52,111 bases of DNA from Heterotrichella gracilis (lineage: Eukaryota; Sar; Xanthophyceae; Tribonematales; Xanthonemataceae): positions 1 to 52,111 of the forward strand of contig JAULBX010026108.1 of NCBI GenBank assembly GCA_032358255.1, written 5' to 3'. Positions within the stretch are counted from its first letter, which is position 1. The number at the start of each line of letters is the position of its first letter. The notes under the pieces were generated by a model. It did no database searches. It saw only the letters and a list, made by a program, of their open reading frames with translations, and was not told the origin of the DNA. The translations under genes and the position numbers were made by a program. Positions 1-52,111 of this stretch are shown piece by piece.

Positions 1-383
1 TACGGTGCTCGTGAGAATGGCGAGTTTGCCTGCCTCCCCAGAAAAGGGCAAATTTAGCCTCTCCCCAAACCATCACCTGCTCGCGAGCACCCCAAACCAC
101 TCTGGCGTAGCCAAAACTTGCACCTTATGCACTTGGGCTTTTGCGGAAAAAGGAAAGACACCGGAGCATGCCTGGGGTATATGCATGCATATACTTGTAG
201 ACCCTAGCCTGGGGTTTTCTGGTGACAATCGAGCTAGTCTGTGATGCGGGCAAGGCACAGACCCTGCATGCACGCTGTAGCTGTCCGCGTGCGTGTGCAG
301 GCATGGTAGTCCGCTGACCATGTACCAAGACCCTAGCCTGGGGTTTCTGCGGAGCATCTAAACTCTGACCTGGGACGTGCCGT
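1..383. other. no gene recognised
   Basis: No convincing coding exon is seen before the recombinase-like gene. The only structure noted is a 17-bp direct repeat (ACCCTAGCCTGGGGTTT) at about 201-217 and 330-346, which resembles decayed telomere-like sequence. Confidence 0.4.
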
Positions 384-1653
384 TTGTGCAGGATGGTAGA
401 CCACGCAGGTGGCGTCGCGCAGGTCCTGGCTGTGGGGGAACGCATTCTCAGCCCTTCTGTGCAGTGCGGCAGCCCTAGTGATAGGCAGCGGGCCTTCGAG
501 GAGGCCAGTGCCGCCCGAGCAGGGCTGTTCTATGGGCATGTGCTGCAGCGATCTGAGACAGCACTCCGGCGGTACAGCGAAGCAGAGACCCGTGCTGTGT
601 ATGAGAGAGGATTGCAGGCAGCTGCCAAGAAGCAAAAGCGGATCAGGGAGGCAGACACCAATGCAGCAATCGACGCCGTGGCAGCTGAGTTCTGGCAGTG
701 GTTACAGTGCATGGACCATGGGCGCACGCTCTCCAACTGCCGCCCAGAGGACATAGTGGTGTTCATGGAGGACTGTTACATCCAGCGGCATGTGGGGACC
801 CACCTTCCTGGTGGGCGGGTGATCGCCGCCCCGAGCAGTGTGGCCAAGGCCATCGCCCACCTGAGCACCGTGTTCAACACCATCGGGCGGGACAGGCGGT
901 GGGACTGGTTGGATGCGGCGCGCAGCAATCCCACCCTGTCTCTGGAGGTCCATGATTGGAAGGGGGGATACAAGAAGGGTGCCGAAGATGACCAGTACGA
1001 GCAGGGCTCAGCAGTACCATGTGATCAGGGGACCATGCAGCAGGTCATTGATGAGTACACCCGGCTCGTCAAGGACAGCCCCTGCGGCCACAGGAAGCTG
1101 GTACTCATGCGCGACAGACTCCTGCTGCTGTGCGCATGGCACACTGGACAGCGGGGGTCGCACTGTGCGCAGCTGGAGCTGGTGAGCTTCCGAAACAGCA
1201 CTGGCGAAGGAGCAATCCCCATCTCGCCAGTGTTGTCCCCAGGGGATGTGCTGTACGTGAAAAACTACAAGACCAAGACAGTGCGGGACCCATGGAAAGC
1301 ACTGTCAGTCATAAAGGCAGAACCCGCGGGCCGTGAGGCGTACTGCTTCATCTACCAGCTACGGGAGTTCATGACTGCATGCGTGGGTGCGGGTTACCCC
1401 CTCACGCGGTTTGTGTTCTGCACGGAGAACAAGCACCGCAGGGGATTCAACACTGCGCCACTGGGCAAAAGTGAGTCACGTGGTGGGTGTGCACCAATTC
1501 ACAGGCCCTCTCGTCCTTCTTTGTCGTCCGAAAGGCTTCGCGACTCTCTTCTTGAACGTCGAAGCCCTTCGAAAAGCCCTCAAACCTCTTCTTCTTGCAG
1601 AATAAGTATTCAGAGCAGTTTATCGTGAGCTATCGGAGCACGGGGAGGAAACG
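384..1653 (+). pseudogene. tyrosine recombinase-like gene (Crypton/DIRS type), probably decayed
   Basis: A long open frame from 384 encodes an alpha-helical core-binding region followed by the start of a tyrosine-recombinase catalytic domain. The segment GSAVPCD and then CAWHTGQRGSHCAQLEL resemble the first catalytic-arginine box of algal Crypton/DIRS-type recombinases. Homology fades after NTAPLG near 1470, where GTGAGT looks like a donor. A pyrimidine-rich stretch ending in AG leads back into frame at about 1616, giving YRELSEHGEET, which resembles the region just before the HxxR box (usual form GExxHSFRRG). A TGA follows at once at about 1654, and neither the HxxR box nor the nucleophilic tyrosine is visible. 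The start at 384 is simply the first in-frame ATG, and an earlier start cannot be excluded. The family would catalyse DNA strand exchange through a 3'-phosphotyrosine. I infer a relic of a mobile element; a missed downstream exon is the alternative. Confidence 0.6.
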
Positions 1654-1659
1654 TGACCA

Positions 1660-2212
1660 GGGGGACCCAGGTTCGTCGCATTGCAGTGGCATCTCTGCAT
1701 CCCCTTTCGCATCTCGGGCCACGATTTTCGGCCCTAAAGCTACGATCGGCTCACGCTCGCAACTTCTTCTCGATAATACGATTCCCAGCAGCGGAGGTGT
1801 GCAGAGCAATGCGCGCTCACATGCAAAAACAACGGTTCGCAAGAAAAGTGCAAATTCTGTGCAAATTGCTTCATAACCGGTCGACATCGAATCCCCAGTC
1901 CCCGACATCGAATCCCCGACGTCCATCGTGCAATGCATGCATGCGAAAGTCGACAGCTTCAAACAAACCTGACACTCCGAAGCAACACAAGTCTAGCCGG
2001 GTGGGGGCCATACTCATAATAAACGTTATTGAAGGCTTTGTCATATGTATGTACGTTGATCTATCACCCATAGACTATGAGGTGCTTTCACTCTGCATGT
2101 ATGCATTTTCTTCCAGGGTCTGTTCACGTCTCTGCACGACGTGTTGTGCTTTGAGGGTGAATCTTGTGCTCTTAAATACGGTAGCTCGCATTAGATTTGC
2201 AAAAGCTGCAGG
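1660..2212. other. no gene recognised
   Basis: Several overlapping frames are open here, but none has splice sites or similarity I can support. A short tandem duplication (ATCGAATCCCC, two copies near 1888-1918) is visible. The stretch may hold the promoter of the gene starting at 2213. Confidence 0.3.
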
Positions 2213-2858
2213 ATGGCAACCCACATAACCAGCTGCCTTTCTCTCACACCCCAAACGCCCAAGAGTGGTGAGCTCAGCAGGTCTGCACCTTGCAGTGCAC
2301 GGTTTTTACTGGGTAGGCACGGACCCAATAGTGGCAGGACCCACCGTCGCCTGCAAACTGTGGCAGCCAGCAGTGGTGCCAGCAAGCCTGAAAAGCCTGA
2401 CAAGCGTCCTCATGTCGTCGTCGGCAATGAGGTCTACTACCTCTGGGTGGTGCGTGTTTACACCCAACTGCTCCCCTGTCAAAAACCAACAAGGGTAAGC
2501 TCTAAAGGTCTACACCCGCTTCTGCAGGACGATACACCTAAGCCGTTTTGGGAGAAACTCGTGCAGGGTTGCAAGGTATGGTGTATATGGTCACGCACCC
2601 ATATGCATGGGGTATATGGTCTGTGGTCCTTGCAAACTCGTACCCTGGAGGGATCCCAGCTGGCCAACAGACCGGCACGTGCAGGACAGTTTCCAGCGGT
2701 GGTGGTTGGTGAAGTGGTACAAAGAGTACGAGTACACCATCGTCCCTGCTGCTGGCATGACTGGCGTCGGAGTGGCCGCTGCTTTGTTCACGGTGCCAAC
2801 TATCAGATACGTCATCCCCTCCATCTTCTACGCGATCTTCAGCCCTCTGCTCAGGTAG
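2213..2858 (+). CDS. unknown plastid-targeted membrane protein, copy 1, N-terminal exons
   Basis: Three phase-0 exons join cleanly: 2213-2494, 2528-2575 and 2685-2858, ending at TAG after 167 codons. The N-terminus (MATHITSCLSLTPQ, then Ser/Arg-rich, reaching RRLQTVAASSG) has the composition of a chloroplast transit peptide with a VAA-type cleavage region. Exon 2 reads DDTPKPFWEKLVQGCK. Exon 3 begins DSFQRWWLVKWYKEYE and contains a hydrophobic, probably membrane-spanning segment from TIVPAAGMTGVGVAA to about AIFSPLL. I do not recognise the family. The same exons recur at 5.2-5.9 kb with stops. A GT directly at the last codon (CTCAG|GTAGAG) could be a donor leading to the Gly-rich exon at 3322. 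The protein may therefore either end here or continue into the C-terminal exons. Confidence 0.5.
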
Positions 2859-3321
2859 AGAGCAGGTATGCAAGGCCACGGTTTGACAATGCATGCATGT
2901 ACACAGTGCAAAGCCTGCTGTGCCTGCTGCTCGAAAGCTTGGCCTTGCACAACACATGTCCCAGGCTGGGTTCTGGTATACAGCTATTTTTTTCAACCTA
3001 AAAGTGGCACGAGCACGCCGGCGTGGCACCGATTTTTCCCTGTGCCCTCTGCACACCCCTGCTGGCCAGGTGGTTATTGCTGTACCCTTGTAACTTGCTG
3101 TATTGGAATTCCCTGACAATATCACTCGAGTTGGGTGTGGTACCCATAGAATAGTATCATTACTATACCTAATCAGCTACAGTGTACCAAAAGGTGGAAA
3201 CCCCCGCATAAACCACCCACCTCTCCACCCCCACTACCACTCACCCACAGTTGTGGCTGCCCAGGTTGCGGGCATTTTGGCGTGCATGTTACTCTGAGTT
3301 TAGTCCCTCCCATTTCTGCAG

Positions 3322-3456
3322 GGAGGACGCCTGGACACCTTTGAGGGTGGTGCTGGAGGAGGGTTTAGGGTTTAGGGTGGCGCTGAAGGAGGGGGTGGAG
3401 CGGTGCAGCCACCCAAACACAACGAGGCTGGTGGCAGCGGGGGCAGGGGAGACAAG
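3322..3456 (+). pseudogene. copy 1 Gly-rich exon, broken by telomere-like insertion
   Basis: The exon is bounded by CTGCAG and ACAAG|GTACG. In the frame matching the intact copy at 13746-13919 it reads GRLDTFEGGAGGG and then meets the heptamer tract at 3361-3377 (two TTTAGGG-like units), which introduces TAG. After the tract the expected GGGGAVQPPKHNEAGGSGG resumes. The tract therefore seems inserted in, or expanded from, the Gly-rich coding repeat. Another frame is open through it but loses the family sequence. Confidence 0.5.
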
Positions 3457-3938
3457 GTACGTCACACCTTGCTGAAGAAGTACTATGTGATTAGCGCCTT
3501 GACTATGCTGTGCACCAGTAGATATTGTTTGCCTGGAAAAGAGACTGTGTGTAGCTTAGGGCGTGGCACATGTGGAAAGTAATTCACCGCACTAAAAAAC
3601 TGTAGGCTGTATGCATGCTTGGCAGGGCATGCCAAGTCCCGCCCGCACTCGCTGTGCATCCCGCTAATCCCGCCGAGCGTTTGGTCGCACATCTGCTGGA
3701 GAGCAACCCTCTTGTCCCGCTGGATTTGAGTTGGGGGTTTGCACCATCTGTGGGGTACCAGAACACACGCGTGCTGCTTTCCCACACCCCCTGCACCTGC
3801 TGCGTAACCCACTCGCAGCCGTGGTGCAGCCTGGTATTTCCGGGCGTTTAAAACCGCCTACTGTGCAGCCATGTATTATTCCACTGCATAACCTTCCAAA
3901 TCGGTTTCCTAGAAAAAACGGTTCTCTTTTTGTTGCAG

Positions 3939-4470
3939 GACGAAACCATATGTTTTGGTGTGAAGCCCTGGGGAGAGTTTTACCTTACTGCGCTTCGTTG
4001 CTCTGCGGCCATTCCAAATGGTGGTGAGGCAGGAAGTGGTGTAAACCAGTCGGAGTGGCAGGAACCCTTTATTTACTCCTACCTCTACCTTCACTATGGA
4101 CCTTGTAGAATTACCATTAGTATTCCCCTGCTAGCACTTGCAGCGTTTTACCTCATCTTGCCTGTCTTGCCAAGGTGGGGTTATTTCCCCCCATTACAGT
4201 TTTTTGTAGTGACGAGTTTCACTCAGCAACCCTTCAGGGTCTCCTTCACCAACTGAAAGTCCTTCTTCACGAGCGCAGTGCCATTTTTGATGGATGCCTC
4301 ATGTGTCCACAGCTCACGTTTGGGTCACCCTGGCAGGGCTGCAAATAGGGCTGCAGACGCAGGGGAAATCGATCCAAAAGGGCATTGCGCTGGTGGAGAC
4401 GGACTTTCAGCTGGGGCAGGAATTCCTGGAGGGTTGCTTTGTCAAACAGATAGGGGGGGGGGGGGGGGTT
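3939..4470 (+). pseudogene. copy 1 C-terminal exon, decayed
   Basis: After TTGTTGCAG, the sequence corresponds to the intact C-terminal exon at 14591-14974: VKPWGEFY here against VKAWGEFF there, and the FQMxxRQ segment is recognisable in another frame near 4013. The frame is broken. The distal part (about 4205-4440) can be matched only weakly to the coiled-coil half of the intact copy. A poly-G run of about 15 follows near 4453. Confidence 0.4.
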
Positions 4471-4519
4471 GGGGGTTTCGGTTTTCTGATTTTGGTGCCA
4501 CTAAGTAGTGTTACTTTAT

Positions 4520-5187
4520 ATCTTAATTAAAGCTCAATTGAGGAAGGTTAACCAGTCATGGTACATTATGACGTTGGGGTCTGCTCGCTAGGCCAGGGGG
4601 ATCCCAATTGTTAACATGATTTTTGGGCCAGTGGGGGTGGGGGTGGGGGTGCGGTGTGCATGGGGCACATTGGCCTTGGTGTAGGCATTGCCTTGACATC
4701 GACTCCTCATTGTCATCGCACTAGTACTGCATATGGTGGTTGGGGATGGGGCGTTGGCCAGACAATGTATGCTTGTGATAAAAACTTCCCATTAACTGCT
4801 GGCGCATGTTGTGACGAGTTTTGTTGGCACGGCACATTGAGTCGTTGTCTAAGAACAGGGGCAATTGCCAAGGCGCCATTGACCTGGCCTCGGCGTAATG
4901 CCTGCAATATACACATCCCAAGTAGTTCTTTGGAAACTATAACCAGGGGTTGACGCCCAGCTGCTGGCACAGTGGGACGCGGGCTGCTGATGACCAATGC
5001 CACGGCGAAAAAGTTGCGGCCATGCAGTCTAGGGTTTTAGGGTTTTACTTGAGAAACAACATCGTTCATGCATGCATGCATATTCTTCGAGGGTCTATTT
5101 ACGTCTCTGCACGACCTTTGTTGCCTCGAGAGTGTTCTTTATCCTCTTAGACACGGCACTTCGCTTTAGTTTTGCAAAGGCTGCAGG
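4520..5187. other. no gene recognised
   Basis: This is the spacer between tandem copies 1 and 2 of the membrane-protein gene. It holds a (GGGGGT)n tract near 4629-4650, a palindromic ATGCATGC run near 5068-5081 and a short CTAGGGTTTTAGGGTTTT tract near 5029. About 80 bp just before 5188 resembles sequence before 2213, including GCATGCATGCAT, ACGTCTCTGCACGAC and TTTGCAAA-GCTGCAGGATGG. The promoter side was therefore duplicated with the gene. Confidence 0.4.
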
Positions 5188-5936
5188 ATGGCAACCCACA
5201 TAACAAGCTGTCTTTCTCTCACACCCCAGTGGTGAGCTCAGCAGGCCTTCCACTGCAACTTGCAGTGCACGGCTTCCACTGGGAAGGCACGGACCGGGTA
5301 ATGCCAGGACCCACCGTCGCCTGCAAGTTGCGGCAACCAGCAGTGGTGCCAGCAAGCCTAACAAGCGTCCTGAGGTCTCCTTCGACTGGGCCACCGGCCT
5401 CTGGGTGGTGCGTAAACACACAGCTGCTCCCCTGTAAAACAACAGTAAGGAAAAGCCCTAACGGTCCACTTGCTGCTGCAGGACAATACCCCTAAGCCGT
5501 TTTGAGAGAACATCCTCCAGGGATGCAAGGTAAGGTAATTGGTAACACACCATGTGCATGGTGTATGTGGGTTTTGTCCTTGCAAAGTCATACCCTCGAG
5601 AGGTGCCTGGTGTATGTGGGTTTTGTCCTTGCAGATACATACTCTCTAGATACCTCAGCTGCCCAACAAACCCCACACCGAGTGCAGGACGGTTTCCAGC
5701 GGTGGTGGTTGGTGAAGTGGTACAAAGAGTACGAGGACATCATCGTCCCCTCTGCTGGCATCGCGGGTATAGGAGTGGTCACTTTTGTGATCGCCGTGCC
5801 ATTATTCCGATATGTCGTCCCATTTCTTGCCAAGACAATTGTCTACGTCCTTTTCTGCGCGGTCAGCAGCATCTGCTCAAGTAGAGAGCAGGAAATCAGG
5901 CACAAGGGCCGTCTGCCCAGTGGTGGTATTCGGTGA
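5188..5936 (+). pseudogene. membrane-protein gene copy 2, N-terminal exons with stops
   Basis: The start MATHITSCLSLTP is conserved, but a deletion relative to copy 1 shifts the frame after the 14th codon. The next exon (about 5483-5530) reads DNTPKPF followed by TGA where copy 1 has TGG. The third exon (5688-5936) is open and well conserved: DGFQRWWLVKWYKEYE, then a hydrophobic segment around VPSAGIAGIGVVTFVIAVP, ending at TGA. The two breaks suggest a pseudogene, although a shortened gene using only the third exon cannot be excluded. The spacing of parts mirrors copy 1 about 2.98 kb upstream. Confidence 0.55.
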
Positions 5937-6176
5937 GCCTGACAGTCAATGCATAGACACCGTGCAGGGCCTGCCATGCCTGCTGCTCTTGTCTTGTACC
6001 GCACAGGATATAGGCGGATGGGGTTTGGGCGTAGTGGTTAACACTGCACGACCACACCGGTGTGGCACCGCTTGTTCACTACGCCCTCTGTAGACTGCAT
6101 TGCTGGCCAGGTGGTTATTGCTGCAGCTTGGGGTCTGTGCATGTTATCCTTAGTTTTATCCCTCCCATTTCTGCAG

Positions 6177-6294
6177 AGAGGGCGCCTGGACACCTCTGGA
6201 GGGTCGCAGGTGCGGGGTGGCGCTGCAGAAGGGGAGAAGGGGTACAACCACCCAAGCACACCCCGGCCGGGGGCAGCGTGGCAGAGGAGAGAAG
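6177..6294 (+). pseudogene. copy 2 Gly-rich exon, frame-shifted
   Basis: Bounded by CTGCAG and GAGAAG|GTAAGG, this matches the Gly-rich exon of the other copies. The family frame reads GRLDTSGGSQVRGGA and then shifts by one base, after which GVQPPKHTPAGGS continues. It is shorter than the intact copy 3 exon. Confidence 0.45.
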
Positions 6295-7157
6295 GTAAGG
6301 TCACACCTTTGCTTTCAAACCCCGAAAGAAACCCTACGTGGATACTAGTAGCGGCGTGACCATGCTAGGCCCCTATCATATATTTCGAACTGCAATAAAT
6401 TCTTGAAAGACTGTTCGTAGCCAAGGGCGTGGCATGTCGTAACCGATCCTAAGGGTGGCCGCCCTAAAATTCATGCTTAGTGCATGCATGGCAGGGCATG
6501 CCAATGCCCCCTCGCATCCGCGGTGCATCCCGCCCAGTATTTTGTTGCACATTCTGCTGGAGAGCAGCCATGCTATCCTGCTGCACCCGAGTTGGGGGGT
6601 TGCGCCATCGTTTTCATGCAAAGCTTGGCATGGCACGGTCACACCCTGAGCTTTATCAATTGTCACCCACGTGAAAATGTCGCTTTGAAAAGTAGACTCC
6701 TGGCTGGGCTCGCTGCAGGACCCACTCGCAGCCGTTGCCCAGCGTGGTATTATTATTATTACAAGCGTTCCAGCCACAAAGGCCAGATCAGCAATCAACC
6801 TTGCTCAAGCATGCGCCACTCACTCCTGTCCTGGCATTGTTTGTACCATTTTTGGATGTGTCTAGCCTGCACGTCCTTAGTAGCGTGGTATTACCATGCG
6901 TAAGAACGCCTACTGTGCAGCCCGTGTACTAACCTGCTCCATAACCCGCTCTCAAGTGGGTTTCCTTTGTTACAATGATGCGCCCTCTGTTGCAACAGCA
7001 ACCCACACATTTTCCTGTGCTGACGTAGGGATTTTTCTCCAACCTGCTCAAGGGAAGGCCTTGGGCTCACTGATACTCTTTTTTGGCCGTGGGTTCACTG
7101 ATACTGTTCAAAAGTAGGGAGACACTTTGGCGCCCTTTGATTCTTCCTAATCATCTG

Positions 7158-7400
7158 CAGCCTGGATGGCCAGGTTCTTGCCGTCTGAATTTGTGGCCAC
7201 CTTGATTGCCAGGCCGACTTCCTGCCTCACCACCACCCAGAATGAACGTAGACCTTACTCCGCTTTGGTGCTCTGCGGTCATTCCAAATGGTGGTGAGGC
7301 AGGGAGTGGCCCTGGGCGTCAAGGTGGCCATTACCCCGGACGACAACCACTGGGTCACCCAGGCTGCTCAATGCCCTTCGTGATGACCTCGGCCTGCGTC
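7158..7400. repeat. copy 2 C-terminal exon as a head-to-head inverted pair
   Basis: On the + strand from about 7262, FQMVVRQGVALGVK followed by VTQAAQ matches FQMALRQGVALGIK and ATQAG of the intact exon at 14591. Just upstream, on the - strand at about 7232-7158, a second copy reads VVVRQEVGLAIK and later NLAIQAA. The two copies point away from each other across a spacer of only about 25 bp. Both are truncated, so neither is likely to be expressed as the ancestral protein. Confidence 0.55.
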
Positions 7401-7439
7401 CTCAGCTCGCTCGTCCTCGTTCAGCAAACTTTTTAGGGT

Positions 7440-8488
7440 TTAGGGCATCCAGTGAAGAAGGACGTGCTGGTGGGGGATTTATTGAATGTGGCCCAGTCAC
7501 CGGGGTTGTCTCTTTTCAATGACAGAATGTAGGCGTCCCTTTTTCCTTTCTTTGGCACCGACTCAGTCTCAGCGAGTCTCACAGTTTATTGTACAGTACA
7601 GGATCTGTAAACATTGTGTTGAACGTTGCAGCCACTGGCTGAGCCAGTCTAAGATGGTCTCAAAGTGTAAAATCTCCTCACATGAGGCATTACGCTAGCT
7701 ATGCATATAACAGATCAACATCGGGTATATTCTTTTGCCGCAATTTGCCAAAAACTGTAACAGTTGCAAAAGCAGAAGCATTGTGCCTGATGTTCACTTG
7801 AGACTGATGAAGAGTACCCCAGCACTGCTAGAAGCCTAGGCTAAAAGCAATTGTCCCAGGAAGATGGTCTAGGGACATCCCCAGATACCAACAATCTCAG
7901 ACCGTTGTTGCTGGCACTGGTGACAGTGACCTCCTAGTACAGCTACTTTGTACAAGGTAACAGCCAAATTGGCTGATTGCCGCATGCAGCTCAGCTCAGT
8001 GGCACTTCATGCATGCATGACTGATTTGAAGGACTTATGATGCATGAAGCATGATGCATGCAGATAGATGCAGTGCATGTACTATAATATTAAACCAGCA
8101 TTGCATATGCTGCCCCATCCCAGTGCAGCATCCCATTCCAGAAACTGTGGGGATCCCACAATTGCAAGCTGCGCTGTCCATAACTGAGCTATTAGTATCA
8201 TTCTGGCTCAGCTGGACTCCCGGTCTTGGACACCCAGATGAAGTTTTCTCCTTGTGTGTGAAGTGCCACTGCACTGGTCACTGGTGGAAGCCTCCCCATC
8301 TGCTTCAGTTTCTCCCTCCCCTCGACACTGCTGGCCAAATAACACACCTACAAGACGGAAAGGTCATCAAAGCTTTTGCCGGGGTTTTGATACATACCCC
8401 GCACCTATTCTGTTGAGGGGTGGGGTGCACAAACTCCTACAACCCTACAGCATGAAAAGCCCACGAGCGTGAAAGGCAGAATGGACCG
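7440..8488. other. no gene recognised
   Basis: Only short shadow frames are present. ATGCATGC-type palindromes occur near 8010-8070. The conserved C-terminal domain expected downstream of the ARC6-like gene was sought here on the - strand and not found. Confidence 0.35.
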
Positions 8489-8568
8489 ACATGTGACATT
8501 AAAGGTGGTCATGTGCCATCAAAGGTGGTCATGTGACATTAAAGGTGGTCATGTGCCATCAAAGGTGG
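8489..8568. repeat. tandem repeat, 20-bp unit, four copies
   Basis: Four units alternate between two variants, ATGTGACATTAAAGGTGGTC and ATGTGCCATCAAAGGTGGTC. The ABAB order suggests a 40-bp higher-order duplication. Confidence 0.85.
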
Positions 8569-8738
8569 TGCATCGTGAACCAGCAATTGGCTGGGAAACT
8601 CGCACAGGCAGGCAGTGACAGCAGTCATGCAGCCCTCGCGGGGTGGGTAACAACGAGCATGACACATGCGTACACACATATGAAACCCCAAACCTTCAAC
8701 CCTACACCAGCGTGCACACATTGCCAGGGACCATAGGT

Positions 8739-8905
8739 TTCACCACTCACCAGTGCCAGCGCCGCCACCTAAAACGTAAGGGTTTAAGGGTTAGAGTATA
8801 GGGTTTCACCACTCACCAGTGCCAGCGCCGTCACCTAAAACGTAAGGGTTTAAGGGTTAGAATCTAGGGTTTCACCACTCACCAGTGCCAGCGCTGCGAC
8901 CTAAC
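8739..8905 (-). repeat. three echoes of the donor end of ARC6-like exon 5
   Basis: Copies near 8739-8769, 8808-8836 and 8873-8901 repeat the last codons of the true exon at 8935-9006 (GCGGCGCTGGCACTG in sense) together with the donor GTGAGTGGTGAAACC. Spacing is about 65-70 bp and each is followed by TTTAGGG-like sequence. They lie downstream of the true exon in transcription order. Confidence 0.8.
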
Positions 8906-8934
8906 AGTATAGGGTTTAGGGTTTCACCACTCAC

Positions 8935-11900
8935 CAGTGCCAGCGCCGCCACCACCGCCACTCCCACCCCCTGCTTCAGTGGCGACCACCTCAGCATGTC
9001 AAACAACTGCACGAAGGTGTACGGGGAAGAGTCAGGCCAATGCATACAATCAGAAATACCAATGAAAGGCGTTCCAAGGCAAATATTGCCCTGTGTTGGG
9101 GTGTAGGGTTTAGGGTTTACAGCAGCCATATGTGCACTCGGCTTTGCAAAGCTTTCTTGGCGTCATGCAGGTTCAGACATCACCTGCCAAGTCTTCAGAC
9201 ATACATAAATTCAAGCGTGCCTTCATGCCAAAAATCAAAACCCTACCTGCAGTGCCACGCACATTCTCCGCAAGGAACGCCACCCTAAACCCTAAATCCT
9301 AAACCCCTAACTAATACCCTACCTCCATTGCTGTGCGCATCCTTCAGGGGACACGCCATTCTTAATCCAAACTCTATACCTAAAACCCCTGACTAGAACC
9401 CTACCTGCAGAGCCGTGCGCATCCTCTAGGAGGCACGCCATCCCAAACCCTAAACCCGAACGTAAACCCTACCTCCAGAGCCGTGCGCATCCTCCAGGAC
9501 TCACGCCACTCGTCAAAGGAGATGCGCTGATTGGCAGTGTCCCTGAAACTGCAGAAATTCTCCTCCAGCCACTTGTCCACCATGGCCACAAGCCCAGGGG
9601 TCAGGTCTTCTGGGTCTGGGGAGTGGGGTGGGGATGGGAGGTTGTGGACATGATCCATCCTGAAGGTTGGTTCTAGGATGTAGAAAAGAATTCTTGTCCT
9701 TTACCCCACCAGCTGCAGCCACTGCTTTGCCAGGGTGTACATCCCAGGGAGCAGGTCACCTGGCTACGAGTAAATTTAATTTACTCTTAAAAGAGGGAAC
9801 TTAAAAGGGGAAAAAATACATATTGCATTTTTCAAATTAAAAGGATCCGGGCGGGTGTCATGTCTACAGCTTGTTATCCCACACGGGCAATTTGTGCTCT
9901 GTACTGGCATTGCGTACACCAATTGCACAATGTACAGTCCCCAATCGCTGCGCTGCCTAACATTGTAGGGTTGGCGCTGCAATGTAGCCACGCTTGAGCC
10001 TGCACGCACCAGCCAGGATGCAGGGTATGCAGAATGGCAGCGGAGCCACCGTTCCCCTCCCCTGCCCACCTCCCGCCCCCTCCTCACCTTGAGGAAGCGC
10101 AGCACCTCGGGGTCCGCCTGTGCCCTAGGGTTTTGCCCCAGCCCCAAAAACCTCCTCCGCCTCCCCGAGCCTCCCCAGCAATAAGCTGCACACCCCTTGC
10201 TCCAAGTTGGTGGCATGCACATGTTCGAATGTGTCGCGGGCGGCTTGAACCCCCCACGGGTTCCTGCAGTAGATTGAGTGCACCAGCTGCGCCTTGGCGA
10301 GGGCAAAGTGTGCATCCGGGGAGGCGTATAATGCGGTGGAGGAGGGGAGGGCGCGGTGCAGGGCCACCTGGGGGGAAGGGGGTATTACCTTAAAGGGTAG
10401 AATTGGTGTGGGGCATTACCTTCAAGATTAGAATTGGCGTGGGTTTGGTGAAAGGGGTGTGATATATGAAACACAGAATCTGACAGAGTGTGCTGCCCGG
10501 ATTCATCCCCGGAGTAGGCCTGTATTGAGCGAGATGGACGCTTTACACGATGGATTCCGTGCAAATACTGTCACAATACCAAATATCCTTCATTTCTGCC
10601 TTTCTGATCAGACGCTGATCAGCTCCAATGATGCATTGAGCTCTCACGAGACACTGATCAGCTCTCATGATCCACCGATCAGACACAGATCAGCTCGCAT
10701 GAGACACTGATCACCTCTACCGATCAGACACAGATCAGCTCGCATGAGACACTGATCACCTCTACCGATCAGACACTGATTAGCTCGCATGAGACAATGA
10801 TCACCTCTACCGATCAGACACTGATCAGCTCGCATGAGACAATGATCACCTCTACCGATCAGACACTGATTAGCTCGCATGAGACAATGATCACCTCTAC
10901 CAATCAGACACTGATCAGCCCGCATAAGACACCCGCTTCCAGGCCTCCGGAGCACACTTTACCTGTTTAGGGTGATGGTCCTAAACCCTAAGTCTGGGGT
11001 TTCATCAAACCCTAAACACTTAACCCTTAAACCATCCCTACCTGCTCTGCGCAGGTCAGGAACTCCAGTGCGCGTGCCAGGGTACTAACGCTAAACCCTA
11101 AACAGACCCTAAACAATCCCTACCTGCTCTGCGCAGGTCAGGAACTGCAGTGCGCGTGCCAGCAGCTCGGCCCGCTCCCCCTCGTCCCTCCCCTCGTCCC
11201 CCAGCAGGCGCTGGAGTGAGGCAAGGCCCTGAGCCCTGGGTTTGGCGTCATCAAGGGGGCGGCTCAATTGGAGAAGCGCAACATCGGGGAGGATTCCCTG
11301 GGAGAGGAGGAGGGAAACAAGCGTAAGGACGTTTTACTGAAAATGTGTACTACACAGGGCCCTGTGGGAAGGCAAACAAGCGTACGGAGATTTGGCTGAA
11401 CTGGGGTAAATGGGGCTATATATTACATAAAGGGGCTTGGAGAAGGCTCAGCAATCGCAGCAAGGGTGGTGTAGGTGGTGGGGTGCTGGCCATCATGTAC
11501 ATCATGCCCATGGTGAAGTCAAGGCAGTGTACTGTAATCAGTGATCAGAGCTCATGTGGGCTTTCTAGCAGCTGCATCGCCAATGCAGCGAGGTGCATGG
11601 GCTGCATGGGCATGTGATGGTGTCGGTTTTACAACAGACTTGGTCCGGCTAGGTGTTCAGCAACCACCCTCAAATCAATTTAAAACGCATGTTTTCTAGG
11701 GCTTTCTAGCACCTGCAAATTGCATTGAAGCCGATATTGTAGCCAATGCAGGGAGATTGGCTCTTTGATATATTTAGAATGATCCAATAAGATTAGATAT
11801 GCATCCCTAACCCTCTAATCCATATAATCCATCACTATCAAATGCCCATGCACATTCTCCCTGATCAGCATCAACAACGGAATTAAAACTTCAACACTGC

Positions 11901-12602
11901 TTCATGCATGCTTGCATTTCTTACTCTATTAGTCTGGGTGGCTAGGGTGACAGCATATTGAACATATGTCCATAGTATGGCGTGCATGGCCCAAACTGTG
12001 GACACATTTCAGTTGGGCTATGACCAATGGGCTATGCATACTAGTATAGTATGAGGCGTTGGCACATGCGCCCAACAACGGAACTACCATTGGCAAAGCT
12101 GACCAATAGCCTGCCCCTTCTTTCTTCAACCCACCTCCAGCCTCTTGTCGAGGTCAGTCATCAAGTCGCCATCCACGCTGTATGCCTCCAGCAGCCTCAC
12201 ACTAGAGCTCAGCAGTTGGCATGGACCGCCCACATCACCCCCTCCCACATGCACAGCCGCGTCGCGGTAGGACATGGCAAGGATGCGCGCGAGGTCCCTT
12301 GCGCGTGGGTCCTCTGCTGGGGTGTCGTATAGTAGTTCGAGACCCTGCTCCATCACTGGGGATATGTCCCCCGCTTCGTACAGGCGCAGCATCGCACCCA
12401 GTGCCGCATCCTTGGACCAGGTGTAATCGTCCAGGCTTACGCTGGGTTCCGGGGCAGCTGCTGCTGCGCATGCTGTGGTTATTGAGGCCCGTTGGGGTAG
12501 CGAGCGTCTGTGGGAAGGCTGCCTGACATGGGTGTGCGGTAGGTGGCATGGTATGACAAGGCCAGTCAGCCTTGGACGACCCAACAGGGCTGTCGACTCC
12601 AT
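8935..12602 (-). CDS. ARC6: ARC6/PARC6-family plastid division protein (3' end not found)
   Basis: Five exons on the - strand: 12602-12135, 11297-11124, 10367-10088, 9615-9473 and 9006-8935. The protein starts MESTALLGRPRLTG with a basic, Ser-rich transit-like leader. ARC6-family segments follow: LARILAMSYRDAAVHV, a second exon reading GILPDVALLQLSRPLDD and ending FLTCAEQ, then LEQGVCSLLLGRLGEAEE, LGLGQNPRAQADPEVLRFL, and LVAMVDKWLEENFCSFRDT. The last exon carries a hydrophobic stretch (QGVGVAVVAALAL) that suits the ARC6 transmembrane helix. ARC6 anchors the FtsZ ring at the plastid inner envelope. Exon 3 has one T too many in a T5 run (10146-10150), shifting the frame. Removing it fixes the homology but leaves a phase conflict with exon 4, so a small exon may be missed. 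The C-terminal intermembrane-space domain is not visible. Choice between ARC6 and PARC6 is uncertain. Confidence 0.75.
9244..9441 (-). repeat. three echoes of the donor end of ARC6-like exon 4
   Basis: Copies at about 9402-9441, 9331-9361 and 9244-9285 repeat the end of exon 4 (AGGATGCGCACGGCTCTGGAG in variants) followed by the donor GTAGGGTT. Separators are CCCTAAA-like on the + strand. Divergence increases with distance from the true exon. Confidence 0.8.
9705..9770 (-). repeat. old echo of ARC6-like exon 4 start
   Basis: In sense orientation, after an AGCCAG acceptor-like site, the sequence reads DLLPGMYTLAKQWLQ, matching DLTPGLVAMVDKWLE of exon 4. It ends in a stop after LVG. It lies upstream of the true exon. 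Confidence 0.55.
10608..10930. repeat. minisatellite with 45-bp unit, about 7 copies
   Basis: Units contain two or three TGATCA-like sites and the phrase CTCGCATGAGACA. Variants (TGATTAGC or TGATCAGC; CACTG or CAATG) alternate in a higher-order pattern. As 45 is a multiple of three, an open frame runs through it on the - strand (repeat CLIGRGDHCLMRANQ), but it lies in an intron of the ARC6-like gene and has no other coding support. Confidence 0.9.
11038..11090 (-). repeat. echo of the donor end of ARC6-like exon 2
   Basis: A near-identical copy of the exon 2 end plus donor (CTGACCTGCGCAGAGCAG then GTAGGG in sense) lies directly downstream of the true exon (11124-11297). The two are separated by CCCTAAAC-type sequence. 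Confidence 0.8.
11310..12125. other. first intron of the ARC6-like gene, no other gene seen
   Basis: The stretch is comparatively AT-rich, with no exon echo or gene I can identify. CTTTCTAG-type pyrimidine tracts near 11566 and 11700 are duplicated. Confidence 0.4.
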
Positions 12603-12619
12603 TGAATCGTGCAGAAAAG

Positions 12620-13700
12620 GGGATCACAAAACTGAATAACAACTCTGTCAGTCCGTCAGGCGAGTGGGTGTACTGTACGTCTGCCAGACGTGGCTCCAGT
12701 ATACAAGATGAACACTTTGCAGATTTCTGACGTGGAATGAAGGTCAACCACTTTAAAGACGCAGGACCAAAGCTGTGGACCCTTGATAACGCAAAAACAC
12801 TATGTTACTGCTACTGGGCACACAGATGAGGTTGCTGAAGCAAGGGTTGACCTTGTTCAAGTCGGTCACATTGGTTAGAATGCCCCACTGATAATTATAA
12901 GCGCGGGAAAGCTGGGTAGAAGGTGGAGTCGTGACAGGCAACGTGTGTGCAGTGCTGCATAGGCAATAGGGTGGTTTTCAACATAAGTTTTGCCTTGTAC
13001 CCGTTGTATTGGCTCAAGTTTGAGGTGCCGGGGATATCTTTGTCGCAGTTATTCAGCACTACATGGCGTAAGTTGCAAGTTGCAGATGCATGCATGCATA
13101 TGCAAAGCTTGGAAAGAAACAACTTGTTCCGTGACTGTATGAAACCGTCCAACGGTCAACCCTACTTCACCTTATCTGCGACGTTAGCTTCCTTGCAACT
13201 GTTGCAAAGCATGGGTGCGCTAACAGGGCTGCGTGTGGGGTCCATCCATGACCCCCTTCAGTCTCAGAATAAAACACCAGCATCCAGCCTGATATTGCGA
13301 AAAAGCTAATCAGGAGACTCCTGTTTTCAACAGCAGTAACTGCACCTTGCTTAGCTTGCCCTTAAACTTGACGCGGGCGTGTGCAGCCTTGTTGGAACGT
13401 CACCGTTGCAGCCAGTTAGGACCCCATGCCTGTCAAGGCATCGTGTGGCCTATGTGGCCACTCAAGGTGGATTCTGGCGCAAGGCCCCAAGGCTGCAGCT
13501 GTGTGGTGTTGGATTGCCCAGACTGAAGCTGGGTAAGAAAGGCAGGGTGGTAAATTTTGTGCTACCACCCTATATAGCTTGCAGTGCTTTAACCATTTTC
13601 ACACCTGAACTCAGTTCGAACCCCTTCTCCCCCAACCCTGTCACCCATGTTGCATGTTACCTTTGCAACATACTCCCTAACCCAGTATGTGGTTTTGTTG
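12620..13700. other. no gene recognised
   Basis: An open frame of about 120 codons on the + strand (12947-13309) has no recognisable domain or confirmed splice sites and I do not call it. The - strand part next to 12602 should hold the promoter of the ARC6-like gene. Confidence 0.3.
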
Positions 13701-13745
13701 CAAAGGCCAGCATGCGCACATCAGCGGCAACCTCAACCTTTGCAG

Positions 13746-13919
13746 GCCCTAGTACCCGCAAACAAAGCGCTGCCAAACGATGTGGACACCTCTGGAGCGT
13801 GGCAGGTGCAGGGTGGCGCTGGAGGAGGGGGAGCAGGAGGAGGTAGTGAAGGAGGGGGAGGAGGGGTACAACCACCCAGGCACACCGAGGAAGGTGGCAG
13901 CGGGGGCAGGGGAGGCGAG
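13746..13919 (+). CDS. membrane-protein gene copy 3, Gly-rich exon (partial)
   Basis: An open exon runs from TTTGCAG to GCGAG|GTACGG. It reads ALVPANKALPNDVDTSGAW, then a run of Gly with Ala, Ser and Glu, then GVQPPRHTEEGGSGGRGGE. It is the best preserved of the three Gly-rich exons and contains no stop in this frame. The KWYKEYE exon of copies 1 and 2 is not found upstream, so copy 3 is either partial or has a diverged 5' half. The Gly-rich stretch is probably a flexible linker. Confidence 0.45.
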
Positions 13920-14590
13920 GTACGGCTGGGGTTGGTGGAAAGGGGTATATGCGTGGTGGGTGAACAACCTGCAGGGTATCATATATCTGCAAACCTGCTA
14001 GGCCGATTACACCTGTACTAAAGTAGTACTAAAGTAGTATTATAGTATGACTGCAGATGTATGATACCCTGTATTGTTACTTAAAACCTGTAAACCCTAC
14101 AGAAGAAGGGTACCCAAGTGCCACTGTCGGATACTATTAGCGGCTTGACCATGCTGGACACCAGCATTAATTGCTGACACTGCAAAAAATCCCTCAGAAA
14201 CTGCTTGTAGCCCAGGTAGAGCAGGGTTTAGTACACGAGGAAACTGAAACGAGATTGTATTTAATTTTACAAGAATTTATTTATATAAACACTGCCCTAT
14301 ATGCATGCATTGCAGGGCAGGCAGGCCTGTGCATTCCGCCGAGCGTTTGGTCGCATATTGTGCTGGAGATCATCCCTGATATCCATCTACATTTAAATTG
14401 GCGGGTTGCACCATCGTCATATGCAGGCATGTCTTTTCCCATGGCATATGCCCACACCCCGCCTGCATCCGCTGCAGAACCCACTCGTAGCCTACAATGC
14501 AGCCTGTGCTATATTCTGCTGCATTACCCGCTTCCAACCGGGTTTTCCTTCCCTTTTCCCATCCTTTTACAGTGTGCGCTTCCAGTTCAG

Positions 14591-14974
14591 GGCAAAACCG
14601 TGCTTTTTCTTGTGAAGGCCTGGGGGGAGTTTTTCCAGCAGCTCACCGCACGCTTGACCGCACTGCTACTCCTTTTTGGTGCCCTATATGGGTTCCAGAT
14701 GGCGCTGAGGCAGGGAGTGGCCCTGGGAATCAAGGACGCCCTAAGCCCAGGTGACGGCAACCTGGCCACCCAGGCTGGGCTGCGATCGGAGTTGGAGACG
14801 CACCGCGCGGAGTTGCGCAAGGAATTTGGGCTGGTCGGGGAAGACATCCAGCTCTCAGGGCGGACCCTCAGGAAAGACATCCAGCTCTTGGAGAAGAGCC
14901 TGCAGAAATCTTTCAAGCTGTGGGGAGCGGCCGCGGTTGTTGTGATCGTGGTTGGCAGGAGGCCGTGGAAGTAG
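14591..14974 (+). CDS. membrane-protein gene copy 3, C-terminal exon
   Basis: An intact exon of 128 codons including the stop follows TTCCAGTTCAG. It begins GKTVLFLVKAWGEFFQQL. A hydrophobic helix (LTALLLLFGALYGFQMAL) comes next, then RQGVALGIKDALSPGDG. A charged, probably helical stretch follows (LRSELETHRAELRKEFGL and RKDIQLLEKSLQKSF). A last hydrophobic helix (WGAAAVVVIVVG) precedes a basic tail and TAG. Two membrane anchors around a coiled-coil-like segment are therefore predicted. The same exon is decayed in copies 1 and 2. I do not recognise the family. The plastid-transit-like start of copy 1 suggests a plastid membrane protein, which is inference. Confidence 0.55.
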   Translation, partial: GKTVLFLVKAWGEFFQQLTARLTALLLLFGALYGFQMALRQGVALGIKDALSPGDGNLATQAGLRSELETHRAELRKEFGLVGEDIQLSGRTLRKDIQLLEKSLQKSFKLWGAAAVVVIVVGRRPWK

Positions 14975-15172
14975 GCAAGGGCTGTCCACCAGTCCCGGGC
15001 CAGGGCTTGGTAAGTAATACGCATAAAAATAAGAACATGGTATAAAGAGTTGTGTTTTTATTTTAAAACAATGATATCAGATGGTGGCAAGCCAGCTGCG
15101 GTGGAACTGCCACTGCACTTAGGCACTGGCAGCATGACTTTTTTCACAGTCTGTGGTGGGCTGGTGGGCACA

Positions 15173-15340
15173 TGTTGGCCAACCAGCTGCGGTGGAACAG
15201 CTACTGAAGCGGGTCAGCAGGTAAAAGGAACAAAACTTGAATACCGTATGGCCAATGTAAGGCCAACGCCGAGTTGTGTTCCTATTACGCGCTGATATGA
15301 GTGCAGTAGCTGTTCCACCGGAGCTGGTTGGCCAATGTTT
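15173..15340. repeat. imperfect inverted repeat
   Basis: The arm at about 15173-15211 (TTGGCCAACCAGCTGCGGTG inside) is matched in inverse at about 15303-15340, with a few mismatches. A direct copy of part of the arm (CCAGCTGCGGTGGAAC) also lies near 15091. Confidence 0.75.
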
Positions 15341-15393
15341 GCTAATGAATAATGATACCAGCATCGATGTCTCCCCAGGAACAGTCACGCTGC

Positions 15394-15635
15394 CATGGCG
15401 CGACTCTGCAGTGTCAGCCAAGGTGCCTGGTGAAGTCTCCCATCCACACGGTTTAGTGAACGAAGTCTGTGGGCGGGCTATTCAATGTCGGATCAAGGAC
15501 CTTAAGGGATTGAGGACCTTAAGCGATTTTGAATAGCCCGCCCACAGACTTCGTTCACTAAACCGTGTGGATGGGAGACTTCACCAGGCACCCTGGGTGA
15601 CACTGTAGCCTACGGGTTTTGAGTCGCGCCATGAG
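15394..15635. repeat. foldback with a 64-bp perfect arm
   Basis: The sequence from 15421 to 15485 (GGTGCCTGGTGAAGTCTCC at its outer end, GCGGGCTATTCAA at its inner end) recurs as an exact inverse complement at 15530-15593. The loop is about 45 bp and itself contains AGGACCTTAAG twice. Outward, the pairing resumes in pieces (CAGTGTCA, then GGCGCGACTC at about 15396 and 15625). It could be a foldback or MITE-like element, or a hairpin RNA precursor. No coding frame explains it. Confidence 0.9.
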
Positions 15636-15639
15636 CAGC

Positions 15640-16540
15640 AGCTGGCAGCGTTTGAAGAGTGTGTTCAGGGCTGGGAATAGCCTGGCTAGTAGGTAGTATC
15701 GCAGGACTTTGACTCACGTGTTCAGCATAGAAATGTGTTCAGCGGGGGCCAATTATTAATATATATGCCAAGGACAACTGTTACACACACACTGTCATTG
15801 TGTCCCCTTCCAATTGGCCAGACACCCAAAATTTTGCTTTTAAAGGCGTGGCGATTTACAATGGTTTTTGGCAATGGCGCTCCCTGCCAGCCCTGTGGGA
15901 CCGTTCATCGTACAAAATGGTGTTACATAGCTGCCCGCCGGGCAGTGCCACATCGTGTTGTCAAATTGTCACTGACAATGAGTGGCCCAGGAGCCCAAGG
16001 AAATGTATATGCCGTCAGTTTAAAAGTGACTGAAAAGTAATGGATCAATTGAAATCACTCCAGATGGTGGCCATGCAACAGGATCGTGTAGTGTCAAAAA
16101 CCGCTGTGCACGCAATTCAAGTTTAGGGTGCACCCACAGTAAATGTTCAGCTTCCCAGTGCGACAATAACCCTAGCAGGGTAAAAGACCCATGGTGCATC
16201 CACACCCCAACCACACCCAACCACATCCAACTGTTTTGCATTCAATGCCGGGCGCCCAGCCGCTAGTTGTTGCAAACGCCCCGCAGGCTCACCCCAAAAC
16301 CCTCACCAAGGGTTTGAGGCCCATATGCACGCACGCCATTGACCCTCCCGAGGGTTTGGGTCTGCTGTGCACGCCCTTGTGCTCTGGCTGACCACCCGCC
16401 ATGGGGCACTGCTATACCCTTGTAAACCCCACGCCCACCGCTTTGTCAAACTCTGCTGGCAAGCGAGAGCCAGTGTGCGCCCTTGACTGTCCATGGAGGG
16501 TGGCAGTGTGCATCCATGCCCCACATGCATTGCCAGCGCT
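15640..16540. other. no gene recognised
   Basis: No supported gene. GCGCCCAGCC near 16250 and several short pieces look like very old copies of the TRAPPC2L last exon. Confidence 0.35.
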
Positions 16541-16645
16541 CGCAGGGGCACCCAGCGTGGTTGCCATCACGCGCACGCTGGCAGCGAATCCACTGGAGCT
16601 TATGGGAGCGTTCGGGGTGTAGAAAGTCGCCGATCGTGCAAACAC
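16541..16645 (-). repeat. echo of TRAPPC2L last exon
   Basis: In sense orientation this reads FYTPNAPISSSGFAASVR then TTLGAPA, matching FYTPNTPITSSAFAASVR and TTLGAPA of the true exon about 200 bp away. The frame fails upstream of it. It lies beyond the true stop in transcription order. Confidence 0.8.
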
Positions 16646-16743
16646 AGTGTGGAAGATTGCAGCGAGTCCAACACCCTTGCCAGGGTTTGGCAGCCAAGGC
16701 CAATGTACTCACGCATGCTGATTGCTGCACCGGGCATTGCTGC

Positions 16744-18091
16744 TCAAGCAGGAGCGCCCAGTGTGGTTGCGATGGCGCGCACGCTGGCTGCGAATGCACT
16801 CGAGGTGATGGGGGTGTTGGGGGTGTAGAAGGGGTTGGACACCGCATCGGCAAACGCGGTGTGGAACCTCCGGAAGATGCTGCGCATCTCCTCCTCTTGC
16901 ACCTTCACATCGGTTATGACGAGGATGAATTTGGAGCGGGTGTTTGTCACATAGCCGTACACCTTGTGGTGCTCGGTGGGGTAGAGCAACCCTAGGTAGG
17001 GTTCCGGGGTTTCGCCAGGACGCTTGGGCGCTGAGGCTGCGGGTAAGGAGGTAAGAGTTAGGGCAACTCAGAGGGTTTAGGGCAATTCAGAGAGTTTACT
17101 TCAGATGTAGCCGTACACCATGTGGTGCTCTGTGGGATACAATAACCCTAGGTAACCCTCGGTAGGATTCCCGGGTTTCGCCATGGCCGAGGCTGTGGGT
17201 GGGTGGGTGGGGAAGTTTAAAGTCCAACGGAGGGGGTGGCGTCTCAATTAGGGTAATTTGAAAGGGCCTGAGGCGAGCATAAGTGTATTGCGGGAGGAGG
17301 CGGGGGGTGAGGCTAATAAGCACGACATCTACGTGAATTCTACAAGATGTAGGGCGGGGCCTACGGCGGTATTTGCAAGCCGAATGGCCCGGCCAGCGCC
17401 TTTAAGTATTCATGCAGTTTTCCTGACAGTCACCTCTGTGCCCCAGTGCACTAGCCAGGTACCACTAGCCAGGTGGCCACAACGCACGATGCAAACACCC
17501 CCGCCTGCCCGCCACCCCGCCCCACGCGCCCCAGGTCTCTCCTCCATTGCATCCATCGCACAGTGCACAAGATGGCATTGCTGATGTCAGGACCTCCCTA
17601 GCACGATTGCACCGACAAGCATCACACCCCCCACTCCCGTCCCTCCACATGCCACCACAAGTCGGCTCTTGCAACCAAACCCACCCGCACCCCATGCCCT
17701 CCCTCATCCCCACCCTAACGTGCCCCACCTCTCTCCTCCACCGCATCCAGCGCGCAGTGCACGATGGTGTTGAACTTGAGCAGGTCGTCCGTGGGGTTGG
17801 GGGAGAACGTCTCCAAAAAGAGCGGGTTGTTCTACAAAAAGTGGGAAACAGTGGGTGGGGATAAGAGTTGGGTGGAGAAAAAGGTTGTGAGTGTCTGTTT
17901 TTTCAGCTTATAGAAGCCGAGGGAAAAAAGGGGCATGCATGCATGCATATGCACGCAACATGAGATGAAACGGCAACTGCAACCCCGTCCGTGGCGGAGA
18001 GGAAATAAAGCAAGTTTCAGGAGACTGGTGCTTCAGTCCTAACTCGGTAGTCCCGCACCTGTGGCCCAACGACTGCCGCACAGACGATCAT
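16744..18091 (-). CDS. TRAPPC2L: TRAPP complex subunit 2-like protein
   Basis: Three exons with matching phases, 18091-18059, 17831-17729 and 17036-16744, encode 142 residues, the usual length of this longin-fold subunit. The start MIVCAAVVGPQ and the segment NNPLFLETFSPNPTDDLLKF match the first strands of TRAPPC2L (MAVCIAVI..NYPLYI). Then come FNTIVHCALDAVEE, YLGLLYPTEHHKVYGYVTN, the strand SKFILVITDV, and RSIFRRFHTAFADAVSNPFY ahead of the final helix. TRAPP is a multisubunit tether and Rab exchange factor acting on ER-to-Golgi and Golgi vesicles. The gene appears intact. It is flanked and interrupted by partial copies of its own exons. It is transcribed divergently from the hexosaminidase gene, whose start codon lies about 780 bp away. 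Confidence 0.93.
17097..17190 (-). repeat. echo of TRAPPC2L last-exon start
   Basis: A copy of the acceptor-side part of exon 3 (sense GGGTTTATTGTATCCCACAG-like, encoding the LLYPTEHHKVYGY region) lies just upstream of the true exon. It is separated from it by TTTAGGG-like units at 17074-17098. Confidence 0.75.
17526..17590 (-). repeat. echo of TRAPPC2L exon 2
   Basis: The sense sequence ends GCAATGGAGGAGAGACCTGGG, against GCGGTGGAGGAGAGAGGTGGG at the true exon 2 donor. The preceding CATC-GTGCACTG part is also recognisable. It is downstream of the true exon. Confidence 0.7.
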
Positions 18092-18871
18092 GGTGCCCTT
18101 TCTCCTCCTGTCTCACATCGGGATCACCCCAGTGTTGCTATGCCACCAAAAGGAAGACAGGAGATACCCAGTTGCTGTGGCGGGCTGTGGTGGGGACCAG
18201 GTGTGGGTAAGGTTGCTGAGTGTTTGGCGAGATTGCGTCCAGGAGGTATAGACCTGTCTGCTGTGTCTAGAGCGTCTAGAGCAAAGCAGCATTGGCTGCG
18301 GGATGCAAGCGTGGAGATGCAAGCGTGGAACAGCAGATAGGAATTTCTCGTGCATACGACGGTTCGAACACGCAGTGGCAGACATTTCAAGTGTTTAAAA
18401 CACAGCAAGTAGGGTCCTTGGTTTTGAACCCAAGTGTATTACCCCCCTGCACCTTTTCCACAGGCACTAAAAGGCAAGTGAGTGTACTGTACACTACAGT
18501 GGGTACCCAAAGCAACCCGCTCACACTCCATTGTCGTGTGCCCACGTCTTTCAGCCACCAGCTACAGCGGAATGCCAGGCTTTGCTCGCACATGCATCGC
18601 CATGCCAACACATGCATTGGTCCAATGGTCCCCCATGTGAGATTACACCTCCCCTGCCAACACGCGAGGTCACGTAACATATAACCACCTTTGATTCAGA
18701 CCAACTTCAGCCACACTCAACAGCCGGAACTTCCAAGGGTCCCACCACTTCCTTGCAAGTACTTCAGTGTATGCCACAATGCATGCATGCGCCAACACCC
18801 GTCCAGCCTTGATGCTCCCCTTGGACTTCCCCTGATAGCCACACGAGTCCCATAACACACCAGCACCCGCC

Positions 18872-21800
18872 ATGCCGCCGCCCCTTGTCGCCACCTCCGC
18901 CCTCCTGCTATTGTGGTGGGTGGCAGCATGCCATGCCGGGGCACTGTGGCCGCAACCCCAGCACCAGGTGAGAGCCAACACCCCATACAAGGTTTTCAGG
19001 AAAAAATAACTAACCTGGTTGGTTTTCACGGATTGCGACTAAATTATATATTATATTGCAGTTATATGTAATTATCCAGCAGCAACCTGGGGCACCCAAA
19101 GGGCCCCCTTTGCCCCCGACCACACGAGTTTCCCGGCCAAAGACCTAAAACCCTAAAAACCATGGCTGTGACCTAACCCTAGAACCCTTAACCCCATTCT
19201 GTCCTCAGGAGTTGCACGGTCAGGTGTACTAGCTGAGACACGACCGGTTCGAGTCTGAAATGGATGGTCATTCGGAGGTTGTGCACTAAACCCTCAGCTA
19301 AACCCTAGGCTCCACCTGCTTTGGCCACTGGAGTCGTATGGCCAGGTGTACTACCTGCGGGCATGACCGGTTCGAGTCTGAAGTGCCCGGCTACCACAAT
19401 AAAACCCTAAACGGAACCCCTAAACCCTAGGCTTCGTGTGCTTTGGCCGCAGGAGTTCCATGGCCCAGGTGCATTACCTGAAGCATGACCGATTCAAGCT
19501 TGAGGTGCTCGGCTGGCACAACAAAACCCTAAACCCTTGTTGCCACTTCAGGTCCCCTGGATGTACGGCCAAGGCCTAAAACCCTACAACCCCATTCTGT
19601 CCACAGGAGTTCCACGGTCAGGTGTACTACCTGAGGCACGACCGGTCCGAGTCTGAAGTGCCCGGCTACCACAATAAAACCCTGAACGGAACCCCTAAAC
19701 CCTAAGCTTCCTGTGCTCTGGCCGCAGGAGTTCCATGGGCGGGTGTACTACATGAGGCATGACCGATTTGAGTTTGAAGTGCACGGCTACCACAATTAAA
19801 ACCCTAAACGTAAACCCTAAGCTCCTGTGCTTTGCCGTAGGAGTTTCACGGTCAAACCCTAAAACCCCTGTTCCATAGGAGTTCCATGGGCGGGTATACT
19901 ACTTGAGGCATGACCGATTTGAGTTTGAGGTGCGCGGATACCGCAGCTACATACTGGACCAGGCTCTGGACAGGTGTGGGAAAAAACCCTACCCTAAACC
20001 CTAATTCCTAAACCCTAACGTGACAACAGCATGGATACCGCAGCTACATGCTGGACCAGGCTCTGGACAATGGCGCAGATTACACATAAAATGACACCCT
20101 AAACCCTAAACTAGCGACTGCACGGCTACCGCTACAGCGTCCTGCCTCCAGTGCAATGCATGCAAACAAGTCCTGCATATAAAACCATTGCATCTGTTGA
20201 AAATACTGCAAATCCCAGTCTTAACTCTGTCTCCCCAACCCTCCTCTCAATCCTGTTACAAATCCTACACTGAACCCCTGTGTAGGTACCTCCATCCTAT
20301 TCCACACCCCCTCCTAGCAGCCCAGCCCCAGTGGGCTCGGGCATTGCCCTCAACCCTTCGTTTTCCCCCCCTTTCTAACCCTAGCTACTCTCAACCCTGT
20401 TCCAAACCCTAGACATCTTAACCCCCGTGCAGGTACCGCCACATCCTGTTCCACACCCCCTCCTACCAACCCAGCCCCAATGCGCTGGACCCAAGGCTGA
20501 GGCTCCTGGAGGGCCACATTCACAAGGTGCGCATTGACGGCAAAAAAAATGAAATAAATTAAATTCAGGATATATCTTGAATAAAACAATTTATCCCCAG
20601 CCCAGCCCCAATGCGCTGGACCCTAGGCTCAGGCTGCTGGAGGGGCGCATTCACAAGGTGCACAATGGCAACAATTATATTAAATATATATTAAGATTGC
20701 ATTAAATATATATTAAAATATGTTAAAATGTATTAAATTTGACTGCCTGACCCCTGCCTTGGCAGCTGCGTGCGCATGCGGCTTCTTCCAACCAGTCTCT
20801 CGATTTGGACACCGTTGAGAGCCACCGACTGAGAGCCTAACCAAAAACCCTGCGCATAGCTTACAACAAGGAAGCCCTGGCATAATAATGCACACAGCAT
20901 AATTCCTTGCACATTCCGAGTACAGAAGATTTTTTTATTACTATTTATTTTACTGATGTCCTGCCCCTTTCTACAGCTGCATGTGCACGTGGCTTCCTCC
21001 GACCAGTCACTCAACTTGAAGACAAACGAGAGCTACCGACTGGTGGTGGACGCGCCAACCGCCAGCATACAGGCAAGCCTGGGGTTTAGGGTGTAGGGTT
21101 CAGAACAGGGTACCGAACGGTGACGTGGGCGCCAGCACGTAAACGGTCGGGTGCAGGAGGGTGGGGGCCGTGTATACACTTTAAAGTACCATTTCTTACT
21201 TTAAAGTACCAAATTTGTCCAACCTCTTGGTTCCCTTGCACAAGCGCATGCTTTGGTTGGTGTGCTGAGTGGGTGTTATTCGGTGCCATCTTTTCACACA
21301 CATTGTTGTTCTTCTAAAGCCCAATAATTGTTCCCTCCTGGGCAGGCTCGCACTGTTGTGAGTGTGTAGAGGGATACCTTTTCCTCGTTAGTTCTCACAC
21401 TCGGTTTATTATTTCTTACTTCTATATCCGTTTTCCCCTCATTGTAAACCCTCTACTTGTCTTTTCCTGCAGGCCCACACGGTGTTTGGCGCCCTAAGAG
21501 GGCTGGAGACCTTTTCCCAGCTGCTGGACAGAGCTGACCTCCCCTCTGCAAAGGCCAGGACCCCTGGGGCCAGGTATATGATGGGAGGGGCAGGTGAGGC
21601 GCGTGTGTGGGGGGATGCAGATGGGGGCGGGCATTGGGGTGTGGGTTTAGGAGAGTTGGGGCCAATACCGGGGCGGCGCCAATACAGGCGCATGCTTGTC
21701 AAACCCTAGGGTTTCTGATGCAGATCATGAGAGGTTAGGGTGTACCAACCGCACTTGCCACAATCCCGGGAGGAAAGCAGGGTGTGCGGAACTGCAGGAA

Positions 21801-24800
21801 TGGTGTAGGGTTTTAGGGTTTAGAGGATGCCCCTAACGAGCTCGTCCCCTCCGCAGCCCTGAATGGAGCTAACAAATCCATACACGCAGGAAGGTGAGTA
21901 CCTTTTGATTTGAAAAAAAACCTTTAATTTTGAATTTTAAATTTGTGCAGGCGGGGAGGCCCTGAGCTTGGTTCCAGATGACGCCTGGAACGCGCCCGGC
22001 CTAGAAACCCTAGGGTCCGAAAGCCCAGGCGGCCCAGAAACCCTAGACGGCGATCCCAACCACCGGCACCGCCACCGCACCCTCTACATCATCAACGCGA
22101 CAACCATCGAGGACACACCCAGGTTTGCCCATCGGGGTTTGCTGATCGACACTGCACGCCATTTTCTGCCAGTGCATATCATCAAGGTGGGGATCCCTGA
22201 ACCCTAAAACCCTCTGGACCCTGTATGATGAACCCTACCCATTGACCCTGAACCCTTGCAGAACCACATCGATGCCATGGCCAACTTGAACGTGTTCCAA
22301 AATAAAAATATTCTTTTTACAGGATTCAAAACCCTATCTTAAGGGGTAATGATCAAAGGCTGCCACAGGCGTAAATATAAGACATCCTAAATTTCATTTC
22401 TAATATTTGAAAATGCAGGACCACCTTGATGCCATGGCAATGTCCAAAATGAATGTGCTTCACTGGCACATAGTGCATGACAAAACCCTCTCTTAGGGTA
22501 TTTCCAAACCCGCACCTAAGGGTGATTGTAAAACCCTGTCTTAGGGTAATCTCAATCCAACACCCTACCCTACCGTGCAGGATCACCTTGATGCCATGGC
22601 CATGTCCAAAATGAACGTGCTCCACTGGCACATAGTGGATGACAGTTCCTTCCCCTTCATGAGCGATGCCCTCCCCCTGCTGGCCCTCAAGGGGGCATAC
22701 AGCCTGCGCCACATCTACTCGCCAGGGGAGGTCAGGGACGTGGTGGGGTACGCGCGGGCAAGGGGAATACGAGTGCTGCCAGAATTTGACACCCCAGGTA
22801 GGGTTTTTTAAAGAGCTTTTCACAACCTCAACTCTAGACCCTCAGTTTGGCCAAACTCTGTAGGCGCAATCATCAGTTCGCTCCACAACAAACAGTACCG
22901 AGAATGAAGTGCACATAGTCAGGAGGTAGCCCTTCCGCAGGAAATGGTGTGGTGCTGCTACAAGGGAATCAGTACAATGAGCATTAATTGAATTATAGGT
23001 TAAAAGACTGTGTTCTTACGTTCCTTTCCGCAGGCCACACCCTGTCATGAGGTAAGGGCTACCCCTCCGCCCTCACCGACTGCTACGATAGAGAAGGCCA
23101 TAGAGTCTTATAATTATGCATTTATTGGTTTATAAAGACTTATTGTTATTTTCAATTCAATGAATTTGAATTCTTCATGCAGGCCATACCCTGTCCTGGG
23201 GTAAGGGCTACCCCTCCGCACTCACCGACTGCTACGATAGCCATAATAACAGTATTTTTTCTAATTTCTGACCTTTTTCTCGTGTTTGATATATAAATTC
23301 ACTTTTTGTTTTTTGCGTCCAGGCCACACCCTGTCCTGGGGTAAGGGCTACCCCTCCGCCCTCACCGACTGCTACGATAGCGAGGGGCACATTTCCGGCA
23401 AGGGGCCCCTCAACCCCATCAGCAATGCCACATATGCGCTGGTGTGGCAGCTGCTAAGGGAGGTCTCCAAGGCATTCCCCGACAGCTATCTGCATATGGG
23501 GGGCGATGAGGTGCCCTTTGACTGCTGGAAGGTGGGTGCGCTAACCACTGTCTAGGGTAATTATCCCAAGTCCAAGGGCACTTGTTGAGTATAAAAAAGT
23601 GCAATTCAAAGCGCGGTGCCACATATGCACTGGTGTGGCAGCTGTTGAGAGAGGTCTTCTAGGCATTTCTCGACAGTTACCTGCATATGGGGGGGGATGA
23701 GGTGCCCTTTTGACTGCTGGAAGGTACGCGACTACCCCACAGTCTCGAATAGACATTCCAATTTAAAGTGGAATTGTCGAGTGAGAACTATAAGTGCAAA
23801 TTAAAACGCAATGCGGCATATGCGCTGGTCTGGCAGCTGCTAAGGGAGGTTTCCAAGGCATTCCCCGACAGCTATCTGCATATGGGGGGCAATGAGGTGC
23901 CCTTTGACTCCTGGAAGGTGCGTGGTTGGGGCGCGTTTACTACAACATGTTTTTTCCCTATGGCAATAATACTCACAGTCACAGACAAATGACAATTGCA
24001 GTCACAGTTACAGGATAACAGTTACAGTTACAAGAAAGCACACGGTTAGATAAATGCATTAGGGCCCTTTTGTACACCACCATCCACATTATGGGATTTC
24101 TGCTTTTTTTTGGTGCATCCTGTGTCCTTCCCGATGCAGAGCAACCCCGATATCTCTGATTGGATGGCGGCTGCTGGGTTCGACACCTATGCTGAGCTGG
24201 AGGAGCATTTTGAGCAGCGGGTGGTGGCGCTGGCGGGGGCCCTGGGCAAGACGCCGGTGGTGTGGCAGGTGCGTGTTTCTGATGCAAAGGTTGCGGGCAA
24301 ATGATCTGCATGCAATCACGCAAAGTCCCTCCATTACTTCTCCGCTGCCGGGAGACATGGGCAAGACACCGTTGGTGTGGCAGGTGGGTGTTTCAGATGC
24401 AAAGGCCTGTGGGAATTGTTCCGCATGCAATCAAGCAAGTTACCTCCATTTGTGCTGGCTACTTTGAAGCATCCAATCCTAAAATCTGAATCCGAACCCT
24501 AATCACATCTTTGTTGCACAATTTTTATTACAGGAGATTTTTGACAATGGCGTGGATGTGGGCGCGGATGTGGTCATCCACGTGTGGAAGTGGTGGTTCG
24601 AGCGGGGGCTAGAAAAACCTACCACGGACCAGCAAAAGCCTAATGGCTGTCGGCCCAACGCCCAGGGTTGCCGGTCGGGGGCTGCGGCCAATGACCCGAT
24701 GGCATATCTTCAAGAACTGGATAGGGTAACCGCCAAGGTGAGAAAAATCCTAGAATGAGGTGGAGACCATTAAATTACCCTAGGGACCTGCATGGAGTGC

Positions 24801-26116
24801 ACCCTGCTGAAACCCTAAACCCTAATGGCCAGGGGTGCCAGGTGGGGGCTGTGGTCAATGACCCGCAGGCATACCTCCAGGAGCTGGATAGGGTAAGTTA
24901 AATTGCAAAGGTAGAAAAACCCTAACATGCCATTTTTGTATTACCCTTGGAACCCTCATGATGTGTGCACTTGACTGGACTGGACTGCAAAACCCTTGCT
25001 CAGGGTTGCCATGCACAGCTGTTCAGCCCCTGGCACCTCACTTAAGTATACAAACTCTTGTCCAGGGTTTCCACTCAAACCTCGACTCACCCTGCAAACC
25101 CTTGCGCAGGGTTTCCGTGCGCTCCTGTCCAGCCCCTGGTACCTCAACTATGGGAGCACATGGGGGGAGGACGACTGGCAGGCCTACTACGCAGGTAGGA
25201 GGGGGGAGGGTGGGGGGGTCACGAGGGAAACCCATGTTTTCTTGCATTTGGAAACCGCTTTGCTGAGTCATTGCACGCGGTTACACCATAGGGTGGTGGG
25301 TGGTTTCTCGTGCATTTGAATGTCCACAACCTGGTACCTCAACTATGGTAGCTGGGGATGAAGTTCCCCCCACCACCCACCACCCACCACCCACCACCCC
25401 GCAGTGGAGCCTCTTGCATTCAACGGCAGCGCCCAGCAGCGGCGCCTGGTGTGTGTGTGGCCGGCAAAGCGTGCATGATTGGCCATTGTGTACACCACCT
25501 TCTAAACTCAATACCCCATTTTCCACTCCATCCATCCCCCCATAATCACCCTTCCAACCCCCTCCCACACACCTAACCCCCCCAACCCCCACCCCGCAGT
25601 GGAGCCCCTTGCATTCAACGGCAGTGCCCAGCAGCGCCGCCTGGTGGTTGGGGGCGAGGCGTGCATGTGGGGGGAGTACACAGACGCATCCAACTCAGTG
25701 GGGAGGACATGGCCCCGCGCGGCGGCCGTGGGGGAGCGACTGTGGTCAGCGGAGGGTGTGAGGTGGGTAGGGGTGGTGGCGTAGGTGGCGGGGGTGTGCG
25801 GTGGGGGGTTGCGTTAGGGGTTTGGCAGCAGGGGGGGGAACCGTCTGGGGGGAACGCGGGGAGTGCATGTGGAGGAAGCTCAATTGAAAAGACAAGGTTG
25901 CAAATTCATGCGGGCCGCTGAGTGGGGTCAAATGGGCGTGTAGGGTTTGAGAACCTAAGCTCCAAACTCTGGACCCTAAAGCTGGGGTTCCCTGTTTGAT
26001 GCAGGGACGTGGACGAGGCTCGACCAAGGCTGGTGGAACACCGATGCCGCATGCTGGCAAGGGGGGTGGCTGCACAGCCCCTGGGGCCGGGCTTCTGTCC
26101 CGGGGACCTGCTGTAG
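18872..26116 (+). CDS. HEXO: beta-N-acetylhexosaminidase (GH20), secreted or lysosomal/vacuolar
   Basis: Thirteen exons give 618 codons: 18872-18967, 19879-19973, 20433-20526, 20977-21072, 21473-21593, 21951-22186, 22581-22797, 23323-23531, 24140-24268, 24534-24737, 25110-25194, 25600-25762 and 26005-26116. A signal peptide ([20 protein letters not shown]) precedes ALWPQP, the usual mature start. Then follow [74 protein letters not shown] and HMGGDEVP, with the catalytic Asp-Glu pair at 23505-23510. [12 protein letters not shown] and [11 protein letters not shown] close the barrel. The enzyme removes terminal GlcNAc or GalNAc from glycans with substrate assistance. The fourth intron starts with GC. 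A candidate extra exon (21857-21892) is uncertain, and the exon 5 donor was chosen by phase. Introns are crowded with partial exon copies, yet every chosen exon is open. Confidence 0.93.
19209..19870 (+). repeat. six echoes of hexosaminidase exon 2 start
   Basis: Copies begin at 19209, 19331, 19453, 19607, 19728 and 19841, with a typical spacing near 121 bp, just upstream of the true exon at 19879. Each repeats an AG acceptor and the EFHGxVYYxRHDRFE coding start, in variants. Copies 1 to 3 have a stop or frameshift, copies 4 and 5 stay open but run into sequence without a donor, and copy 6 is very short. Between them lie CCCTAAA-type units. Confidence 0.9.
20028..20150 (+). repeat. two echoes of hexosaminidase exon 2 end
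   Basis: GGATACCGCAGCTACATGCT (20034 on) repeats the YRSYxLDQALD end of exon 2 and then runs to TAA. A shorter HGYR-like piece starts near 20120. Both are downstream of the true exon. Confidence 0.75.
20286..20345 (+). repeat. echo of hexosaminidase exon 3 start
   Basis: After TGTAG it repeats TACCxCCATCCTxTTCCACA of the true exon (20433). It has TAG in place of the TAC (Tyr) codon. Confidence 0.8.
20597..20666 (+). repeat. echo of hexosaminidase exon 3 end
   Basis: AATGCGCTGGACCCTAGGCT through GCATTCACAAG and a GTGCAC donor copies the true exon end ([14 protein letters not shown]). It is open but lacks its own acceptor. Confidence 0.8.
20765..20850 (+). repeat. echo of hexosaminidase exon 4
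   Basis: After GGCAG this reads [16 protein letters not shown], against [16 protein letters not shown] in the true exon at 20977. It ends in TAA soon afterwards. Confidence 0.8.
22261..22494 (+). repeat. two echoes of hexosaminidase exon 7 start
   Basis: The copy at about 22261-22305 reads [14 protein letters not shown]. The copy at 22419-22494 reads [20 protein letters not shown] then DKTLS and TAG. Both follow a good TGCAG acceptor and precede the true exon (22581). Splicing into either would truncate the enzyme. Confidence 0.85.
23034..23240 (+). repeat. two echoes of hexosaminidase exon 8 start
   Basis: Copies at about 23034 and 23183 repeat [19 protein letters not shown]. The first has TGA in place of the Trp codon; the second is intact over this part and then diverges. 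The true exon begins at 23323. Confidence 0.9.
23614..23917 (+). repeat. two echoes of hexosaminidase exon 8 end, one with D-to-N
   Basis: The copy at about 23614-23724 repeats [13 protein letters not shown] and HMGGDEVPF but contains TAG and an extra T. The copy at about 23811-23917 is open over [20 protein letters not shown] and ends [13 protein letters not shown] with a GTGCGTGG donor. AAT at 23891-23893 replaces the GAT of the catalytic Asp. No convincing acceptor precedes it. Confidence 0.9.
24351..24470 (+). repeat. echo of hexosaminidase exon 9 end plus intron
   Basis: GGGCAAGACACCGTTGGTGTGGCAG|GTGGGTGTTT is a copy of the true exon 9 end at 24240-24268. About 80 bp of following intron is also duplicated, showing that the duplicated block crossed the donor site. 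Confidence 0.85.
24812..24905 (+). repeat. echo of hexosaminidase exon 10 end
   Basis: This repeats GGGGCT-TGG-CAATGACCCG and CAGGAGCTGGATAGGGTAA of the true exon 10 end, with the following AGGTAGAAAAA intron start. Confidence 0.8.
24990..25090 (+). repeat. two echoes of hexosaminidase exon 11 start
   Basis: CTCAGGGTTGCCATGCACAG and GTCCAGGGTTTCCACTCAAA repeat the acceptor and first codons of the true exon at 25110 (CGCAGGGTTTCCGTGCGCTC). The first also keeps the AGCCCCTGGxACCTCA part. Confidence 0.75.
25300..25475 (+). repeat. echoes of exon 11 end and exon 12 start
   Basis: At about 25318-25358, CCTGGTACCTCAACTATGGT copies exon 11. At 25391-25475, CCGCAGTGGAGCCTCTTGCA to GGCGCCTGGTGTG copies the first part of exon 12 (true exon at 25600) before the frame is lost. 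The order is 3' echo of one exon, then 5' echo of the next, inside one intron. Confidence 0.85.
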
Positions 26117-27433
26117 TGGTCTTGGGAAGATGCTCAAGCATGCTGCGCAGTGGGGGGTAGTGTGCAGGCCTATCAGTTAGGGTAGGCCTACCAGTACTGG
26201 TCAATGTATCGCCAGGTGTTGCAATTATTGTACCTGTATGTTTGCCAGAGCCCCTAGGCGAGCTCTTTCTAGACAAGGGGCTTGAAGGACTCTGTCGCTG
26301 CTTTGTCGCGCATTTACTACTCTTAATAAATTACAGCAAAATAATACAAAACCCAATGGATAGGTGGGTGGCCCCAGGGATGTAATGCTCTCTCTCACAG
26401 CGTGTGAAAAGTACAATGCACCGGGGCTTCCACCTTATCTAGGTTGAACGACCACTAGTGAAACATTTAGCTGCCCTTGCACAGTGTCACGCAAGAAGAC
26501 TGCCAGCAACATGTACTAAGTCTTGAGGAAACAGGTCTTGAAGAACAAAAGCAAACGTGCATTGCCCAGAGTGCTGCACTTGGCAAGAATGGCTTGGCAA
26601 CCACCAGTCGGACTGCTCCCCTGGCACAATGTGGGAGTCGTGGTGCAGGGGAGGAAAATACACATATAATGCCTTATTAAGACATAGGAAGGCAAAGTGG
26701 CTCAACCCATAATAAAATCACGGGTTTCTTCAAAACTCATCGGAGAAAGGTGACTAATGTTGGCTGCTCAATACACGGGGGTGGGGGAATGCCCACAGAA
26801 AGGACAAAATTTTGGTGGAAAGCGCACAAAAAGGAGATGTAAAAGGTGGAGGATTGAAAGGAATACGCTTGAAAAGGACACGAAGTGGGGGTGAGAGAAG
26901 GAACACGTATTAAAATGACATTTCAAATGTCATTGGTAGGGATAATTGAAAAAAATACGCTTGAAGAAAAGACATTTGGGTGACGGCATTGAAGGAATTC
27001 GCTTGAAAAGAACACTTGGTGGTTGCATTGAAGGATTGCCACGCAGCGCTTGAAAAGAGCATGTGGCAAAGGCGGTGGGAGACCTTGAAACTTGACAAAT
27101 ACAATGTACTTTTACTTGACTGTTGTAGCCCTTATGGCGCGACATGTCATGACCTGCTTGTCACCGATTCTTGAGTGCAAACGTCAACAACTTGGCATTT
27201 CATTTCCCCATCCCCCTGAGGCCCGGTAACTGGGTGCCACGTCAGCAGTGACGTGGCACCTTTGGACCTATACATGCCCGAGACATGCGTTATAGCATTG
27301 AAGGTTTGGCAAGCACATTGAGAGGGGTTAAACTAGTTGAATGCAACAGCGCATACTAACTCGCTCTGGGCAAAGAAATATCAAATTTTCATTATTATGT
27401 CAACTTGTATGGGGAAATGAAATGCCATAAAGT
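26117..27433. other. intergenic; degenerate tandem repeat at 26850-27065
   Basis: No gene is seen between the converging hexosaminidase (+) and RCC1-like (-) genes. From about 26850 to 27065 a unit built on ATTGAAGGAATACGCTTGAAAAG followed by A/GACA and GGTG recurs about four or five times with heavy decay. Confidence 0.5.
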
Positions 27434-28136
27434 TTAGTTCAGCAGATTCAGCCGGCGGTTGCCACAGCCACACCTGACAGCCAGCGAGGGCACCTGGCAC
27501 TGGTTGCTGCATGTGCGCACATCATTGGAAGGGCTGCAGAAGCTCGACGCCTTGACCACCTTATTGTTGCTCTGCTGCCCGTCGTGGGCCCAGATGTTGA
27601 CCACAGGGTACCCATTGGCATCGCAATGCGCAGTGAATTGTTGCGCTGCTGCCTCCAGCCAGTGCATAGCGGCCAACATTTTCGTACTTGCAGCACACGT
27701 CATTGGCAACATTGCCATTGGCACCGCACACACCTCCATTGGATGCATAGGTGCCGCTGGGTTTGGCCCAATTGACCGCCAGCCAGCTGGTTTTATCAGA
27801 GGCTGCGGTGTTTTTGTAGCATCGGTTGACTGTGAATGTGACGGTGTTGCAGGTGGAGGACACCACGGTGATGGGGTTGGTGCAGGTGAAACAGGCCAGG
27901 GGACAAGTGGCTAGGCCAGGGGACAAGTGACAAGGACAAGGGGGGAAGTGGAGTCAGGAACACAATAATCAAGGGGTCACACAACTACAAGTGTTAATAG
28001 GCTTCGTTCTCCTCCAACAATGGTGTGTAAACAGCAAAAGTAAACTAGCGCAATATTTATATTATTGCACTGGGGTAGTGCCATTCACAATACGTCGTTG
28101 TGCCATGATTGTCGATAATACAGCATACAAATTTAC

Positions 28137-28410
28137 TTGGAGGGGAAGGAGGTGGGGAGGGAGGCGGTGGGGATGATGGCGGGGGGTTGGGTGGTGAGGA
28201 TGGTGGAGGTGGTGGTGGAGATGGTGGTGGCGGTGACGGCGATGGTGGTGACGGCAGTGGTGGGGATGGTGGTGTTGGGGGCGGCGGTGGGGGTACGGCG
28301 GTGGTGGGGATGGTGGTGGTGGGGGGGGGCGCGGCGGTGGTGGAGATGGTGATGGGGGCGGTGGGGGCGGCGGTGGGGGGGGGGCGGCATGCGAGTGGCG
28401 GTGGTAACAC
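28137..28410 (-). repeat. Pro-rich codon repeat (GGT/GGGG tract on + strand)
   Basis: A low-complexity CCA/CCG/CCC/TCC tract encodes the Pro/Ser linker of the RCC1-like gene on the - strand. Its + strand reading as Gly/Val is a shadow. Confidence 0.8.
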
Positions 28411-28628
28411 CGGTGGAGATTATGGGTCTGCAGGAAGGAGGTAAAGGAGACAAGTGATCAGCATATATGAGATCAATAATGAAGGAAGTCAACTCAAATT
28501 TTAGTGTAAGTGACGACGGGCAATAAAGCAAGTTAGGGTTTTAGTTTAAAGTAATAGGGTTTAAAATAGGGTTTACTTAGGGTCTGAGTTTAGGGATTAG
28601 TTTAGGGTTTTGCTGGAGGGTTTCAAGG

Positions 28629-28965
28629 TTGGTGCACACCCCTATCTCCGTTCTCCTCAGCAAGTGTGGGCAACAAAGCATAAGTGACAAACTCAGGGAC
28701 ATTAGGCTAAGCTGGTTGGGACATTTAAGATGTTTATCAGACGATCGACTTCCTAAATGTATGGTGTTTGGTAAGGTAGAGGGGGCAAAGGGGGTAGGTA
28801 AGCCTAGGGCCACGTGAGCTGACCTACTCCAGCAGGACCTCAAGTCGCGTGGGATCAATAGATGGTTCAAAGAGTGCCAGGAAAGAGCTGCGTGGCGCCG
28901 CATGTGCAAGACTGACTGCTGATCTGGCTATTTTGCTGGAATGCCGTAACTAACTAACTACTAAC
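28629..28965 (+). mobile_element. 5'-truncated LINE tail
   Basis: The frame reads LSKCGQQSISDKLRDIRLSW, then LGHLRCLSDDRLPK, FGKVEGAKGVGKPRA, a TGA where a Trp codon is expected, then ADLLQQDLKSRGINRWFKEC and AAWRRMCKTDC before TGA. This is the typical end of the second ORF of non-LTR retrotransposons (RWLGHVxRMxDxRLPK, GRPxxRWxD, WxxLAxDRxxWR). A short CTAA/CTAACTAA tract follows at about 28947-28967 and may be the 3' microsatellite tail. The 5' part is absent, as expected for a dead-on-arrival copy. It lies within the RCC1-like gene region, in the opposite orientation. Confidence 0.85.
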
Positions 28966-30437
28966 TAACTTTTGCTGGAGGGTTTTCCTGAAGGGGAGGG
29001 CTTGGGCTGTAGGCTTTGTAGCTACTTTTTAGAATTTTGCCTCTGCATGTGAATCTCTGCACATGCAATGGCTTGTTGAACAGGCTAGGTGGTGCAAATG
29101 GCTCGACAGTCAGGGCCCACACTTTGCCCAAACCAAGAGTCTCAACCTTGAACCCTAGGATTAGGGTGTCAAGGGTATTGCCTGTGTAGGATACATTCCC
29201 CTAATATGGTATATGTCTGCTGCAATAAGCATGGTTGTGCATATGTTCGGCGCACTGGGGACCCGAATTATACATTTCAAAACCCGGCCCCCAACAGGCG
29301 CCCTTCTCCTTGTGCAGAGTCTTTGAGTACATATGATGTAGGGTTTGTGTGCTTACTTGCTGGTGTGTTGATTTGCAGCAGGTAAGCGGAGACAGCTGGG
29401 GAAGTGTCGCCGATACCAAGTGCGCCTTATGTATTATCTCCCCACGCGTAGGCCTTGCCATCACTGGTGATACCAATGGTTGTCCCTGCCTGGGAAAAAT
29501 TGCAGTGAAAGTATATTCTATCCTCTCCGCAGAAAACAAGCTGGTGGGGTAGTAGCTGTAGTCTTCAGGAAACCAGTAGTCAACCCCGCACTGGTACTTG
29601 TCATTTGCCCCCCAGCAAAACAGAGAGTGCTCCGCATCCCCGGATAGTAGTGTAGTGCTGCAGGTGGCTCCCCCACGCTGATGCTCGTCCAGTCCAAGAT
29701 GGTGCCGCCGGTTCGGAGTATGAGGGTAATTTGATGTTTCAAGGGTCAGTGTAGGGTTTCAGGTTTAGGGTATAAAGGGGGTCTTTAAGGCGGCATCAGG
29801 CGCTGCGATGCAAATTTTGACAGTAGACTACATTTGCTGCCATGCAAGCTCGCTAATTTGCAGCTGCATTCCACCCTTCACTGAATGATACGCCCACCTA
29901 CACCCACCCATACCTACAAAAAATGCAAGTACCACCCTTTGCCATGCACAAACGCACTGCACATGTGAGGCACGCTCACCTGCATCCTAGAAAAAATAGA
30001 AGGAATAAAGCAGACAATTTTATAATGGTCCCTCATATTGCAGAACGCACCTGACCTACCTGACTGCACCCACCCTCACCCACCACCTCAGACCCACACA
30101 TTGCGCACGCTAAGCACCCTCACCTGCCCCCCCCAACAATAGATGGAATTTCCTGAGCCTTGAGAATCACACATTACGCACACAGAGACAGCCCCAGCAC
30201 TAACGCTTGAGCAGCCAGGCAGAGGAGAGTCGGAAGAGAGCTCCATTAGGGCCGGGGTGTAGGACGGAGTGGTGGTGCTGGCACGCCCCGTCCACACGCC
30301 AGCGCTGCCCCAGTGCTGGAAGATGTGGCTGATGTGCCGACCATGCCGCACGCAACACGCTGACCAATGCTGATGCTCCTGCAAGGGACGCATTGGGAGC
30401 GTTAGGGAACTTCGCAGAAAACGTGTGGAGGTTGGCA

Positions 30438-30511
30438 TTTATTTATCTATTTATTTATCTATTTATTTTATTTATTCGTCTTTGTTGTGCCCAATCTCCA
30501 CAACAAAGACG
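30438..30511. repeat. TTTA/TCTA microsatellite followed by a hairpin
   Basis: About ten 4-bp units (TTTA with TCTA variants) at 30438-30476 are followed by a 12-bp perfect stem, CGTCTTTGTTGT and its inverse ACAACAAAGACG, around a loop of about 11 bases. Confidence 0.85.
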
Positions 30512-31439
30512 AGGGATAATCATCAGAGGCTGGGTGGGAGGGCAAGATCTTGAGATCGAGGGCGTTGAGAAGATGGACTCAACTTTGGTCGAAGTGGTTG
30601 TTGCAGCTGATTGGCCCAAGGCGCACGCAACACAGTGTGTGATGCTCAAGGGCAAGTATTGGGGTTCTCTGGGTTGTGGTGTACTGTTGCAGGCGTGCAA
30701 GGTATTCAAACCTGCGTTAATACCCTGCACCCATGCGTTAATACCCTGCATCTACTCCTTACAGTTCTTATAAGTAGATACAGGTACAAGAGGAAGAGGA
30801 AGAGGGATTGGTATTCTCTTTCCTAACCCAGTATGTACAGCCTTACCTCCATTCGGTGTAGCCATCAGGTTCATAGACAAGGGTGGGGCCAGGTGGATTG
30901 CAGCGGGGTCATCCATAGCAAGAAGGTAGTTAGTGTTCCTGCCCCAGCAATATAGCGACCACTTGGATGGGTTGGTGGCGTCACAGATTGAGCTTGTAAT
31001 GAGGCCACAGGTGGTATCGGGCGCCATGGAGATGTCCACCCAGGCCTCCTCACCTGCGCAACCAAGGGCCATTGATTAGGTCTACGTTTTGTGCAACACA
31101 CAAGGGAGCGTGTTGGAAAGGTATGAGCATCAGGAACAAGCGTGAGTATTGATGGGAAAAACTAATGACGTTGTCAGAATGCTTGTGAATAATGGAGGTA
31201 AAGACACCTGGGCAACACTGGTGACCTATTTGCCTGGATCATTTTTTAAAAGGCATGGAAAATTTTCTCACCATCGGGCAGTGGCAACAGTGTAGGCTTT
31301 AGTGCAGAGTGGCCATCCGGGACATTGGGACCCAGGTGGCCACGGCTTAACCCCCAGGTGTATGCAAGAGTAGCCATACTGGTAGTTGTGGTCGCCAGTG
31401 CGCAGGCGCTGGACCCATCAGCTGACACCTAAGGAACAG

Positions 31440-32110
31440 ATGCACAAACGATTTAGCACAAAATTGGCAACCAGTCTGGATCTTGATACCTTTTAGGAAA
31501 GTAGTGACTATAGTGACGCAAGTGGTCACACACGTTTGACTTGGTGACACCACGACAAGACAAATTAGCCATGGTCAACTACAACCATCCGCATGGTTTC
31601 TGCCACATGAACAACGCCTTTTGAAAATCGGACTGAACAACCCAATGCCGGTGAAGAACCTGGCCCACCACATATGCATACCTAGCATTACCATTTCTGA
31701 TTAGTTCAGCTAGTTTATAAGGGGCGCACGGGGCGCACTGCACACAAGGTCACCAACAATTTCCACACTTGCTTACATACAAACTCACCCTCAGAGGTCA
31801 GGACCCCTTAAACTTCATCTTAATAAAAATGGAATAGGTCAAGGCCATGAACGGCGCGGGACCAAATACATTTTTTGAATATAACCCAGGACCGGTTTGA
31901 TGGTTTATCTTTGGGGGTTAGGCACATAGGCGGGTGATCCTCGCACCCTCACAAAGTGTGCAAACAGCCAGGCCTAGGTAGTGGCTTACCTGGCAAGGGA
32001 TGGAGAGGGCACAGTTACCAAGCCCAATGTCGGGACTTGGATATACAAAATTAGGGTTCTAGGGTTCTGACTACGGTTATAGGGTTCTCAGGCCAAGGTT
32101 GTGGGCGTTG
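31440..32110. other. RCC1-like gene intron; possible small exon at the right of 31990
   Basis: On the - strand, before a TGCCAG|GTAAGC donor at about 31990, the sequence reads DIGLGNCALSIPCQ. This could be a blade fragment, but no acceptor is clear. Otherwise nothing is seen. Confidence 0.3.
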
Positions 32111-32289
32111 AGGGTTACCTTGGTCCATCCGACCACGCCAGCGGGGACAATTGTGGGGACAGGGTTGTAAGAACCGGCAGAGTTGCCAGTGCCCAGTAAC
32201 CCACCAGCTCCCCAGCATTGCAGGGTGGTGTCGCAGATGCCGCATGCAAAAAAGTTCCCTTGGGCAATGTCGGTCCATCCTGCAGGCCG

Positions 32290-32985
32290 AAGCTTAGTAA
32301 GCCCAAGTGCAGTCTTCTGGCTACCGCAAGAGTGTTGAACAATAACTGTTCTTAAAAAAGTGCAACCTACAGAGGTCCACAGTCAAATATTTATATACCA
32401 TGACCATGAACCCCCAGTGGGAAGCAAGGCCTTCCTAGGAGACAGGGCAAAGGGAAATTGGGTTCTCCAAAGGACACTGCACTGTCGAGTTATTAGTGCA
32501 TGGGACACACGCTGATGTCCTGGCATCCCCTATCCCCAACATGAGATGGGATGTGTTGCCAGCCCTGTTTGAGCCACTGTCTTCAACAACCGTCATGATG
32601 CGCCTGACACTGCCGGGTCCTAAACCCAAAACCGTGAACCCTGAACCCTCATGATGAAACTGGCCCAGCTGGGTTTGGAGTTGAAAGCATGTGAGATATC
32701 ACAAACGCTCCAAGGCCATTGTGGCACTGTATGCAAAAATGTAACAGGGTGCACCCAGCCCCTTGACCTCAGCCCACCTATGACTGTCACAAGGTTGGCA
32801 GGAACAAGCCAGGCACTCGGAAGGTTGGGTCCACCAAAGGACATGCACTGTGCAGTCTGCTGTCCAAGAATCACTGGTGCAGGACACACGCTGATGTTCA
32901 GCGCTCTGCCACACTGGGAATCTTGCTAGCGGGCACGCAGTGATGAAAACTGACTGACACCAGACACCCAGCAATGCCAAAGCGC
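32290..32985. other. two diverged copies of an unassigned block
   Basis: The - strand sequence near 32900-32800 (ISVCPAPVILGQQTAQCMSF, then GGPNLPSAW) recurs in degraded form near 32515-32420. It could be an exon and its echo belonging to the - strand gene at 33.0-33.7 kb. No function is suggested. Confidence 0.35.
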
Positions 32986-32991
32986 TCTCAC

Positions 32992-33718
32992 CTGACGAGC
33001 GCCAGAAGTTTGGCAGGAACATGACCAGGGGCAGCACCTGGCGCAGCCCAAAGTGCTCCAAGGCATTCACCCTTCCCACCACGGCGGCCTCCTGGAAGTC
33101 CACACTCCCAGAGGGCATTAGCAAGCTAAAGTAGTCTCCCAGGGACATGACCTTGTGCTTGTTGAGCTCGGGCATCTGGCAAACGCGTGGGCCGAGCTCC
33201 ACCCATTGCAGCAGCTCAACCGAACAGAGGGGGTAAACGTTTGGTACCAAGCGTTTAGGGTTTAGGGCTAAGGTTATTCTAGGCTCCTGGCACACGTGTG
33301 AGTCTAGCTCAGCCATTGCAGCAACTCACCTGACCAAAGAGGGTGAAAGGCATGTCCAGGCCTGTTACTATCCACACCCAGTAGGTGCCTTGCAAGGAGG
33401 CCAAGTTGCTTTGATGAACGAAGAAGCTATTTAAACATTTTGGGGAAGAGTTCTTTCCAGATCTCTATCTCGTAAAGTCTAGTGAGAGGACGAGCAATAA
33501 CTAGCGTATACTCTCTTATTGGGTGGTGTGTTGCTTCCCAACGTCGTGGGCACAGTGTTTCTGACCTCGAGTGCGTTTCTTACGTTTTGGGCGCACCTTG
33601 TTGAATTTCCCACTGCTGGCTGCATCAGGGTTGCGGAGAACCGTGACCTTGCGCTGGGTTGCACGCCGCACTTGCAGCTTCCACCACAGGTGGATGGTCG
33701 GGACGGCCAGCAGTATGG
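32992..33718 (-). pseudogene. unknown gene, left inverted copy (two exons)
   Basis: Exon 33718-33597 reads ILLAVPTIHLWWKLQVRRAT and VTVLRNPDAASSGKFNK. Exon 33220-32992 reads ELLQWVELGPRVCQMPELNK, then HKVMSLGDYFSLLMPSGSVD and LRQVLPLVMFLPNFWRSSG with a GTGAGAG donor. Both are open, and both match a + strand pair at 43063-43869 in opposite orientation. The second exon lacks a canonical acceptor here (TTCG where the other copy has TCAG). A 5' echo lies near 33290-33335, with a stop. The first exon has a hydrophobic start that could span a membrane. I do not recognise the family. Confidence 0.5.
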
Positions 33719-33986
33719 CTGTTCATATCAGGTGAGGCATATATGTGAGGACCCACGCCAACACATGCTGCAGGTGTGCCATGGTTTAGAGCACCTTAGA
33801 GTTGCTCAACTGCTGCGACGCTCAGAAAGTTTTACCAGCCAATAGACAACCTCCAAACCCAATTTCGAGTCGTGATGTCACTGCTTGAGTGTTCGGGCGC
33901 AACGTGAACTAAATGTGGAGTTTTCACTGACGCATGCATGCATGCATGCATTCAGTTAATACCACGCCTAATCGTGTGGCCACCGA

Positions 33987-33994
33987 GTATAGAC
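33987..33994. repeat. left target-site duplication of the P-type element
   Basis: GTATAGAC directly precedes the left terminus. The right flank has ATATAGAC, one mismatch in eight. An 8-bp duplication is the norm for the P superfamily. Confidence 0.7.
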
Positions 33995-33999
33995 AGGGG

Positions 34000-34797
34000 A
34001 ACTAGAATAGGAAGGGGGGCGCAACTCCCGGGTCTCCCCGCACCGAGCCCTGCACTGGATCTTGTTATCTGGTGGGTTGGTGACTTGCGAGCTATCCAAA
34101 GCGGTAACCGCGCTTGTTCCTGCCGTGTACATAGCAGAGGTCCTTCGTATAGTTATTCTTCGACGTTCGTTGTGTCCGTGTGACGTGCGGGCGCGAATCT
34201 GCTTGATACTGGCAGCTGCACCGCTACGGGACACTGGGAATGGTTTCAGTTTTCACCTCTGTGGGGTTATTTTACTCTGTTTTACACTCACTAGAGGGCG
34301 TATACACGTACGAAAGGTAACATATGTGCCAAAGTTGTGTTCTTGAGCACTCTAGCGCCCTAATTGTACTATACAGGCGTGTTGGTGCGATGTGTCAGAC
34401 TGCATGCTTGTGACACCACCAAGTGGTGCTACCTGGGCACTACGCGCAATCAACTGTTCTATCGGTGTTATGCGCATATATTACAGTGCTGACAGCCATA
34501 TGCAGGTGCGTTTGTGAAACCCAATGAGCTCTGGACCAGGCAGTGTCCCACATCGATTGTTGAGGAGGTCAGCAAGGCAGTGGCAGCTAACCTTGTTTAT
34601 CAGAGGTTTTAACAGCAAGTCCTATACTTTTGGCAGCTCCTGAGCCAGCCTGATCACTGCGCAATGAAGGGTAAAGTTGAGGCTCTAGGGCAGGCATTCA
34701 TAGCAGAGTTCAAACAGCATGCCAGTAGCGTTACAAACGCACGGTTGAACCTGGGCTGCCTGGACTACTGGGTGGCTTTGGAAGGGTGACTGTACAG
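34000..34797. other. left subterminal region of the P-type element
   Basis: No exon is firmly supported, although the + strand gene may start here. A possible upstream coding stretch around 34500-34780 has no consistent phase. Confidence 0.3.
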
Positions 34798-35846
34798 TAG
34801 GTGGTCTGGTGTACAAAGGGTTCAGGGACGTTGAAGAAGACCCTGCCGCCCAGCCTTTGCTCCACGCCTTGAAGGACAAACTGGGGGCGCATTTGGAATG
34901 GCGTTCAATATTCCAGACAGACAAGAAGCGGATCCTGCACCCGTTACAGGTACCTGCACTGATTTTCCCTTACTGCTCCTAACATGGTCCCTGTCACTTT
35001 GCACGTATTCACCCGCTGCCTTCTGCACAGGAACTGTGTGACACTGCAGCCCACAAGGTCCTGAACACCCAGCTTGAGAAGTTGGCACAGTCTCTCTTAA
35101 CTCCTGAGCAGCAGCCAGTGGAGCCAACGATCAGCGCAGCAGAGGAACAGAAACTGTACTACATCACTGGCTGGATAGTATCTGAAGTTATTGCACAAGA
35201 ATGTGGCAACCGATCCAAGCGCAAGCGGTACCAGCTGCTGATTGATGCTATGGACCAGGCGCAGTGGAAGCGGGGAACAGACTCCCCAAGTTGCCTGGGG
35301 AATGCTGCAGTCTGGCAGCAGGTATGCAAACCATCAGTGCTGTGCTGTTTTCTAGCAAGGGGGGCGGAGCCTGTGTAGCGGTTTCCATATTGTGTAGTTA
35401 CTTTCATTATGTTTCATGCAGATGGTGGATCGGGGAGGGTTGAAGTATGCCAAGCTGCCTCTGCTGGCCTTTATCAAAGGGCTGGAGCTGCACTTTCAGA
35501 AGCGCATGCCAGTGAGGACCATGATATGCTGTATGCAAGTCTTCTGCAGGCTTATCAAGAGATGGGGTATGTGCAAGCATTCATCGATGATGAACTTGAT
35601 GTGGTGGTGCCTCAAATGTACCACCGTGTGGTCAGATTCCTGCGCATGCGTGCCCGGCAGTTTTTGCGGTACATGGAGAACCATTTTTCTGGCTATTTTG
35701 AGCAGCATGCTGAAAAGCTGCACACAGCCATCATGTGCTGCAGTGCCGTTTCAGACAAGACTTACTTTAGCAGTGTGGTGGCAATTGCCGAGCTCAAGAA
35801 ATACAATGCTGGTCAAGCTTACAGGGCTTTGAGTGCTGCAGCTTTG
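34798..35846 (+). CDS. P-type element gene with DRGGL helical domain (partial)
   Basis: Four exons agree in phase: 34798-34949, 35031-35321, 35422-35511 and 35550-35846. Segments are GGLVYKGFRDVEED and HLEWRSIFQTDKKRIL, then EEQKLYYITGWIVSEVI, VDRGGLKYAKLPLLAFIKGL and a helical part MYHRVVRFLRMRARQFLRYM. The pair (Y)IxGWIV plus VDRGGL is typical of the C-terminal helical region found after the catalytic domain in P-like and related transposases. Here it is encoded on the strand opposite to the catalytic domain. The third intron (35512-35549) is only 38 nt but has GTGAGG and TTCTGCAG ends. The gene may extend further in both directions. Confidence 0.55.
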
Positions 35847-35929
35847 GTTAGCAAGAAGCATTTTTTTTTGAAATTAAGGGTCATAAGGCAGGGTACTCCG
35901 TTGCGCAGTTCAGGGTCTTAATAGCGTCA

Positions 35930-36650
35930 GGTTGCACCATTCAGCTTCCAGGACCTGCAACTGCCACACCCATAGGTATGAGCAAACCTGCGCTAGCTAA
36001 ATTATTTCTGGAAGCTTAAAGTTTGGAGCGAAATGATTTGAAGGGGATTGGTGAAATGTATCATTGGGAAGTCACCAAGGAAAGATTGTAATGATATTAC
36101 CAGGATTCACTGACGGCAGCGCCACACCCACATGTCGCCTTATTTACAATCGCAATGGCATTGTCGTATACGGTAATTCACAGTGCTAAGGGGACCTCTT
36201 GGTCACGAATTTGCCCTCGGCATCCCTATCAAAGTCGCCTGCTGCAGCAGGTGTTGCCTTGCGCTTCATAGACTTATTCAAAGGACCAAACGCTGACGAC
36301 AACGTTCCTCAATTTCTGCAGGAGAGGCAAACAGTCGGCGTTATTATTTTCACAGATGCACCAGGCTGTGTACTGCCAGCGCCGCCGCGCTATCAGCACA
36401 GAACCAGCTATGTGCAGCATGTGCGCATGCGGCCAGCACAGCACCAGCCAGCTGTGTGCGGCACGTGCGCATGCGGCCAGCACAACGGCCCCAGCACAAT
36501 ACATGCACATTGCGCACATGCACCGCAGACCTGTGGCTATGCCATATTTAACAGGTGCCTTTCCATGCTTAGCCATCATGTGCATCTATATGCGTGCCTC
36601 CGGTAAAATGCAACCAACAAGTACAGAGCTGACCAGATTCTCATGGAAAT
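35930..36650. other. junction between the two convergent element genes
   Basis: Short repeats are present (CAGCACAGAACCAGC-like, and TGCGCATGCGGCCAGCACA twice at about 36422-36482). No further exon of either gene is certain. Confidence 0.35.
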
Positions 36651-36656
36651 GCTTAC

Positions 36657-37827
36657 CTTGACCAAATGCGGTGGATCGGCCATCACAAAGATCACGAGGA
36701 TCTGGTCATGGTCACAGCGCACAAAGACGTATGGGTGATCCTTGAATGGGCTGAAATCATTGGCTGGTGAGCGAGGCTTCCCCAATGTGTTGTACAGCAT
36801 CTGCTTCAGGAACATGCGGTTTTCTGAAGCACCATCAGTGATTAACATGACCACCCGCAGATCAACTGTGAACAATGCTTTCACCACGTCCTTAAAATTT
36901 GAGTAAATGCGAGCTGAGCTGCCGGTTGAACAGGCGACATAGGCCACTGGGTAAGACCAGTTCTGGGTTGTGGATTTGACAAAAAATTGCAGCACTTTGT
37001 TTGCCAGGGGCGCCGTGGAGTTGGCAGCTGCATCATACTGATCTGACAGCCCGACGAGGCCATAGGTGCCCTCATCCCAAACCAGCCCAGCTTGCACATG
37101 CATCTCATCCATCAAGAGCATGCACTCCCTCCCATACCCTGACAGATTGGCTGCCATTTCTGCCGCCTGTAGAATGTTTTCAGCACATATACCTTGCCCA
37201 TGGTGCACGCGATTGGAGTACATCTGAAGGAGACGGCCAGATGGTAGCTTGATGAATCCCGCCTCTCGCAATGCATCGTAGGCTTTCTCGCTCTTCAGGT
37301 ACACTCTCAGGCACCATTGCAGAATTGCAGGATGCCATCGCACGCCCTGATTGGACTTGATGGCACTCATTTGGTTGTCCCAAGATATGGCAGCCATGGC
37401 AATCTGTTGCATACATCAGATTGTCACTGAAAATTGCAATTGCGCTGCTATACAATCCCAACCTTGAGACAGCCGATAACAAATTGATATGAGCAATGCC
37501 AAGGGCTGGTGCAAGGCAGACATAGATGGATGCCAAATTGAGACACCAAGTTCATGTCATGCATCATGTATGCACCCAAGGCACCTGTAGGTTCACACAC
37601 ATGCAGAATTGCTAGCCCTGCGTTGTGGTACAGCATTGGCAAGGTGCGGTGCAATCACTTACAAATTGATCAGGGTCTTTCGTTGAAGGGCGCTTGCCAG
37701 ATTTCACCGCATCCTCTAGCATGGACTTGAAGTAATCATGATCACTCTTTGCCAGCTCAACTGCCTGTGCCTTCAGCTTGTCTACCTTGGCCTTGAGCTC
37801 CTTAATGGTGCGCTGATTGGTAGATTT
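36657..37827 (-). CDS. P-element-type transposase, catalytic part
   Basis: Two exons agree in phase: 37827-37663 and 37403-36657. The first encodes a charged coiled coil (TIKELKAKVDKLKAQAVELA). The second begins IAMAAISWDNQMSAIKSNQG, followed by VRWHPAILQWCLRVYLKS, AYDALREAGFIKLPSGR, LLMDEMHVQAGLVWDEGTYG, LVGLSD, MLITDGASENRMF and ADPPHLVK. Coiled coil, then RWHP, LPS, a DExxI-like Asp, TDGAxxNR and DxPHLxK is the order of the P-element (THAP9-like) transposase RNase-H fold, with candidate acidic residues in DEM and TDG. A GTAAGC donor follows VK. The exons continuing past HLVK on this strand were not found. An N-terminal zinc-binding THAP domain is also not visible. Confidence 0.8.
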
Positions 37828-38164
37828 CTATTGCTGAGCAGCTGCTGTGACATATTCAACTTGTGCTTAGCCACGTCCTCTCCCTGCCTGCAGAAGAGCA
37901 TACAAATTTTTCTTAGTGTGACCCACTGACACCCCATGCGCCAACCCGTAATTGAAGCAGCCTATGCCACAATGTTTTTGATACCCAACACCGCATGGCA
38001 TTGACGAAGCGCCAAGTATGCATCAGGCTGCATGTGCTGTGCATGTGCATGTACTGTGCATGCTGCGTATGCAGTTGTGCATGCTGCTTGTGCATGTGCG
38101 GTCGGTATGCACCATGCTGCATGTGCGCAACTGTTGCAATACAAAGCATAGTGAGCCAGCACAC

Positions 38165-39402
38165 CTGCTCATTTGAGCCTTGGAGCCAGCTTTCCGTTTC
38201 TTCTCCCGTGCTTGCTCTTATCCCAGCCAGCTGCTACCCTCAACCACTGCCTGAGTGCATCGCAGGAAGGGCACCGCGCCGGGTAGGCGGCTGCCGGACG
38301 CTGGGCAGTTGTTGCTGACAGGTTTGCTGGCTGTGGCAGCAGTCGCGTGCATGCTTCACTGCGCACTGTCCATTAACAATGGCGCCTGAGGCAGATGTGG
38401 AGGTGAAAGTCTCCACCAGCCCGATTCGTCTGCACACAACAAACATAGCACTCAGTACAGCTAATATAAGGCCAGGGCAGCGCACAATAAAATGCACTTG
38501 AGAACAACAGGCAGCAAGATACAATTGTTGCACATACTCACATACGCTGTTCACCGGCAACACTTTTTCCAAAGAGTGCTCCACCTCGCTCAGTCATTAA
38601 AGCCTGCCATTTCTCCTTCTCGGGGTTTCCCCCGCACAAGTGCAAAGATGGTGCAGCTGCAAGTAATAATTCCATGTCGGCATCTGAATGGATGGCTGCT
38701 GGGAGAGCAATGTGTGGAGCTGCTCTGGGGAGATGACCTTGTCCAAAACAATCACTTGCCATGCAAAGTCACTTTGCCCATGAATTTGCACCCCCACACT
38801 CCCCTTCGCACTTGGATTTTCTCTCAGCTGTGTATTCTGATTGCACTGTTCCACCATTGCAACCCGTAAGGCTGAACTACCTGCCCAAGCGAGCTCGTCA
38901 ATGCTGTCCACGCCCCAGCAATGCGGCTGCCACTGGCATCAGGCTGCGCGCCAAGTTGAGCCTCTAGCTGTGAGTGGTTGAGATGTTCCAGATCATCACG
39001 CTGCTGACTGCGATCTATTGCATAAGACCCAGGATCAGCAGTAGGAAGTACGCCATAGAAGGTGGAGACTGTGGGGGTGACGCAGAACAGCCCTGGGCCA
39101 CTGTACTGGGTTTTGCATCCCTGCACATCTTCAGTGTACTCCGGGACAGCTGCCAGCTGCTGTTGAAAGGCTTTGACTGCTGCAGCTGGTTCAATAGCTG
39201 AAACCACAAGATTACGGTCTGCGCTGCCGCGAGACAACCCAGCGCGGATGGTATACAGTGGGCCCTGAACCCCCTCGGTGGTGCCAAGCATGACGTCAAC
39301 CCCAAACAGGTTGGAGGGTGCCCTGAAACCCGCAGCTTGGACAGTCTGCCACCCACTTGCTGGGCTTAAGCTTGTAAACAAGCCGCATGCAAGCACGCCC
39401 AA
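38165..39402 (-). CDS. probable N-terminal exons of the P-type transposase
   Basis: Open stretches on the - strand include 39402-38875 (MGVLACGLFTSLSPASGWQT, then DVMLGTTEGVQGPLYT), about 38790-38690 (WQVIVLDKVISPEQLHTLLS), about 38620-38560 (EKEKWQALMTERGGALFGKS) and about 38420-38165 (RCPSCDALRQWLRVA). They lie upstream of the catalytic exons in the right orientation and within the inverted repeats. A CxxC is present but no full zinc-finger pattern is clear. Borders are approximate. Confidence 0.4.
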
Positions 39403-39918
39403 AGCACTGGAACAGCCGGTCTGATAAAATCAGGACAAAGCAGTAGTAACACCACTAGGCACGTCAAATGCTGTGTGCGCCCGCCGAAAAGGCTTAGGGT
39501 GAACCAGTTGCAGCTGAACATACTCGCATGCATGCCCATGCCCACTCAACCCTCAAAAACGTACAACCAGCGGCAAACTTGCGCAAGTCGGGCACCAAAA
39601 GTCCGAAATATACCTGTATGGTACCAAACAACCAGCGAACTGTGTCACACACACTCCAGACGTGTCAGAAGTGCCCCAAACAGCGTACAGGAAGGTTTCA
39701 TTTTCGGTGTGGGGTATAAACCGACGATGATCGTGCGCCCGTCACCAGCAACCCGACGGAACACATCCATATGCTTTGCGTTACTGCTCAAGCCTGTGCT
39801 GTAAACGTCTAAATAGCGAGTGCAATGCGTCGTTTTTTCCTTTACCATAATCCAGGCGAACCGTCCCTCGCCCAGCTGCGCGGGAGTCAGCGGACCCCGT
39901 CCTATTCTAGTCCCCCTG

Positions 39919-39926
39919 ATATAGAC
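39919..39926. repeat. right target-site duplication of the P-type element
   Basis: ATATAGAC directly follows the right terminus (CTAGTCCCCCTG). It pairs with GTATAGAC on the left. Confidence 0.7.
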
Positions 39927-40660
39927 ACAGGTTGACCGACATTGGCCTGCTCCAGCCTCCTAGATATTGCTGCCGGAGCCAGATATGAGTCATTCTTGAG
40001 TAACCTCACTGCCTCAGGGAATGACTCAGCCCTTCAAAGGGCACATCAGCCTTACTATGTCCGAATCAGCCTGCCTTGATACCAATGAAGGCCATGACTG
40101 CAAGGGCAGTCACAGCTTATTTTGTATGCACCCAAAAATATACCGACAAGCTCAGCACCGGTGCTTCCTTGTCTACTCATTTTCTGCTGCTGGCAACGCC
40201 TGGTCTGTTTTGAAAACCTACAGTTTAGTGGATGGCACAGTGCGGCAGCTGCTACACACAAACTCGCTTGTCAATCTCCTTGCCACTTGATGTCACTGTA
40301 TGCTGGGGGATATTGGGACGAATGCCAGTGAATGCCAGGCACTTGATCACTACACTGACTGCTTCTGTGCTACAGTTTGAGCGCTTGCCAGTTGTGTCCG
40401 GCTTTGTAGCTATTCACAACAAGTTCACTATCAGTGCTATGTTAGCCCCTTCGTATGGTGCTGTGCACTGCGGCTGTGCAAGCTGCTGTCCAGTGTATAG
40501 TAGGAGGTGTTTTCGACTGCTTTGCCTAACGTTGACAGTTACCTTTGCTTGACCAGCATAACTCTTTGGACTTGAGGACGGTCAGCTGTGGGATGTGCTG
40601 TGCTGTGCCGTGCTGTGGGTTGTGCTGTGCTGTGAGGATGGTCAGCTGTGGGATGAGCTA
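39927..40660. other. no gene recognised
   Basis: No supported exon. A short tandem built on TGTGCTGTGC and GGTCAGCTGTGGGATG is duplicated at about 40578-40654. Confidence 0.35.
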
Positions 40661-40663
40661 TAC

Positions 40664-41821
40664 TTAGGGCTCAGGGGCTCCCACGAAGAGGGCAAAACTG
40701 AATCGTCGGGCTTCAATCAGGCTTCCTTGGGCAAAGTCCGTGTTGTACCAGGTAGCCAGTGTGTCAAGCTGTGCATGGGTCAGGTCGGCCAACTCCTTCC
40801 TGGTTGAAGGGAATGGGCCGCCCTGGTGGAGAAACTACAAACAAGGAAATGGTTTTAGCCACAAGTACGAGGAGCAACCATATTTTTTTCCTCAAGAAAA
40901 GAGCTCAAGCTCATATTTGAAGGCTCATACCTGTGGCGCTGTGCCAACAGGGTTGGGTCCACCGCTCTTCTCCACTTGGGTTGGCTGCAAGCTGTCACTT
41001 GCTCTTGAGTTAAGCTGGCGTATGCTGCAGTTGTATCCCACAGCTGATATCCTGTCCGACAGCGACTCGCCCAAGGCCGCGATAGCGTCAAGGACTTGGT
41101 TGTTTTGTTGCTGGCCTATGATGTGCCCTGCAAACGAACGCAGCATCAACAGGTTGCACACTTTGAGCCAGCAGTACTGCAAGATCTGAGCCCAAGATCT
41201 GAACTCAGAATGATATATTGCCCAGCAGTGGAAACGCATAGCTGGAGCTTCTGCTACCCAGGAGGACTACCAAAGACATGAGCTCTACACACGCAAACTC
41301 TCACCTAGAACCCTGTACAGCATATGCATTGTGCACGAGTTTGGCAGGTGGCTGAACCAACGTACCTACAACCTTGGCTTCGTTTACAACTGCCTTGGCA
41401 ATCTTGCTCTTGCTGACATCCCCTCCACATACTGCAAAACAGTTCACGGTGAGACAATAGTGAAATAAGTCTACGGTCCCTGCGAGTAACAACTTGGTTG
41501 ATACCATCAGCTTTCATTCCAGGCTGATACTGTACATTTTGCGAGTTTGAGTTGTTGGCGGTGCATCGCATATCCGGCGACAACGTCATCCTCCACGTCG
41601 TCTTCAGTCTCCACCGCAGGAGTGGCTTCCACCGCAAAGTTGACGTTGAAGGTGGGTGTCGCGTCGACAAGCGGCATGGCTTCCTTTTCTGAACTGCTTG
41701 GCACAAGCTGCTGGCAAAAGCGGACAAAACGTCTCAAGAAGGTTTTCTCAAAGGCACAACATCCATAGCAGGCAAGGCATACCTCAGAGTGCTTCAAATG
41801 ACAGTGATTTGGCTTTACCAA
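40664..41821 (-). CDS. unknown small protein gene
   Basis: Three downstream exons agree in phase: 41431-41366, 41127-40931 and 40822-40664 (stop TAA). They encode GGDVSKSKIAKAVVNEAKVV, GHIIGQQQNNQVLDAIAALG, ESLSDRISAVGYN, and PFPSTRKELADLTHAQLDTL then ATWYNTDFAQGSLIEARRFS. An upstream open stretch (41821 to about 41530) gives MPLVDATPTFNVNFAVEATP and an acidic tail; its junction is unresolved. It looks soluble and helical, with no signal or membrane segment. No domain is recognised. It lies just outside the P-type element. It could be a host gene or part of another, unrecognised element. Confidence 0.5.
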
Positions 41822-41879
41822 GTGCTGAAGTCTCAGACACCTGTGGTGTGACGAATTACCAGCGTTTTGCTCTGGGGAC

Positions 41880-43040
41880 CTAAGGCGATAGTCAAGAACG
41901 CAACCAGGTCTTGAGACAGTGCACAGCAGAGGATGAACACCCTGATGTCACTGATATCCAATCATGGTTTGCCAGGTCTATCGAGAGGCGTTGACTACTG
42001 TACGTACTGTGTGAACTGGATGAAGGGTCAAAATTCGGCCCAGAAAAGTTCGAAATCCACGTCAGAAATGGCCAAGAATACTCCAATTTGATATACCACT
42101 GTCCTCCTGGTTCCACCAGTTGTTTCAAAGCTCAGGGCAAACGAAAGCTTGTGCTCTCAGGAGTTTGGTGCAACTTTCCGTTTTGAAAATGGTGCAAGAT
42201 TCCGAATGTTACTGCCGTTTACGTTTCGTTTCACCTTCCAGCACATGCATGCATGCAAAAATGTGCACCTTCCAGCACATGCATGCATGCAAAAATTGGC
42301 CCCGTGAGTAAGCTTTTAGCACGTACTTTGTGGGCAGTATGTGTTGCAGGTCATGTGCTTCCCATTTCCCTTAGAGCCGTTCAGTGTGCAAAGGCAGCGC
42401 ATCGGCATGCATCCCGACATGCTTGTTTGTTGCAGTTGCATAAGGCTGGCTGGGTCACCCACCAAGCCACCAACGCTATTGAACTTCGCAGCTGTCGAAC
42501 CCAAACTCGCCTATAGCCTCATCCCACAACCTATTTTAAAAATCAACAACGTTGCTGAAGGGAACGGGAGGGCACTGCAACTCAAGAACACAATGGGACC
42601 CCATCTCCACGCCAACCTGTGATCTTCTAGGCCTTCAAACAAAAGAAAAGCTCCTTTGACCTTCAGACAGGAGCCATCTGTGTGAGGCCCACAACCTTCG
42701 TATGTAGCCTCAGCCCCCACAAGGGTAACGCTTCGCCCTGGTACCTCCAGCTAGGCACACCCCCAGCTCTCCGGGCCATTGGTCCTCAAGCCTTTGCCTG
42801 CTTAAACTGCACATCGAGGACCCAACACCCACCTGTTGTGATGCATGGATGAGAACACTGCACATCGACGGCCGCAACACCCACCCAATGGCAACACCGA
42901 CGCGCTGCTGCAGCTCGCACTGGATTCTGAGGGTGGCTATCCTGCTGGTAAACCCTGTTAGGGTCGCACCAGTGCATCAGGTGAGCAACACATTGGGAGT
43001 CTTTGAACCATGGTACACCTCCAGAGTGTCGCACCCATGG
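41880..43040. other. no gene recognised
   Basis: A direct duplication of about 35 bp (CCTTCCAGCACATGCATGCA, two copies at 42234-42268 and 42269-42297) is present. A CACATCGA-GGCC-CAACACCCACC block is doubled near 42811 and 42861. Confidence 0.4.
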
Positions 43041-43062
43041 TCCTCAAGGCCTTGTCCCAAGT

Positions 43063-46000
43063 GGTGGGGACAGTCATACTGCTGGCAGTGCCCACCACCT
43101 ATGTGGAGGCTGCAAGTGCGGCGCGCCATCCAGGCCAAGGTCACGGTTCTGCGCAACTCCGATGCAGCTCAAAGCAGGGGGAAGTTCAGCCAAGGTGCGC
43201 AAACATGGTTACAGCCTAAAATACACAGCCTGTGGTGGAGGTGGAGCTAGCTTATTGTTCCAGCACTTGTGCCAGGACCCTAAACCCTAAACCCTAAACA
43301 GCTTTTCCCCCCCACACCCCCCACACCCCCCACCACTTTTCAGACGAGCTGCTGCAATGGCTGGAGCTAGACCCGCGCGTGTGCCAGGACCCTAAACCCT
43401 AAAACAGTTTGGTTTATCCCCACTTTTCAAGACGAGCTGCTGCAGTGGCTGGAAGCTAGCCCCGCGCATGTGCGAGGACCCATAAAATCCTAAATCCTAC
43501 ATCCCAAACCCCTAAACAGCCTGGTTTGCCCCATTTTTGAGATGAGCCGCTGCAATGGCTGGACCTAAACTCGCACGTGTGCCAGGACGCAAAAATACCC
43601 TAACCCTACACCCCAAACCCCTAAAACTAGCCTGGTTAACCCCCCATTTTTCAGACGAGCTGCTGCAATGGCTGGAGCTCGACCCACGCGTGTGCCAGAT
43701 GCCCGAGCTCAGGAGCCACAAGCTGATGCCCCTAGGTGACTACTTTGGACGCTGGACCCTTCTGGAAACGTGGATTTCCAGGACGCTGCCGTGACTGCCT
43801 TGGACCACTTTCGCCTGCGCCAGTTGCTGCCGCTGGTCATGTTTTTGCCTAATTCCTGGCGCATAACAGGTGGGCGTGTGGGAAAGTCAGGTTCTCCTTC
43901 TTTGTTTCTGTTAGATAGGGACATGTGTGCCCAAACGTGTTCGGGATTTTCAGTGGGTTGCCGTGACTGCCTTGGACCACTTTCGCCTGCGCCAGGTGCT
44001 GCCGCTGGTCATGTTTTTTCCTGGCGCACAACAGGTGAGGGGGGATCGAGGTGCTGGGCGCATGGTTTAGTCAGTTTTGTCTACCTTGCTTCTTTTAATC
44101 AGGGACATGTGTGCCCAAGAATGGACATGCTCCTGCCAACCTCTTGGCGCACAACATGTCGATAATTTTGTTAATCCTCAGTGGAGTGGAGGCACCCGCA
44201 GCACCTGTTTGGCAGGTTTCACCTGGGGCTAATATCCGCCCTGCACACGTTGCCTGGGGGCAATTATCACTGTCGTACCCTAAACCCTGAACCTAAAAGA
44301 CCATGTGCACCGCAGGCAAACCACATGATCCCCACTCCCTGGCCCTCGGCATCTTTATAGTACCCCACCTCGAGTAGACCCTGGACCTAGCTGCGGCTGT
44401 GACCACAGCGCAGCGGGTGAGCGAGGATGCCTCCAAGGCAACGAACACAGCCAAGGCGACAGCCGACGCAGTGGGAGCAGCTGCCTCAGGCGCCAAACCT
44501 GCTTTGACCCCGCTTGGTATACTGCTGATTGGCAAGGATCCGAGCGCGGGGTATCTGGCTGGGGTGCTGCCCAATCCCTTTGTGCTGGCTAGGGATATTG
44601 GTGATGGTGGGGGAGATGCATGTTGGATTGGAAGACAAGGCACTGGTGAGCTGCTTCAGGGTTGAGGTTTTAGGGTTTATCCTGCGTTTGTGGTCGAGGA
44701 GCAGGAGAATAGCCCCCTCCTTTGCATTAGCTCCTTGTGCTTCACCATGCAAGGGACAGGCTGCGTTGTAATTTATTTGTTTGTTTATTATTTGTTCGTT
44801 GTTATTTATTTGCTCATAAACCCCCCTTTCATGCAGCCTTAGGCTTTGTGCTGCCCCGCAGCATCGATATGGTGCGCATGCCAACTGGCATGGCGAATGG
44901 CATCGCATCAAGGGAAACCCTAAACCCTAAGGTTGCTGGCTATATGCACAGCGCCACTCCTCCTCTGTTGTAACCTGCTTATTTAACTCCTTACTCTTTC
45001 ATTTTCTGCTGCAAATTCAATTTTCTCCTGCATGCATTGCTTCTCCTCCCCTGCTTTACTCCTTACTGTCTCATTCTCTGCTGCTTGAAACCTTATCTTC
45101 TCCCTTTGTCACTGCATGCGTGCAGGGCCCTGCCCCGCAACCCATCTCGCCATATTTCCCAGACCTGCACAGCGGCAGCCGGGGCCTTCTTGCTGCATCA
45201 GTGGGTTCAGATCCCCCTGGCCTATCCTCTCAACACAGGCATGATTGCCACTGCCTCGCCCAACAACAACGAGAAGGCAACCACACTCTTGGCGTATGCA
45301 AGCGTGCAGTTGCAGGTGGGAAGGTCTGGGGGTTAGGGTTTTGGCAGTGTACAACGTTGAGAAGGCCGCCACCCTCATGGCGCACGCAAGCATACAGCTA
45401 CAGGTGGGAGGGGTCTAGGGTTTGAGATGTAGGGTTTAAGGTTATTAGCATTGTACATTATAGAGAAAGGTACTAGGTGTATGCGTCAGACAAGCATACA
45501 GCTACAGTACATACGGTTTGACTTTGAACAGGATGGAACAAAAAACTACCACGCCATGGAGCGTAGGGCTGACAGGTTGGCGACATGCAGTACAGAAAAG
45601 CCCATGGATATGAAAACATGCATACGGACTAAAATTTATCTTGCCTACAGGTTATAAAAGATCATGGTTGACATACGGGCCATGTGACATAGCAATTCCA
45701 TTCCTGCAGATCGAGGGGCCTCTCTTGGACTGCCACCTGGAGTGGTGCCTGAGCACAAGCGGGTTCACTGGGTGGCTGTCATTTGGCATTTTGGACAGAA
45801 CATTGTCCACAGAAGCCCCCTTTTGTGGTGCGTGCAATGAACCGCATGGGGTTGTCTACCGCATGGGGATCGAGGTGGCGGGAGTGTGGCATGTGTTACA
45901 TTGCTGGGGGCAGAACGGCCCCTCCTGGTAAATCGCAATCGTAATTGGAATTGTACTCATAATATTTTGTGTTATTGTTGAATTTGGGCGCTCTGTGCTT

Positions 46001-47068
46001 CTTTGGTGCAGAACTGGCATAGCGACGAGGTGTTGGGCAGTGACGAGGGCAGGCGGAGGGTGCTGCGACTACTGGGCGCCGCTGGCTGCATCACAAATGT
46101 GGGGGAGGATGCCATTGTTAAATGGGCATTTTTGTTGTAATTTTGATGGATACAATACACCATATATATATTGCCATTGTTCATTACCCACTGTGGACTA
46201 AAGGTGGGATTTGCAGGCATGAGCAACACTGATCTGGAACAGCCTACTGACATAACATATATTATATATATAGCGGCCTGGTTTTGTTGTTATGCTACTT
46301 AATACCATTTGCTATGAGGTCCAATCACTACCACCTGGCAGGCTGAGACATTGTGTTTTATTTTTGTAGTACTAATTCTTGTCTCGTAAACAACAAAATG
46401 GTATTGATCCACACTTGTAGTGTCGTCGACCATTTTGTTCAGAGAGTCAGACTAGCCAGACCTATGCACAAGTCGGAGTCGGAATCCCATTAATCCCATG
46501 CTTCCGCTTGGTGCGTTGTGCAGGAGTGGGAAGAGCTGTGCGGCATGTCCCAATCCCTAAAGGATGGCCAACACCTCATGCTGCTGCCCCATCCAGCGCC
46601 AGGCATGGGCAACCGCCTGATGCTCTCCAAGACCCCCGCCCCACCTGTGGTGGCACAGGCGCTGTCGCTGGTGAGCCAAACCCTAATAGGGTGTGGCAAA
46701 CCTGGCGGGCCACAGGGCACCCTGGTGTGCACCCTGTGGCAACCACCAGCACCTTAGGCAGGGGAACCAAGCGAGAGGCGCTGACTGTGCACGTGCTTGT
46801 GGACGATGCCAGCGCCTGGGGGGCGACGGGGATGACGTGGGGTGATGTGGCATGGCGGGGTGTGGCGGGGAGGTGGGAGAAAAGGTGTCACCAGTGCAGT
46901 GCTGGGCCCACTGCTGGCAAGCCGCTACGCAAGTGCAAGTGCAGGGGTGCGTGGTATTGTGGGCGCAGCTGCCAGTTGCAGCACTGGAGGGCCACAGGCA
47001 GGGTTGTAGCGCGCGCAAGGGGGGCATTCCGCGGACCAAGGCAGCGTGATGGTCTGCATGTGATGTAG
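43063..47068 (+). CDS. unknown multi-exon gene ending in a MYND zinc finger, possibly decayed
   Basis: The first exons match the inverted copy at 33 kb: about 43070-43195 (LQVRRAIQAKVTVLRNSDAA) and 43655-43869 (DELLQWLELDPRVCQMPELR, then VDFQDAAV, LRQLLPLVMFLPNSWR). Later exons that agree in phase are 44182 on (VEWRHPQHLFGRFHLGLISA), 44391-44645 (KATNTAKATADAVGAAASGA, LGILLIGKDPSAGYLAGVLP) with 44837 on (ALGFVLPRSIDMVRMPTGMA), and one ending near 45315 with 45711-45929 (IEGPLLDCHLEWCLSTSGF). The end (46530-47068) has EWEELCGMSQSLKDGQHLML, then CHQCSAGPTAGKPLRKCKCR and WYCGRSCQLQHWRATG, a MYND-type Cys/His pattern used for protein binding. Breaks: a 5-nt gap near 43090 and a one-base deletion near 43752, both relative to the left copy. 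Joining all parts into one gene is inference. Confidence 0.5.
43336..43600 (+). repeat. three echoes of the ELLQW exon start
   Basis: Copies at about 43344, 43431 and 43542 repeat (T)CAG-ACGAGCTGCTGCAATGGCT and the CGCGTGTGCCAGGA end, each followed by CCCTAAACCC-type units. The true exon starts at 43655. In the second and third copies the acceptor AG context is altered. Confidence 0.9.
43945..44165 (+). repeat. two echoes of the ELLQW exon end
   Basis: CCGTGACTGCCTTGGACCAC to GCGCACAACAG|GTGAGG (about 43960-44034) copies the exon end. ATGCTCCTGCCAACCTCTTG (about 44128) is a second, shorter one. Both lie downstream of the true exon. Confidence 0.85.
45268..45505 (+). repeat. true exon end plus two echoes (QLQ donor)
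   Basis: GAGAAGGC-ACCAC-CTCTTGGCG to GCAGTTGCAG|GTGGGA (to 45315) is repeated at about 45357-45402 and again, more decayed, at about 45462-45508. TTTAGGG-like units lie between the copies. Confidence 0.85.
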
Positions 47069-48109
47069 TTCCCTAGATTTAGGGTTTAGGTTTTGCTAGG
47101 ATGTGCTAGTTGCCTATGGAGCATGTGCCAAACACATAAGTATGCTCGTGTGCAAGGGGGCACTCGAGGACAGGCTGCGCAGACAATTTAGTATTCATGT
47201 ACTTGCAAGGCCCTAGGGTGCAAGAATACACAGAGATGGCACGGCTGGGACCTGTTACACTTCAATTTTTGTTGCAACATTCCTCGGTAAACTTTCCCTT
47301 GACACCTATGCGGCCTTTCTTAGCAGAGTGGCTAAAAACGTTTTGTCGGGTTCTTCTTTGTTGCAGATATTGGGGTATTTCTGCATGTCAGCCTGTAGAT
47401 AGGCCGTAGACCTGCCAAAACAAGGTCGAAACTGCACAAACATCATAACTTATGGGTGTACAATATAATTGGCAGTGGTATCATCCCGACTTGTACACCC
47501 ATATTCAATAGTACCTTACACGCGTTAGGGTAGTACCCTTACACGCCCTAGGGTGTTACACTCAGGGCTGAACCCTATCGATAGCAGCTCCAGTTTAAAT
47601 GGCCAGACTCGTAGCCCGCAAGGAGTACAGGCAAACGAGCCGTTTGTCTCTGCTGACTGCTATAGCACGATGTTCTGGACACGACCTTACAACCGTGGCA
47701 CCTATTTTTCAGATTTGTGGAATCTGATTGGGCATTCACTGATGCCGAGGCATTTGAACGACATCCGTACACGGGGGACAGCGAGTCCATTGCTCCCACT
47801 GTGAGCACGCATACCATAGACCATAGCCTTCTGTCCACTCGGGTTACAACTCTTTGTGCGGAGCCAAACGTCTGTTGTCATGGACGGTGGCCACTTGTGC
47901 AAGTTACACCTGAAGTTACTCACGACCCATATGGTGTTACAAGGCCAGTTACACCACGGCGGGGCGTAACGAGTTGGGTAATAGTCGCAGCGAACGCTGA
48001 ACAGACGATTTACATCTCTCACGCTATGCATGCATATGAGTTCACCGATAAGACACACGTCCAAGTAGCCCAATGTGGCCTGGCAGATAGCTGATCCTGG
48101 CTGGCTGCA
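47069..48109. other. no gene recognised; inverted repeat at 47451-47503
   Basis: TATGGGTGTACA at 47451-47462 is perfectly inverted at 47492-47503. TTACACGC plus TAGGGT units are doubled near 47517-47550. An open frame of about 125 codons on the + strand (47717-48094) has no domain or splice support and is not called. Confidence 0.4.
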
Positions 48110-51100
48110 ATGAAGAAGAAGTCAGCTTTGAAGGGCCCTGTTTGGAAGACAAGGTAGGGGCTGCAGTATAAAAATACACCCTTACTTTTTGCTGAGTGCC
48201 CTGAGTTCACTTGTTATGGTCAATCTTGTTGCAGCCTTGCGAACGATGGCTGGGCAACTGCGCCTGAGAACCCCAAGGAGTCAACCTCTTCTGCAAAAGG
48301 TGTGCTTTTCTAGCTCGGATCTCTAAAGCTGTGTGCTGTTATCACCCACTAAGAGCCCCTGTCCTACCCACTATGTCTTGCTGTTACAGGGGAACCCAGA
48401 AGCCAGGCAAAGGTGGCACGCAACAGACCCAATGGCGTCCAGCCCTTGGCAGAAAGGCCAGTACCACCTGTCGGTAAGTTGGACTGCACCACACCTGGGT
48501 GCTTCATACCTCAAGACCCCGTTCTTGCAACAATCAGCAGGTATTGCACTTCAGTGAGCACGGCTTTGAGCTTTTATGGGTGGCTTGCTGACTGTGTTAT
48601 GCTGGTGACAGATGGGACAGTGGCCCCACAGCGCTCTGTGCCAACAACAAAGCCTGTCAACTCAGGGAAGGCTCCAGCCACACCTGGTAAGCAATCCTCC
48701 TTTTCTATGGCTACCAGTGTTGGTCACTAGGTAGGGCGCCCAACTCGTGTACTCCCCATACATACCTCCATTTCATTCACTAGCATAGAGCATTTATCCA
48801 CCTTGATGGATTCACAGGGACTGACCTCAAACCAGCTACAGCACAGCCAAATGCACCCGCAACTGCCTCTCCCAACCCAGCTGGCCAGCCAGGCCCCAAA
48901 TCGCGGTCAGAAAAGCTCCAGCAGATCCAGCAACGCATGAAAGCCAAGCCCAAACCCGGTCCCGGGGACGACCAACAACCAGCATTGGTCCCAGCTGCTG
49001 GCCATGCAGACCTCACAGAGATTCTGCACGACCTTCGGTCCAAAATCTCCTCTGAAATGGGCCACGCGGCTTCGCTGCAAACCCACCCGGTTCGTGAGGG
49101 CCCAGATGGCATGTCTGGTCTCACCAACGTGCTCCAGGCTTTGGACGACGTTCTGGAGCAGATCAGGCCAGTTGCCGAGCCACTGGCGGCTGTCAGTGGC
49201 TTGGATCATGTGGATGCCAGGGAGAACGCGCATGCAGCTTCCCCGGACAAGATTGCTGAGACCAATAGGCAGGTCAGTGATCCATTGGTAGTTTCACACC
49301 TGTTTTTTGTTTGTTTGAAGGCCATGGCTTGGAGGGGTACTGCTTCAGCTGTTAAAGCTGGCTGCGTCACCCCGCACGCCGCATGTCTCATTGCACTGAC
49401 ATCCTTGTGTCCCATCAGCATGCCCTGGTACCCTCCGAAAAAATTTCAAAGTAAAACAAATCAATTAGTAATAAAAAGCATATTGTCAATTAATGTCCGT
49501 TCCCCACTTCCTGCATTTGCTTTCAGGTCAATGACACAGTGGCAGGACAATTATGGCAATTAATAATGAAGAAGTTGACAATACAGAGTTAACAATACAA
49601 TAAATTATAGCCAATTTCGAATATAATCCCCAATCCTCCACCTGCAGGTCAATGCCACAGTGGACGGGACGGTAAAATATTAACATTTTAAATCAATATC
49701 AACATCAATAAAAAGTCTTATTTTAAATTTAACCCCCTTCTGCCATCTGCATCTGCTTTAGGTCAATGACACAGTGGCGGAGATGGTGCAGTCATGGTCA
49801 AGGCAGACACCCGCTAGCAAGGAGGATACCACCCTCCTGGAGGCCCTGCAAGCCTCCCAAAAGCTTGCAGCAGCACTGGACATCCCAACAGGCGCTGGAA
49901 CGTCAATGGTAATGCGCTGCCATGCGCGGACGCTCCCATGCACCCTTTGCGTTGTTGATTGTGTGTTGTAAACTGCATATCAACGATGAAATTGCAACAA
50001 TAAAAATAAAAAATTGGATACCAATGAAGTCCTTCCTGGGTGTCCTGCAAGCCTTTCTCAAAGCGGTCATTTGTCGCCATGCCAGGCGTGTTTGTAACCA
50101 TGCAACCAAGACATATCTTGCCCATGCAGGAGGAAGCTGGTGCGGACTCAGCCCCGCAAGCCCTGGACCACCACCACGCCCAGCTGCTGCAGCAGGCCAT
50201 AGCCTTCCTCTCGCGCTCAGGCGCCACGGGCGGCTGCCAATGCTGCCCCCCACCCCCTGCCTCCTCCGCCACCACCCCTCGGGACAGCTTAGGCACCAGG
50301 CATACACCACGATTTATGGAATCAGCCATTGGCGAGGGTGCGAGTGGTAGCAACAGGGTGCGGTTTATGGAGACTGGCACTGGCCAGGATGCAGGACCCA
50401 GTGCTAGGAATGCACCGGGGTTCTTGGAGTCACGCATTGGGGATGACGAGGGTGGCGGTGTGGATGGGGATGGGGATGCTTCCCTGTTTGACCAGATCCC
50501 CCGCGCGCCTCCGGAGTTCCAACTTGCTGGGATGGATGTGGCATCTGTGCTGCTAGCCCTGCAGGTAGGCTTTGTAGGGTTAGGGTTTTGAATTGGGTTT
50601 AGGGTTGGTTATCACGTGTGTGCTGGCAGCTTTGCAGGTAGCGTTTGTAGGGTCCAGCTTTGGGGTTTTGGGGTCAGGGTTGGATGTGGTATCTGTGCTG
50701 CTAGCCCTGCAGGTAATGTTTGTAGGGTTTCTGTGCCACGAGAAGAAGAATTCTTTGTTTTGTAGTTAAAATCGCCTCTGATATTGCACAGGGGGAGGAA
50801 GCGGTGGAGCAGCTGAGGGAGAAGAAGCGGGCGCGGGCTCAGGCGCAGGCCAATGCCAGCGTGGCACAATCTGGCCAGGGCAGTGCAGCAGCTTCCGCAC
50901 AGCCTGATTGGATGCGGGATGCAGCAGCAGGCGGTGGAGAAGGTAGCACGTGGGATCCAGAGATGGAGGGGGTGTTTGGTGCCGCTGCGCTGGAGGGTAT
51001 TCTGGATGATATCCCGGTGGGCAGTGCCACGGTATCGCCTCAACAGCAGCGGGCAGGTGAGGGCTTTTTCTGCTGCAGTTATTGTATAGTTTAGTTGGAA

Positions 51101-52088
51101 GGTTTGAATCCGAGCTTCGTCTCGAATGCCGTGCATTGGATGCATGATATCAGGTATGAGTTTAGATCTGACTTTGATACGCCCTGGTTAATGAGCCGGT
51201 GGGCGGTGTCGCACTTTTGCCCCAACAGCAGCAGCATGCATGAAGGAGATATGTGAGTAAATTTGAAGATGCAATTATTATACGAATGTATTACATGCTG
51301 CAGGCGCTGCGGCGGAAGGCAGCACTGGGTTTAAAATCACCGACGAGGCTCTGGATGTGTGGCGCAAATCCCTGGGATTGGACAAACCAGCTGCTGGGGA
51401 TGGGGATGGGGATGAGGCGCTGGATGATTCCCTGCTGGCATCGGAGTGGGGTGACCCAGGTGTTGCTGATGCCAGCACATGCACAGGCGGTGACGCGTTT
51501 GACGCCTGGTGGGAGGCGCAGCAGGATGCTGCCCTACCCAGTAGAGTGGCTGGGCATGGAGGTGATGCCCTCCCAAGCCAGGGTGATGCACAGCCTTCCC
51601 CTGCCATAGCTGCCGTGCTCAGGTGGGTCCCCAAAAATCAACGGCGTTAAACTGAACTGCACTGCAAGCGCATGCTAGTTATGGTTGCAGAAGCTTAAAC
51701 CCATCTGTTCCATTTCTCTGTGTACATGCGTTCCAGCAATTCAATCAGAAAATAGGGGGGAAATGCAAACCATGGTAAAACGTTGACATTTGTTGAAATC
51801 AATTAAACCTTTTCATTTGTGGTGCTCAGGAACGCAGCTGCACAAACAGATGCAGCCATTGAAGAAAAAGCCATCCAGGTCGATTATTTCCCTGGCCAGT
51901 CACCTCACACCATGCTGCCTTCTGATCGCCAAGCAACACACAGCGATGGCCGGGTGCAGCATGCGGATTTTGTCAATGGCTTGGATCAGTTGGGGGAGGT
52001 TGGTGGTACGGGGAAGGGGCACACAAGCATATCAAGCAAAGGGGAGGACATCTTGGAGGCCTGGCGACGGCGGCGGCAGGAGTACAGG
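48110..52088 (+). CDS. unknown acidic protein with Trp-motif repeats (3' end outside window)
   Basis: Ten exons agree in phase from ATG at 48110: 48110-48153, 48235-48299, 48390-48473, 48612-48686, 48818-49272, 49762-49908, 50130-50564, 50792-51056, 51304-51622 and 51830-52088, then a GTGCGT donor at the edge. The start is MKKKSALKGPVWKTS. A Pro/Lys-rich part follows with a basic helix (KSRSEKLQQIQQRMKAK), then helical segments (DLTEILHDLRSKISSEMG, TNVLQALDDVLEQIRPVAEP). Near 50350 come PRFMES, VRFMET and PGFLES repeats, then a coiled coil (EQLREKKRARAQAQA). The last exons repeat a short Trp motif: EALDVWRKSL, DAFDAWWEAQ and DILEAWRRRR. There is no signal or membrane segment. I do not recognise it; a scaffold-like role is possible but unproven. 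Confidence 0.7.
49526..49690 (+). repeat. two echoes of the VNDTVAEM exon start
   Basis: CAGGTCAATGACACAGTGGC at 49526 and CAGGTCAATGCCACAGTGGA at 49648 copy the acceptor and first codons of the true exon at 49762. Each is followed by an AATxAATA-rich tract that is also similar among the copies. Confidence 0.9.
50565..50745 (+). repeat. two echoes of the VASVLLALQ exon end
   Basis: After the true donor (GCAG|GTAGGC at 50565), a short copy (TTTGCAGGTAGCGTTTGTAG, about 50630) and a longer one (GATGTGGTATCTGTGCTGCT to GCAGGTAATG, about 50682-50718) follow, each with TTTGTAGGGTT. Confidence 0.9.
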
Positions 52089-52111
52089 GTGCGTGCTACC
52101 CTAAACCCTAA

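Follow-up and report, generated by a model that had tools for sequence, protein, structure and literature searches.

Interstitial telomeric sequences in mammals insert in one step at double-strand breaks, and at a few horse loci a direct target duplication has been ascribed to staggered breaks, deletions being the commonest change (PMC7215372; this and the other papers are cited here for parts of their content). The tracts described below resemble these insertions in joining a short telomeric tract to a direct target duplication. Unlike the mammalian insertions with their few duplications, however, 17 of our 65 tracts are bordered by duplicated blocks of 10-84 bp, many of these lying at exon edges. 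In human and mouse cells, fill-in of 3' overhangs by CST-Pol alpha gives small tandem duplications (PMC8355091). These are likewise local, direct duplications at breaks with complementary overhangs, made by a complex that also fills in telomeres; junction telomere repeats are not described in the sections of that paper used here, whereas they are present in our case. Patch-mediated tandem duplications in rice lie within insertions of 10-1000 bp and have been ascribed to offset nicks (Vaughn and Bennetzen 2014, via PMC7407515). They too are local, tandem or partly tandem duplications in a green plant, but the account cited describes no link to exon edges or telomeres, both of which are found here.

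Other described systems concern introns themselves. Daphnia neointrons contain internal direct repeats, and repeated staggered breaks have been proposed to lengthen these young introns (PMC4202315, in part). The Daphnia repeats measure 4-17 bases and lie in new introns, whereas the present copies range from tens to about 200 bp, reproduce exon edges and often come with telomeric filler. Each of 213 introns examined had direct repeats of 4-30 bp close to its borders, which were read as break-repair traces at insertion (PMC11782384, in part); those repeats are short and occupy opposite borders of one intron, whereas ours are long and duplicate a single exon edge next to the edge itself. In a known case of a duplicated block across an intron-exon boundary, a new intron was made (an 83-bp intronic duplication was also noted); here, in contrast, existing introns appear to grow. 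Searches of an open-access library, which covers part of what is in print, found no paper on the duplication of targets beside plant interstitial telomeric tracts and none on telomeric repeats within introns.

Introns carry copies of adjacent exon ends

The window is the whole 52,111-nucleotide stretch of contig JAULBX010026108.1. Judging from homologues of one protein, the hexosaminidase, the organism is probably a trebouxiophyte (green) alga. By self-comparison and direct reading, we found that introns carry decayed partial copies of adjacent exon ends (exon-edge echoes), and all seven stretches in which the first-pass annotation had placed partial exon copies were recovered. The presence of echoes in introns, both within the window and beyond it, is confirmed.

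The beta-hexosaminidase gene (PDB match with E=7.7e-149 for a slightly shorter gene model) shows the arrangement exon by exon (Table 1). Its joined complete exons form one open frame, as expected if the complete exon stays the functional copy. A BLAST comparison of exons with introns gave 19 echoes, all on the same strand and all in an adjacent intron: 10 start copies upstream, 6 end copies downstream and 3 interior pieces, with none reversed and none of a whole exon. Start copies had been said to lie upstream and end copies downstream, never swapped, and 16 of 16 edge copies are on the expected side. Divergence between echo and exon amounts to 3-24%. Recognisable echo occupies 21% of the intron bases of this gene, which bears out the claim that echoes add intron length. 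The exon 9 echo does cross the splice site, but its intron part is 67 bp and not the reported 80 bp or so. The exon 7 start copy at 22419-22482 breaks off into AAACCCT. Splice-signal AG or GT is often retained in echoes.

We counted 144 echo-exon differences in this gene, of which 78 fall at third positions; classed by effect, 65 of the 144 are nonsynonymous and 3 nonsense. The copies also carry indels of 8 bases. Of these differences 53% are synonymous, compared with 42% expected if only the exon is constrained and 27% if both copies are neutral, an excess that may be due to gene conversion or shared counting. An in-register donor/acceptor repeat, the mark of a newborn intron, was not found in the 12 hexosaminidase introns, where the best score (6) equals the control 95th percentile; in this one gene, the suggested link to a source of introns was thus not borne out.

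Table 1. Exons, exon-edge copies and associated telomeric tracts in the window
Feature	Coordinates	Strand	Remarks
Putative exon end with three downstream copies (8736-8933)	8736..8953	-	Period 66 bp; CCCTAAA-like filler between copies
ARC6-like gene, exon end near 9473-9515 with three downstream end copies (9239-9460)	9239..9528	-	ARC6 domain hit
Beta-hexosaminidase (GH20) gene	18872..26116	+	13 exons, intact, 618 codons + stop; 12 introns (median 402 bp)
Additional degraded exon 2 start copy	from near 19210	+	Cited array 19209-19870
Four exon 2 start copies (19338, 19453, 19607, 19728)	19338..19794	+	BLAST; telomere-like CCCTAAA stretches between
Exon 2, complete	19879..19973	+	
Exon 2 end copy	20033..20069	+	97% identical; telomeric tract 19991-20004 separates exon and copy
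Upstream copy of exon 3 5' part	20293..20337	+	BLAST; exon bases 10-54, scored interior
Exon 3 end copy	20597..20657	+	BLAST
Exon 4 start copy	20766..20831	+	BLAST
Two upstream exon 7 copies	22274..22482	+	22274-22299 (exon bases 19-44, scored interior); 22419-22482 start copy
Two exon 8 start copies	23034..23241	+	BLAST
Exon 8, complete	23323..23531	+	
Two exon 8 end copies	23617..23917	+	BLAST
Exon 9 end copy with 67 bp of intron	24343..24450	+	81-83% over 108 bp
Exon 10 end copy	24821..24896	+	Directly after telomeric tract 24810-24823
Exon 11 copies	25004..25352	+	Upstream start copy 25004-25040; downstream interior piece 25321-25352
Exon 12 start copy	25405..25477	+	BLAST
Four-copy array of putative exon start	43313..43698	+	Telomeric tracts 43277-43297, 43389-43402
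Two short start copies (49524-49543, 49645-49663) before putative exon starting near 49762	49524..49778	+	
Putative exon end with two downstream copies (50602-50729)	50529..50729	+	TAGGGT-like DNA after each donor

Further arrays lie elsewhere in the window. Exon status at 8.7, 43.3, 49.5 and 50.5 kb was read from frame and splice-like motifs rather than from a homologue. In the ARC6-like gene, each end copy is followed by GTAGGGT and TTTAGGG-like DNA.

Our survey of local repeats covered the window and 20 other 10-kb stretches of the genome. Repeats spaced 60-600 bp apart comprise 88 direct and 0 inverted pairs, in agreement with the earlier description of echoes as local direct duplications; inverted or templated copying is ruled out by the same count. 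Inverted pairs spaced less than 60 bp apart number 13 and are hairpin-like. At least one local direct pair occurs in 16 of the 20 fetched stretches, so the echoes are indeed widespread. The 242-kb sample, from which L006 (a possible bacterial contig, on weak evidence) was excluded here and in later counts, contains 87 local pairs, against 0 in one dinucleotide shuffle. A coding signal is present in 47 of the 87. After exclusion of the 40 pairs without it and of one without a flank, 46 pairs were scored on four flanks, and coding was higher on the outer flank in 40 and on the inner flank in 6. On reading, two of the latter pair one echo with another, two are coding tandem repeats and two are weakly scored. 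The copies are thus local, direct, variable in length and without inverted counterparts at 60-600 bp spacing, as in staggered-break tandem duplication. The side asymmetry had been offered as a new phenomenon in itself. It is, however, what any mode of local duplication gives, provided that the duplication crosses a splice site and one exon stays whole.

Telomere repeats lie at the junctions

A perfect telomeric 21-mer matches the assembly 834 times (428 forward and 406 reverse, overlaps counted), whereas its reversed control has 0 matches. The 19 of 87 local pairs without a gap were set aside. Of the 68 gapped pairs, 28 have a telomere-like tract separating their two copies, compared with 138 of 1360 (10%) noncoding-like stretches of the same loci (p about 1e-10, the pairs within one array not being independent). 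At the echo junction, 19-29% of the first 30 bp is telomere-like, against 5.5-8.6% on the outer side of the echo, as counted without 17 overlapping pairs and with 25 of the remaining 70 untyped. Coverage is also raised, to 13-14%, 30-60 bp beyond the outer side of the echo.

We then investigated 65 perfect telomeric loci, these being 65 of the first 66 distinct 21-mer tracts in list order (one beside L005 was skipped). A direct repeat spans the tract at 24 loci, a copy lies no more than 15 bp away on one side or both at 23, and on both sides at 11; the corresponding control values are 32, 14 and 0 of 867 noncoding-like positions, and 40, 17 and 1 of all 1200. When the end of one flank was compared with the start of the other, a duplication within 8 bp of the tract was present at 17 of 65 telomeric tracts but at 0 of 195 mispaired flanks. 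Other microsatellites gave 5 of 164 (three low-complexity and two telomere-variant tracts). The duplicated blocks at these 17 X-telomere-X loci have a median length of 34 bp. Both the many internal tracts and this repair scar are features of interstitial telomeric sequence arising from break repair. A shared insert and a fixed duplication length, which would mark transposon or introner insertion, are absent, the lengths ranging over 10-84 bp. Only 9 of 2080 locus pairs share at least 30 non-telomeric bases, so the 65 loci are not copies of one element. Fourteen loci make up these nine weakly sharing pairs, including five of the 17 that carry a duplication.

Two echoes of a bromodomain exon (L003) flank the telomeric tract there, one to either side. 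In a one-strand Pfam search of three X-telomere-X loci, a domain was named only there; none was found in L044 and L046, both of which look like coding exons by eye. Telomere-like tracts are also concentrated immediately inside predicted splice sites, oriented away from the exon. Near donors, rotations of TTTAGGG reach 21.5 per kb, as against 0.56-0.93 per kb for control 7-mers of like composition, which rules out mere selection for G-runs.

Proposed mechanism and alternatives

We consider it likely that the echoes are long target-site (tandem) duplications produced by repair of staggered double-strand breaks, with telomere repeats captured in many of the events. The occurrence of telomere-like repeats at the junctions and between copies favours this over plain slippage alone. 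We infer staggered breaks, fill-in, and either telomerase action or the capture of telomere fragments, in the following order. Two close nicks on opposite strands would leave complementary overhangs, whose filling-in and joining would double the stretch between the nicks, giving units that measure 10-84 bp in the clearest cases and reach about 200 bp in arrays. Many events would also involve the addition or capture of telomere repeats at the break before joining, to yield X-(TTTAGGG)n-X. Where X spans a splice site and one complete exon is left, that exon would remain coding and the other copy would decay in the intron; a start copy would hence be forced upstream and an end copy downstream. 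Repeated events would build arrays and longer introns. The proposed mechanism has its limits: a telomere-like tract is missing from 40 of 68 gapped pairs, the copies abut or overlap in 19 of 87 pairs, and 48 of 65 telomeric tracts have no flanking duplication. The tract-less or abutting pairs could reflect plain slippage or a filler of another kind. Also against it are the synonymous excess, the raised telomere-like coverage beyond the outer side of echoes and the five duplication loci among the weakly sharing pairs. Above 10 bp in length, every duplication shows some mismatch, so no event is proven recent.

Plain tandem duplication by replication slippage or unequal exchange, with the telomere-like repeats a bystander common in introns or a slippage-prone site, would account for the abutting and overlapping pairs. 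It would also suit constant-period arrays without evident telomeric filler (45 bp at 10674-10931, 93 bp in L008 and 73 bp in L012) and a donor-crossing 136-bp unit in L017, whose three copies are 89-95% identical. As an explanation of the whole we regard it as unlikely, since flanking duplications are concentrated at telomeric tracts, as compared with mispaired flanks and other microsatellites, and telomere-like coverage differs between the two sides of an echo. Junction repeats of this kind had escaped the first-pass annotation, whose interpretation is partly supported: its intron growth by repeated local tandem duplication stands as to local, direct copies that cross splice sites and lengthen introns, but the novelty of the geometry itself does not.

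LINE and Penelope-like elements make target duplications of variable length and tail-only inserts, and telomere-linked LINEs (Zepp) occur among trebouxiophytes. A target-primed retroelement with a telomeric tail, leaving mostly tail-only copies and echoes as variable target-site duplications, would fit these features, but the scant non-telomeric sharing among the 65 loci and the lack of an evident target consensus, by eye, at the 17 duplication ends make it improbable to a high degree. Even less credit is due to the idea that selection retains echoes for use as alternative exons, as decoys or as enhancers of splicing. The third-position excess, the frequently kept AG or GT and the placement and orientation of telomere-like DNA at predicted splice sites are in its favour; the copies are nevertheless truncated and contain indels along with the nonsynonymous and nonsense changes given above. 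An assembly artefact from heterozygosity or repeats might be feared in a fragmented assembly of 903 contigs that may include a bacterial one (L006), yet the hexosaminidase echoes are diverged from their exons and run into different DNA, and local pairs recur in most fetched stretches; we give this explanation almost no weight.

Break repair with captured telomere repeats allows a bolder reading, which we offer tentatively and rather doubt: telomerase or telomere fill-in machinery may be one of the chief drivers by which introns grow in this lineage. Breaks close to exon edges would gain TTTAGGG and be filled in and joined, the edges would be duplicated, and the repeats thus placed inside both splice sites, oriented away from the exon, would then be used as splicing elements, with UAGGG after donors and pyrimidine- or branch-like CCCUAA before acceptors.

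Implications

The origin of intron sequence has long been a question, and mutational mechanisms that leave a clear mark are few. The genome described here contains many footprints, at many stages of decay, of what seems to be a single process. Because a pair of block copies, often of a splice-site block, with telomere repeats in the middle provides a diagnostic tag, intron growth by break repair becomes countable. As echoes keep splice signals, gene predictors may call them as false exons. Tagged footprints would allow tests of whether telomere maintenance enzymes act at internal breaks.

Exon echoes in the window

Local direct repeats are abundant in a self-comparison of the window. The first-pass annotation had described partial copies of exon starts and exon ends (echoes) in the neighbouring introns, and at the sites that it cited these copies are present, both on self-comparison and on direct reading of the sequence. 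The exons at 8.7, 43.3, 49.5 and 50.5 kb are putative, being called from frame and splice-like motifs. At 9.2-9.5 kb an exon end is followed three times over by telomere-like DNA plus a copy. The gene at or near the minus-strand examples at 8.7-9.5 kb has a match to the domain of ARC6, a plastid division protein (31.5 bits, cut-off 24).

We compared each exon of the beta-hexosaminidase gene with the whole gene region and found 19 echoes, every one on the same strand and within the adjacent intron. Ten are exon-start copies upstream, six are exon-end copies downstream and three are interior; neither reversed-side nor whole-exon copies occur among these 19. Echoes were found for 9 of the 13 exons. 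An early, slightly shorter gene model matched beta-hexosaminidase chains in the PDB (1o7a, human) over most of its length (E=7.7e-149). Among the 120 of 2486 protein matches listed, animal proteins rank top by E-value, with ~40% identity, and green algae give the top identity among named matches: Coccomyxa (58% over 71% of the query), Myrmecia (55%), Botryococcus (54%), Symbiochloris (51%) and Trebouxia (50%). The homologues of this one protein, together with the TTTAGGG repeats, suggest that the source organism is a trebouxiophyte alga.

Features of the window
Feature	Position	Strand	Remarks
Beta-hexosaminidase gene	18872-26116	+	13 exons; 618 codons and a stop, frame uninterrupted on joining
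Large hairpin	7157-7367	n/a	arms 74% complementary
Large hairpin	15406-15608	n/a	arms 94% complementary
Long open frame	369-1625	+	resembles a recombinase-type protein by eye
Long open frame	36579-37415	-	resembles a transposase-type protein by eye
Gene-like stretch, diverged copy	32946-33816	-	inverted relative to the next, 10 kb apart; local echoes
Gene-like stretch, diverged copy	42974-44078	+	local echoes; no Pfam match

The two hairpins are the two inverted pairs that the repeat search reported in the window. A 2-kb block (2094-4039) is repeated ~3 kb downstream at 5069-7309 (72% over 784 bp, followed by more pieces), and pieces akin to it lie at 13.8-14.8 kb; this is an older, gene-sized duplication.

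Spread in the assembly

The assembly, in which the window is contig C360, comprises 68.5 Mb in 903 contigs, from which we sampled 20 stretches of 10 kb on 19 other contigs in addition to the window. At 60-600 bp spacing, 88 repeat pairs are direct and none is inverted; the 13 inverted pairs spaced less than 60 bp are hairpin-like. One shuffle of the 242-kb sample yielded no local pairs of this kind. At least one direct pair is found in 16 of the 20 fetched stretches. The pattern is real and occurs in most of the sequence sampled. Named genes with echoes include a trehalose-phosphatase and a bromodomain gene. One stretch (L006, C1:30001-40000) is atypical, with a GC content of 37% vs 50-60% in the others, and was omitted from later counts; its sole family match, a type 9 secretion sorting domain, is under the curated cut-off. 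The 894-kb scaffold that holds it, C1, might be bacterial, either a contaminant or an associate. The commonest 8-mer in the window and L007-L025 is the palindrome TGCATGCA (200 vs ~7 expected), which exceeds the telomeric 8-mers.

To ask which flank of a pair carries on coding, we used a model of codon usage that had been trained first on the hexosaminidase exons and next on the sample. This test is strand-independent, and tandem duplication predicts coding on the outer flanks. The prediction holds for 40 of the 46 pairs that had coding signal and could be scored, and fails for 6. If a block of intron end and exon start is tandem-duplicated, the second copy would keep the remainder of the exon and a partial copy would be left upstream; when the block spans a donor instead, it is the first copy that would be complete, with the partial copy left downstream. 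Local duplication, as first proposed, is mostly right; the side asymmetry is the outcome of any local duplication that crosses a splice site, provided that selection keeps one exon complete. Differences between echo and exon comprise 76 synonymous, 65 nonsynonymous and 3 nonsense changes, the expected synonymous share being 27% with neither copy constrained and 42% with the exon alone constrained. The fit to one kept copy and one that drifts is loose, with synonymous change in excess.

Telomere-like DNA at the joints

What was not expected is that the joints carry telomere repeats. In the sample as a whole, 1.25% of the DNA is telomere-like, vs 0.06% of the shuffle. Counted over 30 bp from the broken end of the echo, it makes up 19-29% of bases in the 45 typed pairs of 70; on the other side it makes up 5.5-8.6% of the first 30 bp and 13-14% at 30-60 bp. 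In 28 of 68 gapped pairs a telomere-like tract separates the copies, vs 10% of same-length noncoding-like stretches from the same loci. Where telomeric filler is lacking, the DNA between the copies often looks AT-rich by eye, as in introns at 23100-23180 and 49545-49640 and in the fetched stretch L024 at 3136-3330; organelle DNA would be one candidate source.

The reverse test started from 65 loci, taken in list order, each with a perfect telomeric tract of three units at its centre. Once telomere-like DNA had been masked, a direct repeat spanned 24 of them; a copy lay no more than 15 bp away on one side or both in 23, and on both in 11. The corresponding numbers for 867 noncoding-like control positions are 32, 14 and 0. 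A narrower comparison, of the left flank's end with the right flank's start and confined to 8 bp from the tract, showed a duplication at 17 of 65 loci vs 0 of 195 mispaired flanks. Other microsatellites gave 5 of 164, three being low-complexity matches and two lying beside telomere-variant tracts. The 17 duplications are 10-84 bp long (median 34) and 80-100% identical; taken with the outer flank, 8 score at least 10 in the codon model, and ~12 contain an exon edge or coding block by eye. The 65 loci are not copies of a single dispersed element: 9 of 2080 locus pairs have at least 30 non-telomeric bases in common, and these pairs include 5 of the 17 loci with a duplication.

Around splice sites predicted by the codon model, telomere-like DNA peaks 10-40 bp into the intron from putative donors, where it reaches 13% of bases between +10 and +20 vs ~2.7% deeper; a weaker rise precedes putative acceptors (5.7% at 20-30 bp). 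No excess of this sort is seen for matched G-run controls. Within the 60 bp downstream, the G-rich strand is in sense at 23 of 141 putative donors and the C-rich strand at 9, vs 3 and 15 of 110 upstream of putative acceptors (Fisher p=0.0003). On either side of the exon, then, the repeats tend to be directed away from it, as a telomere added to the exon-bearing end would be. The same orientation also gives G-runs past donors and pyrimidine-rich, branch-like DNA before acceptors, and selection on splicing is therefore an equally possible explanation.

Probable break repair and the growth of introns

The footprint is a variable-length insert within a variable-length target duplication, with no target consensus evident by eye at the duplication ends. 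Such a footprint points to repair of a staggered break, in which overhangs would be filled in and telomere repeats added or captured prior to joining. We infer a link of the tracts to telomerase; captured telomere fragments or telomeric RNA copies would leave a like result. The 40 of 68 gapped pairs without telomeric DNA might reflect the same repair without capture, or slippage. Precedents exist for each element. Small tandem duplications at breaks arise at complementary 3' overhangs via CST-guided Pol alpha-primase, also the telomere fill-in complex (PMC8355091, excerpt). In mammals, breaks are where interstitial telomeric tracts enter the genome, and a few horse loci carry target duplications (PMC7215372, excerpt); lengthening of young Daphnia introns by repeated staggered breaks has been proposed (PMC4202315, excerpt).

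Duplication adds to introns, as first proposed: recognisable echoes make up 1156 of 5388 hexosaminidase intron bases (21%). The mark of a newborn intron, an in-register donor/acceptor repeat, is absent from the introns of this gene (best score 6, control 95th percentile 6), and intron birth by such copies was not seen there. In a recent survey, every intron examined is reported to have short direct repeats close to its borders (PMC11782384, excerpt); our test covered in-register copies alone. The process may create introns elsewhere in the genome. The pattern is probably repair-made target duplication, often with telomere capture, whose size and density mould the introns.
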